Below, piece by piece: positions 1 to 64,000 of a stretch of DNA of 64,000 nt. This stretch comes from Lotus japonicus (Eukaryota > Streptophyta > Magnoliopsida > Fabales > Fabaceae). The first letter of the stretch is position 1, and the number at the start of each line of letters is the position of its first letter. The position numbers and the translations under genes are program-made. The stretch is taken from NCBI RefSeq assembly GCF_012489685.1, contig NC_080043.1, forward strand, positions 64,907,920 through 64,971,919, given 5' to 3'. The notes beneath the pieces are model-generated. The model had not been told where the DNA came from. It searched no databases and saw only the letters and a program-made list of their open reading frames with translations.

Positions 1-851
1 AATTCCTTCTGCTGTTGATTATATTTCTTGTCTTTTATGTTTTATCCGACGTTGAATTGTAAGACATTAGGTTGACTTTAGAGCCTTGAACAAAGAGAAA
101 CGTGATTAATCGCTTGCAAGTAAAATGTGATATAATTGGAACATAGGTCTAGTGATGACTATGGACCATGAGAGCGATGGTGTTGTTAGAAACAAATGGT
201 TGCTTGCACGCGAGGGTGAATTGGTGGATTGACTGTGTTGGTCTCCACGGGATAACCATGATTGAGTCATGGGATAGGGATTGACTGTGTTGGTCTCCCT
301 GAGATTTATGGATTGACTGTGTTGGTCTCCACGTGACTTGGGTTGACTGAGTTGGTCCCCTTGTGATTGTGCATCTGCGGATGTTCGAGATTGGCCAAGG
401 AGTTTTGGTGGGTTGTGTGATGTGAGGATTCGTTAGCTTAACTGTCTGACTAATATATATAAAATCTATAAGCGAATGGTTATTGTATGTTGTGAATTTG
501 GTTTTTAATTATGCTGATTTTGCGACCTGACCCTTGCCCTACTTGTTTATGTGTTATTTGGGGGGGGGGGGGTAGATGGTGTTGACGAAGACAACGGTGT
601 CGACCCATTCCTGGGAACTGATGCGATATGACCAAGAGAAGGATCGGGCTTGGGCGATCGACACGTCCGGAGTCCTACGAGTTTATGGCGGCGATGATGG
701 AGCTGATGAAGATTAGGGTTTGGGATGTGAGACCTCTACTTTCTTTCCTTGGGGTTGAGAGTTGCGAGTGGACAATAAACCAATTACTCATTTTCAGTTG
801 GTTAAATTTGATGTAATTTATCCCTTTATATTCCAGACAAGTGTTACATTT
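1..851 (+). repeat. Left part of an old LTR (LTR-G), split by G1
   Basis: No convincing gene is visible. Between about 227 and 356 there are four copies of a TTGACTGTGTTGG-type motif, like the motif array in the G1 LTR. The stretch around 570-730 loosely resembles the GATATGA-containing part of the G1 LTR. The same LTR seems to resume at 24953 and end at 25151 with CGGGGCGTTACA, matching the TGTTACA ends of the other LTRs here. Its left end lies outside the window. A short open frame at 628-816 has no recognisable domain and is not called. Confidence 0.55.
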
Positions 852-1541
852 TGTAAGACCTGGATTTTCAGAACAAGTTAGTTTCCGACTCACGCGTAGA
901 ATCAGTGTAAGCGTGACAGGAGTTTGATATTTGAGAAAGAATAATGAAGAAGAAAGTTCAGGAATTTCTTGAGGAATGTTGCGTAGTCGCTGTAGGAGTT
1001 AGTGCGAGTCATCTGCACACCTGCCTTATGGCGAGCGTGTCCAGAATAGGCTAATTCGCATTTAGAGCAACGTTTTAAGTGATATTTCGAATCCTTGGAA
1101 AATTTAAAGGTTCTCTTTATTTTTTCTTCGACCAGCGTTTCATTTCGGAACTCTGGACTGTACGCACGATAATATTCACTTTCCGGAAGTCCGACGACGC
1201 TAGTTTCTTTGCTTCGAAACCCTAGATTCGAGCGATGGATGAAGACTTTTTCTATTCGGGACTTCTAACGAAGTTTCCGTCCGTGTTGCCAGATTTGTTT
1301 CCACATTTCCAATCTTTCTTCAGTAGGAATTTTTGTCGTTTGAGCATCACAGCAAAAAGTAGTTTTTCGGGACAGATTAACTTACACCGCTTTTGGGATT
1401 TTAGATATCGTTTTTCCCAAATCATAGGTATTTGTTTTGAGTTCTGGAATTCTGAAGCCAGAATCTCTCTTAGAATTCTTCGGTGAACGTGCTGCAAAAA
1501 TTGGAATCGCGAAATTTTCATTTTCCCGCGATTTCACCTGC

Positions 1542-1550
1542 CTATAAATA
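1542..1550 (+). promoter_or_regulatory. Candidate TATA box of the G1 5' LTR
   Basis: CTATAAATAG lies about 690 bp into the LTR. The same motif occupies the same place in the 3' LTR (21892-21899) and in element E (46517 and 53638); LTR C has TATATATAG at 41401. Transcription would start around 1570-1580, leaving about 3 kb of LTR as RNA leader. Confidence 0.7.
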
Positions 1551-2351
1551 GCTCGAAAAAGCAAAAATCTCTCCATTTCACCCATTCAAGGCCGCGAGTT
1601 TGAGGGAGCTTGGGGGAGAAGAGATTTTCGCGAAAACTTGACAGATCTTCGTGCAGTTCGTCCCTACTTCGAGGTACCGAGGTAACTAACACGATTCTTA
1701 CCTCTGATTACTGTTTCTTCTGCGTTTCTGAAGTCGTTTATGTGCTCACAGTTTTGAACTTTTTGTAAAATTGTCTGATTTCTCTGATTTCTTGGTTGGG
1801 GTTTGTTCCCTAGGTTCCCAAGAGCCTAAAACCTCTGTCAATAATCGCTGATTGTGATCCAGTTGTCAAGGATCTGAAAAACTGATTCAAAACCCTTTTT
1901 GTCTCACATTTCGAAACTTTATTGTCGAAAAGCTGTAATCTGACTTCGTGCCTTTAGGATTTGTTGTCACGGATGTCATAAGGATCAATGCTGTCAATTT
2001 TTTTTTCCGAACTGATAACTTTGAGGTTTTGAGCCTTTATTTTGGACCAAAATGCCCCTGGATCGCCGTATTTCGACCCGATTGTCCGAAAATTGTTCTG
2101 ACAGTTTCTGTGCCTTAGTTTTACCCTAAAACTACCTTGTAAACATATTTGATCGAAGAAAAAGAGCCGAAGCTCTTTTTCCTTAAGGGTCGTGGGCTAT
2201 TCCTTTAGGGGGGAGTTTTTCGTTTTCGAAAACTTGTATTTTCGTACCCGATGGTCATATTTTGAAGCTTTAAAGCTTTGTCTATCGTTTATGTGTTGTA
2301 TTGTGATCGAACTAATCGATATTGTTTGGTTTCTGCTTTGTTTTCTCCGAG

Positions 2352-2429
2352 GTTCAGTTGAAGGAACTTTGGAAGGTTCAGAGCACTTGAGTGAAGGAGC
2401 TTGTGATTTCGAAGCTGGATCAGCTCGAG
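2352..2429 (+). other. 78-nt exon-like segment in the G1 LTR leader
   Basis: It is bounded by AG at 2350-2351 and by GAG|GTTAGG, with the donor GT at 2430. An upstream donor GAG|GTAACT sits at 1682, giving a 670-nt putative first intron. Segments of exactly 78 nt with AG and GT borders occur at the same place in LTRs B (37369-37446), C (42213-42290) and E (47417-47494), although the sequences differ. It contains no ATG. The next acceptor-like AG is at 4771-4772, 3 nt before the gag ATG. The 3' LTR copy is at 22702-22779. Confidence 0.55.
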
Positions 2430-2998
2430 GTTAGGGCAACTTACATATTAGCTATGATTGCATAATAGGCGTCGATAAATTCGACCTATGTTTTATTTGA
2501 TGTTGTTTATAATGATGAGTTGATGTTATGATACTTTTCCATAACTTATGATGTTGAGATATTGTTGGATTGTGCGTTTTGACGCGATTTCGGAGTGGGG
2601 AACCTCTGAACTGGTTAAAGTTGGTGTTTCGGGTTGGATGAACAACCCTAGGCAAGTCCAAATGTGGGGTTTGAGACTTAGCCATATGTTGGAATTCTTA
2701 GACTTTCCCCGGAAAAAGTATTTTGGGTGGTTGATCTTTGAGAACTTAGAATGATAGAGCTTCGATAAACTAAAGACTTGGTAAACTTAGACTTTGAGAA
2801 ATAAACTCATAACCTGACTAATGTGAATTGAAATCATTTTTATTAACGTTTAAGCATAGGGAAACTGAAGGGGGAAAATATTTAAGAAAGACGGGGAAAA
2901 GTCGACTTTTGTTGTGGGTTTTGGTATTGGGGAAAGCCACTGAGGTGAGCTAAGGTGATGATTGAAAGTCACCGAGTACTTTACGTACTCTTGTTGTT

Positions 2999-3262
2999 GG
3001 GGTTGTGTTGTATTGACCGACACTAATCCCTTGGGTTCTCTTGTTGTTGGAGCTGTGTTGTATTGACCGACACTTAGCGCTCTTGTGGTTTGGGCTGTGT
3101 TGTATTGACCGACACTAGACCCTTGTGTACTATTGTGGTGGGAGTTGTGTTGTATTGACCGACACTAACTCCGAGTCGTGTTGTATTGACCGACACTGAC
3201 TCTGGCTTTGATCATGGGATCTATTGTGGTGGGAGTTGTGTTGTATTGACCGACACTAACTC
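2999..3262 (+). repeat. Hairpin minisatellite with six TATTGACCGACACT units (5' LTR)
   Basis: Six units share a GTGTTG/CGACAC stem around a TATTGAC loop. Outer arms vary together: GGAGTT with AACTCC (3141-3172), GAGTC with GACTC (3173-3202), GGGGTT with AATCCC (2999-3030). Each unit contains TTGACC, the W-box core recognised by WRKY transcription factors. The 3' LTR has seven units (23346-23641), so unit number differs within one element. Confidence 0.85.
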
Positions 3263-3347
3263 TTGGGTTGTTTTGAGATTGGGTTTGAGCTAAATGCTTG
3301 TGTGGTGAGGACGATTTGATGTTTGGCTAACCATATTGCATCAATCG

Positions 3348-3605
3348 GGTGAATAACGGGAATGGTTCACCTGTGCATCTCATGGTGAATAACGGGAATG
3401 GTTCACCAATGTGTTAATGATGAATAACGGGAATGGTTCATCATATGGTGAATAACGGGAATGGTTCACCAAGGGTGAATAACGGGAATGGTTCACCAAG
3501 GATGAATAACGGGAATGGTTCATTCAGGATAAATAACGGGAATGGTTCATCCATAGTGAAGAACGAGAATGCTTCACTTGTGGCGAACGGGAACGCGTCA
3601 CAATC
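3348..3605 (+). repeat. Hairpin minisatellite with GAATAACGGGAATGGTTC units (5' LTR)
   Basis: There are about nine units, mostly 27-36 bp apart. Each is a 24-nt inverted repeat with a loop around TAACGGGAATGG. Arms change in pairs: GGTGAA/TTCACC (3384-3407), GATGAA/TTCATC (3419-3442), AGTGAAG/CTTCACT (3555-3578). The same array is in the 3' LTR (23728-23990) and, reversed, in LTR F (about 58720-58900). Open frames across it are periodic by-products. Confidence 0.88.
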
Positions 3606-3821
3606 CGGATCATGTTGATTGCATTTCACGCATACATTCATTCTGACTGGGATTGCGTGCTGTTTGATTTATTGAAGCAATGTTTGAGCCATAACATGCT
3701 AGGATTATCTATATGTTTATATGACAACATATGTATCTATACCCCATATCACATGTTGAGTATGTTGAGTGTATATCTACTTATTTCTGTGAGTTGACCC
3801 TAGCGCCATGGCTTTGTTTGT

Positions 3822-4175
3822 ATGTTTGTGATTGGGCGGTCGGCCTGCTGCCAGATGTCTATGGCCGACTGGTTCTCGACGGTCTCTCCCTCGGGGGGGA
3901 TCAGATATGAGCTAGTGGATAGGGATGCCCCCGTCGCTTGGGTGATCGATGTTGCTGGTCACCGAGCGACGTACAGGGGAAGGGTCATGGAGGACCGGAC
4001 TGACGAGCGTGGATGTCTGACGAAAGGAGTTCTACGACGCATGGAGCTGAGCTTCAACTTGCCAACTTCAGTTCGCTGTGGACTCGTTCATGTGAGCAGT
4101 TATGGGAGGGTAGGTTTAGGCAGGCGTCATATTTTGTGTAGAGCTCTGATTCGTCTTACTTTTGGGACAGGGTAG
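3822..4175 (+). CDS. LTR-encoded open frame, shortened version (117 aa)
   Basis: It begins MFVIGRSACCQMSMADWF and runs 117 codons. Residues 1 to about 92 match the amino half of the 233-234 aa frames in LTRs F and F' (57775-58479 and 63195-63896). The acidic, serine-rich carboxyl half is missing: F and G1 agree up to the codons after a shared CTGTGGAC. They agree again at GGGAGGGTAGG, so an internal deletion is the simplest reading. Its position, within the long leader and upstream of gag, would make it an upstream frame in unspliced RNA. I recognise no known domain. Whether it is translated is unknown. Confidence 0.45.
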   Translation: MFVIGRSACCQMSMADWFSTVSPSGGIRYELVDRDAPVAWVIDVAGHRATYRGRVMEDRTDERGCLTKGVLRRMELSFNLPTSVRCGLVHVSSYGRVGLGRRHILCRALIRLTFGTG

Positions 4176-4570
4176 GTTCCCGATGCATGGCTTTCCGTGT
4201 GGTTCTCTTATTGAGGGATCACAGTGAGTCAGTCGGACTGTAGGGGTCTTTGCTTAGGCCATTTTGAGGTCGACTTTCTCCTAGTGGGTTGTAATTATAA
4301 ACTTTCTTACTCACACTTCTGGGTCTGTATATATTTGCCTGCGGGCACACGACTTTGGAGTCACTGCGAGTGCACGTGACGGGAGAGTGCAGCTGAGGAT
4401 GTACATGTGTATATTTGATGTATATTGGTTAGTTTAGTGGTTGGGCTATGTCTTTATTCTCTATTGCTTTATTTAAAAGGGATCATCGGAAGAAAAAAAA
4501 TTACCTGTTTTCCGCGTAGAGTTTATTTTTGGTTACTAAAGTGGCACCTGGAAATCGGGGTGTTACATTG

Positions 4571-4582
4571 TGGTATCAGAGC
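4571..4582 (+). other. Primer binding site of G1 (tRNA-Met type)
   Basis: TGGTATCAGAGC begins 3 nt after the 5' LTR. This is the usual plant retrotransposon site complementary to the 3' end of initiator tRNA-Met and primes minus-strand DNA synthesis. Confidence 0.95.
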
Positions 4583-4775
4583 TTAGTCGAGTCTTTTGGG
4601 AGTCTTTGGGGAATAGGTCTTCTGTGCTAGGTTGTGTGACTCTGCAAAGAGTGAAAATTGATTGTCTGCAGAACAATTTTTCGTTCTAATTGATTGCCTT
4701 GTTACTTAATTATATGGAATAGTTTTAGTGCTGTTCTACGATTAGGACTAACCGTTTTCTTGGGGGTAACAGACG

Positions 4776-6477
4776 ATGGTGAACACGAATCAGCTAGCAG
4801 AGATGATGGCCACTATGGCCCAGGCAATGACTAACCAAGCGAATGACAATGCTTTGAGGCGTACTGCGGAGGAAGCGCGTGAACAACACCAGCGTCAGAG
4901 GGAGGCGACTCTGGACCAGAACAAAGGGTTGAATGACTTCAGGAGACAGGATCCACCTAAGTTCTCGGGAGGTACTGACCCAGACAAAGCCGAACTCTGG
5001 ATAGAAGAAATTGAGAAGATCTTTGGTGTGCTACAGACTGCTGAGGGAGCCAAGGTGGGAATGACAATCTTTCTGTTGTTGGGAGATGTTGAGTACTGGT
5101 GGAGAGGTGCCAGAGGGATAATGGAAGCCAATCATGTTGAGGTGAACTGGAATTCTTTTCGAACAGCTTTTCTCGAGAAGTATTTCCCAGACAGTGCTCG
5201 TGACGAGCGTGAATCACAGTTTCTGACTCTTAAACAAGGAAGCATGACCATTCCGGAATATGTTGCCAAGTTAGAGTCTTTGGCAAAATACTTTCGATTT
5301 TTCCGTGACCAAGTTGATGAGTCCTACATGTGCAAGAGATTTGTGAGGGGATTGAGGCCTGACATTGAGGATACAGTGAGACCGTTGGGGATCACGAGAT
5401 TTCAAGCATTGGTTGAGAAAGCAATAGATGTGGAGTTGATGAAGAATCGAAGGTATAATAGGGTTGGAACCGGAGGACCAGTGAGGTCGACACCACAAAA
5501 TGTTCAAGGAAGGGGAAGGTTTCAGGCGAGGAAGCCATATCAACGTCCTGCGGGGAGAGGGTTTACCCCGGGATCTTACAAGCCGATGGCTGCTGCTGCT
5601 ACTTCTGGAGGGTCGGGAAGCCGTACCCAGAACCGTGAGATGACTTGCTTTCGATGTGGAGGGGCCGGACACTATGCCAATAATTGCACGAAGCCACCAA
5701 GATGCTATAACTGCAATAAATCTGGGCATCTAGCGATGGATTGCAAGGCACCAAAGGCTGAACCGTCTGTGAATGCCGTTAGTGGGAAGCGCCCAGTGGC
5801 GAAGGGAAGAGTGTATACCATGGATGGAGAAGAGGCTGAAGGAGCAAATGGATTAATCAGAGGAGAATGTGAAATTGACGGTAATCTTCTAACTGTACTC
5901 TTTGATTCTGGTGAAACTCATTCATTTGTCTCTAAGGATTGCGTATCAAGACTGCATCTGCCTATTACTACTTTGAGTTTTGATCTTATGGTAACTACAC
6001 CTGCTAGGACTTTAATTGCTAATGCCGCATGCATGCACTGTTCAGTAGTATATAGAGATAGAACTTTTCATGCCAACCTAGTATGTCTACCCCTTAAAAA
6101 CCTAGATGTAATCCTCGGGATGGATTGGTTATCCCATTACCATTGTCTTTTGGACTGTAGTCGAAAGAAAGTGGTGTTCCCAGACTCGGATCTTTTCGAG
6201 TATCTTTCTATTAACCACATTAGTGCATCATTGAGCGAGGGCACTCAGAGGTACTTTTCGTTGCTAAGTCTGGAAGGGAAGAAGGAACCGGATATTCATG
6301 GTATTCCGGTGGTTCGAGATTTTGCGGATGTTTTTCCTGGAGATGTACCTGGACTACCGCCTGTGCGAGATGTGGAGTTTGTGATCGACATTGTACCTGG
6401 AACAGGACCGATTTCGATTGCGCCTTACCGTATGGCACCTGCGGAGTTAGCAGAGTTGAAATCTCAGTTGGAGGATC
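4776..6477 (+). CDS. G1 Gag and aspartic protease
   Basis: The start ATG at 4776 gives [16 protein letters not shown], like the gag start of element E. Residues about 75-205 form a retrotransposon Gag domain ([20 protein letters not shown] near 136-155). A basic linker follows, then two CCHC zinc knuckles at 291-304 and 310-323, which bind the RNA genome. The protease begins near 372; its active-site motif reads DSGE (377-380) where DSGA is usual, followed by ILGMDWL at 446-452. The frame stays open to 6617, but after about 6477 the residues no longer match the family. The reverse transcriptase frame takes over there, so a small deletion with frame change is inferred. Gag looks functional; the substitution beside the catalytic Asp may impair the protease. 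Confidence 0.9.
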
Positions 6478-9098
6478 TTGCGACCAAGTGTATCACCGTG
6501 GGGAGCGCCAGTGTTGTTAGTCAAGAAGAAAGACGGAAGGTCGAGATTGTGTGTGGATTATCGACAACTGAACAAGGCGACGATCAAGAACCGATACCCG
6601 TTGCCGAGGATAGATGATTTGATGGATCAATTACGAGGGGCTGCCGTATTTTCCAAGATAGACTTGAAGTCAGGCTACCATCAGATCAGAGTGAAGACTG
6701 AGGATATACCAAAGACTGCATTCAGAACACGCTACGGACATTATGAGTACCTAGTGATGTCGTTTGGAGTGACAAATGCACCTGCTGTTTTCATGGATTA
6801 CATGCACCGCATCTTTCATGAATTCTTAGATCGGTTTGTGGTGGTGTTTATCGATGATATACTGATATATTCGAAGGACGAGAAGGAGCATGAAGGACAT
6901 TTACGCCAAGTTCTACAAGTGTTGAGAGAAAAGAAGCTGTATGCGAACCCTTCCAAGTGTGAATTCTGGCTGGGGGAAGTTAATTTCTTAGGCCATGTGA
7001 TCTCAAAGGAAGGCATAGCTGTGGATCCAGCGAAGGTAGAGACTGTTTTGGCTTCGGAGCAACCGAAGACAGTGACAGAAATCAGAAGTTTTGTGGGTTT
7101 AGCTGGATATTATAGACGCTTCATTGAGGGATTTGCCAAGATTGTTGGACCTTTGACTCAACTGACGAGGAAGGATCAACCTTTTGCATGGACTGAGGCG
7201 TGTGAATCAAGTTTCCAGACTCTGAAGGAACATTTGACGACGTCACCTGTGCTTATTTTGCCACAACCGGAGGAACCTTATGAGGTTTATTGTGATGCTT
7301 CGTATCAAGGCTTGGGATGTGTGCTGATGCAACATCGAAAGGTGGTGGCTTATGCTTCGAGACAGCTGAAGACTCATGAGAAGAACTATCCAACTCACGA
7401 TTTAGAGTTAGCTGCCATTGTGTTTTTGCTGAAAATATGGAGACATTATCTCTATGGTTGTACTTTCACGATATTTAGCGATCACAAGAGTCTTAAATAC
7501 TTGTTTGATCAGAAGGAGCTGAACATGAGGCAACGAAGATGGATGGAGTTTATCAAAGACTATGAGTTTACGCTGCAATATCACCCTGGGTAGGCGAATG
7601 TAGTTGCTGATGCTTTGAGTAGAAAGATGCATGTCTCGTCAATGATGGTTAAAGAGCTGGAGCTGCTAGAACAATTTCTAGATATGAGTTTAGGTGTGAC
7701 ACCGTCTGAGGGAAAGTTGAAGTTCAGAATGATCAGAATTGCCAGTGGACTGATGGAAGAGATTAGAGAGCTACGACTGCAAGATGAGTTTCTGCTGGAG
7801 AAGAGGAACTTAGTAATTCAAGGGAAAGACCCGGAATTCAAGATCGGAACTGATGATATCTTAAGATGCAAGGACAGAGTGTGTGTACCCAATAATCCAG
7901 AATTGAGAAGGCTAATCATGGATGAAGGGCACAAGAGTAAATGGAGTATTCATCCGGGAATGACAAAGATGTATCAAGATTTGAAACTGAATTTCTGGTG
8001 GCCAGGAATGAAGAAACAAGTGGCTGAGTATGTCACTGCATGTTTGACTTGTCAGAAGGCGAAGGTAGAGCATCAAAGACCTGCAGGTATGCTACAGAGT
8101 TTAGACGTGCCAGAGTGGAAATGGGATAGTATATCCATGGATTTTGTGGTAGCTTTGCCAAGAACACAGAAGAGAAACGATTCGATTTGGGTGATTGTGG
8201 ACCGTTTGACCAAGTCAGCGCATTTTCTACCAGTGAGAACTACCCACAATGTAGAGAAGTTGGCTGAGATTTATGTGGCGGAGATTGTGAGACTACATGG
8301 AGTTCCGACAAGTATTGTGTCTGATCGGGATCCAAAGTTTACTTCGCACTTTTGAGGAGCTCTTCATGATGCGTTAGGAACCAAGCTGAGGTTGAGTTCG
8401 GCGTATCATCCACAAACTGATGGACAAACAGAGAGAACTATTCAGTCGCTAGAGGATCTACTACGAGCTTGTGTGTTAGATAACAGAGGAAGCTGGGATG
8501 ATCTTCTGCCATTGGTTGAATTCACCTACAACAATAGTTTTCATGCGAGTATTGGGATGGCACCGTATGAAGCTTTGTATGGTCGAAAGTGTAGGACACC
8601 GTTGTGTTGGTATCAAGATGGGGAGAGTTTGTTGATTGGGCCGGAAATGCTGCAACAGACGACTGAGAAAGTTAAGCAGATTAGAGAACAGATGAGAGCT
8701 TCACAGAGCAGACAGAAGAGTTATGCTGATCAGAGACGTAGAACCCTAGAGTTTGAGGAAGGTGACCATGTGTTTCTACGAGTTACTCAGACTACGGGAG
8801 TTGGACGAGCTATTAAGTCAAGGAAGCTCACGCCAAAGTTTATTGGGCCTTATCAAATCACTCGACGTGTTGGACCAGTTGCGTATCAGATTGCACTACC
8901 ACCATTTCTTTCCAACTGAAGGATGATTTGACCTTTGAGACACCGCCAGTGAGTATTGGGGATAGAAGAGTAAAACAGCTGAGGGGAAAGCAGATTTCGT
9001 TGGTAAAAGTGATATGGAACAGGGATACGGGGGACGCTACATGGGAATTGGAAGACAAGATCAAGGAACTGTACCCTGAACTTTTTGCTGAACTCTGA
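6478..9098 (+). pseudogene. G1 Pol: RT, RNase H, integrase, chromodomain (broken)
   Basis: RT motifs are clear from 6478: [10 protein letters not shown], the catalytic FIDD (residues 124-127 of that frame), then RNase H with CDAS and a downstream Glu and Asp. A TAG at 7591-7593 interrupts the frame just after RNase H. Integrase follows in the same frame from about 7600: zinc-binding H, H, C, C (residues 106, 113, 143, 146 of the 7615 frame) and catalytic Asp in MDF and SDRDP. A TGA at 8353-8355 stands where the family has Trp. The third acidic residue is in the 8392-8919 frame. A further deletion and frame change near 8917 precedes a chromodomain remnant (KVIWNRDTGDATWELEDK, ending at TGA 9096-9098). 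Chromodomains direct integration to marked chromatin. Four lesions make this copy unable to code full Pol. Confidence 0.92.
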
Positions 9099-9123
9099 GT
9101 TTCGAGGACGAAACTTTCTTTTT

Positions 9124-9135
9124 GGAGGGGAGTAT
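9124..9135 (+). other. Polypurine tract of G1
   Basis: GGAGGGGAGTA lies directly before the TGTAAGACC start of the 3' LTR, in the usual place for plus-strand priming. Element E has the matching GGAGGGTAGTAA before 52921. Confidence 0.8.
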
Positions 9136-9721
9136 TGTAAGACCTGGATTTTCAGAACAAGTTAGTTTCCGACTCACGCGTACAATCAGTGTAAGCATGA
9201 CAGGAGTTTGATATTTGAGAAAGATTAATGAAGAAGAAAGTTCAGGAATTGCTTGAGAAATGTTGCGTAGTCGCTGTAGGAGTTAGTGCGAGTCATCTGC
9301 ACACATGCCTTATGGCGAGCGTGTCCAGAATAGGCTAATTCGCCTTTAGAGCAACGTTTTAAGTGAGATTTCCAATCCTTGGAAAATTTAAAGGTTCTCT
9401 TTATTTTTCCTTCGACCAGCGTTTCATTTCGGAACTCTGTACTGTACGCACGATAATATTCACTTTCCGGAAGTCCGACGACGCTAGTTTCTTTGCTTCG
9501 AAACCCTAGATTCGAGCGATGGATGAAGACTTTTTCTATTCGGGACTTCTAACGAAGTTTCCGTCCGCGTTGCCAGATTTTTTCGACATTTCCAATCTTT
9601 CTTCAGTAGGAAGTTTTATCGTTTGAGCATCACAGCAAAAAGTAGTTTTTCGGGACGGATTAACTTACACCGCTTTTGGGATTTTAGATATCGTTTTTCC
9701 CAAATCATAGGTATTTGTTTT
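9136..9721 (+). repeat. 3' LTR of G1, first part
   Basis: It starts TGTAAGACC and matches 852-1437 closely. It stops at GTTTT (9717-9721), which is repeated after the copia insertion at 21784-21788, giving the copia target duplication. Confidence 0.93.
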
Positions 9722-10927
9722 TGTAAGATCAAGTTTTGATCTAGTAGTGCAACTCTATGTTTTGATGATTACAAGTTAACCTTTTGATATGAACAATTGT
9801 GGTACTCTAACGTGTTTTTCTGAGTGTGCTATTTACAGGCTCTGACCTCAACTCAATCTCACACAAATCAGAAGCACTGTGTATAAAGGGTAACCCAAGC
9901 AACGCTTTCGCATTCACCATGTTCAGTATGAACAGTGGAAAAGCTTCAGAAGTTCTGAAGCTATACAAACTCTGATGTGGACTCAGTCGCTAGAAGCTCT
10001 GAAGATCCAGAAGTTCTGATAACCAAGAAACACTGAAGGATCAGATGTTCTGATGGTGTAGAAGACTCTGAAGATCCAGAAGCTGAATAGTGGAAACTCT
10101 GAAGTCCAGAAGCAAGAAACTCTGAAGGCCATGTTCTTCCCTCTGAGTTCAGAATCAGAAGATACAATGGTCAGAGGATCTGTGCTTTCCCTCTGACTCT
10201 GATCAACCGGCTTCACAAGTTCCAATATGAAGTATTCCCCTGATCAGAAGTCTCCTAGGTTAAAAGGTCAAGTCGCTATCCAAGTACAAAAGCAAGTGTA
10301 CCTTCCTGACGACCTACCTAATGTTCTCAGCCACAGCAGAAGCTGGATTTTCCAGAACTGCCCTCCAACGGTAGCATTTCCCATGCAACGCTCAACCCTA
10401 ATCCTTGGAGTATATATAGAGGCTGAAGATTGAAAGAAGCGGCAAGAAGCAACACACACGCGCAAGACATATTAAAAATATTCTAAGCTTTCTTTCATCT
10501 GAAATTCATTGTGTTTACTATCAGCTTTTTAGAAGCAAATCTCTTGTAAACAATTCTTTGATAAACAGTTTGTTTAGTTCCTTTAGGAGATCAAGGTTGA
10601 TCGGATCCTAGAGAAGACTAAGAGAGTGAATCTTAGTGTGAGCTAAGTCAGTGTAATTGTTAGTCACTTGTAGGTTTCAAGTGCAGTTGTAACTCTTACC
10701 TGATTAGTGGATTGCCTTCATTCTAAGAAGGAAGAAATCACCTTAACGGGTGGACTGGAGTAGCTTGAGTGATTTATCAAGTGAACCAGGATAAAATCCT
10801 TGTGTGCTTTTCTATCTCTTATCTTTAGCACTTAAGTTCTCGAAAGATTTGTCAAAATCTTTAAGGTGGTAGTTTTGTACTGAAAACGTTATTCAAACCC
10901 CCCTTTCTACCGTTTTTCATACCTTCA
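9722..10927 (+). repeat. 5' LTR of the Sirevirus
   Basis: It runs from TGTAAGATC to ACCTTCA, 1206 bp, and is matched by 20578-21783. It is rich in AGAAGTTCTGA and CTCTGAAG-type short repeats, as is the rest of the element. Confidence 0.97.
10411..10419 (+). promoter_or_regulatory. TATA box of the Sirevirus 5' LTR
   Basis: TATATATAG stands 690 bp into the LTR; the 3' LTR copy is at 21267-21275. The RNA start is expected about 30 nt downstream. Confidence 0.75.
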
Positions 10928-10929
10928 AT

Positions 10930-10941
10930 TGGTATCAGAGC
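10930..10941 (+). other. Primer binding site of the Sirevirus
   Basis: TGGTATCAGAGC begins 2 nt after the 5' LTR and would pair with the 3' end of initiator tRNA-Met. Confidence 0.95.
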
Positions 10942-10999
10942 GCAAGTTCTGATTACCACACCTAACAGTGTTCAGTGATCCGGGCCGGTGTGAAAAACA

Positions 11000-12910
11000 A
11001 TGGCTGCCACCACCAGTGAAACTCAAAGAGATGGTTACAACGCAAAGCCTCCTATGTTCGATGGTCAAAGGTTCGAATATTGGAAAGATAGACTGGAAAG
11101 TTTCTTTCTGGGTTTCGATGCAGATCTCTGGGATATTATTGTGGATGGCTATGAGCGTCCAGTTGATGCAGATGGCAAGAAGATCCCAAGGTCAGAGATG
11201 ACTGCAGATCAAAAGAAGCTGTACTCACAACATCACAAAGCAAGAGCAATTCTTCTAAGTGCTATTTCCTATGAGGAGTACCAGAAGATTACAGATCGTG
11301 AGTTTGCTAAAGGCATTTTTGATTCTCTGAAGATGTCTCATGAAGGAAACAAGAAAGTCAAAGAATCAAAGGCATTGTCTTTGATCCAAAAGTATGAATC
11401 CTTCATCATGGAGCCAAATGAGTCCATTGAAGAAATGTTCTCCAGATTTCAATTGCTTGTAGCTGGCATACGACCTCTCAACAAGAGCTACACAACAAAA
11501 GATCATGTCATAAGGGTCATCAGGTGTCTTCCTGAAATTTGGATGCCTTTGGTGACTTCAATAGAGCTCACGAGAGATGTTGAGAATATGAGTTTAGAAG
11601 AACTCATCAGCATTTTGAAATGCCATGAGCTGAAGCGCTCAGAGATGCAAGATCTAAGGAAAAAGTCCATAGCCTTGAAATCCAAATCTGAAAAGGCTAA
11701 AGTTGAGAAGTCAAAGGCTCTCCAAGCTGAAGAAGAAGAATCTGAAGAAGCATCAGAAGATTCTGATGAAGATGAGCTGACTCTGATCTCCAAGAGACTC
11801 AACCGCATCTGGAAGCACAGGCAGAGCAAGTTCAAAGGCTCTGGAAAGGCAAGAGGAAAGTCTGAGTCCTCAGTTCAGAAGAAGTCATCAATCAAGGAAG
11901 TCACTTGCTTTGAGTGCAAAGAATCAGGGCACTACAAAAGTGACTGTCCAAAATTGAAGAAGGACAAGAAGCCAAAGAAGCACTTCAAGACCAAGAAGAG
12001 TCTGATGGTGACATTTGATGAATCAGAGTCAGAGGATGTTGACTCTGATGGTGAAGTCCAAGGACTCATGGCCATTATCAAAGACAAAGGAGCAGAGTCA
12101 AAGGAAGCTGTTGACTCTGACTCAGAATCAGAAGGAGATCCTAACTCAGACGATGAAAATGAGGTATTTGCTTCTTTCTCTACCTCTGAACTGAAACATG
12201 CTTTGTCTGATATCATGGATAAGTATAACTCTTTATTGTCTAAGCATAAAAAGTTGAAAAAGAACTTATCTGCTGTCTCCAAGACTCCTTCTGAACATGA
12301 GAAAATTATTTCCGATTTGAAAAATGAAAATCATGCTTTGGTAAATTCTAACTCTGTGCTTAAGAACCAGATTGCTAAGTTAGAAGAAATTGTTGCCTGT
12401 GATGCCTCTGATTGTAGAAATGAATCTAAGTATGAAAAGTCTTTTCAAAGATTCCTAGCTAAAAGCGTGGATAGAAGCTTAATGGCTTCAATGATCTATG
12501 GCGTAAGCAGAAATGGAATGCATGGCATTGGCTATTCTAAACCAATTAGAAATGAGCCTTCTGTGTCTAAAGCTAAATCCTTGTATGAATGCTTTGTTCC
12601 CTCTGGTACCATATTGCCTGATCCTGTACCTGCTAAAGTTGCTAAAAACCCTCTTAAAAAGGGATCTTTCTCTATGACTAAATATCATGCAAATATTCCT
12701 TTAAAATATTATGTTGAGACACCCAAGGTGATCAGAACCTCTGGGGTAACTAACAAAAGAGGACCCAGAAAGTGGGTACCTAAGGACAAGATTATCTATG
12801 TTGCAGATATCCTTGATAGCTCCACTGAAACACCAATCATGGTATCTGGACAGTGGATGCTCGCGTCACATGACGGGAGAAAAGCGTATGTTCCGAGAGC
12901 TGAAACTTAA
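11000..12910 (+). CDS. Sirevirus Gag (636-codon frame)
   Basis: ATG at 11000 follows the PBS by about 60 nt. Residues 15-215 resemble the copia Gag (UBN2-type) domain, for example [20 protein letters not shown] near 17-36. Acidic Glu/Ser stretches follow. One CCHC zinc knuckle ([14 protein letters not shown]) is at 303-316, with a Lys-rich tail and a second acidic stretch. The last roughly 38 codons overlap the pol frame, which lies in the +1 register. It packages the element RNA into cytoplasmic particles. The long region after the zinc knuckle is normal for Sireviruses. Confidence 0.92.
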
Positions 12911-15887
12911 GCCTGGAGGCGAAGTTGGCTTCGGAGGAAATGAAAAGGGTAAAATTATTGGTACTGGCACTATTTGTGGAGATAGTAGTCCATGCATTGA
13001 TAATGTTTTATTGGTAGATGGCTTAACACATAACTTATTGTCTATAAGTCAATTAGCTGACAAGGGTTATGATGTTATATTCAATCAAAAGTCCTGCCGG
13101 GCAGTAAGTCAGATCGATGGCTCTGTTCTGTTTAACAGCAAGAGGAAGAACAACATTTATAAGATCAGATTATCTGAGTTGGAGGCTCAGAATGTGAAGT
13201 GCCTTCTGTCTGTTAATGAAGAGCAGTGGGTATGGCATAGACGGTTAGGGCATGCCAGTATGAGAAAGATTTCTCAGCTGAGCAAGCTAAACCTTGTCAG
13301 GGGCTTACCCAATCTGAAGTTCGCTTCAGACTCTCTTTGTGAAGCATGTCAGAAAGGCAAATTCACAAAAGTCCCTTTCAAGGCAAAGAATGTTGTCTCA
13401 ACCTCAAGGCCGTTAGAACTTCTGCATATCGACCTGTTTGGACCAGTGAAAACTGAGTCTATAGGTGGCAAGAGATATGGGATAGTTATCGTTGATGACT
13501 ATAGCCGCTGGACATGGGTAAAGTTTCTAACCCGCAAGGATGAGTCTCATGCTGTGTTCTCTACCTTCATTGCTCAAGTGCAAAACGAGAAGGCTTGTAG
13601 GATTGTGCGTGTCAGAAGTGACCATGGTGGAGAGTTTGAGAATGACAAGTTTGAGAGTCTGTTTGATTCCTATGGAATTGCACATGAGTTCTCTTGTCCC
13701 AGAACTCCTCAACAAAATGGTGTTGTTGAGAGGAAGAACAGAACTCTTCAGGAGATGGCTAGAACCATGCTCCAAGAAACTGGCATGGCTAAGCACTTTT
13801 GGGCAGAGGCAGTAAATACAGCATGTTACATTCAGAACAGAATCTCTGTGAGACCAATTCTGAATAAGACTCCTTATGAATTGTGGAAGAACATAAAACC
13901 CAACATTTCTTATTTTCATCCTTTTGGCTGTGTTTGTTATGTTCTCAATACTAAGGATAGATTGCATAAATTTGATGCTAAGTCTTCTAAGTGCCTATTA
14001 CTTGGTTATTCTGATAGATCTAAAGGTTTTAGATTTTATAATACTGATGCTAAGACTATTGAAGAATCTATTCATGTTAGATTTGATGATAAGCTTGACT
14101 CTGACCAGTCAAAGCTAGTTGAAAAGTTTGCAGATTTAAGCATTAATGTTTCTGACAAAGGCAAAGCTCCAGAGGAAGATGAACCAGAGGAAGAAGCTGG
14201 TCCCTCTAACTCACAAACTCTGAAGAAGAGCAGAATCACTGCAGCTCATCCTAAGGAATTGATCCTGGGCAACAAAGATGAACCAGTCAGAACCAGATCT
14301 GCCTTCAGACCCTCTGAAGAGACCTTGCTGAGTCTGAAAGGATTGGTGTCCTTAATTGAACCCAAGTCCATAGATGAAGCTCTTCAGGACAAGGATTGGA
14401 TTCTGGCCATGGAAGAAGAATTGAATCAATTTTCCAAGAACGATGTTTGGAGCTTAGTGAAGAAGCCTGAGAATGTCCATGTTATTGGAACGAAATGGGT
14501 ATTCAGAAACAAGCTAAATGAGAAAGGAGATGTAGTCAGAAACAAGGCAAGGCTAGTTGCTCAAGGCTACAGCCAGCAAGAAGGAATAGACTACACTGAA
14601 ACATTTGCTCCAGTAGCAAGACTGGAGGCAATCAGACTATTGATCTCTTTCTCAGTAAATCACAACATAGTTCTACATCAGATGGACGTAAAGAGTGCCT
14701 TCCTAAATGGTTATATCTCAGAGGAAGTCTATGTTCATCAACCCCCAGGTTTTGAAGATGAAAAGAAACCAGACCATGTGTTCAAATTGAAGAAATCACT
14801 CTACGGTCTGAAGCAAGCTCCCAGAGCATGGTATGAGAGACTTAGCTCATTCCTTCTGGAGAATGAGTTTGTAAGGGGTAAAGTAGATACAACTCTCTTT
14901 TGCAAGACTTATAAAGATGATATCTTAATTGTGCAAATTTATGTTGATGATATTATATTTGGTTCTGCTAATCAATCTCTATGCAAAGAATTTTCTGAGA
15001 TGATGCAGGCTGAATTTGAGATGAGTATGATGGGAGAATTAAAGTACTTTCTGGGAATACAAGTTGATCAAACACCAGAAGGAACATATATCCATCAGAG
15101 CAAGTATACTAAAGAACTTCTGAAGAAGTTCAATATGCTGGAATCTACAGTGGCCAAGACTCCAATGCATCCTACATGCATTCTGGAGAAAGAAGATAAA
15201 AGTGGTAAAGTATGTCAGAAGCTCTATCGTGGAATGATAGGTTCACTTCTATACTTAACTGCATCTAGGCCAGACATATTATTTAGTGTTCACTTATGTG
15301 CTCGTTTCCAATCAGATCCAAGGGAAACCCACTTAACTGCTGTTAAGAGGATCCTAAGGTATCTGAAAGGCACCACTAACCTTGGCTTGATGTATAAGAA
15401 AACATCAGAGTATAAGCTTTCAGGTTATTGTGATGCTGATTATGCTGGAGATAGAACAGAGAGAAAAAGTACTTCTGGAAATTGTCAATTTCTGGGAAGC
15501 AATCTAGTCTCATGGGCAAGCAAGAGGCAATCAACCATTGCACTATCAACTGCAGAGGCAGAATATATCTCAGCAGCAATATGCAGCACTCAGATGCTCT
15601 GGATGAAACATCAGCTGGAGGATTATCAGATCCTTGAGAGCAATATCCCAATCTATTGTGATAACACTGCTGCAATCTCATTGAGTAAGAATCCTATCTT
15701 GCATTCAAGGGCAAAGCACATTGAGGTAAAGTATCATTTTATTAGAGATTATGTACAGAAGGGCGTACTTCTTCTGAAGTTTGTTGATACTGACCATCAA
15801 TGGGCAGATATCTTTACAAAGCCCTTAGCTGAAGATAGATTTAACTTTATTCTGAAAAATCTAAACATGGACTTTTGTCCAGAGTGA
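12798..15887 (+). CDS. Sirevirus Pol polyprotein
   Basis: The frame is open for 1029 codons. Order: protease with [13 protein letters not shown] (Asp 18); a pre-integrase zinc region with WHRRLGHA and CEACQKGK; integrase core with [19 protein letters not shown] and [13 protein letters not shown] (DDE residues); RT with [20 protein letters not shown] and catalytic YVDD; RNase H with [16 protein letters not shown] and DIFTKPL near the end. It reads in the +1 register relative to gag and overlaps it by 113 nt, so it needs frameshifting or spliced RNA; there is no separate ribosome entry that I can see. All catalytic residues I can place are present. The exact amino end is unknown. Confidence 0.94.
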
Positions 15888-16329
15888 AGATGGATCAGAA
15901 CCTCTGACTATGATACTTCTTGATCAGAAGATGTCTAGTCCAGAAGGTAACTCAATCAGAGTGTGTGTGCCCACTGGTACTGACTCTGAAGCTGAGACAA
16001 CAACACGTGCGTCAGAATTTCTGATGCATAGTTCCTTGTGCCCGTGTGACAGTCTGTTATGATTGCGTGTAGATATGCTTATCTCCTGTGTGTGATTGTG
16101 TATTTTACTGTTACTATCTATCTTTAATTTTCAACCGTTGATCTTAAAGTGCTTTTTGAATCAACAACGGTTATTTGATAAAACCCACTATACACACACG
16201 TTCTCGTTCACTTCCGGTTTTCACTCTCGCTCTCTTTGCTTTTCAAAAACCGCTCCTCTCGATTTCTCTCTCGATCTCTCTTCATCCTTCAAACTTCATC
16301 TTCTACCTCAAACCTTCAACCTCTTCAAA

Positions 16330-19179
16330 ATGGGGAGACAAACCAGAAGATCTGCTGCAGATGCACCTCAGTTCCCTCACATGGTAGTCGGTTTGGCAAC
16401 GGGTCAAAGGGGCTCTGAGAACCCGGCACAAGAACAAGTTCAAGCTCAAGAGCAGGTTGTTCCTATTGCAGAACGGGGCTGTGCCGTTCACTGTGTATTT
16501 CCTCCTGAGGAACTCCAAGTCCTGGCAGAATGGAGATTCAACCTCGATAACTTGGCTGCAAATGGGTTTGATCTTCGTCCTGAAGTCCAAGCTCAAGGTT
16601 GGGGAAATTATTTCAATCGACTTCGAGGACCAGTGTATGAGAAATTGGTCAAGGAATTCTGGAAGCATGCAGACTGCGATGATACTCAAGTGGTATCTCA
16701 TATTCTTGGCAGGAAGATCATCATCACGGAGAAGTCATTCGTGAATCTGCTAGGAGCAGAAACTGCTTATGGGTATCGGTTCCAACTGACGGAATCGAAG
16801 CTGAAACCCAGCACCAAGGACATCGTCAACAAGGCCCTGTACACCACCTTCAAACCGGGCAAGACGAGTTACAAGGTGATGGACCTTCACCCCAAACTCA
16901 GGATCTGGCACAAGATCCTGCTCAACTGCATCAATCAGCGACCAAAGGGCAGTTCTCCAGACTACATCAACTTCAACCAGAAGGCGATGTTGTTCTTCAT
17001 CCAAGATCAGGAGAAGATCTGCCTTCCTTACTTCCTGTTCTCCTACTTGAAGGAATGCATCCGGAAGTCTCGCACCACCGCCTCCATCAAGTCTGCAATC
17101 AAATATATCCCTTTTGGGAGGCTGCTCTCAGACTTTCTCATTGAAAGCAACTTGGTGCAAGATTTGATCAATGCTGGTTGCACAGAGGATTTGAGCACCA
17201 TTGTCAGTGATGTCTTCACTGCAAACTCCTTGAAGAAGATGGGCTTAATCCAGAAGAAGATTGCTCCTGCTCATGAAGACACATCTTCTGAGATCAGAGG
17301 AAGAAGAATGCCTCTGAATGACTACCCTCTGTGGACTCAAGTAGACCATCCTGACGCCATCAGATGCTATGTTGAAGACCTCAGGGCTCAAGGATTCGAG
17401 ATTGACCTTGATGATTTTGTCAGCAGACTTCCACCAGCACCAGAGTTTCCTTCTCCTCCCAAGAAGAAAACCAAGAGGAAGATGATTCTGGAAGAATCCT
17501 CAGAGGAATCTGATGTCCCTCTGGTCAAGAAGCCGAAGAGCAAGCCTGATGATGATGATGGTGATGATAGTGAGGATGGTCCTCCTAAGAAGAAGCAGAA
17601 GAAAGTCAGAATTGTGGTGAAGCCTACTCGGGTGGAACCAGCTGCTGCAGTGGTCAGAAGGACTGAAGCTCCTGCCAGAGTGACTCGATCATCAGCACAT
17701 TCATGTAAGCCTGCACTTGCTTCTGATGATGATTTGAATTTATTTGATGCACTCCCTATTTCTGCTATGCTCAAACACTCCTCAAATCCCCTCACTCCTA
17801 TTCCTGAATCCCAGCCAGCCGCACAAACCACCACTCCACCACATTCCCCAAGATCCTCCTTCTTTCAACCTTCCCCTACTGAAGCACCTCTCTGGAATTT
17901 GCTTCAGAACCCAACCTCTAGGTCAGAAGATCCAACCTCTCTCCTTACCATTCCATACGACCCATTATCTTCTGAACCCATCATCCATGACCAACCCGAG
18001 CCCAACCAAACAGAACCACAACCCAGAACGTCTGATCACTCTGCTTCCAGAGCATCAGCACGTCCTGCTGCCAGACCCACGGATACAGACTCTTCAACAA
18101 CCTTCACACCTGTATCCTTCCCAATCAATGTCATTGACTCTCCTCCCTCCAATACCTCTGAATCAATTAGAAAATTCATGGAGGTTAGAAAAGAGAAGGT
18201 ATCTGCCTTGGAAGAGTATTACCTTACCTGTCCAAGCCCTAGGCAATATCCTGGCCCTAGACCTGAACGTCTAGTTGACCCAGATGAACCTATCTTGGCC
18301 AATCCTATCCAAGAGGCAGACCCCTTAGTTCAACAAGCTCACCCTGTCCCTGTCCAACATGAGCCAATTCAACCAGACCCTGAACCCGAACAATCAGTGT
18401 CTAACCAATCCTCGGTTAGATCACCTCACCCTCTGGTTGAAACTTCAGACCCTCACCGTGGAACCTCTGAACCCAATGCTCCCATGATTAACATTGGCTC
18501 TCCACAAGGTGCCTCTGAAGCTCATAGCAGCAATCACCCAACCTCTCCTGAAACCAACCTCTCCATCATTCCCTATACTCACCTCCAACCCACATCTCTT
18601 TCTGAGTGCATCAATATTTTCTATCATGAAGCCTCCTTGAGGCTCCGCAATGTGCACGGTCAGACTGATCTTAGTGAGAATGCTGAAAGTGTGGCTGATG
18701 AGTGGAACAATTTGAGCACTTGGCTAGTGGCTCAGTTTCCAGTTATGATGCAACTCCTGCATGCAGAGGGAAGTCAGAGCGTTGAGGCTGCAAAGCAAAG
18801 GTTTGCCAGAAGGGTGGCTCTTCATGAACTAGAACAGAGAAATAAGCTTCTTGAAGCTATTGAAGAAGCCCAGAGAAAGAAAGAACAAGCAGAAGAAGCT
18901 GCACGTCAAGCAGCAGCTCAGGCTGAACAAGCCAGACTTGAGGCAGAGCGTCTTGCGGCTGAGGCTGAGGCTGAGCGACTTGCACCAGTTGTGTTTACTC
19001 CTGCTGCTTCTGCTTCCATTCCAGATCCTCAAGCTGCTCAGAATGTTCCTTCCAGCTCTACTCAGACAAGCTCATCCAGACTCGACATCATGGAACAACG
19101 TCTTGACACTCATGAATCCATGCTGATTGAGATGAAGCAAATGATGATGGAACTTCTGCGCCGCACTGACAAACCTTAG
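16330..19179 (+). CDS. Sirevirus envelope-like protein (949 aa)
   Basis: I chose ATG 16330 (CAAAATGGGG context, protein MGRQTRRSAADAPQ). The open frame extends 78 codons upstream to 16096, and that extension starts with a hydrophobic stretch (MCILLLLSIFNF). About residues 45-330 form a compact conserved region of the kind found in legume SIRE1-type env-like proteins. Then come Lys-rich patches with KKKTKRK and PKKKQKK, a long Pro/Ser/Thr/Gln-rich middle, and a C-terminal Ala/Glu/Arg coiled coil (18780-18990). I see no clear transmembrane segment downstream of 16330, so an actual envelope role is doubtful; the basic patches would suit nuclear entry. The name follows family usage only. Confidence 0.85.
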   Translation: MGRQTRRSAADAPQFPHMVVGLATGQRGSENPAQEQVQAQEQVVPIAERGCAVHCVFPPEELQVLAEWRFNLDNLAANGFDLRPEVQAQGWGNYFNRLRGPVYEKLVKEFWKHADCDDTQVVSHILGRKIIITEKSFVNLLGAETAYGYRFQLTESKLKPSTKDIVNKALYTTFKPGKTSYKVMDLHPKLRIWHKILLNCINQRPKGSSPDYINFNQKAMLFFIQDQEKICLPYFLFSYLKECIRKSRTTASIKSAIKYIPFGRLLSDFLIESNLVQDLINAGCTEDLSTIVSDVFTANSLKKMGLIQKKIAPAHEDTSSEIRGRRMPLNDYPLWTQVDHPDAIRCYVEDLRAQGFEIDLDDFVSRLPPAPEFPSPPKKKTKRKMILEESSEESDVPLVKKPKSKPDDDDGDDSEDGPPKKKQKKVRIVVKPTRVEPAAAVVRRTEAPARVTRSSAHSCKPALASDDDLNLFDALPISAMLKHSSNPLTPIPESQPAAQTTTPPHSPRSSFFQPSPTEAPLWNLLQNPTSRSEDPTSLLTIPYDPLSSEPIIHDQPEPNQTEPQPRTSDHSASRASARPAARPTDTDSSTTFTPVSFPINVIDSPPSNTSESIRKFMEVRKEKVSALEEYYLTCPSPRQYPGPRPERLVDPDEPILANPIQEADPLVQQAHPVPVQHEPIQPDPEPEQSVSNQSSVRSPHPLVETSDPHRGTSEPNAPMINIGSPQGASEAHSSNHPTSPETNLSIIPYTHLQPTSLSECINIFYHEASLRLRNVHGQTDLSENAESVADEWNNLSTWLVAQFPVMMQLLHAEGSQSVEAAKQRFARRVALHELEQRNKLLEAIEEAQRKKEQAEEAARQAAAQAEQARLEAERLAAEAEAERLAPVVFTPAASASIPDPQAAQNVPSSSTQTSSSRLDIMEQRLDTHESMLIEMKQMMMELLRRTDKP

Positions 19180-19287
19180 TTTTAGGATCTCTTCTTTTTC
19201 TTTCTTTTTATTTAACGTTGTTTTTGTTAAACTCTGTTTCCTTTTTATTTTACTTATTTTAATTTGTTCGTTTGTGATTCTATATGC

Positions 19288-19309
19288 ATATATATATATA
19301 TATATATAT
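19288..19309. repeat. (TA)n microsatellite
   Basis: Eleven or so TA units lie between the env-like stop and the antisense unit. It probably varies in length between copies. Confidence 0.9.
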
Positions 19310-19339
19310 CTTTGTGTCACATATGTTTGCTAAACTCGT

Positions 19340-19345
19340 TTTATT
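19340..19345 (-). terminator. AATAAA poly(A) signal of the antisense unit
   Basis: On the minus strand AATAAA lies about 46 nt after the stop of the antisense frame, a typical plant spacing for a near-upstream element. Confidence 0.45.
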
Positions 19346-19391
19346 CATAACTTGTTTTGTGTTTACATCATATTTCTTTACATCATATAAT

Positions 19392-19768
19392 CTAGAATGG
19401 AGGATCTCTCCTCATTCTTCTGCACTCCTGGCGCTGCTCTGACCTATCCTTCTCCAGACGATCCAGTCCATGCTGGATGTTGTTGAGTCTGACATTTAGC
19501 TCATCTTTCTCCAGAATCTCTTCTGAAGTCCTGAGCTTCTCTTCCAAGATTTCTTTTTCTTCCAGCAGCTTGAGTTCAAGCCGGCTGAGTTCTTGCACCT
19601 CCTCCACGAAGGCAAGAAATTCCTTCAGGTCTCTCTCCAACTCTGGACGCAGGTCTTCTTCCAGCAGTGTCCGTGTTCGCTCCGCGATGGTAGTTGCACC
19701 CTCTGGAACAAGTCCTCTTCAAAGGCCTTCTTCCTCAGCTCTTCTAGTGCTACGTTGTATGATGCCAT
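19392..19768 (-). pseudogene. Antisense coiled-coil gene inside the Sirevirus (one frameshift)
   Basis: On the minus strand an ATG (19768-19766, context AAAAAAATGGCA) begins MASYNVALEELRKKAFEED. The reading then continues coherently only in the next frame, from about 19712 to a TAG at 19392-19394 (ending RRMRRDPPF). The total length, 377 nt, is one base short of 126 codons, so a single-base deletion near 19712 is the simplest reading. The carboxyl part is rich in Leu, Glu, Lys and Arg with heptad-like spacing (LELKLLEEKEILEEKLRTSE), predicting a coiled coil. A TATA box lies about 50 nt upstream of the ATG and AATAAA about 46 nt past the stop, so it looks like a complete transcription unit opposed to env. 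I cannot name the protein. A sequencing error could also explain the break. Confidence 0.6.
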
Positions 19769-19817
19769 TTTTTTTACTAAAAATTATTCGAGGTGTGAAG
19801 CTTACCTTTCTCTCCAA

Positions 19818-19830
19818 CGCTTTTTATAGG
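19818..19830 (-). promoter_or_regulatory. TATA box of the antisense unit
   Basis: Read on the minus strand this is CCTATAAAAAGCG, a good plant TATA box about 50 nt before the antisense ATG. It lies outside the LTRs, so it would be an internal promoter. Confidence 0.5.
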
Positions 19831-20017
19831 CTTCACTTTCTCTCTGAAAGTTAATGCTCTTACAGTTTCTCGAGGTTAAGTTCTTGGTAACTGACCCTTC
19901 TATTTACTCACTTGACCGGTGGTAAACGTTCATCCCTTGCATTAACTCTTCTATTTATTTTTCGCCTAACTCTGATTCTTACATCGTTTTCATTTTCTTT
20001 TAAACTTAGACCTTCTC

Positions 20018-20577
20018 TAAGGGGGAGTACCTTGTACTTCAAGCTAAGTTTTTCACACCCCAGGCTTTTTGCTTATGACAAAAAGGGGGAGTAAACCCAG
20101 TTTTTGATGTGTAAGATGTGTTAGTGTGACTTATTTTTTTTCTTTTGGAGATTTTAAGAGTTCCACCTTCATGACCATAGATGTGTCACTGGGCAAATAC
20201 AAGGAATACATTTCACTTCTTCTGATGTGATTCTAAGTTGACTCTGATACCCAAGACTCTGATACCTTGTCCATGACTCTGATCACTTATGCGCTCTGAT
20301 TATTCGTTTTTCATCTATGTCATAAGCTTTTCACTCTGAACTCTTATATATTTTTTAGCTCAGAATCTAAACTTTACTAACGTTTTCATCAAGTATTAGA
20401 TTCAGGGGGAGCTAAGCTCAGAATCAAGCAGTGACTTGAATTCAGAATGAGCAAGATAAACTATTCACATCAGGATAAGTCTTATTCTATATCTCTAAAC
20501 TCTGAGTGAATTCAGTTTAATGTTTAAGAATTGTTCATCAAAAATCTTAGTTTTGTCATCATCAAAAAGGGGGAGAT
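20018..20577 (+). other. Four polypurine tracts before the Sirevirus 3' LTR
   Basis: GGGGGAG cores occur at 20021, 20085, 20405 and 20569. The second and fourth share AAAAAGGGGGAG. The last abuts the 3' LTR and is the primer for plus-strand synthesis. Repeated tracts here are a described Sirevirus feature. The stretch between them is AT-rich with CTCTGA repeats and no gene. Confidence 0.85.
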
Positions 20578-21783
20578 TGTAAGATCAAGTTTTGATCTAG
20601 TAGTGCAACTCTATGTTTTGATGATTACAAGTTAACCTTTTGATATGAACAATTGTGGTACTCTAACGTGTTTTTCTGAGTGTGCTATTTACAGGCTCTG
20701 ACCTCAACTCAATCTCACACAAATCAGAAGCACTGTGTATAAAGTGTAACCCAAGCAACGCTTTCGCATTCACCATGTTCAGTATGAACAGTGGAAAAGC
20801 TTCAGAAGTTCTGAAGCTATACAAACTCTGATGTGGACTCAGTCGCTAGAAGCTCTGAAGATCCAGAAGTTCTGATAACCAAGAAACACTGAAGGATCAG
20901 ATGTTCTGATGGTGTAGAAGACTCTGAAGATCCAGAAGCTGAATAGTGGAAACTCTGAAGTCCAGAAGCAAGAAACTCTGAAGGCCATGTTCTTCCCTCT
21001 GAGTTCAGAATCAGAAGATACAATGGTCAGAGGATCTGTGCTTTCCCTCTGACTCTGATCAACCGGCTTCACAAGTTCCAATATGAAGTATTCCCCTGAT
21101 CAGAAGTCTCCTAGGTTAAAAGGTCAAGTCGCTATCCAAGTACAAAAGCAAGTGTACCTTCCTGACGACCTACCTAACGTTCTCAGCCACAGCAGAAGCT
21201 GGATTTTCCAGAACTGCCCTCCAACGGTAGCATTTCCCATGCAACGCTCAACCCTAATCCTTGGAGTATATATAGAGGCTGAAGATTGAAAGAAGCGGCA
21301 AGAAGCAACACACACGCGCAAGACATATTAAAAATATTCTAAGCTTTCTTTCATCTGAAATTCATTGTGTTTACTATCAGCTTTTTAGAAGCAAATCTCT
21401 TGTAAACAATTCTTTGATAAACAGTTTGTTTAGTTCCTTTAGGAGATCAAGGTTGATCGGATCCTAGAGAAGACTAAGAGAGTGAATCTTAGTGTGAGCT
21501 AAGTCAGTGTAATTGTTAGTCACTTGTAGGTTTCAAGTGCAGTTGTAACTCTTACCTGATTAGTGATTTGCCTTCATTCTAAGAAGGAAGAAATCACCTT
21601 AACGGGTGGACTGGAGTAGCTTGAGTGATTTATCAAGTGAACCAGGATAAAATCCTTGTGTGCTTTTCTATCTCTTATCTTTAGCACTTAGGTTCTCGAA
21701 AGATTTGTCAAAATCTTTAAGGTGGTAGTTTTGTACTGAAAACGTTATTCAAACCCCCCTTTCTACCGTTTTTCATACCTTCA
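20578..21783 (+). repeat. 3' LTR of the Sirevirus
   Basis: 1206 bp, the same length as the 5' LTR, with four substitutions: near 20744 (G/T), 21178 (T/C), 21566 (G/T) and 21691 (A/G). I saw no insertions or deletions. Confidence 0.97.
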
Positions 21784-24700
21784 GTTTTGAGTTTTGGAAT
21801 TCTGACGCCAGAATCTCTCTTAGAATTCTTCGGTGAACGTGCTGCAAAATCGGAATCGCGAAATTTTCATTTTCCCGCGATTTCACCTGCCTATAAATAG
21901 CTCGAAAAAGCAAAAATCTCTCCATTTCACCCATTCAAGGCCGCGAGTTTGAGGGAGCTTGGGGGAGAAAAGATTTTCGCGAAAACTTGACTGATCTTCG
22001 TGCAGTTCGTCCCTACTTCGAGGTACCGAGCTAACTAACACGATTCTTACCTCTGATTACTGTTTCTTCTGCGTTTCTGAAGTCGTTTCTATGCTCACAG
22101 TTTTGAGCTTTTTGTAAAATTGTCCGATTTCTCTGATTGCTTTGTTGGGGTTTGTTCCCTAGGTTCCCAAGAGCCTAAAACCTCTGTCAATAATCGCTGA
22201 TTGTGATCCAGTTGTCAAGGATCTGAAAAACTGATTCAAAACCCTTTTTGTCTCACATTTCAAAACTTTATTGTCGAAAAGCTGTAATCTGACTTCGTGC
22301 CTTTAGGATTTGTTGTCACGGACGACATAAGGATCAATGCTGTCAAATTTGTTTTCCGAACTGATAACTTTGAGGTTTCGAGCCTTTATTTTGGACCAAA
22401 ATGCCCTTGGATAGCCGTATTTCGACCCGATTGTCCGAAAATTGTTCTGACAGTTTCTGTGCCTTAGATTTACCCTAAAACTACCTTGTAAACAGATTTG
22501 ATATAAGAAAAAGAGCCGAAGCTCTTTTTCCTTAAGGGTCGTGGGCTATTCCTTTAGGGGGGGAGTTTTTCGTTTTCGAAAACTTGTCTTTTCGTACCCG
22601 ATGGTCGTATTCTGAAGCTTTAATGCTTTGTCTATCGTTTATGTGTTGTATTGTGATCGATCTAATCGATATTGTTTGGTTTCTGCTTTGTTTTCTCCGA
22701 GGTTCAGTTGAAGGAACTTTGGAAGGTTCAGAGCACTTGAGTGAAGGAGCTTGTGATTTCGAAGCTGGATCAGCTCGAGGTTAGGGCAACTTACATATTA
22801 GCTATGATTGCATGATAGGCGTCGATAAATTCGATCTATGTTTTATTTGATGTTGTTTATAATGATGAGTTGATGTTATGATGCTTTTCCATAACTTGTG
22901 ATGTTGAGATATTGTTGGATTGTGCGTTTTGACGCGATTTCAGAGTGGGGAACCTCTGAACTGGTTAAAGTTGGTGTTTCGGGTTGGATGAACAACCCTA
23001 GGCAAGTCCAAATGTGGGGTTTGAGACTTAGCCATATGTTGGAATTCTTAGACTTTCCCCGGAAAAAGTATTTTGGGTGGTTGATCTTTGAGAACTTAGA
23101 ATGATAGAGCTTTGATAAATTAAAGACTTGGGAAACTTAGACTTTGAGAAATAAACTCATAACCTGACTAATGTGAATTGAAATCATTTTTATTAACGTT
23201 TAAGCATAGGAAAACTGAAGGGGAAAAATATTTAAGAAAGACGGGGAAAAGTCGACTTTTGTTGTGGGTTTTGGTATTGGGGAAAGCCACTGAGGTGAGC
23301 TAAGGTGATGATTGAAAGTCACCGAGTGCTTTACGTACTCTTGTTGTTGGGGTTGTGTTGTATTGACCGACACTAATCCCTTGGGTTCTCTTGTTGTTGG
23401 AGCTGTGTTGTATTGACCGACACTTAGCGCTCTTGTGGTTTGGGCTGTGTTGTATTGACCGACACTAGACCCTTGTGTACTATTGTGGTGGGAGTTGTGT
23501 TGTATTGACCGACACTAACTCCGAGTCGTGTTGTATTGACCGACACTGACTCTGGCTTTGGTCGTGGGATCTATTGTGGTGGGAGTTGTGTTGTATTGAC
23601 CGACACTTACTCCGAGTTGTGTTGTATTGACCGACACTAACTCTTGGGTTGTTTTGAGATTGGGTTTGAGCTAAATGCTTGTGTGGTGAGGACGATTTGA
23701 TGTTTGGCTAACCATATTGCATCAATCGGGTGAATAACGGGAATGGTTCACCTGTGCATCTCATGGTGAATAACGGGAATGGTTCACCAATGTGTTAATG
23801 ATGAATAACGAGAATGGTTCATCATACGGTGAATAACGGGAATGGTTCACCAAGGGTGAATAACGGGAATGGTTCACCAAGGATGAATAACGGGAATGGT
23901 TCATCCAGGATGAATAACGGGAATGGTTCATCCATAGTGAAGAACGGGAATGCTTCACTTGTGGCGAACGGGAACGCGTCACAATCCGGATCATGTTGAT
24001 TGCATTTCACGCATACATTCATTCTGACTGGGATTGCGTGCTGTTTGATTTATTGAAGCAATGTTATAGCCATAAGATGCTAGGATTATCTATATGTTTA
24101 TATGACAACATATGTATCTATACCCCATATCACATGTTGAGTATGTTGAGTGTATATCTACTTATTTCTGTGAGTTGACCCTAGCACCTTGGCTTTGTTT
24201 GTATGTTTGTGATTTGGCGGTCGGCCTGCTGCCAGATGTCGATGGCCGACTGGTTCTCAACGGTCTCTCCCTCGGGGGGGATCAGATATGAGCTGGTGGA
24301 TAGGGATGCCCCCACCGCTTGGGTGATCGATGTTGCTGGTCACCGAGCGACGTACAGGGGAAGGGTCATGGAGGACTGGACTGACGAGCGTGGACGTCTG
24401 ACGAAAGGAGTTCTACGACGCATGGAGCTGAGCTTCAACTTGCCAACTTCAGTTCGCTGTGGACTCGGTCATGTGAGCAGTTATGGGAGGGTAGGTTTAG
24501 GCAGGCGTCATATTTTGTGTAGAGCTCTGATTCGTCTTACTTTTGGGACAAGGTAGGTTCCCGATGCATGGCTTTCCGTGTGGTTCTCTTATTGAGGGAT
24601 CACAGTGAGTCAGTCGGACTGTAGGGGTCTTTGCTTAGGCCATTTTGAGGCCGACTTTCTCCTAGTGGGTTGTAATTATAAACTTTCTTACTCACACTTC

Positions 24701-24947
24701 TGGGTCTGTATATATTTGCCTGCGCGCACACTACTTTGGAGTCACTGCGAGTGCACATGACGGGATAGTGCAGCTGAGGCTGTACATGTGTATATTTGAT
24801 GTATATTGGTTAGTTTAGTGGTTGGGCTATGTCTTTATTCTCTATTGCTTTATTTAAAAGGGTTCATCGGAAAAAAAAAATTACCTGTTTTCCGCGTAGA
24901 GTTTATTTTTGGTTACTAAAGTGGCACCTGGAAATCGGGGTGTTACA
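21784..24947 (+). repeat. 3' LTR of G1, second part
   Basis: It resumes with the duplicated GTTTT (21784-21788) and runs to TGTTACA at 24947, where CATTT marks the G1 insertion site. It repeats the 5' LTR layout: TATA 21892, exon-like 22702-22779, seven-unit W-box hairpin array 23346-23641, second hairpin array 23728-23990. Confidence 0.93.
24203..24556 (+). CDS. LTR-encoded open frame in the G1 3' LTR (117 aa)
   Basis: This is the counterpart of 3822-4175 with a few substitutions (starting MFVIWRSACCQMSMADWF). It has the same internal deletion, so the deletion predates insertion of G1. Both copies remain open, which is weak support for coding since the copies are young. Confidence 0.4.
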   Translation: MFVIWRSACCQMSMADWFSTVSPSGGIRYELVDRDAPTAWVIDVAGHRATYRGRVMEDWTDERGRLTKGVLRRMELSFNLPTSVRCGLGHVSSYGRVGLGRRHILCRALIRLTFGTR

Positions 24948-24952
24948 CATTT

Positions 24953-25151
24953 GTTTCTGAATGGTTACTAATTCTAAATGGTTTGGTTTTGAGTAATTCC
25001 GCATGTTTTCGATGGTTGGTTAATTTTGAAGATTTTTGTAATAATGAACCTTTATAACTAATTGAGGTTAACTAATTGAACGATGAAAACTTTTTTACGA
25101 AAATTACGTTATTTGGTTACTGTGTAATACTCAAGAAATCGGGGCGTTACA
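24953..25151 (+). repeat. Right end of the old LTR-G
   Basis: AT-rich sequence ending GGTTACTGTGTAATACTC and then CGGGGCGTTACA, which resembles the final GTTACTAAAGTG to CGGGGTGTTACA of the other LTRs. It ends exactly where an RWP-RK reading frame on the minus strand breaks off. Confidence 0.6.
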
Positions 25152-25378
25152 AGGTGGGTCAAGCCAACATTCATATTCTTCGCCGCCTTAGTTATCTTCA
25201 CCCCAAAACGCTTCTTGATTTCCGCAAATTCCAACTTTCTTGAAGAACTCTTCACCCCTCTGACTCTGATGTTGCTGCTACTGGGTAACATTAACGCCAA
25301 TGGCATTGGCATCTTCTCTATAGCTTCTCCTCCTCCTCCATCTCTTTCTTCACAGTAACAATCCCAAACTAAATACCT
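25152..25378 (-). pseudogene. RWP-RK domain exon fragment (RKD/NIN-like), cut by LTR-G
   Basis: A minus-strand frame open from 25378 down to 25152 contains KVRG-like VRGVKSSSRK followed by LEFAEIKKRFGVKITKAA and NMNVGLTHL. This is the amino half of the RWP-RK DNA-binding domain of plant RKD and NIN-like transcription factors, where the domain normally goes on into the RWPxRK motif. Here the match ends exactly at the LTR-G boundary, so the RWPxRK part lies outside the window or is lost. The upstream part (YLVWDCYC) resembles the region before the domain in RKD proteins. It may be a disrupted gene or a fragment carried by the Mutator-like element ending at 26159. Called from remembered domain patterns, not a search. 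Confidence 0.6.
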
Positions 25379-26019
25379 TCACCACCAGAATCACCACCAC
25401 AGTGAACGCTGTGAGCAGGAAGAGCAACTTTGTGGGGTTTTTGTTCGTTGACCCCAAAATCTTCATTGAGAGGTGGGAGCTGCTGGTTAAAGTAACGGCT
25501 GGAATTTTCAAGATCGTCGAAGTCGTTGAAGGCAAGGTGGTTGCTTCAATTAACAGATCTGAACCCTTGTGCTCTGGTACGACACCATCAGATATGTCAC
25601 GCTTTCATTCCCTCGATGGTGGTTGCTGGTAGAACAAATGGATCTTGATGTTTCCTCTTCCAAGCTTCAATCTTCTCTCGATCTCACTCTCTCTTTGCAG
25701 AGGTGCTGTCTTGGAAAAAGAGGAAGGAAAGAGGTGGTGGCGCTGGTGTGGGCAAGGTTTTGTGGTAGGGGAAAGAGGAAGGGAAGAAAGGGGTGGCGGG
25801 TGGAATGCTAGTTGGTGGTTTAGCCTTTTAGGGATTTTATGGTTCACCGGATTAGGGATTATTAATTATTAGATTAGGTTTTATTTAGATTAGGGATTTT
25901 ATTTAGGTTAGGTTTTTTATTTTTTTATTTATGCTTTAATATAAGTTGGAATTAAAAAATAAAGTTTTATAATTTTTCAATTTAAAAAAAATTAAAAATG
26001 CCACGTGGAATTGCTGAGT
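25379..26019. other. Unclassified stretch with no confirmed gene
   Basis: Open frames on both strands between 25400 and 25870 show no domain I recognise. A plus-strand frame at 25402-25632 (FVDPKIFIERWELLVKVT) has codon-like composition but no start context. From 25880 on it is AT-rich. Possibly other exons or flanks of the RWP-RK fragment. Confidence 0.4.
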
Positions 26020-26159
26020 AGGATAAAATTGAAGTCTGGTAGTATTTGGCCTTAATTGAATTAAAAAAAATTCTTAGGGACCCAATTAGATGCAAAAAAA
26101 TTTCAGGCCCTGGAATTGATTCCCTTTACAATTTCAGTGGCCTTCTGATGTATTAAGCC
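26020..26159. repeat. One terminus of a Mutator-like element
   Basis: Read on the minus strand it starts GGCTTAATACATCAG and contains GGGTCC near 60-90 nt in. This is the same pattern as the inverted repeats of the elements at 26518-27965 and 29399-30092. The partner terminus is not in the window; it may lie to the left of position 1, since LTR-G and its nested elements were inserted between. Confidence 0.45.
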
Positions 26160-26508
26160 ATTAAACTATGGGTGCTAAAAAATTAAGTGTTGTCCCCTGA
26201 AACCGGAATAAACACAATTTAATAGGACCCTTTAATGGTTCTTTGTTTGCATCTAAATTTTGAGGTAACGTTGCCATGACAAATCCAATAAATGAATTGA
26301 ATGAAGAGTTAGGTAGAAAAAGAAGCTTGAGGTTGGGGTTTTATGTTTTTCTTAAACTGGATTTGGGTGGAATGAATTTGGGGGTTGAAGATGATGGGAA
26401 GGATATAGATGAGATTAATTTTTGGAGTAAGGGTAGAAGGGACAATTTGTTTGGTTGTGCAAGGTTACACAAAGCTATTTTTGTGCATATTAGATTTTCC
26501 CATTAACA
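26160..26508. other. Spacer with no recognised feature
   Basis: AT-rich sequence. A short open frame at 26276-26506 has no domain I recognise and is not called. Confidence 0.5.
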
Positions 26509-26517
26509 TATATAATA

Positions 26518-27965
26518 GGCTTAATCCTCAAATTAGTCAATGTCTTTGTCTCGTCGTCTGATCTAAGTCCCTCCCCGGAAAAATTTGTGTAAAAGGTCAT
26601 CATCAATGCAAAACGTTTGGAGTCAGGCTCCGGCGAGTGATGAAATGACATGATGACTATATTAATGAAGCTGATGTGGCATTACAAAAATAAAAAATTT
26701 TGAAAAATATTACACATCATATAATTAAGATAATTAAACCTATTTCGAATTCTAACCCAAATTTAACTAACCAATTTTAATTCCCCCTCAAACTTATCCT
26801 AATTCTCCTGAAAATAAAATAAAATTAAGAAAATTAAATTAAATTAACAACCCAAATTAACCCCAAATCCATAAATTCTTACCCAACCCAGAAATTCATC
26901 ATCCTCAACCTCAAATCCAACCCATACAAAAAAATCAACCCATAACCCAATCATTTCCATAACAGTGCCACTGCCTTCATATCCATCAACAAAAATCGAC
27001 TCATCATCACTTACTAGTCATCTTCAAGGCAACCAACCCACCACAAGAAAGTATTAGTATTCTTCTTAATGGATACACAGTTCAATGTAAATAATATTAC
27101 TTCAAATAAAAATTCCAAGCCACGAACAAAAAATGAACAAGAAAAATCAGAGCTCAGAACCCACCCACCATCATCACCAACCTCTCTCCACCAACACCCC
27201 CAATTCACCCTCCAGGACCCACCCCCAACACCAACCTCTCTCCACCCTCCACCATCAACCAATCAGTTATTCCACTTTATCAGAAAAATAACAAAATAAG
27301 GAAGCACAAATTTGGGAAAACTGCTATTTTTCTCTCCTCTGGCACTATTTCTTACTTTCGATCTCTTTGTTCCCAGGGGCCGTGACTCTGATTATGGGAT
27401 AACGCCTTCTCTGTCGCCTCCTCCTCTGCGTCCCCTGATGACGAAGTCATCCAGATCGTCCATGTCTACTCCAAGGAGATCAACAAGCGCGTGGTTGATG
27501 AGGCAGATCCAGATCTGCAAAACCCGCACACCCATGGTGGCTTGATGTGTTTCGGGGAAGAAAGAGGGTGTTGGGCCTGAATATGAAGAAGAAGATCGGG
27601 ATAGAAGAAGAAGAGGAAGAACAAATGAACCCTAATTTCAATTGATGCATTTGGGTTATTTTGGGGGGAATTATGATAAGTTTGAGGGGGAATTAAAATT
27701 GGTTAATTAAATTTGGGTTAGAATTAGAAATAAGTTTAATTATGTAAATTATATGATGTGTAATATTTTTTAAAAATTTTTAATGCCACGTCAGCTTCAT
27801 TAATACAATCATCATGCTATTTCATCACTCGTCGGAGGTCCAGGCTCCGGCGAGGACTGACTCCAAACGTTTTGCATTGATGAGGTCCTTTTCAACAAAT
27901 TTTTTCGGGAAGAGACTGAGATCAGACGGCGAGACAAAAACATGGACTAATTTAAGGATTAAGCC
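26518..27965. mobile_element. Non-autonomous Mutator-like element M1 (1448 bp)
   Basis: Terminal inverted repeats of about 285 bp start GGCTTAATCCT and match from 26518-26805 to 27675-27965 read backward. A perfect 9-bp direct repeat TATATAATA flanks it (26509-26517 and 27966-27974). Long inverted repeats with a 9-bp duplication are the Mutator-like signature. It has no transposase. The interior holds an A/C-rich stretch and a GC-rich part at 27370-27590 that may be a captured host fragment. Confidence 0.93.
27408..27588 (+). pseudogene. Possible captured gene fragment inside M1
   Basis: A plus-strand frame reads VASSSASP and then DDEVIQIVHVYSKEINKRV, DEADPDLQNPHTHGG, before a stop at about 27586. 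The composition is far more GC-rich than the rest of M1 and looks like coding DNA. No start codon or splice sites are evident and I do not recognise the parent gene. Elements of this kind carrying host fragments are called Pack-MULEs. Confidence 0.35.
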
Positions 27966-27974
27966 TATATAATA

Positions 27975-29389
27975 TTTCATTCTCATGACAAGAGCAGGCT
28001 GAAATCCAATCCAAGTATTAATTAATTGAATTCGTCTTCCATTACAAAAAAGTATAGCAATTTTTTTTTAGGAGAGACTAAGCCCAAAGAGACTACAAAC
28101 GAACCGACCTCGGGTAGGACACACCCGTTGCATCAAAGACTAATAAATTCCTAAAGCTAGGAGGAGGAGCTTCATGGACATGGATGCAAAGTATAGCAAT
28201 TTAAATCTGAGTGGCAAGATCATGGTATCATATCTTACTCTCCCTCTCAGCAGGCACCACGCTACAGAACACTCAGGCCACAGGGGCTCTACTTTTTTTT
28301 TTTTTTTGAATTCTCATGAAAAAAATATTAGTACGAAATTCGTGTGTTATTTGGAATTTTTATTTTTTAGCTCAAATTTTTTGTTAATCAAATCTTATTA
28401 ATGATGAGCTGAAAGGAATTGATTATTGTTTTTAAAAAACTTGTTTTTAAAAAACTTGTTTCGTTGAGATTTTTACAACAAATAGTTTTCAAAACTGTTT
28501 CCTATTTTAGCCCTACACGCAGGGCTATGTGGATTATAAAGGCCATGCAAGACACCACCACATAAATGCGACTAATGAGATGTCAAACGTAGATAAGGGG
28601 TAATAGAACCTTGTGTGGTTCCAAGCAAGATAAGGGGGAGATGGTTAAATAATAATGTGATAATTTGGTTCACATGCATCATAAAATGTGCAGGTAGGAT
28701 AAGGAGTAGGAACGTACGACAACTTCCACCTGAAACCCGGGACATGCATCCGGTGTGGATGCCCGAGATACTTGAGGTGACACGTAAGACCATGACTGGC
28801 AGTGTAAATGAAACGCTGAGAAAGTATTCATGACTCGGTAAAGAAAGTGGACCATGAGTTGGTGCCTATGTTCCTGAGTGACGTTCCGAAGGTGACAGGC
28901 TCTGTGTAGACAATGAGCCCAGCATACATATGTGATGTGTATTGGATGTTGCCGGGGCATGCATTGCATAATTGCATCTAATTTGTGATTGATTATATGT
29001 TGACTGATTGAATGATGATTTTTGTGTGATCGTGGAATAACTAATAGGCTAGTAGTCCAAATGGGACTCATGGTATAAGCCTATTTATCACCCATGTTGG
29101 TAGCTCACTCTCTCCCGCTTATTTTTTTCAGATACAGGCTGGGATTGGGAAGAGTCAAGTTCAAGTCATGCCAAAGCTATTAAGCCATGGTAGCTGTCGG
29201 TGAGTAGAAAAGCACGGAGTGAAGACATTAGAGATTAGTGTATGGTATAATCATGTGATCCATATAATGTAAAGTAGATTGACAAACAAAAGGTGAATGT
29301 TTGTAATGTGAAAGGAAGCAGAACTGAGTGTGTAGAAGTGCACGAGAGAGAGAGACTTGATGTATGTAAGCGTTGAAAAGAAAAAGTTT
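27975..29389. other. Unclassified, repeat-like region
   Basis: No gene supported. AGTATAGCAATTT occurs twice (28049 and 28190). There is a T15 run near 28293. From about 28560 to 29240 the GC-richer sequence with many short direct motifs looks like a decayed LTR, but I could not find its ends. The minus-strand open frame at 28679-29071 shows no domain. Confidence 0.4.
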
Positions 29390-29398
29390 TAAAAAGTT

Positions 29399-30092
29399 GG
29401 CTTAAATATAGTTGAGGTCCCTAGCATTGTAAGAGGAATCAGTCTAGGTCCCTAGAAAAATTTTCTTTTAAATGTCATCCCTCCAAAAAAAATTTGCATC
29501 AAATTGAGTCTAGAGTGTTTTTAAGTCTTATGTGACACAAATTTTGTCTGCCATTTTGCTTAAGAAAATTTTGAGGTTATGCGTGGTGCCTTGGTTTTTT
29601 GGTTGATTATGTAAACATTTAATTATTGATGTTAGTGCTGTTTGATTATAGGATTTATGCTTACTTGCTCATGTTGTATGTTCTTCTATACTAATTTGAT
29701 TCGTACACAAAAACCACATCTTTCCTTCTCTGTTTTTATTTGTATTTTTTTACAGCTTCTTTTTCTTTTCCACTCCGTCTTTACCTCAATCTGGCTCTCA
29801 TTGTCATCCATCTTCCACTTACTCATCATCCTTTTTACTCATCCATTACTGAGTTTTTATCTCAGCTAGAAGCAGAAAAATAAATCATTAATAATTATTA
29901 AGTAATTAAAATAAATAGGAATGTCATGTGGTAATGATGAGTGAGCAAAATCGTGCCACATAAGGCTTAAAAACACTATGGACCCAATTTGATGCAAATT
30001 TTTTTTGGAGGGATGACATTTAAAAGAAAAAATTTCCAAGGACCAAGACTGATTCCTCTTATAATGTTAGGGACCTCAACCATATTTAAGCC
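29399..30092. mobile_element. Non-autonomous Mutator-like element M2 (694 bp)
   Basis: Inverted repeats of about 145 bp begin GGCTTAAATATAGTTGAGG (29399) and are matched in reverse from 30092. A 9-bp direct repeat TAAAAAGTT flanks it (29390-29398 and 30093-30101). The inner 400 bp is AT-rich with no transposase. The terminus is of a type abundant in legume genomes. Confidence 0.93.
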
Positions 30093-30101
30093 TAAAAAGT
30101 T

Positions 30102-30276
30102 TGTGTTTGAAGTGGTCACCACACTTCTCAATGAAAATTTATCATGAAAATAGGAAATGAAAATTAAAGTTACAAATGAAGGTGTTTTTTTAAGTAATTT
30201 GTTGATCTTCTAAATCTGTCATAGAGAAATGTGAAACACATTAAAATAAAGGTGTTGAAGGATTTTTAAATCTACA
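30102..30276. other. Spacer with no recognised feature
   Basis: AT-rich sequence between M2 and the LTR of element D. It ends CTACA, which would be the left copy of the D target duplication. Confidence 0.5.
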
Positions 30277-30759
30277 TGTTCCTGATATAAACCCTAAGAT
30301 CTAAATAGATGACCAAAAGACTTAGAGTGTTATTCCAGTGTGTAAAAGATAATCTACATAGAAGGGGGAAGTCTTCCTTTTATAGCAGGTCGACCTCTGA
30401 ACCCTAATCGACGTACTTATTACAATTGACCAATCATGCCCGTTAATGGGGCGTAATCACTACCGTGTCGGTTGACTTGCGGATCAATCCCGTCCATCAA
30501 GGAAGCCCTTCATCACCTGGTCGACTGACTTTGTGCCAGGATGTGTTGGTCAGCAACAGTCATGACCTTTGACCAAGCGCGTGATCAACGGTCGATTTGC
30601 TTCCTCATCAATGGTTGGATGTTTTCATAGTGGAGTGAACTTTTACATTAGTCTTCTAGCATGTAAGCCCAAACTGCACCTATCCAGCCCAAACTTCGGA
30701 GGGCAGCCTGGGCTTCCGGTAGGGACCTGACCATCCAGTACAAATTCCATGGCAGTACA
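30277..30759 (-). repeat. LTR of element D, left copy (483 bp)
   Basis: On the minus strand it begins TGTACTGCC and ends CAGGAACA. The first 196 bp match 45585-45780 with about half a dozen substitutions. A minus-strand TATA (CTATAAAAGG, 30376-30385) supports the orientation. The purine tract for this end is at 30760-30767. Confidence 0.85.
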
Positions 30760-33700
30760 CAGCCCCCCAAGGCTTGTGGCTAAATGCTTTAGCCGTAAAA
30801 GCCTTAAGAGAGCTTCTGTGTGCCACAGTTAAATGTCTTGTGACCTCTTCCGTTGCGTCCTCTTACGGTGTAGCTTCTCGTGGTCATCCTTACTGTCTGC
30901 TTTAGCGGTCAGCTACCTCCCTTCACAGTCAGTCTTTTATCTCCTAGTGTATGCATAGTGTGAGACCCAGAATTTCAGACTTGGATTAAATAATTATTTT
31001 TCCAATTCACGCATAGGAACAGTGTGCGCGTGAAAGGACCCTGTGCAGGATTTTTCTGTTTTGGGATAACTTATTGAAGAAGAAAGTTGAGGATAAGACT
31101 AATAATAGTACTAAAGTCTCTATAGGTTATAGTGCGAGCCCTATTCACTTCTGCCTTAGAGCGAAAGCGTTAGTAAAGGGTTAATCTGCTCTTAAAGCAT
31201 TGTAGAAACGAAATTCAAAAATCTTCAGAGGAATATAAGAATTTCTCTTATTCCTTTCCATGACAATTGTTTCGACACGAAACCCTGGAATGTACGAACG
31301 ATCGATTCCAATTCTCGGAAGTTTCCCGATAGCTCAAGAACCTTAAATAAATTGTCGATGAAGAATTTTTCTATTCGGAGCTTCAAACGAAGATTCCACA
31401 TGTGCGTTTCGATTTCTTTCGATGTTTCCAATCTTTCTTCATAAGGAAGTTTCTCCATCTGACGACAATTGCAAAAAGTAGTTCTGCGGCATTTTTGAAG
31501 CAGACTGCGTCCAAGCCATTTTCTCATTTAAAATGAACCCGGAGCAAGTATCAACCTTTTTGTGGAATGATACTTAGCTTAGTTGCATAATATGACAACG
31601 TCATATTTGTTCTAATGATCTAACAATTATTCTTTAGCTTAATTCTTACTCATTTCTTGGTTCATGGATTATTTTAATTTGCTTAAAGTGATCAAAATTT
31701 ATATTTTACTATTTCATTAAACTCCTCATAATTTTTAGGATAATAATATATCACCTTCATATTTTTCTCTTGACTCTTAGAGCTAAAATCTTCAGTGTCT
31801 AAATTAATTCGTACCCTTTTCAAAAATAATTCGTACCCAGTTTGTAAAATATCTTCTCCAACCTTATCCCTCCATGTCACTCTTACTCACCATCCTTATC
31901 ACCCACCCTCGACATCTCTCTCCCAATCTTTTCCTTCACGCCTTTTTTTTCCTTCTTCTGCAGCAGAGTCACCACTCACGCTCACTCTTTCATTCTCTAT
32001 ATTTTGTTTTTTTCGTTTCTTTCTCTCATACATCAGCATCTTCTTCTTTTCATTTCCTGTTCTTTCCCGTTGCTTTCCTTTCTTCTTCAGCACAGTACCT
32101 CACCAACATCACCTCCGTTTCCTCCTTGTGCAGCACCCACGCACACCACTCTTCTCCCATCATCACCAATATCTTCTTCTTCTTTTCTCCTCCTCCTTAT
32201 TTCTCCCAAGTTGCAGTACCCACACCAACACCTACACCATGTTCATGCTTCTTCTTCCCTATCAACCATGAAACCACCACCTTCACTTCCTTCTCCCATG
32301 AGCAAGCCGTCACCACTCTTCTCTCCATGGACCTGAATCACGAGCTCCTCTCCTTGGCTGCGGCACCATCATGTCTTCTTCTTTCTTCCTCACGAAGCCA
32401 CCACCGATGGCCACCCACAACACCATCATGGACGCACGACATGAACCACCACCATGGATCATTTTCTCCACCTAAAACAGAGCAGCAGCCATCACCACAA
32501 GCTTCTTTCTCCATGGCCACAAACGAGAACGCCGCGACCACCACCTCACCATCACACAAGCCACACCGCCACGTACCTCCTTCCACGCGAGCCACCACCT
32601 CTTCAAGTTCAAGGTCGCAAGCAACAACCACCAACCGAGAGCACCATGGCGAGCTCCATGAATAAGAACAGAGGAAGCAAGACGTGAAAACAGAGCATAA
32701 TGACGCGCCGACGTCGCCGATGTCGCAAACTTCGACCTTCGATTCTGGTGTCCTCAGGCCTCCGTTCACAGCGAGCTTAGTACCGTTGGAACCCTTGCGC
32801 AGCCCCACAACAGAACCCATATTCCGGATCATCGTTCCGTCGCCGTCGACCGCCGCCGCTACCGCCTTCGGGAGCTTTTTCCAGTCCACTCCGTCGACCA
32901 ATGACCCCGACGACCACCGTCAACCTTCGGCTGAACTTTCTGGGCAAACCGTCGACTCTTTGGTGAAACAGACAGCGTCGTTGAGTTCCTGGCCGCGAAA
33001 GGATGAAGGAACACCCTTCCTTTGTGTCTCCGGTGATAGTTCCTCTGTCGACCCCCGTCAGCCACGACTTTCTCCGGCGACTCTTCGCCGACAAGTTTCT
33101 TAAACTTGATTTTCGGTATGAATAACGAAAGCACTATGCACTGAAGCTACAAAATGGAAGGAAGCGAGCTGATCAAGATGTGATTGATTTGGAGGTGCAA
33201 CCTAGGAAGGAAAACGCCGAAGGCGATGGCAACTTACTTACTAGCTATTGCTTTGTAGGCGTCGATAACTTCGACTTGTTTATTGTTTATGCTTATGATT
33301 GTTTGAGCTGAACTGTAAAATGTTTTCTGGAGGCTTCGGCCGAGTGAACTGATTGAGACGTGTGTTTCCGTTTTCTGGGGCTTCGGCCGACATTGGTGAT
33401 TGAGTTTATTTATCGCATTGATTGCTATTGATTGATTCATATGTTATACTTGCTAAATGGATAATCATAGGCTATGTGCATACTTGTGCACATGATTTGT
33501 TGGATTATATTGATTATATTGTGCAATTATACGAATATTTGAGGAACGTCAGAGTGTGGGGAAACGGGTAGTCATGCCATACTCATGATGAGATTTTGGA
33601 AAGTTTGACGGGACGAACCAAAGTTCGAACCCTTATTATTGTTTACTGGATCGAGACCTTCTCTGGGAATTATTTGGTATTATGGGATCTTTTGAAACTT

Positions 33701-34119
33701 ATAAGGTTAGAGACAAACTTAAATGGAAACTATTTTACAAGGAAAATTCATAATATACTAAACAACCTCTAAACCTCTTAAATAATGATAAAAGTCTCAG
33801 ACGAAAGCTTAGGGCTTGGACATTAGTTTTGGAAAATGAGAAGTGTTGCCGAATCCAAGTTTTGGGGAAATTCCTTGTGCTTTGCACTTTGGGTATTCTT
33901 GGAGTTAATATCTTTTCTCGCAAAATTGACATTTACCTTCGGGTATTCTTGGAGTTAATATTCTAATTGGACACGTGTGAGTCCGTAAATTCGACCATGC
34001 AAGGTTGAATCGACTCGACGATGTATTGTAGAGATAATGGGTTCTAGTTAGGTACGAATCTGGGCAAGGACGAATCGTTGTCTGACTAACCATATTGCAT
34101 CATGCATTCATACTTTTGT

Positions 34120-34600
34120 CACGCGCGAATCCGTGTGTTCAACCCGATGGGTTGGACCGATTCGGCAATAGTTGTTTTGACACGCGCTAGTCCGTATATT
34201 CAATCCGATTGATTGGATCGATTCGGCGGTAGTCACTCAGGCACGTGTGAGTCCGTATGTTCAATTTGATGGATTGGATTGATTCAGCAATAGCCATTTA
34301 AACCCGCATGAATCCGTATGTTCAATCCGATGGATTGGATCGATTCAGCGATATTCTTTTGACTCGCGTGAATCCGTATGTTCAATCCGATGGATTGGAT
34401 CGATTCAGCGATAAGCTTTCGACACGCGCGGATCCTTATGTTCAATCCAATGGATTGGATCGATTCGGCGATAGTCATTGAACACGCGCAATGTTCGTAT
34501 ATTTGACTCTAATGAGTCGAATCGACTTGGCGTTGTCATTTGTTACGTGTGCGAGTCTGTATATTCCACCCAATGGGTTGGATCTACTTGACATGCCTAT
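34120..34600 (+). repeat. Hairpin minisatellite in LTR A
   Basis: Units are about 60 bp, with GTCCGTATGTTC leading into a small inverted repeat. Arms vary in pairs: CAATCC/GGATTG (34323-34337), CAACCC/GGGTTG (34140-34154), GACTC/GAGTC (34505-34518). About eight units. Confidence 0.85.
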
Positions 34601-37368
34601 TCGTTGGGATCATCTTTTGAATTGACATTGCATTCATATATGCACCCTAACTTGAATTGTTGAGATATTGCTTATTGAATTGTTGAGATATTGTTTATTG
34701 AAATGTTGTTAGAGGTTCGATAACCTGCTATGTATATACCCTAGGGTAGGCAATTCAGAACTTATATGTATATATACAACATATATATATCTATATACCC
34801 CCTTATTCTTCACATGTTGCTTGTATTATCTATTGATACTGTGAGTTGACCCTCACGCCTTGGCTTTGTGTGTATGTTTGTGTTTGGGCGGTCGGCCTGC
34901 TGCCAGACGTCCAACAGATGATTCGAGTTGATCCATCGCTCGGGGAGGATCCTGAGCGAAATGTCTACTACTGAGCCTTCGACGCGGACCCGGACTTCAT
35001 GCTGGATCATATGATGGTCGATGTTAGGGGTGTAGTATATGGGGTGTTGTTGTCATAGCTCTGATTGTTATTTCTCTTTTAGGGCAGGGTAGTTCCCCGA
35101 CCATTAGCTTTTTGTGTGATTCTCTTCCAAGAGGATCACAGGGAGTTTGTCGGACGTAGGAGGTCTTTTGGAGGACTCTATTTATAAAACTTTGACTCGT
35201 ACTTTGGGTTTGTACTTATTTGCCTTCGGGCACCAATTTCACATATTTTCTGCTACTTTCCCGTCACTGGAGATTACTCGTGACGTGGTTTTTACTTACA
35301 ACGGGGGCTGTAAATATATTATACATTAGTTATGTTTATTGATGTTGGGTTGAGTCTTTATTTTGACAGATATTTTGTGAGACCCAAGTTTTTAAGCTTA
35401 GAATAAATTAATTAAATTCATATTCACGATTAGGTTTCGATGTATCGTGAAGGAAACCTGAACAAGTGTTTACCAAATGGAATAAATTTATGAAGGAGAA
35501 AGTTCAGGAAAAGACTAAGAATAGTATTGAAGTCGATATAAGTTATAACGCGAGTCTTATTCGCTTACGCCTAGGGCAAGAGCGTTAGTAAACGATTAAT
35601 TTACCCTTAAGAGCACTATGGAAACTAATTCCAAAAATCTTTAGAGAAATTTTAGAATTTCTCTTAATCCTTTCCATGACAAGCGTTTCGATCCGAAACC
35701 CTGGAAGGTACGAACGTCCGATTCCAATTCTCGAAAGTTTGCCGAAACTGAATCCCTGATAGCTCAAGAACCTTAAAATAAACTGTCGATGAAGACTTTT
35801 TCTATTCGGAACTTCAAACGAAGATTCCACACGCGTCACCCATTTCTTTCAATGATTCCAACCTTTCTTCAGAAGGAAGTTTCTCCATCCGACGTTAATT
35901 GCAAAAAGTAGTTTTGCGGCATATTTTGAAGCCCTCGCGTTCAAGCCATTTTCTCATTTAAAAATATTCCAAAGCAAGTATCGACCTTTTATGGAATGAT
36001 ACTTAGCTTAATTGTATAATATGACAACGTCATATTTGTTCTAATTATCTAACGATTATTCTTTAGCTTAATTTCTACTCATTTCTTGGTTCATGGATCA
36101 TTTTAATTTGCTCAAAGTGATCATAATTTATATTTTACTATTTCATAAAGTTCCTCACAATTTTTAATATAGTTATATATCCATTATATATTTTTCTCTT
36201 AACTCTGTGAGCTAAATTCTTCAGTGTCTAAATCAATTCATACCAATTTTAAAAATATCTTTTCAAAATATCAATCCAACCTTATCACTCCACGTCCCTC
36301 CAGCTTTTCCCCACCACATGTTAATATATTTTCCAAGCCCCTGAACACCATCAGACAAGGCAATGTACAAAGCCACAAACATATATATAAGGAAACTCAA
36401 TTCCTTTCCTTTTCACGCACAAGCATCTGATATTTCTTTCTTGTTTTCTTTTTTTCTTTTTCTTCTTCTTGCTGCAGCAACAACACGCACACCATGCCTT
36501 CTAATTCTTCTCATTACCAATTTCTTCTTCATTTTTCCTTGTTGCAACAAACGACCCACGCACCATAGTCATTCATCACCATGCCAATTTTCTCATCACC
36601 CTTCAAGCACCAAACCCGCGAGCACAAAGGGAGAGAGGGAGAAGAAGTTTTTTCGCCGTTTCTTGCCTGATCGTTGCACCGTTCGTTGCTACGCGTAGAC
36701 CTCGAGGTATAGATGCTATTCCATACTTCTGATCGTTAATTCTGTCGCTTTTCTCTATGTCTTTATGTGCTCTTAGTTTTGAGGTTTTTGCAAAACTATC
36801 CAGATAACTTCATCTTTCTATCTAAACATCTTCCCTACGTGCCCAAGAGCATGTTTAGCGAATAATATTGCGCCGATTGTCGAAAAACTACCGTCGAGTT
36901 TCAATTCTGCTCCAAATACCCATTTTTGGACAAAGTTCCGTCCTTTAGGCTTAAAACTCTCGACTGAGCTTAGTGTTAGTAGGATTAGTTGTCATAAACG
37001 TCGTTGGTGACGTCCCCATCCAATTTGTTTTTCGAATTTCCAATTTTGAAATTCTGAGCTAAAAATATTGACCAAAATACCCCTGCGACAGTTTTCGATC
37101 CGATAATTTTTCCGAGTTTAGATTCGCCTTAGTTACGACTAATGATAGCCTAGGAACCAAGTTTGATCGAAGAAAAGTCGGCGCACACAATTAATGTGTG
37201 TGGCCGTGAGCACCCTAAGGGGAGGAAGAAAATTCTCTTTTTCGAAAACTTGTCCGATCGCGTTAGATTATCGTACTTCGGAGTTTATTATGCTCCATGT
37301 AACCTTAGTAATTATTGTTTGCTGAGTGCTGACTGTTTGAGATTGAATTCTGTGGTTTTCGCTCAAAG

Positions 37369-37446
37369 GTTCAACTGTGGAAACTTTGGGGTTGACTGAA
37401 CAAGCTTGTGAGAGAGACCTACACCGCGAGATTGGAACAACTCGAG
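37369..37446 (+). other. 78-nt exon-like segment in LTR B
   Basis: Bounded by CAAAG| and CTCGAG|GTTAGG. It is close in sequence to the E segment (47417-47494) and the same length as those in G1 and C. A 662-nt putative intron separates it from GAG|GTATAG at 36706. Confidence 0.5.
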
Positions 37447-38319
37447 GTTAGGGAAACTTACTTACTAGCTATTATACTGTAGGCGTCGATAAATTCGACT
37501 TGAATATTGCTTGATATTGAAGATTGCTTGGATATTGTTTATCGCTTGAAACTGTGAATTATTTTCTGGAGGCTTCGGCCGAGTAAAACTTATATGAGAC
37601 GTGTGTCTCCGTTTTCTGAGAGGCTTCGGCGGTTTACTGGTTTCTGTCTTATGATTCCCGCACCGTATTATTGTTTCATCGCTTATTGGAGCATGATATT
37701 GTTGAATTGATGTTGAATTGTGCGTGTTGACGCGATTGCGGAGCGTAGGACATTTGAGTTGATTTTGTTGATTTTTCGGGTTGAAAGAATAACCCTAGGC
37801 GGGCTCTGTCGGAGGTCTGAGACCTAGCCCTTCTTTTGAAAAACTTAGACTTTTCCCGGGGATTATATTTGGGAGATTTGGGGAACTTTGAATAGTTAGA
37901 ATATGGAACTTGGATTTCGATAATAAACCTCATAACTTGATTAACTCAACTTGAAATGCTTTGATTAATTAACAAAACCTTTAGGGATACTTAAGAGTTG
38001 GAAATGATTGTGAAAAACGGGAAATAGTCGAAAAGCCTTGAACCTTAGATGATTTGATGGTCGCCACGGGGGTGAACCATAGTGACCAGGGAAATGGCAC
38101 TGAGTGTAATATGTACTCCGGCTTATGACAGCCTCGTCGCAAAGACGACTTTGACCTTCGGGTGTTACATTTAAGTTGAGATTTGTAGTTAAACACGTAC
38201 GAGCGAGGGTGTCTCGATGTTTAGATAACCGTATTGCATCATGCATATACTCGGGGTTAGGACGGTCGAAAGACTGGGCCTTCACGAAGAACACTGAGAG
38301 TGTATCTTCGACTTTGCGG

Positions 38320-38790
38320 CGCGAATCCGTATGTCTGAACCCGATGGGTGGACCGATTCGACAATAATCGTTTGACACGCGCGAGTCTGTATATTCAATC
38401 TGATGGATTGGATCGATTCGGCAGTAGTCACTCAGGCACGCGTGAGTCCGTATGTTCAATCCGAGGGATTGGATCGATTCAGCGATTGCCATTTTAACTC
38501 GCGTGAATCTGTATGTTCAATCTGAGGGATTGGATCGATTCAGCGATAACCTTCTAACTCGCGTGAATCCGTATGTTCAATCCGATAGATTGGATCGATT
38601 CAGCGACGACCTTTCGACACGCGCGGATCCGTATGTTCAATCGATGGATTGGATCGATTCGGCGATAGTCATTGGATGCGCGCAACATCCGTATGTTCGA
38701 CTCTATTGAGCGAACCGACTTGGCGTTGTCATTTGTTGCGTGTGTGAGTCCGTATGTTCAACCCGATGGGTTGGATGGACTTGACATGCC
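38320..38790 (+). repeat. Hairpin minisatellite in LTR B
   Basis: Same family of units as in LTR A, about 60 bp each. Examples: CAATCC/GGATTG at 38457-38471 and CAACCC/GGGTTG at 38759-38773. Confidence 0.85.
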
Positions 38791-39813
38791 TAATTGTTGG
38801 GATCACCTGTTGAATTGACATTACATGCATACATGCACCCTTATTGAATTGTTGAGCCACTATTTATTGAACTGTTGAGATAGCAGATATCGAATTGTTT
38901 ATTAGAGCCTTGATGACATGCTAAGTATATACCTTAGGGTAGGCAATACATAGGTTATACGTCTATATACAACATATATATATATATATCCCCTTATTCT
39001 TCAAATGTTGGTTGTATATCTACTGTATACTGTAAGTTGACCCTAGCGCCTTGGGTTTGGTTGCATGTTTGTGTTTGAGCGGTCGGCCTGCTGCCAGACG
39101 TTCAACGGCTGATTCGTGATGGTTCGCCGTTCGGGGAGGACCCGGAGCGAAATGATCTCTACTGAGCCTTCGACGTGGACCCGGACCGAATGCATGACCA
39201 GATGAGGGTCGATGATGGAAGTATAGGGTATGGGTGTTTAGAGCCTATTAAGGTTGGGTGTTAGTGTCATAGCTCTGACTGTCATTTCTCATATTGGGGC
39301 AGGATAGGTTCCCGACTATTAGCTTTTCGTGTGGTTCTCTTCCATGGGGATCACAGGGAGTTGTCGGACGTAGGAAGTCTTTTGGAGGCCGTTTTGGGCT
39401 GACTTACTTTCTTGGAGGAATGTATTCATAAAACTTATGACTTTGCCTATGAGTCGCACTTGTTTGCCGTTGGGCAACACTTTTAGTTACTTGTTGTTAC
39501 TTTCCGTCACTCGAGGACACTCGTGACGATGTTTTTAGTTGCAGCGAGGGTTGTGCCTATATTGTATATTAATCGCTGATAATCGCGATTGGGTTGAGAC
39601 TTTATTTCGACAAGTCTTTTATTTAAACAAAATGAAAAAAAAAACCTGCTTTTCCGCTTTACTTGAATTTGGTTACTAAAGTGACGCCACCGAAATCGGG
39701 GTGTTACATCTTTTATCTGGAAAGAAAAACGAAAAAAAAATATACATGATTTTCCGCTTTATTTTGATTTTGGTCTACTAAAGTGACCCCCAGAAATCGG
39801 GTGTTACACATAG

Positions 39814-40691
39814 TAATGTTGGTCTTGGTTGGCCTTCTCTCTCCTAGTTTTCACGCTTCAACAGTCGGCTTTCTCCCTTCATGGTCAGTCTTCTCTCTCT
39901 CTCCTGGTTTGTGTACTTCACCGATCGACCTCCTCCTTCCACAGCGGTCGACCTCCTCCTCTACCGCACCGGTTGACCTCCTCCTATACCACACCAGTCA
40001 ACCTCCTTCTTCCCTGGTCGGCGTTCTCTCTCTTGGTTCGTGCGCTTCACCGGTCGAACTCCTCCTCTACCGCACCGGTCGACCTCCTCCTCTACCGCAC
40101 CAGTTGACCTCCTTCTTCCCTGGTCGGCGTTCTCTCTCCTGGTTCGTGCGCTTCACCGGTCGACATCCTCCTCTTCCGCACCGGTCGACCTCCTCTTTCT
40201 ACAACCAGCCTTCTCTCTCCTTACTCATGTGCTTCATCCCTTCTTTCCTTACTTGGTCTTCTCTCTCCTCTTTCATGTGCTTCGCCGGTCGACTTCCTCC
40301 TTCTACGGTCGGCACCGGTCCACTTCATCTCTCCTTTTTTCATCCTTTTTTCCTTCTTCTTTTTTATGCTTATCAGTTGTCTTCATTTATTTATTTGAAG
40401 TTTTCCCTTAAGCAAGTGTTGAAATCTCCGCTTGCGCATTTGGCAACGGCGTGGCAGGCTTGGTTACTCGACCCAGCATGCGTGACATGCTTATTTGAGT
40501 AAAAAGGTGATGTATTTTCGGCGGAGAAGTGATGCACTTGGTAAAGTAACCAAGTGGTGTGACCTCGATGCCAAACATGGAGTTGGCGGAGAAGCGACGT
40601 ACTTGTTCGAGAAATCAAGTGGTGGGACCTCGTCGCCGAACATGAAGTTGGCGGAGAAGCGACCGCTTGGATAAGGGAAACCTGAATAAAA
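39814..40691 (-). repeat. Interior of element D with CTCC/CGGTCGACC minisatellite
   Basis: From 39890 to 40330 there are irregular repeats of CACCGGTCGACCTCCTCCT. CCGGTCGACC is itself near-palindromic. From 40500 the ACTTGG...CCAAGT hairpin units of 44486-44890 begin. Long open frames on either strand follow the repeats and have no domain. Confidence 0.7.
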
Positions 40692-42212
40692 TGGACAAGA
40701 CCCAAGTTTTTAGTTTATACCAAAGTGAATAAAATTCTTATTCGCGATTAGGTTTGATGTATCGTGAAGGGAAACCTGAACAAGAGTTTATCGAATGGAA
40801 TATATTTATGAAGGAGAAAGTTCAGGAAAAGTCTAAGGATTGCATCAAAATTGATAAAAGGTATAGCACGATCGATATACGCTTAAATCTAGGGCAAAAA
40901 CACAAGTGAATAGCTAGTTTTCACTAAAAGGCACGATGGAAACTAATTCCAAAAATCTTCAGAGAAATGTTAAAACTTCTCTTGATCGTCTATAAACAAC
41001 CGTTTCGTTACGAAACCCTTGAATGTACGAACGTCCGATTCCAATCCTCGGAAGTTTGCCGAAACGAAAACCCTGATAGTTCAAGAAACCTAGAATCAAC
41101 CGACGATGAAGACTTTTTCTATTCGGAGCTTCAAATGAAGATTCCATACGCGTATACCCATTTCTCTTGATGTTTTCAATCTTTCTTCAGAAGGAATTTT
41201 GTCTTCCGACAATCACTGCAAAAAGTAACTTATCGGGTAAAATAGATTTACACCGACTTTGCATTATTCACTTTAATTCCAAGAAAACCTCTGTTGAGTT
41301 TTGGAATTCTGTAGCCAAAACCTATCTTAGAATTCACGGAGAATGAAGCCGGAAAAATCGGAATCGCGAAACTTTCATTTTCCCGCGTTTTGCCAACCTC
41401 TATATATAGCAAGAAAATGAGAAAAAATGGCAAAACTTCACCATTTTCTCTCCCAAAACCCGCGAGCTTCACCAAGAGGAGGAGGAGAAGAGATTTTCGC
41501 CATTTCTTGCTTGATCGTTGATTCAACAGTTGCTACTTGAAGGTATCGAGGTATAGTCGCTAATCCTTACCTCTGATCGTCGTTTCCGTAGTTTTTCACT
41601 ATGTCTTTCTGTGCTCTTAGTTTTGAGGTTTTTGCAAAACTATCCAGATAACTTCATCTTTCTATCTAAACATCTTCCCTACGTTCCCAAGAGCATGTTT
41701 AGCGAATAATATTGCGCCGATTCTCGAAAAACTACCGTCGAGTTTCAATTCTGCTTCAAAAACCCATTTTGGGACAAAGTTCCGTCCTGTGGGCTGAAAA
41801 CTATCGCCTTAGCTTAGTGCTAGTAGGATTAGTTGTCATAAACGTCGTTGGTGACGTCCCCATCCAATTTGCTTTTCGAAATTCCAATTTTGAAATTCTG
41901 AGCTAAAAATATTGACCAAAATACCCCTGCGACAGTTTTCGATCCGATAATTTTTCTGAGCTTAGATTCGTCTTAGTTACGGCTAATAATAACCTAGGAA
42001 CCAAGTTTGATCGAAGAAAAATCGACCCACCTAAGTGTGCATAGTGGCCATGAGCTACCCCAGAGGAGGGGGAAAATTCCTTTTTCGAAAACTTGTCCTT
42101 TCGCGCTAGATTATCGTACTTCGGAGTATATGCTACTTCGAGTGACCCTAGTATCTATTGTTTGCTGAGTTTCTGACTCATTGTGATTGATTTCTGTGGT
42201 TTTGCTCTTAAG

Positions 42213-42290
42213 GTTCTTTTGAGGAATTTTCCGAAGATCAAGGAGCTGAGTGTGAAGGAGCATTTGAAGGGAACCCTGGAGAATCTACAG
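42213..42290 (+). other. 78-nt exon-like segment in LTR C
   Basis: Bounded by CTTAAG| and CTACAG|GTGAGG; the latter is close to a perfect plant 5' splice site. Its sequence is very different from the segments in G1, B and E, yet the length is again 78 nt, and a 662-nt putative intron precedes it. Confidence 0.5.
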
Positions 42291-43002
42291 GTGAGGGCTT
42301 CTCACTGAACTACTAGTTAATGCTTAGGGTCGACGCATTCGACTTGATTTACTGTTTATGCACTTGTTTGTGTTTGATTGGGAAAAGTTTTCTGAGGCTT
42401 CGGCTGACAATGTAGATGATTCATCTACTGATTGTTTTTGAGATTGAATTACATGGTACGTGCTAAATGGTTAATCTAGGATGTGTGATATATGCTTTAA
42501 ATGCTAAGTGCTACGTGGTTATTCTAGGATGTGTTGATATATGACATGTTTGTTGATTGTGCTGATTTAACTGTGCCATTTCACATTTATTTGTGGTACT
42601 GAGGAGTGAGAATAACGGGCAGGTCATGCCGATTTTATTTTGAGATTTTGGGGAAAGTTTGATAGGACGAACGAAGATTCGGGCCTTGTTATGGTTGTAG
42701 TGGATCGAGACATTCTCTGGGAATTACTTGGGAATATAGAATCTTCGAAAAACTCATAAGAAATACGATAAGACTAAATGGAAGCTATTTTTACAATGAA
42801 AACTCATAAGATATTAAACAACCTCTAAACCTTTAAATAATGATAACACTCTTGGATGCAAGCTTTGGAATTGAATGTCAGTTTTAGAAAATGAGAATTG
42901 TCGTCGAGTCCAAGCTTTAGGAAAACTGTAAGTTCTGAGTATGTTGATACTCCTTCGGTCTTTGAGCAGTTTGTTTAGCCATCCAAGGGATGTGCCGAGA
43001 AT

Positions 43003-43219
43003 CTTCACTGAGGCGTGAGACCTCGTGAAATGCATGGATCTTCACTGAGGCGTGAGACCTCGTGAACAGCATGAAACTTCATTGAAGCGTGAGACTTCGT
43101 GCAAGTGTGTAAATTCACTGAGGCGTGAGACCTTGTGAAAGCATAAAACTTCACTAAAGCGTGAGACTTCGTGATGGTATAAGACTTCACTGAAGAGTGA
43201 GACTTCGTGAGAGCATTGA
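43003..43219 (+). repeat. Hairpin minisatellite in LTR C
   Basis: Six units of about 37 bp built on TTCACTGAGG, CGTGAGA and CCTCGTGAA, a stem with one bulged base. GAGG/CCTC (43047-43050 with 43058-43061) is replaced by GAAG/CTTC in the third unit (43084-43087 with 43095-43098) and again in the last unit. Confidence 0.85.
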
Positions 43220-44485
43220 TGACTCAAAGAGTTATCGTGAGTGATTGTACTCTTTTTATGATTAATTGTATTTTGTCGCAGAATCGACTTTTACCTTAGG
43301 GTATGCTTTTAGAGACAATAAGTTAGCTAGAACACGTGGCGACGTGTCGAGTGAGGTCGGAGACGTTGTTTGGCTAATCATTTTTGCATTCATGCACTCA
43401 TTTTGAGGTATTAACACGGGAATGGTCATAAGACCCGGATTTCCGCGTAAGAGCGCTATTAGGCGACTCTTAGTAGCAGACCGAAATGGCAGGCCTTCGG
43501 GTTTTATGCTGATCTGGCTACCTTTGTGTGGTGTAAGAGGCACGCAGGGCGAAATGGTCCCACCGTGGCTGGTGCTGGGGCTGATCCGTTGATGTCCATC
43601 CTTTCCGGAATGCATTTTGGTTAACTGGGTTAACCGGCATTTGCATTTCATGCAACATGCATACTGACTTAGTTGTTGAGTTGTTGAGTGTGTTTGATAC
43701 TTGTTAATCCTATTTGATGCATGCTATTTGCTATTACTGCCGTTTTATATTCATTGTGAAATATACAACCCTAGGATGCTATCTTTAACTTATAAGCCTA
43801 AGTGGCTATCTCTTATCTTTACCTATTGGATTTATTATTTACATAATTCTTTGGAGTTGACCCTCGCGTCTTCTGTGTGTGCTTTGGCGGACTACGCCCC
43901 TTTGTCAGATGTCCATGGCGGACTGGTTCACGATGGTTCACCCTTCGGGGGAAACTAGGTTGGATTGCTTGATCAGGAGGACTACGGCTCATGGGTGGTC
44001 GACCCCGAGGCCACCGAGCGACTTACTCGAGAGAGGATTAGTGTAGGAGTAGAGTCTTAGCTCTGACCGTCATTGTTTTCTTTGGGGACAGAGTAGTTTC
44101 CCACCGATAGCGTTTTGTGTGGTTTCTCTACGGGGATCACAGAGAGTTGGTTGGGCTAAGATGTCTTGTTTTAGGCCGATTGGGCTAACTCATTCTCATT
44201 TTTGAGGTTTGTGTTGCGGACACTTAACCTTTACTTTTGGACTGTACATTTGCCTACGGGCGTTCCTTTCTACTACTTTCCGTCACTGGAGGTTACTCGT
44301 GACGTGGTTTGCTACTTACAGCGGGGGCTGTAATTATTATTGTATATTAGTTCTGTTATCTTTTGTTGTTGAGTTTCATTTCTTTCAGTTTCTAATTCTT
44401 TTATGGAAAAAAAAAAATTCACGTTTTTCCGCATTAAGTTTCTTTTGGTTACTAAAGTGACGCCACCGAAAATCGGGGTGTTACA

Positions 44486-44890
44486 ACACGCTTGGTTGAG
44501 AAACCAAGTGGTGCAGTGTCGACACCGAACATGGAGTTGGCGGAGAAGCGACACACTTGGTTGAGCAACCAAGTGGTGCGGTATCGACGCCGAACATGGA
44601 GTTGGCGGAGAAGCAACGCACTTGGTTGAGTAACCAAGTGGTTTTGGACCTCGACGCCGAACGTGGAGTTGGCGGAGAAGCGACGCGCTTGGTTGAGTAA
44701 GCAAGTGGTGCGGTGTCGACGCCGAATATGAAGTTGGCGGAGAAGCGACGCGCTTGGTTGCTCAACCGAGTGGTGCGGTGTCGACGCCGAACATAGAGTT
44801 GGCGGAGATTGAACACACCTGGTCGAGGACCGGGCGGTACGACCGGAGTCGGCGGAGGTTCAATGCACCAGTCAGGGACTAGGTGATTAG
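44486..44890 (-). repeat. Hairpin minisatellite in element D
   Basis: About five good and two worn units of roughly 65 bp. Each has a 9-bp stem such as CACTTGGTT/AACCAAGTG with loop GAGT (44619-44640). A diverged unit keeps pairing with CCTGGTC/GACCGGG (44818-44834). GAAGCGAC and CGACGCCGAAC are constant between stems. The array continues on the other side of LTR C at 40500-40680. Confidence 0.85.
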
Positions 44891-45565
44891 GCTCGACGCC
44901 TGACCGGAGTCGGCGGAGATCCTGAATGCATGATTGTTTTACTTCTTAGTATCCTTCAAAATTGCATGTTCCTCCTTTGTTTTCTGGGCGTTTATTATAC
45001 TCAAACCAACGGTTGGACATGGATTTGGTCGAAATATGAAGGTCCTTCGAAGGATCACAACGTTGCTCTGTTCCTGTGCTCAAATGAAAACACTATCTTA
45101 CCAAGTTAGTTTACCTTTGCTTGTGGGCGGATGGAAGATCTTCATTGTCGGTTATCGTCTCTGGCATACCCTCATTCTTTTCCTGCTCTTAAACCGAAGT
45201 GCGAGCATGCTCTGAAATTCCTCCATGGTTGTGTATCTGGATCAATCGGTCGGCATCCACCCGGTGGACTTCCTTCGTCCTTATAGGTCGTGATCGTAGC
45301 GACATACCTTCTCGACATCGACATACCTATTGTCGACGAAAGTCTTCCTGCAAAACAAAGTTAATATTTTGACGGTAAGAAGTTTGGTGTTATACTTACA
45401 TAGTGTTTGCATATCTTCCCTCTAGATTTACGGATAGCCTTCAGTTCCAGACTTGCTGAGATGAGCGATGTCCTAGACAGCACCCTTCGTAGCCTTGGGC
45501 GGCTAGGCTGCGGTGGTAAGGCAGGGGATGGAGAAACTCTTGTAGAAGCCGGAATTTTTTACCAG
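44891..45565 (-). other. Interior of element D without a gene
   Basis: No gag or pol domain on either strand. This is the leader side of the element, next to its PBS. Confidence 0.5.
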
Positions 45566-45584
45566 GCCCCACGGTGGGCGCCAA
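45566..45584 (-). other. Primer binding site of element D
   Basis: On the minus strand TTGGCGCCCACCGTGGGG follows the LTR end CAGGAACA directly. TGGCGCC-type sites occur in Ty3/gypsy elements primed by tRNAs other than Met. Confidence 0.65.
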
Positions 45585-45780
45585 TGTTCCTGATATAAAC
45601 CCTAAGATCTAGATAGATGACCAAAAGACTTAGAGTGTTATTCCACTGTGTAAAAGCTAATCTACATAGAAGGCGAAAGTCTTCCTTTTATAGCAGGTCG
45701 ACCTCTGAACCCTTATCGACGTATTTATTACAATTGACCAATCATGCCCGTTAATGGGGCGTAATCACTACCGTGTCGGT
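45585..45780 (-). repeat. LTR of element D, right copy, cut by E
   Basis: Matches 30277-30472 and stops at GTGTCGGT, where TGTAAGACCC begins. The remainder is not seen to the right within the window. Confidence 0.8.
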
Positions 45781-47416
45781 TGTAAGACCCTAACCTTGCT
45801 TAAGTGATTTATTGAATAAAAGTGAAATTTCTAGTGAAGTTTGATTTAATTGCTAATCTGTCTGTGACCTTGTGTGAATTTTTGAGAGGTCTTAAAGACC
45901 TAATCTTGAAAAGCTTCCTTCATGAGAGTTGTATCTCTCTGAGTTAGCTAAATTCTCTCGTTGGTTTCAGGTCATTCCGACCTCTGTAGCCCGAGATAGT
46001 CATGTTTTAGTGACGGAAGGTCAGGCTGTATTGAACTAGCAATTTTGCTAGAAGAAAGTGTCTTAATTCCGAATTTATTTCTTTAATATCAAGGGAAGGA
46101 GTTTGCCTTGATTTATTTTATCCTCTTAATCAGTAGTTAGGAGAGTAATTAGTTGGACTTGGGCCAAGTTATGAGGGGAGAAGAGAAAAGAAACCCTAAA
46201 ATCTACGGACGATGAAGACTTTTTCTATTCAGAGCTTCAAACGAAGATTCCACACGCGTACACCCATTTCTCTTGATGTTTCCAATCTTTCTTCAGAAGG
46301 AAGTTTCTGCATCCGAGGTCAATATCATAAAGTGCATAAAGTGCATTTTTAATGCCGGTAAGCATTAAAAACAAGCCTCGAAAACCAAAAATCATACTGA
46401 TATTTCTTTGAAGAATTAAAAGATTCAGCGGGAAGAATATCGTGTCTAAAATACGTTGGAATCAGTAGGAAAAATCGGAATCGCGAAATAATCATTTTTC
46501 CGCATTTTCCAAATCCTATAAATAGGTGGAAAATGAAAAAAAAAAACAAAAAATTCTCACCTTTGACAGAGAGTGGCCGAGAGCTTGAGAGGAGGAGAGG
46601 AGAAGTTGATTTTCGCCGTTTCTTGCCCGATTGCTTCACCGTTCGTTGCTAATCGAAGACATTGAGGTATAGTTACTATCCCTCACTTCTGATCGTCAGA
46701 TCTGTCGACTTTTTCTATGTTTTTATGAGCTCAAAGTTTGGAGCTTTTTGTAAAACTGTCCAAATAAGCTGATTTTGGTGTCTAAACTTAATGCCTACGT
46801 GCTCTAGAGCATGAATATCCAGTTTTTTTCGACTGAATCCTGCCGAATCGTCGCAGAGGTCCAGTTTTCTGAAAATACCCATTTTCTGACAGAGGTTCCG
46901 CTTTTTGGATCAAAAACTCTCGACTGAGCTTAGCTTCAGTAGGATTAGTTGTTATAAATGTCGTTAGGATCGAGCTCATCAAATTTGTTTTTCGAAATTC
47001 TGATTTTGAGTTTCCGATCTAAAAATAATGACCAAAATACCCCTGCGACAATTTTCGACCCGATAATTTTTCTGAGAGTTTCCCTGGCCTAGATATCGCC
47101 TACTTGGGTACCGTGTCCAAAAATAATTTTTGGGTCTCTATGACCTGAGCCATTGCGTAGCTTTTTCAATTGTGGAAATTTTGGCGCCGGTTTCGTGTCA
47201 TTCCGAGTTCTGTAGCTCAAGTTATGCACGTTTTAGCGAATAAAGTGTTTTTGTACAAAACCTGAATCGAGTCAAAACTCATCCATTCGGGGAAAGCCCT
47301 TCCTTTCGTGCCTAAATGTTGTACTCTGAAGCTTCTTGAGCTTAGTCGAACATTAGTTAGGATTGTTTCGACTGTATCGACTTGTGTTGATTCATTATTG
47401 CTTTGTTTGCTCAAAG

Positions 47417-47494
47417 GTTCAATTGTGGAAACCTTAGGATTGACTGAACAAGCTTGTGAGGGAGACCTACACCGCGAGACTGGAATAACTCGAG
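47417..47494 (+). other. 78-nt exon-like segment in the E 5' LTR
   Basis: Bounded by CAAAG| and CTCGAG|GTTAGG, no ATG inside. The 3' LTR copy (54614-54691) has a changed donor (GAG|GGTAGG). An acceptor-like ATACAG ends at 49957, 3 nt before the gag ATG. Confidence 0.55.
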
Positions 47495-48239
47495 GTTAGG
47501 GCAACTTACTTACTAGCTATTTTTGTGTGTAGGCGTCGATAAATTCGACTTGAATGTATTGTGATCGTGAGTGGCAACTCACCGTTATTAGTTAATGACC
47601 TAGAGTCGACTTGTTCGACTTATTTGTTAAATTCTGCACAAATATTGCATGAACTGTTCTGAAAAATGTTTTCTGGAGGCTTCGGCCGAGTGAACTTATA
47701 TGAGACGTGTGTCTCCGTTTTCTGAGAGGCTTCGGTCGTTTACTGGTTTCTGTCTTATCGCTTTCTAGTGGACATGACAGGGTTATGTTTTGCAGCACTG
47801 CATTAATGTTCATCGCTCAATAGAGCTTGATGTATTTGTGTTTAAGATTAAATTGTGCTGACTGTATTCGTGCATTTAATGCGACTTTCGGAGTGTGGAT
47901 TACACTTATCTTCGTCATGGCAATGACGGGTTTGTTTTGGGAATGTTTGATAGGTCGAACCAAGGTTCGAGCCTTTATTGTTTTAGGAATCGAGACCTTC
48001 CCGGGGAATTACTTGGGTTTATTGGGATCTTTTTACTTATAGAGTTTTGAATCAAACGAAATCAGAACTTGATTTGTAAATGAAATTCATAATACACTAA
48101 TCAAAGATAGAACACTTTTAAATAATGATGATAACCTCTTGGAAAAGACTTAGGATGTGAAAATGGTTTGGAAAACGGGAAGGGTCGACAATCTAAGTGT
48201 GAGGAAAACTTTGAGTACGATAGCACCTTTTGTTCCTTT

Positions 48240-48540
48240 AGTGGTTTATCTAGCCATCCAAAGGATGAGCCTGGGATGATTGGAAAGTCCCCAAGTGCGA
48301 GTGCACCATCTTTGCTCATTGAGCAGCCTTTCGGCCATCGAGCTGATGAGCCTGAGTAAATTGAAAAGTCACTGAGTGCGAGCAGCATTCTCCTTGTTCG
48401 TTGAACAGTCCATTTGACCATCGAGCTGGTGAGTCAAAGTAACTTGAAAAGTCACTGAATGCCAGATGCATTCTTTTGCTCGTTGAGCAGTTTGTTTGGC
48501 CATCGTGACGGTGAGCCCAAGTGACTAGTAAAGTTACCAA
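48240..48540 (+). repeat. Hairpin minisatellite in the E 5' LTR
   Basis: Units of 82 bp with TGCTC/GAGCA (48313-48325 and 48477-48489) and the paired variant TGTTC/GAACA (48395-48407). Copies are in the 3' LTR near 55510-55690 and after the gap near 60930-61110. A second short array of GAGCGTGCTGCTTCAC units is at 48719-48830. Confidence 0.8.
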
Positions 48541-49118
48541 ATGCGATTAGCACTTCTTTGTTTACCTTAGGGTATTGTAGAGACAATGTACTCTAGCTAG
48601 ACACGCGTGCCTTGGTGAGGACGATTCGTTGTTTGGCTAACCATATTGCATTCATGCATCATTTCTTGGAAAGTGTGCTGCTTTCCGAAGGACGATATCA
48701 GATCGGACTTCAACGGAGCTAGATGCCCCAAATGGAGCTAGCTGCTTCACAAGAGCGTGCTGCTTCACAGGAGCGTGCTGCTTCATAAAAGCGAGGTGCT
48801 TTAGCGAAGCGAGGTGCTTGGCTTGTCCCATCCATCGAGATGGTGACATTTTATCCGGATCATCTTTTGAGCATGACATTGCACTGGCACGCCATGCACC
48901 TAACCATACTTGTGGATGTTATTGTGATTTGTTGTTGATAAACATCGTTATATATATCTTGATGATTTTATGTTGATAAACATGCTATGTATCAACCTTA
49001 GGGTAGGCAATACATGACTTATACGTATATATACAACATATATATATATACCCCCTTTATCACATGTTGTTTGTATTATCTATTTTATTCCGTGAGTTGA
49101 CCCTAGCGCCTTGGCTTT

Positions 49119-49331
49119 GTGTGTATGTTTGTGTTTGGGCGGTCGGCCTGCTGCCAGGCGTCCGTCAGCCGGTTCATGATGATTCGTTGTGCGGGAAAGA
49201 CCCGGAGCGTAATGACTATTACTGAAGCTTTCGACGAGGACCCGGACTTCAGGCTTGATCGAGGAAGGGTCGATGAAAGTAGTGTGGGTTATGGGTGGTT
49301 AGAGTCTTTGAGTTGGTTGTTAGAGTCATAG
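49119..49331 (+). pseudogene. LTR-encoded open frame, decayed, in E
   Basis: It begins MCMFVFGRSACCQ, the same start as in G1 and F, but the rest diverges and ends after 70 codons. The nucleotide block GGTCGGCCTGCTGCCAG (49141-49157) is far better conserved than the protein. Copies at 56316-56528 and 61734-61946. Confidence 0.4.
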
Positions 49332-49752
49332 CTCTGATTGTCATTCCTTATTTTGGGGCAGGGCAGGTCCCCGACTATTAGCTTTTCGTGTGATTCCCTT
49401 CCATGAGGATCACAGGGAGTTTGTCGGACGTAGGAAGTCTTTTGAGGCCGTTTTGGGCCGACTTACTTTCGTTGGAGGACTGTACTCAGAATACTTAACC
49501 TTTTGTTTTAGTTTGTACATATTTGCCCACGGGCACTACCTTTCCGTCACTGGAGGTCACTCATGACGATGTTTTTAGTTGCAGCGAGGGCTGTGCTTGT
49601 ATTGTATATTAATCGCTGTTAATCGCGATTGGGTTGAGTCTTTATTTCGACAAGTCTTTTTATTTAAACAAAACAAAAAAAATACCTGCTTTTCCGCTTT
49701 ATTTTATTTTGAGTTACTAAAGTGACGCCACCGAAATCGGGGTGTTACATTG

Positions 49753-49764
49753 TGGTATCAGAGC
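49753..49764 (+). other. Primer binding site of E
   Basis: TGGTATCAGAGC, 3 nt after the LTR, is the same tRNA-Met type as in G1. Confidence 0.95.
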
Positions 49765-49960
49765 TTGTCGAGTCTTTCGAGAGTCTTTGGGGAATAGGTC
49801 TTCTGTGCTAGGTTGTGTGACTCTGCAAAGAGTAAAAATTGATTGTCTGCCAAGCGATCTTCGCTTTAATTGATTGAAGTTGCTACCTAATCATATTGTA
49901 TAGCTATGCATAATACTATCTTATGATTGGTACTGACTGTTTGCTAAACGAATACAGAAC

Positions 49961-51253
49961 ATGGTGAACGCGAACCAACTTGCTGAGATGGTGGCCACTT
50001 TGGTCCAAGCAATGACTGTACAAACGAATGACAATGCACAGAGGCGTGCTGCTGAGGATGCACGCGAGCTACACCGGCTTCAGAGAGAAGTAGCCCTGGA
50101 CCAGAACAGGGGATTGAATGATTTTAGAAGGCAGGACCCACCCAAGTTCACAGGTGGGACTGACCCGGACAATGCGGATCTATGGATCCAAGAGATTGAG
50201 AAGATTTTCGAAGTGCTACAGACTAGGGAAGGGGCCAAGGTGGGCCTGGCAACTTATCTGCTGCTGGGCGATGCTGAGTACTAGTGGAGGCGTACCAGAG
50301 GAATGATGGAAGCAAATAATGTGGAAGTGAACTGGGCTTCATTTCGTGCTGCTTTTCTGGAGAAGTATTTTCCAGATAGTGCCCGTGACGAGCGTGAGGC
50401 ACAGTTTCTAACTCTTCGTCAGGGTAGCATGTCCATTCCGGAATATGCTGCTAAACTGGAATCGTTGGCGAAACACTTCCGATTCTTCCGCAATGGGGTC
50501 GATGAACCCTACATGTGCAAACGCTTTGTGAATGGGCTGAGGCCTGACATTGAGGACTCAGTGAAACCGTTGGGAATCATGCGCTTCCAGTCCTTGGTTG
50601 AGAAAGCCACAAAAGTGGAGTTAATGAAGAACAAGAGGTTGAATCGTGCTGGAACTGGAGGACCAGTAAGGTCAGGTCCTCAGAACTATAAAGGAAGAGG
50701 TAAATTCAAACAGAGGAGGCCGTATCAGCATCCAGAGGGGAGAAGTTTTACCCCAAGATCTTATAAGCCTTTGACTACTGCCACTCCAGGGGTAGGAAGT
50801 CAATCAGCACACCCAGAGGTGACATGTTTCAGGTGTGGAAAGAATGGACACTATGCTAATGCATGTCTGAACCAAGGGCCTCGATGTTTCAATTGCAACC
50901 AGCCAGGGCATGTGGCCGTCGATTGTAGGGCACACAAGGTGGAGCCAACTATTAATGCTGTGAAAGGAAAGCGCCCTGCTGCTGGAGGAAGAGTTTATAT
51001 CATGGACTGTGAAGGAATTGAAGGTGCTGATGGGCTAATCAGAGGAGAGCGTAAGAACGATGGTAACCTTCTAACCATCCTTTCTCATTCTAGTACAATA
51101 CGCTCCAATACTCTCGTAGCACATGCAACGTACCTATTTTACTTATATTGTTTAAGCTTTGACCTTATCGTTATTACGCCTAATAGTACTTTATTTGACC
51201 GTTGCTCGTGTTTAAACTATAGAAGTTACATGAGGTTTAGAATAACACGTTAA
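49961..51253 (+). pseudogene. Gag of element E (one stop)
   Basis: ATG 49961 gives MVNANQLAEMVATLVQ, closely similar to G1 Gag. A TAG at 50282-50284 stands where G1 has Trp in the Gag domain; the frame continues unchanged beyond. Two CCHC knuckles (CFRCGKNGHYANAC, CFNCNQPGHVAVDC) lie at about residues 289-302 and 309-322 of the continuous frame. After GNLLTIL the protease DSG motif is absent (reads SHSSTIRS) and similarity to the family fades, with a stop at 51251-51253. Confidence 0.9.
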
Positions 51254-52600
51254 GCCTAGAAAGTAGTCTTGCACCGATGCGTTTAACAAGAAGCTAGAAG
51301 CTGAAGGATGAATCTCAGAGAGATTCCGTATGGATAGTATACGTATGATGTCGAGAGTGTGTAGTTCCGTAGCGGCATCATTGAGGATTTAATATCAGGG
51401 TAATTGAAACTACTGGATGTTAGGAACTCATCGACTGTTCCATTGGGCTTTTCTAAATCTTCACCTTCGATGTATTAGGCCTGATCAACTTAATATTGAG
51501 GGGGTGATATTCGGAATCAGAACTGGCAATGGACTTTGATAGATGGATTGGTAAGGTTGATTTGATTGGATCGAGGATTAGTTGAGTTGGGAGGTAAAGT
51601 TCGCGTGAAGTATTTGTTTGCTTGCGAAGGAGTTATAGTTTTAAGAAAAGGATATTCATTTAAGAAGTATTGAAGAATTAAAGGACATTTGAGGTCCAAA
51701 CTTGGTGAAAGTTTAGGTTTAAGTCTATAATTCTTGCCTTAAGTGTTTAGGACTCAAAGTTTGTCAGGTCTTGAAACGAGAGACTAAGTATCGGATTGAT
51801 TGGAGGATGATCTAGTTACAGAAATAAAGAGTTAGTATTAAGATGAATACTTGAGGTTGTTGTATGTGGACAAATTTCTTAGAGTCTAAGAATGAATGGA
51901 GCTTTGTTATGGATTTCGATGTTGCATGCTAGGGTAGCAAGTGAATTTCACTAAGTTAAGTGAGGATCTTAGGGTTAAGATTGACCTTGGGAGGTGAAAA
52001 TCATGTTCGAATAGGAGATTTAGTGGTGTTAGCATTAACGATTGTAGTTAAACCTCAGAATGTTGAGGGATCGGATGATAAAATGACTAGTTAAGTTTCC
52101 CGAGGTAAGTTATGATTTGATCTTCTAGGGAATAAGTTCGGATTTGGGGGAAGTGTTAAGGATTTTAGGTAATTGTAAAGTGGGTTGTGAATTAGTGAAG
52201 GTTGGTTTTATGGTTCGAGTAAGGGAAGTCTCGAAAAATGGGAGGTGACAATGATGGATTGTAAGATATTGATATGATGATTAGCTTATAAGTTGCTGAT
52301 GAATGGATGTTCAAAGGGATTGGGTCTAGCGATGCACAAGGTATTAAGACTCAAGTCGAGTTTTAATTTGGATGATGATTTAGTAGAAGATTGATTTCAG
52401 GGTGCGAATAAGGATAGTTACGAAGTTAGAGGTAATGATTAATGGACTAGTAGATTCCAAGGGAATTGTTCGTCTATGAGTTATAGAGCGATCGAGTTAA
52501 GTTTTGAAACTTGAGTGAAGATCACAAGGACAAGTTGAACATTCCCTCTGGAATGGCAGAGGTGTACGAGTTTTAAGCAGAATATCGGACGAACGAAAGT
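51254..52600 (+). other. Region of E in place of pol, no recognisable domain
   Basis: About 1.35 kb of G/A/T-rich, C-poor sequence with many stops in all frames. I see no RT, RNase H or integrase motif. Origin unknown: a diverged pol, or unrelated filler after deletion. Confidence 0.6.
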
Positions 52601-52639
52601 AAATGAGCAAGTGGATAAGGCTGTGCGATTGCACAGAGT

Positions 52640-52917
52640 GCCAACCAATATTATTTCCAACACAGAACCGACACGAGTGGTCGAGCCGGACGACATAGAG
52701 CTGAAAGATGAACTGTCTTTCGAAAACGCCGCCAATTAGCATTGGTGACACAAGGATAAAACAGTTGAGGGGAATAGAGATTGTGTTGGTGACAATCATT
52801 TGGAACAAGGACATATGCGATGCTACATGGGAGCTTAAGGAACAGATCGAAGAACAGTATCCGGAATTTCTACTGAACCGTAAGTTTCGAGGTCGAAACT
52901 TTCTTTTTGGAGGGTAG
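52640..52917 (+). pseudogene. Chromodomain remnant of E
   Basis: The frame contains ISIGDTRIKQLRG and VTIIWNKDICDATWELKEQ, matching the chromodomain of G1 (8926-9098), and runs on to the purine tract. The rest of integrase is missing. Confidence 0.8.
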
Positions 52918-52920
52918 TAA

Positions 52921-55900
52921 TGTGAGACCCAAGATTTTAAGCTTAGAATAAATTAGTGAAATTCCTTATTAACGAATAAGTTCGATGTATCGTGAAGGGA
53001 AACCTGAACAAGAGTTTGTTGGATGAAATAAATTTATGAAGGAGAAGGTTCAGGAAAAGTTCAAGGATTGTATCAAAACCGATAAAAGTATAGCACGACT
53101 AACATTCGCCTAATCTCAGGTCAAAGACACTAGTAAATAGCTAATTTACACTTTAGGACGCGATGGAAACTAATTCAAAAAATCTTCAGAGAAATGTTAG
53201 AGTTTCTCTTATTCGTCTATAAACAAGTATTTCGATGCGAAACCCTGGAATGTACGAACGTCAAATTCCAATTCTCGGAAGTTTGCCGAAACAGAATCCC
53301 TGATAGTTCAGAAACCCTAAAATCTACGGACGATGAAGACTTTTTCTATTCAGAGCTTCAAACGAAGATTCCACACGCGTGCACCCATTTCTCTTGATGT
53401 TTCCAATCTTTCTTCAGAATGAAGTTTCTGCATCCGAGGTCAATATCATAAAGTGCATAAAGTGCATTTTTAATGCCGGTAAGCATTAAAAACAAGCCTC
53501 GAAAACCAAAAATCATACTGATATTTCTTTGAAGAATTAAAAGATTCAGCGGGAAGAATATCGTGTCTAAAATACGTTGGAATCAGTAGGAAAAATCGGA
53601 ATCGCGAAATAATCATTTTTCCGCATTTTCCAAATCCTATAAATAGGTGGAAAATGAAAAAAAAAAACAAAAAATTCTCACCTTTGACAGAGAGTGGCCG
53701 AGAGCTTGAGAGGAGGAGAGGAGAAGTTGATTTTCGCCGTTTCTTGCCCGATTGCTTCACCGTTCGTTGCTAATCGAAGACATCGAGGTATAGTTACTAT
53801 CCCTCACTTCTGATCGTCAGATCTGTCGACTTTTTCTATGTTTTTCTGAGCTCAAAGTTTGGAGCTTTTTGTAAAACTGTCCAAATAAGCTGATTTTGGT
53901 GTCTAAACTTAATGCCTACGTGCTCTAGAGCATGAATATCCAGTTGTTTTCGACTGAATCCTGCCGAATCGTCGCAGAGGTCCAGTTTTCTGAAAATACC
54001 CATTTTCTGACAGAGGTTCCGCTTTTTGGATCAAAAACTCTCGACTGAGCTTAGCTTCATTAGGATTAGTTGTTATAAATGTCGTTAGGATCGAGCTCAT
54101 CAAATTTGTTTTTCGAAATTCTGATTTTGAGTTTCCGAGCTAAAAATAATGACCAAAATACCCCTGCGACAATTTTCGACCCGATAATTTTTCTGAGAGT
54201 TTCCCTGGCCTAGATATCGCCTAAGAATACCTAGGGATTGATTTAGATCGAAGAAAAAGTTTGAAAACCCTATTTTCCATAGTGGCCGAAACCTATTTGC
54301 TTGGGTACCGTGTCCAAAAATAATTTTTGGGTCTCTATGACCTGAGCCATTGCGTAGCTTTTTCAATTGTGGAAATTTTGGCGCCGGTTTCGTGTCATTC
54401 CGAGTTCTGTAGCTCAAGTTATGCACGTTTTAGCGAATAAAGTGTTTTTGTACAAAACCTGAATCGAGTCAAAACTCATCCATTCGGGGAAAGCCCTTCC
54501 TTTCGTGCCTAAATGTTGTACTCTGAAGCTTCTTGAGCTTAGTCGAACATTAGTTAGGATTGTTTCGACTGTATCGACTTGTGTTGATTCATTATTGCTT
54601 TGTTTGCTCAAAGGTTCAATTGTGGAAACCTTGAGATTGACTGAACAAGCTTGTGAGGGAGACCTACACCGCGAGACTGGAACAACTCGAGGGTAGGACA
54701 ACTTACTTACTAGCTATTTTTGTGTGTAGGCGTCGATAAATTCGACTTGAATGTATTGTGATCATGAGTGGCATCTCACCGTTATTAGTTAATGACCTAG
54801 AGTCGACTTGTTCGACTTATTTGTTAAATTCTGCACAAATATTGCATGAACTGTTCTGAAAAATGTTTTCTGGAGGCTTCGGCCGAGTGAACTTATATGA
54901 GACGTGTGTCTCCGTTTTCTGAGAGGCTTCGGTCGTTTACTGGTTTCTGTCTTATCGCTTTCTAGTGGACATGACAGGGTTATGTTTTGCAGCACTGCAT
55001 TAATGTTTCATCGCTCAATAGAGCTTGATGTATTTGTGTTTAAGATTAAATTGTGCTGACTGTATTCGTGCATTTAATGCGACTTTCGGAGTGTGGATTA
55101 CACTTATCTTCGTCATGGCAATGACGGGTTTGTTTTGGGAATGTTTGATAGGTCGAACCAAGGTTCGAGCCTTTATTGTTTTAGGAATCGAGACCTTCCC
55201 AGGGAATTACTTGGGTTTATTGGGATCTTTTTACTTATAGAGTTTTGAAACAAACGAAATCAGAACTTGATTTGTAAATGAAATTCATAATACACTAATC
55301 AAAGATAGAACACTTTTAAATAATGATGATAACCTCTTGGAAAAGACTTAGGATGTGAAAATGGTTTGGAAAACGGGAAGGGTCGACAATCTAAGTGTGA
55401 GGAAAACTTTGAGTGCGATAGCACCTTTTGTTCCTTTAGTGGTTTATCTAGCCATCCAAAGGATGAGCCTGGGATGATTGGAAAGTCCCCAAGTGCGAGT
55501 GCACCATCTTTACTCATTGAGCAGCCTTTCGGCCATCGAGCTGATGAGCCTGAGTAAATTGAAAAGTCACTGAGTGCGAGCAGCATTCTCCTTGTTCGTT
55601 GAACAGTCCATTTGACCATCGAGCTGGTGAGTCAAAGTAACTTGAAAAGTCACTGAATGCCAGATGCATTCTTTTGCTCGTTGAGCAGTTTGTTTGGCCA
55701 TCGTGACGGTGAGCCCAAGTGACTAGTAAAGTTACCAAATGCGATTAGCACTTCTTTGTTTACCTTAGGGTATTGTAGAGACAATGTACTCTAGCTAGAC
55801 ACGCGTGCCTTGGTGAGGACGATTCGTTGTTTGGCTAACCATATTGCATTCATGCATACATTTCTTGGAAAGTGTGCTGCTTTCCGAAGGACGATATCAG

Positions 55901-56946
55901 ATCGGACTTCAACGGAGCTAGATGCCCCAAATGGAGCTAGCTGCTTCACAAGAGCGTGCTGCTTCACAGGAGCGTGCTGCTTCATAAAAGCGAGGTGCTT
56001 TAGCGAAGCGAGGTGCTTGGCTTGTCCCATCCATCGAGATGGTGACATTTTATCCGGATCATCTTTTGAGCATGACATTGCACTGGCACGCCATGCACCT
56101 AACCATACTTGTGGATGTTATTGTGATTTGTTGTTGATAAACATCGTTATATATATCTTGATGATTTTATGTTGATAAACATGCTATGTATCAACCTTAG
56201 GGTAGGCAATACATGACTTATACGTATATATACAACATATATATATACCCCCTTTATCACATGTTGTTTGTATTATCTATTTTATTCCGTGAGTTGACCC
56301 TAGCGCCTTGGCTTTGTGTGTATGTTTGTGTTTGGGCGGTCGGCCTGCTGCCAGGCGTCCGTCAGCCGGTTCATGATGATTCGTTGTGCGGGAAAGACCC
56401 GGAGCGTAATGACTATTACTGAAGCTTTCGACGAGGACCCGAACTTCAGGCCTGATCGAGGAAGGGTCGATGAAAGTAGTGTGGGTTATGGGTGGTTAGA
56501 GTCTTTGAGTTGGTTGTTAGAGTCATAGCTCTGATTGTCATTCCTTATTTTGGGGCAGGGCAGGTCCCCGACTATTAGCTTTTCGTGTGATTCCCTTCCA
56601 TGAGGATCACAGGGAGTTTGTCGGACGTAGGAAGTCTTTTGAGGCCGTTTTGGGCCGACTTACTTTCGTTGGAGGACTGTACTCAGAATACTTAACCTTT
56701 TGTTTTAGTTTGTACATATTTGCCCACGAGCACTACCTTTCCGTCACTGGAGGTCACTCATGACGATGTTTTTAGTTGCAGCGAGGGCTGTGCTTGTATT
56801 GTATATTAATCGTTGTTAATCGCGATTGGGTTGAGTCTTTATTTCGACAAGTCTTTTTATTTAAACAAAACAAAAAGAATACCTGCTTTTCCGCTTTATT
56901 TTATTTTGAGTTACTAAAGTGACGCCACCGAAATCGGGGTGTTACA
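52921..56946 (+). repeat. 3' LTR of E (4026 bp)
   Basis: It runs from TGTGAGACCC to TGTTACA. Its first 390 bp resemble LTR B and C starts, unlike the 5' LTR of E. TATA is at 53638-53645. From 53691 onward it is repeated after the gap. Confidence 0.93.
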
Positions 56947-57305
56947 TTTAGGGTCCAAACTTTAAGCTCAAAACTCAAAGTTAAAATTTTTGAAAACAAA
57001 TTTGACAGGGTTGTAGATCGTAGCATTTATAGCACCTAATCCTAAAGGCACAAGGTTAAGTCGTGAATTTTTTGTTCAAAAGAGAAACTTTGGTGAATAT
57101 GGGTATTTCCACAGTATTTCAGATCTATGGCGACTCGATCAAAATCGGCGGCGCATCGGCGAAGAATATATGTTGTTGGGTAGTAATAGAAGGCAGATCT
57201 AAAGAAAATCGAAGTAAAAAGATAGTTTTGGAAATTTCTCCATACTTTGAGCACAGAAAGACATGGTTTAAAGCTACAGAAAGTAGAAACAAAGGTATGG
57301 AATAA
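56947..57305 (-). repeat. Fragment of an older minus-strand LTR
   Basis: Read on the minus strand it resembles the intron-1 part of the LTRs, with TTTCTGTGCTCAAAG near the start and GTGCCTTTAGGATT further on. It seems to be the target into which LTR F, and possibly E, inserted. Confidence 0.5.
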
Positions 57306-59005
57306 TGTAACACCCCGATTTCCAGGTGTCACTTTAGTAACCAAAAATAAACTTTACGTGGAAAACAGGTAATTTTTTTTCGTTTTCTTTCCTTTAAATC
57401 AAATTGATAAGGAAATAAGACAACACCCAACAACTAAACTAACCGATACACAAATATATACACAAGTACAGCCTCAGCTGCACCCTCCGTCACGCGCACC
57501 CGCAGTGACTCCAAAGTAGTATGCCCGCAGGCAAACATATACAAACCTGAACCGTAGGTAAGAGTATCAAAATATACAGTTATCCAGAGAAAGTCGGCAC
57601 CCAAAAATGGCCTGAACAAAAGACCCCTATACTCCGACAGACTCTCTATGATCCTCCTCAAAAGAGCCACACAAAAAGCCACACATCGGAACCTACCCTG
57701 TCCCAAAAAGAAACTGACAATCAGAGCTCTACACAAAAAATGTCGCTCGTCCTAACCTACCCTCCCAGCTCAGCTCACCAATCCTCCTCCTCCTCATCGC
57801 TGCTCGGCGAGTAGCTCTCCCCACTGCTCTCGGAGTCAGAGTCGGAATCCACCGTAATCATCTCGGTGTCCAAATCCATGACCTCCCTCCTAACTGTCCT
57901 GCGCACCGCCCTAGTCGAGTCGGTCTCCACATCCACCTCTCCTGTAAGAACATCCTCCTCCACCACCCTGATCAAGGGGTCCACACGGTAGCCGTGCGGT
58001 GAAGAGAAAGATAAGAGACGTGAGACAGATGGGACAACAGACTCCCTCCTCGGCTGTACGATCCTAGAGGACGACGCCACGTCGGTAGGGGCAATGGCAG
58101 TAGCAGGAGGTGGCGCAACAGGTGTAGCAGCAACAGCAGGCGCGATCTCCGCCGGGTCCTCCTCAACAGAAGATGAAGTCGAAGGTGGTGCAAGTGGTCC
58201 ATGACCAGTGCCTGGTCCACAGTGAACTGAGGGCGGCAAGTCAAAGCTCAGCTCCATACGCCGTAGCACTCCTCTCGTCAGGCGTCCTCGCTCATCCGTC
58301 CGGTCCTCCATGACCCTTCCCCTGTACGTCGCTCGGTGACCAGGGACATCAATCACCCAAGCGGTGGGGGCAGCACGATCGACGAGCTCATACCTGATCC
58401 CCCGAGGGAGAGACCATCGAAACCAGTCGGCCATCGACATCTGGCAGCAGGCCGACCGCCAACACAGACATGCAACCAAGCCAAGGCGCTAGGGTCAACT
58501 CACAGAAATACGTAGATATAAACTCGACAGGTGATATGGGGTATAGATATATGTTGATATATACATATATAAACAATCTAGCATGTTATGGCTCTAACAT
58601 TGCTTCAATAAACAAACAGCACACAATTCAAGTCAGAATGAATGTATGCGTGAAATGCACAATATGATCCGGATTTGTGACGCGTTCCCGTTCGCCACAA
58701 GTGAAGCATTCCCGTTCTTCACTATGGATGAACCATTCCCGTTATTCATCCTGGATGAACCATTCCCGTTATTCATCCTTGGTGACCATTCTCGTTATTC
58801 ACCATATGATGAACCATTTCCCGTTATTCATCATTTATGCAAGGTGAACCATTCCCGTTATTCAATGAGATGCAAGGTGAACCTTCCGTTATTCACCCGA
58901 TTGATGCAATATGGTTAGCCAAACAACGAATCGTCCTTACCACGAAAGTGTTTAGCTCACAACCCAAACTCAAAACAAACCCATGAGTTGTGTCGGTCAA
59001 TACAA
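57306..59005 (-). repeat. LTR F (G1 family), minus strand, running into the gap
   Basis: It starts TGTAACACCCCGATTTCC, the reverse complement of the G1 LTR end. It contains the long LTR-encoded frame, the GGTCGGCCTGCTGCCAG block (58441-58460) and the GAATAACGGG hairpin array reversed at 58720-58900. The 5-bp before it are AATAA. Confidence 0.88.
57775..58479 (-). CDS. LTR-encoded open frame, long version (234 aa)
   Basis: Domain order: a short Cys-containing start (SACCQMSMADWF), a compact region to about residue 92 (WVIDVPGHRATYRGRVMEDR), a Pro/Ala-rich linker, a part with basic and acidic residues, and a Ser/Asp/Glu tail ending DEEEEDW. No stop interrupts it. G1 copies carry only the first half. 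I recognise no known family. The acidic tail would suit a nuclear or nucleic-acid-associated protein, but that is a guess. The amino end differs from the second copy (63195-63896) through one-base length changes near 58410 and 58460, probably sequencing errors at the contig end, so the start here is unreliable. Confidence 0.5.
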   Translation of the reverse strand: MVACLCWRSACCQMSMADWFRWSLPRGIRYELVDRAAPTAWVIDVPGHRATYRGRVMEDRTDERGRLTRGVLRRMELSFDLPPSVHCGPGTGHGPLAPPSTSSSVEEDPAEIAPAVAATPVAPPPATAIAPTDVASSSRIVQPRRESVVPSVSRLLSFSSPHGYRVDPLIRVVEEDVLTGEVDVETDSTRAVRRTVRREVMDLDTEMITVDSDSDSESSGESYSPSSDEEEEDW

Positions 59006-59105
59006 NNNNNNNNNNNNNNNNNNNNNNNNNNNNNNNNNNNNNNNNNNNNNNNNNNNNNNNNNNNNNNNNNNNNNNNNNNNNNNNNNNNNNNNNNNNNNNN
59101 NNNNN
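59006..59105. other. Assembly gap of 100 N
   Basis: Exactly 100 N, the usual placeholder for a gap of unknown size. Sequence on the right restarts at the equivalent of 53691. Confidence 0.99.
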
Positions 59106-62100
59106 GAGAGTGGCCGAGAGCTTGAGAGGAGGAGAGGAGAAGTTGATTTTCGCCGTTTCTTGCCCGATTGCTTCACCGTTCGTTGCTAATCGAAGACATC
59201 GAGGTATAGTTACTATCCCTCACTTCTGATCGTCCAGATCTGTCGACTTTTTCTATGTTTTTCTGAGCTCAAAGTTTGGAGCTTTTTGTAAAACTGTCCA
59301 AATAAGCTGATTTTGGTGTCTAAACTTAATGCCTACGTGCTCTAGAGCATGAATATCCAGTTGTTTTCGACTGAATCCTGCCGAATCGTCGCAGAGGTCC
59401 AGTTTTCTGAAAATACCCATTTTCTGACAGAGGTTCCGCTTTTTGGATCAAAAACTCTCGACTGAGCTTAGCTTCATTAGGATTAGTTGTTATAAATGTC
59501 GTTAGGATCGAGCTCATCAAATTTGTTTTTTCGAAATTCTGATTTTGAGTTTCCGAGCTAAAAATAATGACCAAAATACCCCTGCGACAATTTTCGACCC
59601 GATAATTTTTCTGAGAGTTTCCCTGGCCTAGATATCGCCTAAGAATACCTAGGGATTGATTTAGATCGAAGAAAAAGTTTGAAAACCCTATTTTCCATAG
59701 TGGCCGAAACCTATTTGCTTGGGTACCGTGTCCAAAAATAATTTTTGGGTCTCTATGACCTGAGCCATTGCGTAGCTTTTTCAATTGTGGAAATTTTGGC
59801 GCCGGTTTCGTGTCATTCCGAGTTCTGTAGCTCAAGTTATGCACGTTTTAGCGAATAAAGTGTTTTTGTACAAAACCTGAATCGAGTCAAAACTCATCCA
59901 TTCGGGGAAAGCCCTTCCTTTCGTGCCTAAATGTTGTACTCTGAAGCTTCTTGAGCTTAGTCGAACATTAGTTAGGATTGTTTCGACTGTATCGACTTGT
60001 GTTGATTCATTATTGCTTTGTTTGCTCAAAGGTTCAATTGTGGAAACCTTGAGATTGACTGAACAAGCTTGTGAGGGAGACCTACACCGCGAGACTGGAA
60101 CAACTCGAGGGTAGGACAACTTACTTACTAGCTATTTTTGTGTGTAGGCGTCGATAAATTCGACTTGAATGTATTGTGATCATGAGTGGCATCTCACCGT
60201 TATTAGTTAATGACCTAGAGTCGACTTGTTCGACTTATTTGTTAAATTCTGCACAAATATTGCATGAACTGTTCTGAAAAATGTTTTCTGGAGGCTTCGG
60301 CCGAGTGAACTTATATGAGACGTGTGTCTCCGTTTTCTGAGAGGCTTCGGTCGTTTACTGGTTTCTGTCTTATCGCTTTCTAGTGGACATGACAGGGTTA
60401 TGTTTTGCAGCACTGCATTAATGTTTCATCGCTCAATAGAGCTTGATGTATTTGTGTTTAAGATTAAATTGTGCTGACTGTATTCGTGCATTTAATGCGA
60501 CTTTCGGAGTGTGGATTACACTTATCTTCGTCATGGCAATGACGGGTTTGTTTTGGGAATGTTTGATAGGTCGAACCAAGGTTCGAGCCTTTATTGTTTT
60601 AGGAATCGAGACCTTCCCAGGGAATTACTTGGGTTTATTGGGATCTTTTTACTTATAGAGTTTTGAAACAAACGAAATCAGAACTTGATTTGTAAATGAA
60701 ATTCATAATACACTAATCAAAGATAGAACACTTTTAAATAATGATGATAACCTCTTGGAAAAGACTTAGGATGTGAAAATGGTTTGGAAAACGGGAAGGG
60801 TCGACAATCTAAGTGTGAGGAAAACTTTGAGTGCGATAGCACCTTTTGTTCCTTTAGTGGTTTATCTAGCCATCCAAAGGATGAGCCTGGGATGATTGGA
60901 AAGTCCCCAAGTGCGAGTGCACCATCTTTACTCATTGAGCAGCCTTTCGGCCATCGAGCTGATGAGCCTGAGTAAATTGAAAAGTCACTGAGTGCGAGCA
61001 GCATTCTCCTTGTTCGTTGAACAGTCCATTTGACCATCGAGCTGGTGAGTCAAAGTAACTTGAAAAGTCACTGAATGCCAGATGCATTCTTTTGCTCGTT
61101 GAGCAGTTTGTTTGGCCATCGTGACGGTGAGCCCAAGTGACTAGTAAAGTTACCAAATGCGATTAGCACTTCTTTGTTTACCTTAGGGTATTGTAGAGAC
61201 AATGTACTCTAGCTAGACACGCGTGCCTTGGTGAGGACGATTCGTTGTTTGGCTAACCATATTGCATTCATGCATACATTTCTTGGAAAGTGTGCTGCTT
61301 TCCGAAGGACGATATCAGATCGGACTTCAACGGAGCTAGATGCCCCAAATGGAGCTAGCTGCTTCACAAGAGCGTGCTGCTTCACAGGAGCGTGCTGCTT
61401 CATAAAAGCGAGGTGCTTTAGCGAAGCGAGGTGCTTGGCTTGTCCCATCCATCGAGATGGTGACATTTTATCCGGATCATCTTTTGAGCATGACATTGCA
61501 CTGGCACGCCATGCACCTAACCATACTTGTGGATGTTATTGTGATTTGTTGTTGATAAACATCGTTATATATATCTTGATGATTTTATGTTGATAAACAT
61601 GCTATGTATCAACCTTAGGGTAGGCAATACATGACTTATACGTATATATACAACATATATATATACCCCCTTTATCACATGTTGTTTGTATTATCTATTT
61701 TATTCCGTGAGTTGACCCTAGCGCCTTGGCTTTGTGTGTATGTTTGTGTTTGGGCGGTCGGCCTGCTGCCAGGCGTCCGTCAGCCGGTTCATGATGATTC
61801 GTTGTGCGGGAAAGACCCGGAGCGTAATGACTATTACTGAAGCTTTCGACGAGGACCCGAACTTCAGGCCTGATCGAGGAAGGGTCGATGAAAGTAGTGT
61901 GGGTTATGGGTGGTTAGAGTCTTTGAGTTGGTTGTTAGAGTCATAGCTCTGATTGTCATTCCTTATTTTGGGGCAGGGCAGGTCCCCGACTATTAGCTTT
62001 TCGTGTGATTCCCTTCCATGAGGATCACAGGGAGTTTGTCGGACGTAGGAAGTCTTTTGAGGCCGTTTTGGGCCGACTTACTTTCGTTGGAGGACTGTAC

Positions 62101-62364
62101 TCAGAATACTTAACCTTTTGTTTTAGTTTGTACATATTTGCCCACGAGCACTACCTTTCCGTCACTGGAGGTCACTCATGACGATGTTTTTAGTTGCAGC
62201 GAGGGCTGTGCTTGTATTGTATATTAATCGTTGTTAATCGCGATTGGGTTGAGTCTTTATTTCGACAAGTCTTTTTATTTAAACAAAACAAAAAGAATAC
62301 CTGCTTTTCCGCTTTATTTTATTTTGAGTTACTAAAGTGACGCCACCGAAATCGGGGTGTTACA
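59106..62364 (+). repeat. Second copy of the E 3' LTR (from TATA leader on)
   Basis: Matches 53691-56946 almost base for base; the differences I noticed are one-base insertions, such as GTCCAGATC against GTCAGATC near 59233 and an extra T near 59530. The usual LTR parts are present, including the 78-nt segment near 60032. Confidence 0.9.
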
Positions 62365-62724
62365 TTTAGGGTCCAAACTTTAAGCTCAAAACTCAAAGTT
62401 AAAATTTTTGAAAACAAATTTGACAGGGTTGTAGATCGTAGCATTTATAGCACCTAATCCTAAAGGCACAAGGTTAAGTCGTGAATTTTTTGTTCAAAAA
62501 GAGAAACTTTGGTGAATATGGGTATTTCCACAGTATTTCAGATCTATGGCGACTCGATCAAAATCGGCGGCGCATCGGCGAAGAATATATGTTGTTGGGT
62601 AGTAATAGAAGGCAGATCTAAAGAAAATCGAAGTAAAAAGATAGTTTTGGAAATTTCTCCATACTTTGAGCACAGAAAGACATGGTTTAAAGCTACAGAA
62701 AGTAGAAACAAAGGTATGGAATAA
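62365..62724 (-). repeat. Second copy of the old minus-strand LTR fragment
   Basis: Matches 56947-57305 with one extra A in the run near 62499. Confidence 0.6.
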
Positions 62725-64000
62725 TGTAACACCCCGATTTCCAGGTGTCACTTTAGTAACCAAAAATAAACTTTACGTGGAAAACAGGTAATTTTTTTTC
62801 GTTTTCTTTCCTTTAAATCAAATTGATAAGGAAATAAGACAACACCCAACAACTAAACTAACCGATACACAAATATATACACAAGTACAGCCTCAGCTGC
62901 ACCCTCCCGTCACGCGCACCCGCAGTGACTCCAAAGTAGTATGCCCGCAGGCAAACATATACAAACCTGAACCGTAGGTAAGAGTATCAAAATATACAGT
63001 TATCCAGAGAAAGTCGGCACCCAAAAATGGCCTGAACAAAAGACCCCTATACTCCGACAGACTCTCTATGATCCTCCTCAAAAGAGCCACACAAAAAGCC
63101 ACACATCGGAACCTACCCTGTCCCAAAAAGAAACTGACAATCAGAGCTCTACACAAAAAATGTCGCTCGTCCTAACCTACCCTCCCAGCTCAGCTCACCA
63201 ATCCTCCTCCTCCTCATCGCTGCTCGGCGAGTAGCTCTCCCCACTGCTCTCGGAGTCAGAGTCGGAATCCACCGTAATCATCTCGGTGTCCAAATCCATG
63301 ACCTCCCTCCTAACTGTCCTGCGCACCGCCCTAGTCGAGTCGGTCTCCACATCCACCTCTCCTGTAAGAACATCCTCCTCCACCACCCTGATCAAGGGGT
63401 CCACACGGTAGCCGTGCGGTGAAGAGAAAGATAAGAGACGTGAGACAGATGGGACAACAGACTCCCTCCTCGGCTGTACGATCCTAGAGGACGACGCCAC
63501 GTCGGTAGGGGCAATGGCAGTAGCAGGAGGTGGCGCAACAGGTGTAGCAGCAACAGCAGGCGCGATCTCCGCCGGGTCCTCCTCAACAGAAGATGAAGTC
63601 GAAGGTGGTGCAAGTGGTCCATGACCAGTGCCTGGTCCACAGTGAACTGAGGGCGGCAAGTCAAAGCTCAGCTCCATACGCCGTAGCACTCCTCTCGTCA
63701 GGCGTCCTCGCTCATCCGTCCGGTCCTCCATGACCCTTCCCCTGTACGTCGCTCGGTGACCAGGGACATCAATCACCCAAGCGGTGGGGGCAGCACGATC
63801 GACGAGCTCATACCTGATCCCCCCCGAGGGAGAGACCATCGAAAACCAGTCGGCCATCGACATCTGGCAGCAGGCCGACCGCCCAAACACAGACATGCAA
63901 CCAAAGCCAAGGCGCTAGGGTCAACTCACAGAAATACGTAGATATAAACTCGACAGGTGATATGGGGTATAGATATATGTTGATATATACATATATAAAC
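62725..64000 (-). repeat. Second copy of LTR F, to the window end
   Basis: Same start TGTAACACCCC and same content as 57306-58580, with small homopolymer differences. It continues past the window. Confidence 0.88.
63195..63896 (-). CDS. LTR-encoded open frame, long version, second copy (233 aa)
   Basis: Here the amino end is MSVFGRSACCQMSMADWFSMV, which agrees with the G1 and E copies better than 57775-58479 does, so this is probably the correct start. An internal start at MSMADWF would give 222 aa. The remainder is identical to the other copy as far as I can read. It lies in the part of the LTR that would be RNA leader upstream of gag. Confidence 0.55.
   Translation of the reverse strand: MSVFGRSACCQMSMADWFSMVSPSGGIRYELVDRAAPTAWVIDVPGHRATYRGRVMEDRTDERGRLTRGVLRRMELSFDLPPSVHCGPGTGHGPLAPPSTSSSVEEDPAEIAPAVAATPVAPPPATAIAPTDVASSSRIVQPRRESVVPSVSRLLSFSSPHGYRVDPLIRVVEEDVLTGEVDVETDSTRAVRRTVRREVMDLDTEMITVDSDSDSESSGESYSPSSDEEEEDW

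Follow-up and report, generated by a model that had tools for sequence, protein, structure and literature searches.

The question raised by this locus is why related long terminal repeats (LTRs) should carry, at the same places, tandem arrays with nothing in common but a hairpin-like design, and whether the two arms of these hairpins change together because pairing is selected. The 64,000-nucleotide stretch of Lotus japonicus DNA that was analysed (the window) contains nested, related Ty3/gypsy LTRs, with arrays of unrelated sequence at two homologous LTR places. A preliminary description of the window, made from the sequence alone, had reported such arrays, and they are indeed detected by TRF within the nested LTRs; the arm pairs that it quoted were all recovered, six of them at their exact positions in G1, and nine in the respective arrays of A/B, C, E and D. 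The relevant features are the following.

851-4567, plus strand: 5' LTR of element G1 (self-BLAST, 96.7-97.1%)
1543-1549, plus strand: G1 TATA-like box, within CTATAAATAG; landmark L1 follows 1.77 kb downstream
2936-2990, plus strand: two single-copy G1 hairpins, X at 2936-2950 and Y at 2974-2990, from the sequence
2988-3269, plus strand: G1 array 1; copy in the 3' LTR at 23338-23650
3348-3600, plus strand: G1 array 2, loop AACGGGAA, variable stem; copy in the 3' LTR at 23729-23981
4571: tRNA-Met-type primer binding site (PBS) of G1
4776-6617, plus strand: gag-protease reading frame of G1, which a leader would precede
9135-9721 and 21784-24947: 3' LTR of G1, split by another element
33976-34016, plus strand: lone A-type unit, upstream of landmark L1
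34114-34600, plus strand: A array, inner stem TTCAATCC/GGATTGGA, outer stem GAATC/GATTC
38319-38790, plus strand: B array, of the same type as A
42999-43216, plus strand: C array, TTCAC-T-GAAG, loop CGTGAGA, CTTC-GTGAA
44486-44860, plus strand: D array, with a unit of 65 bp; its other half is at 40520-40697
48284-48544, plus strand: E array 1, whose 82-bp unit holds three hairpins; other copies in the 3' LTR (about 55482-55742) and in a duplicate (about 60900-61160)
48736-48819, plus strand: E array 2, 18-bp unit (TRF)
58674-58898, minus strand: G2, array 2 of a related LTR

The unit of G1 array 1 has an inner stem GTGTTG/CGACAC, a loop TATTGAC, a variable outer stem and one or more unpaired bases on the 3' side. 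Hairpins X and Y have counterparts in other families, in which pairing is retained at the homologous place with different stem sequences. The arrays of G1, A, B, C and E lie inside LTRs. The D array, which had been counted among them, is real, but it stands outside the LTR family: the C LTR is inserted within it, between its two halves.

As to the host elements, Pfam domains are found in four reading frames (4776-8919 of the window) in the order gag, protease, RT, RNase H, integrase. The 56-amino-acid frame that follows the integrase (8928-9098) has no Pfam match; it may resemble the end of a chromodomain. The sequence TGGTATCAGAGC, presumably a match to tRNA-Met, is present at the PBS sites at 4571 and 49753. 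According to the sections of PMC6317226 consulted, a PBS complementary to tRNA-Met is used by most chromoviruses and not by non-chromoviruses. The hosts are chromovirus-like Ty3/gypsy elements that are related to one another.

A TATA-like box is present 1.5-2.2 kb upstream of L1 in 17 of 25 LTRs, or in 20 if up to one mismatch is allowed (a set to which some elements contribute both of their LTRs), and is absent from five, A and B among them; it occurs in 74 of 300 random 2.1-kb pieces. Because the box precedes the arrays by this distance in most LTRs, the arrays are probably located in the RNA leader. The long leader proposed earlier is indirectly supported by this box upstream and by the primer site and gag downstream. 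A location in U3, raised by a TATATATA tract that follows the arrays of A, B and E, was set aside on the evidence of the upstream box.

The statement that nearly every unit is a hairpin proved too strong as a claim about density: compared with 69 control blocks, perfect short hairpins were not in clear excess outside G1, and short-hairpin density was dropped as a test, G1 alone standing out. Fold z-scores were moderately lower in the array zones (about -1.0 vs -0.3 to -0.4). Arm-swap tests on the window units in the sense orientation gave P = 0.0006 for G1 array 1, 0.0002 for G1 array 2, 0.0002 for A/B and 0.033 for C; D gave 0.08 (0.002 antisense), and the three E hairpins, with three to four units each, 0.083, 0.29 and 0.33. 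Against a tree-based null, the window units of G1 array 2 and A/B reached P <= 0.014 on all three measures, and those of G1 array 1 P = 0.006 for double changes, 0.14 for the covariation score and 0.56 for pairs kept. Covariation was within the null for the window units of C (0.82) and D (0.37, with pairs kept at 0.006); in E it reached 0.046 for hairpin X and was not seen for hairpin Y. The pair-count covariation of the 12 window A/B units was 0.283, vs 0.190 when shuffled (none of 500 shuffles as high) and at most 0.099 with slid partners; in the same units, neither double-change pairs (66 of 500 shuffles as high) nor further pair types (443 of 500) were raised.

A covariation test on genomic copies, of the kind that the preliminary description had called for, gave strong support for both G1 arrays and A/B. 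In the sense arm-swap test (P = 0.0005 throughout), z was -7.4 for 33 recurrent units and -5.4 for 51 singletons of G1 array 1, -7.0 for 21 recurrent units and -9.5 for 59 singletons of G1 array 2, and -5.9 for 19 recurrent units and -9.7 for 60 of the 85 singletons of A/B. When the centre of the hairpin was shifted, the advantage of a unit's own arm disappeared in 8 of 9 sense controls and in 9 of 9 antisense controls, the exception being the significant A/B +15 sense control. Covariation among recurrent units exceeded the tree null: in A/B, 94% of pairs were kept vs 58% (a measure favoured, here and below, by the definition of stems from the tested sequences themselves) and 28 cells were doubly changed vs 4.5 (P = 0.002 each), with P = 0.018 for the G statistic; the three measures gave P = 0.0033 each in G1 array 2, and 0.0033, 0.0033 and 0.023 in G1 array 1. 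When all units were taken, double changes (P = 0.12) and G (0.69) in G1 array 1, and G in A/B (0.44), were within the null. An aligned paired change from A-T to G-C is present in 16 of 39 G1 copies. For C, tested on the 14 in-register units among 18 distinct ones from the window and its 200-kb neighbourhood, P was 0.003 for pairs kept, 0.030 for doubly changed cells and 0.12 for G. E gave 40 scored matches in the genome, window copies included, which are all 99-100% identical and hence useless for covariation.

These data strongly support selection on pairing in both G1 arrays and in A/B, and weakly in C; a lack of covariation above the null, named beforehand as a refuting result, was not seen for any of these four. 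E and D, with few variants or no covariation, gave no clear signal.

The changes were then divided into inherited and private, the latter being mostly post-insertion. It should be noted that the counts are rounded means of 20 parsimony reconstructions, that the events lie on trees of short, also recombining units and are not fully independent, that 28 of the 84 G1 array 1 units (odd register) were excluded, and that all P values are single-test and uncorrected. Lost pairs far outnumber restored ones among private changes (restored:lost, 6:107) and much less so among inherited ones (28:59; Fisher P = 7e-7), and when an element's two LTRs are compared, all five differences assigned to stems are one-sided. 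In the pooled data, Watson-Crick pairs changed to G.T rather than A.C in a ratio of 26:10 among inherited and 34:35 among private changes (Fisher P = 0.037). In unpaired inherited columns, the same transition classes stand at 23:35 (P = 0.003 vs 26:10); for all stem transitions together vs unpaired columns, P = 0.053. The sense-strand asymmetry comes mainly from A/B (15:4 inherited vs 18:18 private, P = 0.047), while G1 alone has none (9:6 vs 15:16, P = 0.54). Raw G.T:A.C mismatch cells (39:15 in the window units; 28:32, without skew, in array 1 and 30:21 in array 2 for all distinct G1 genome units) were set aside as evidence, the split between inherited and private changes being the informative one.

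The loops of G1 are more constant than the spacers. In G1 array 2, in an alignment built without loop matches, the loop has no shared and 15 private changes in 64 columns, vs 14 shared and 28 private changes in 62 spacer columns (Fisher P = 0.012). In G1 array 1 the loop is unchanged in 33 recurrent units, with 16 changes in 54 single-copy units; of its 31 recurrent units with a formed inner stem, 29 keep the 3'-side unpaired bases, and a T.G pair persists in 83 of 84 units, beside altered outer stems. The A/B loop is variable, which counts against loop recognition in A/B. In G1 array 2, no difference in change emerged between the loop and the stem.

The main rival explanation is template switching, or quasi-palindrome correction: while DNA is replicated or RNA reverse-transcribed, one arm would be copied onto the other, so that mutation alone, without selection, would create and maintain the tandem inverted repeats. 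In the portions consulted, PMC8794818 describes hairpins created and maintained in this way, with paired stem changes like those found here, and PMC3820800 a lengthening of arm identity in yeast quasi-palindromes; for the tandem arrays of LTR elements in plants, PMC7004042 offers the hypothesis that they stem from illegitimate recombination or from aberrant strand transfer in the course of replication. Copying confined to reverse transcription would also be compatible with the contrast between inherited and private changes. However, template switching is strand-symmetric and predicts no G.T excess, against 26:10 in the pooled inherited stem changes; it should erase bulges and wobbles, while the unpaired bases and the T.G pair of G1 array 1 persist; and it leaves the fixed loops unexplained. 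We consider it rather unlikely, and conversion of whole palindromes, also named beforehand as a possible refutation, fits the kept bulges, the kept wobble pair and the excess of G.T over A.C poorly.

A possible but doubtful alternative is a role in translation, in which a compact, structured leader would allow ribosomes to reach gag by shunting over its numerous upstream AUGs or by entering after them. In G1, 65 ATGs occur in the 3.2 kb that separate the TATA-like box from gag, and pararetroviruses with long structured leaders use shunting; shunting, however, would need an overall shape rather than repeated fixed loops, and many small separate hairpins would not be expected to join the two ends of the leader. 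That the arrays act as DNA, either as U3 promoter or enhancer repeats or as cruciforms, appears improbable. Subfamily-specific tandem U3 repeats are known from Tnt1-type elements, and the TATATATA tract downstream of the arrays would agree with such a location; but the Tnt1-like repeats are DNA elements upstream of the TATA box, whereas here, in 20 of 25 LTRs, the TATA-like box lies upstream of the arrays at a comparable position. Moreover, no single DNA-binding site would tolerate the variation of the arms from unit to unit, and G.T is favoured among the pooled inherited mismatches. Finally, the paired changes might have no special cause beyond the relatedness of the units and the eye's choice of palindromes, in line with the ordinary hairpin density outside G1 and with E and D; this view, already disfavoured by the recurrent-unit tree nulls and the shifted-centre controls for both G1 arrays and A/B, is very unlikely.

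The best reading of the data is that the arrays are sense-strand hairpins selected for pairing and, in G1, also for loop sequence. We consider it probable that they act in cis, as RNA hairpins in the genomic-RNA leader of this group of chromovirus-like elements, and infer a role in packaging or translation. The array would be transcribed as leader from a start near the TATA-like box 1.5-2.2 kb upstream. The tests support that the stem arms change jointly, with pairing kept or restored more in inherited than in private changes; that inherited one-sided changes, in the pooled data and in A/B, favour the wobble allowed in sense RNA only; and that the G1 loops change less than spacers or outer stems. 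With less certainty, the repeated loops may offer several sites to a single partner, for which the Gag protein of the element itself, a putative binder in packaging or dimerisation, is the most likely candidate. Tandem duplication would multiply one hairpin type per family, so that each family would have its own array at the same place. More tentatively, and less likely than not, the two leader slots, filled family by family with different multi-copy hairpins, could be exchangeable recognition tags, probably for packaging, by which related elements sharing a genome would tell their RNAs apart. The slots would then be renewed by local amplification, with pairing and loops preserved by selection.

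Retroviral packaging signals are leader stem-loops with conserved loops, and the arrays share with them the probable leader position, the presence of several hairpins with variable stems and, in G1, the constant loops, Gag binding being putative here. To the best of our knowledge, no retroviral packaging signals occur as tandem arrays whose identity differs from one related family to the next. Rfam gave no matches in the window at the gathering score, one exact pattern run against viral contigs and one against prokaryote contigs had no match, and no hairpin arrays in plant LTRs or leaders were found among the matches listed from the open-access literature. The hypervariable 3' UTR of Ogre/Tat and Retand elements, as described in the parts of PMC7004042 and PMC11963269 consulted, likewise holds family-specific short tandem arrays whose place in these plant Ty3/gypsy elements is fixed. 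Their hosts, however, are non-chromoviruses, and the arrays are found after pol, ahead of the 3' LTR; those of G1, A, B, C and E are instead inside the LTR. The arrays described here apparently belong to the leader and covary as hairpins; in the text consulted, 'secondary structure' appears in neither paper, 'hairpin' and 'stem-loop' not in PMC11963269, and 'palindrom' not in PMC7004042.

Tandem arrays of plant retrotransposons have hitherto been read as by-products of replication and as seeds of satellite DNA. Their units, repeated within and across copies, represent a natural experiment in compensatory evolution, for which dead insertions provide a built-in neutral control. Should the arrays prove to be RNA structures under selection, further minisatellites of this kind may likewise have a function in leaders.

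The window contains Ty3/gypsy LTRs that are related to one another and nested, each about 3.7-4.3 kb long. Element G1 retains both LTRs; its 3' LTR is interrupted by an LTR element at 9721-21783 whose own LTRs are 99.6% identical. The G1 reading frames give matches to gag, protease, RT, RNase H and integrase, in that order. Its primer site at 4571 is of the tRNA-Met type, which is described as indicating a chromovirus (PMC6317226) and points to a putative assignment of G1 to this group; no Pfam chromodomain match was found for G1 (56-aa frame at 8928-9098). LTR B (35380-39708) is nested in LTR A near its 3' end, and the remainder of A apparently resumes at 39727-39808. LTR C is nested in the 65-bp-unit D array, which belongs to another element and is thereby parted into two pieces (40520-40697 and 44486-44900). 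E comprises two LTRs; all 40 scored genome matches to its zone at 48200-48900 are 99-100% identical, which suggests a recent burst of this family. Two blocks at 53690-58574 and 59106-64000, separated by a gap of 100 Ns, are 99.8% identical and represent either a recent tandem duplication or an assembly artefact.

The LTRs have two landmarks in common, L1 (around GTTTGGCTAACCATATTGCAT) and, downstream of it, a well-conserved block (GAGTTGACCCTAGCGCC...), and these define two homologous slots for tandem arrays. The slot directly before L1 holds G1 array 1, the C array and E array 1 (48284..48544), while the slot between L1 and the conserved block holds G1 array 2, the A and B arrays and E array 2 (48736..48819). 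Apart from one type common to A and B, the units are unrelated in sequence among LTRs. The predicted folds are as follows.

Predicted hairpins of the array units
G1 array 1 (2988..3269, in the 5' LTR at 851..4567, forward strand): GTGTTG/CGACAC stem, loop TATTGAC, variable outer stem, usually with at least one unpaired base on the 3' side
G1 array 2 (3348..3600, same LTR): loop AACGGGAA, variable stem
A and B arrays (34114..34600 and 38319..38790): TTCAATCC/GGATTGGA stem, outer stem GAATC/GATTC
C array (42999..43216): TTCAC-T-GAAG, loop CGTGAGA, CTTC-GTGAA
E: 82-bp unit with three hairpins per unit

Two of the hairpins named in E, X and Y, have counterparts in other families with other stems (GGC..GCC or GAC..GTC for X; GAGTAC/GTACTC, GAGTAT/ATACTC and GAATGC/GCATTC for Y); the search patterns admitted mainly paired forms, so that these examples illustrate pairing rather than test it. 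Among 19 further matches to the conserved block in 200 kb of the neighbouring genome, two more array types were found, one of 79 bp (L056, L057) and the other of 19/25 bp and built on TACC-TTCG-GGTA (L058, L059). In the latter two copies (C3:64.82-64.84 Mb) the array consists of ATATACCTTCGGGTACAGT units, and their sense strand could fold as a C(UUCG)G tetraloop. LTRs A, C and E also carry a single TACC-TT(C/A)G-GGTA before L1, and B carries a variant of it. G1 array 1 has six units in the 5' LTR and seven in the 3' LTR (3238 versus 23588-23619), one unit having been gained or lost after insertion.

Pairing was evaluated by an arm-swap test, in which 5' halves of units are folded with the 3' halves of other units. 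For the units present in the window, the test gave P = 0.0006 for G1 array 1, 0.0002 for G1 array 2, 0.0002 for A/B and 0.033 for C; D gave 0.08 (sense) and 0.002 (antisense), and the E hairpins 0.083, 0.29 and 0.33. The G1 sample was extended to 40 scored places in the genome. Two of these belong to the window itself, and of the remaining 38, 37 were combined with three copies from the window, yielding 84 distinct units for array 1 (33 recurrent, i.e. seen in several copies) and 80 for array 2 (21 recurrent). Recurrent and single-copy units of both arrays all gave P = 0.0005, with sense z from -5.4 to -9.5. For A/B, 20 of 38 non-window places pooled with window A and B provided 104 distinct units; the 19 recurrent ones gave z of -5.9, and 60 of the 85 singletons gave -9.7. 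When the hairpin centre was shifted, the effect was gone in 8/9 sense and 9/9 antisense controls, the exception being A/B at +15 (sense, z -5.7), which may overlap part of the stem. No arm-swap effect was seen in a tandem array for which hairpins had not been claimed (39945-40195); with an 18-bp frame imposed on the C array as a control, one of two offsets reached P = 0.0485 (sense).

The preliminary description had proposed a covariation test with R-scape over many copies. Our own implementation of a test in this manner built its null by reassigning substitutions among positions along a tree computed with FastTree. Covariation exceeded this null for recurrent units of both G1 arrays and A/B: in G1 array 1, 88% of pairs were kept against 72%, with 22 against 4.7 double-change cells (P = 0.0033 for both; P = 0.023 for G); in G1 array 2, each of the three measures gave P = 0.0033; in A/B, 94% of pairs were kept against 58%, with 28 against 4.5 double-change cells (P = 0.002 for both; P = 0.018 for G). 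When all units were included, the result was weaker for G1 array 1 (P = 0.010 for pairs kept, 0.12 for double changes, 0.69 for G) and, on G only (0.44), for A/B. Window units alone supported G1 array 1 on double changes only (0.006) and E hairpin X at 0.046, and revealed no covariation for C (0.82) or D (0.37). In a pair-count test on the 12 window A/B units, the covariation score and double-change cells were reached in 0/500 shuffles each; doubly changed pairs (66/500) and pair types (443/500) were not raised. Covariation, originally claimed for every array, thus holds for both G1 arrays and A/B, is weaker in C (eight recurrent units: P = 0.0066 for pairs kept, 0.023 for double changes, 0.11 for G) and, on window units, reaches the above value for a single hairpin of E and is not seen in D.

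The serious rival to selection on pairing is template switching, which can give rise to hairpins and preserve them (PMC8794818), extends the identity of quasi-palindrome arms in yeast (PMC3820800) and may contribute to the origin of the present hairpins. It predicts, however, no excess of G.T pairs. We assumed that a unit change seen once is mostly post-insertion decay and that one common to several copies was transmitted, a distinction blurred by recombination between units. Events pooled over four arrays (rounded means of 20 reconstructions, 28 of the 84 G1 array 1 units being omitted for odd register) showed Watson-Crick pairs changing to G.T versus A.C at 26:10 among inherited and 34:35 among private changes (Fisher 0.037). 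Mutation bias does not account for this excess, because in unpaired columns the corresponding inherited transitions number 23:35 (Fisher 0.003); all stem transitions together give 42:31 (P = 0.053 against the unpaired columns). The excess is carried by A/B (15:4 vs 18:18, P = 0.047) and is not significant in G1 alone (9:6 vs 15:16, P = 0.54). Restorations of pairs against losses numbered 28 vs 59 among inherited and 6 vs 107 among private changes (Fisher 7e-7). At aligned G1 stem positions (L027 omitted, its landmark being missing), one subfamily change, in 16/39 copies, is paired, and changes present in one to three copies are mostly one-sided. The five differences between LTR pairs of G1 and E that we assigned to stems are all one-sided; one of them, at 48217, lies beyond the array itself, in a Y-like hairpin.

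Nor does template switching predict fixed loops, kept bulges or a retained T.G pair. The loop of G1 array 2, aligned between landmarks independently of loop matches, shows no shared and 15 private changes in 64 columns, versus 14 and 28 in 62 spacer columns (Fisher 0.012); the stem has 5 and 27 in 96 columns. In G1 array 1, the seven loop positions are unchanged in all 33 recurrent units, against 16 changes in 54 single-copy units, the latter detected with up to 7/19 core mismatches. More unpaired bases on the 3' side are kept in 29/31 recurrent array 1 units with the inner stem formed, and the T.G pair is present in 83/84 units. In A/B the loop varies among units and so gives no support for loop recognition there. 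Selection on pairing is thus supported, with a sense-RNA signature clear in A/B only.

Ogre and Retand elements are known to carry family-specific tandem arrays in their 3' region (PMC7004042, PMC11963269), and strand transfer or illegitimate recombination has been hypothesized as the source of these arrays (PMC7004042). The present arrays differ in lying in LTRs and in covarying as hairpins; searches of the mainly open-access literature brought up no account of hairpin arrays with covariation in an LTR or a leader.

The pairing part of the original proposal is supported for both G1 arrays and A/B and weakly for C. The probable placement of the hairpins in a long RNA leader derives from a TATA-like box. 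An exact CTATA(A/T)ATAG lies 1.5-2.2 kb upstream of L1 in 17/25 LTRs, a count that includes LTR pairs and is partly non-independent. With at most one mismatch it lies 700-2800 bases upstream in 20/25; among 2.1-kb pieces drawn at random from the window, its LTRs not excepted, 74/300 have such a box at one mismatch. Five LTRs, A and B among them, lack it. If this box is the promoter, the arrays would sit about 1.5-2 kb into the RNA, ahead of gag, and would be transcribed as part of its leader. Within 851-4776 of G1, 65 ATGs lie between the box and gag, and translating gag would therefore require splicing, shunting or internal entry. In such a leader, several copies of one loop might, as a guess, form a multivalent site for Gag during packaging; alternatively, and equally as a guess, the structured leader might assist translation.
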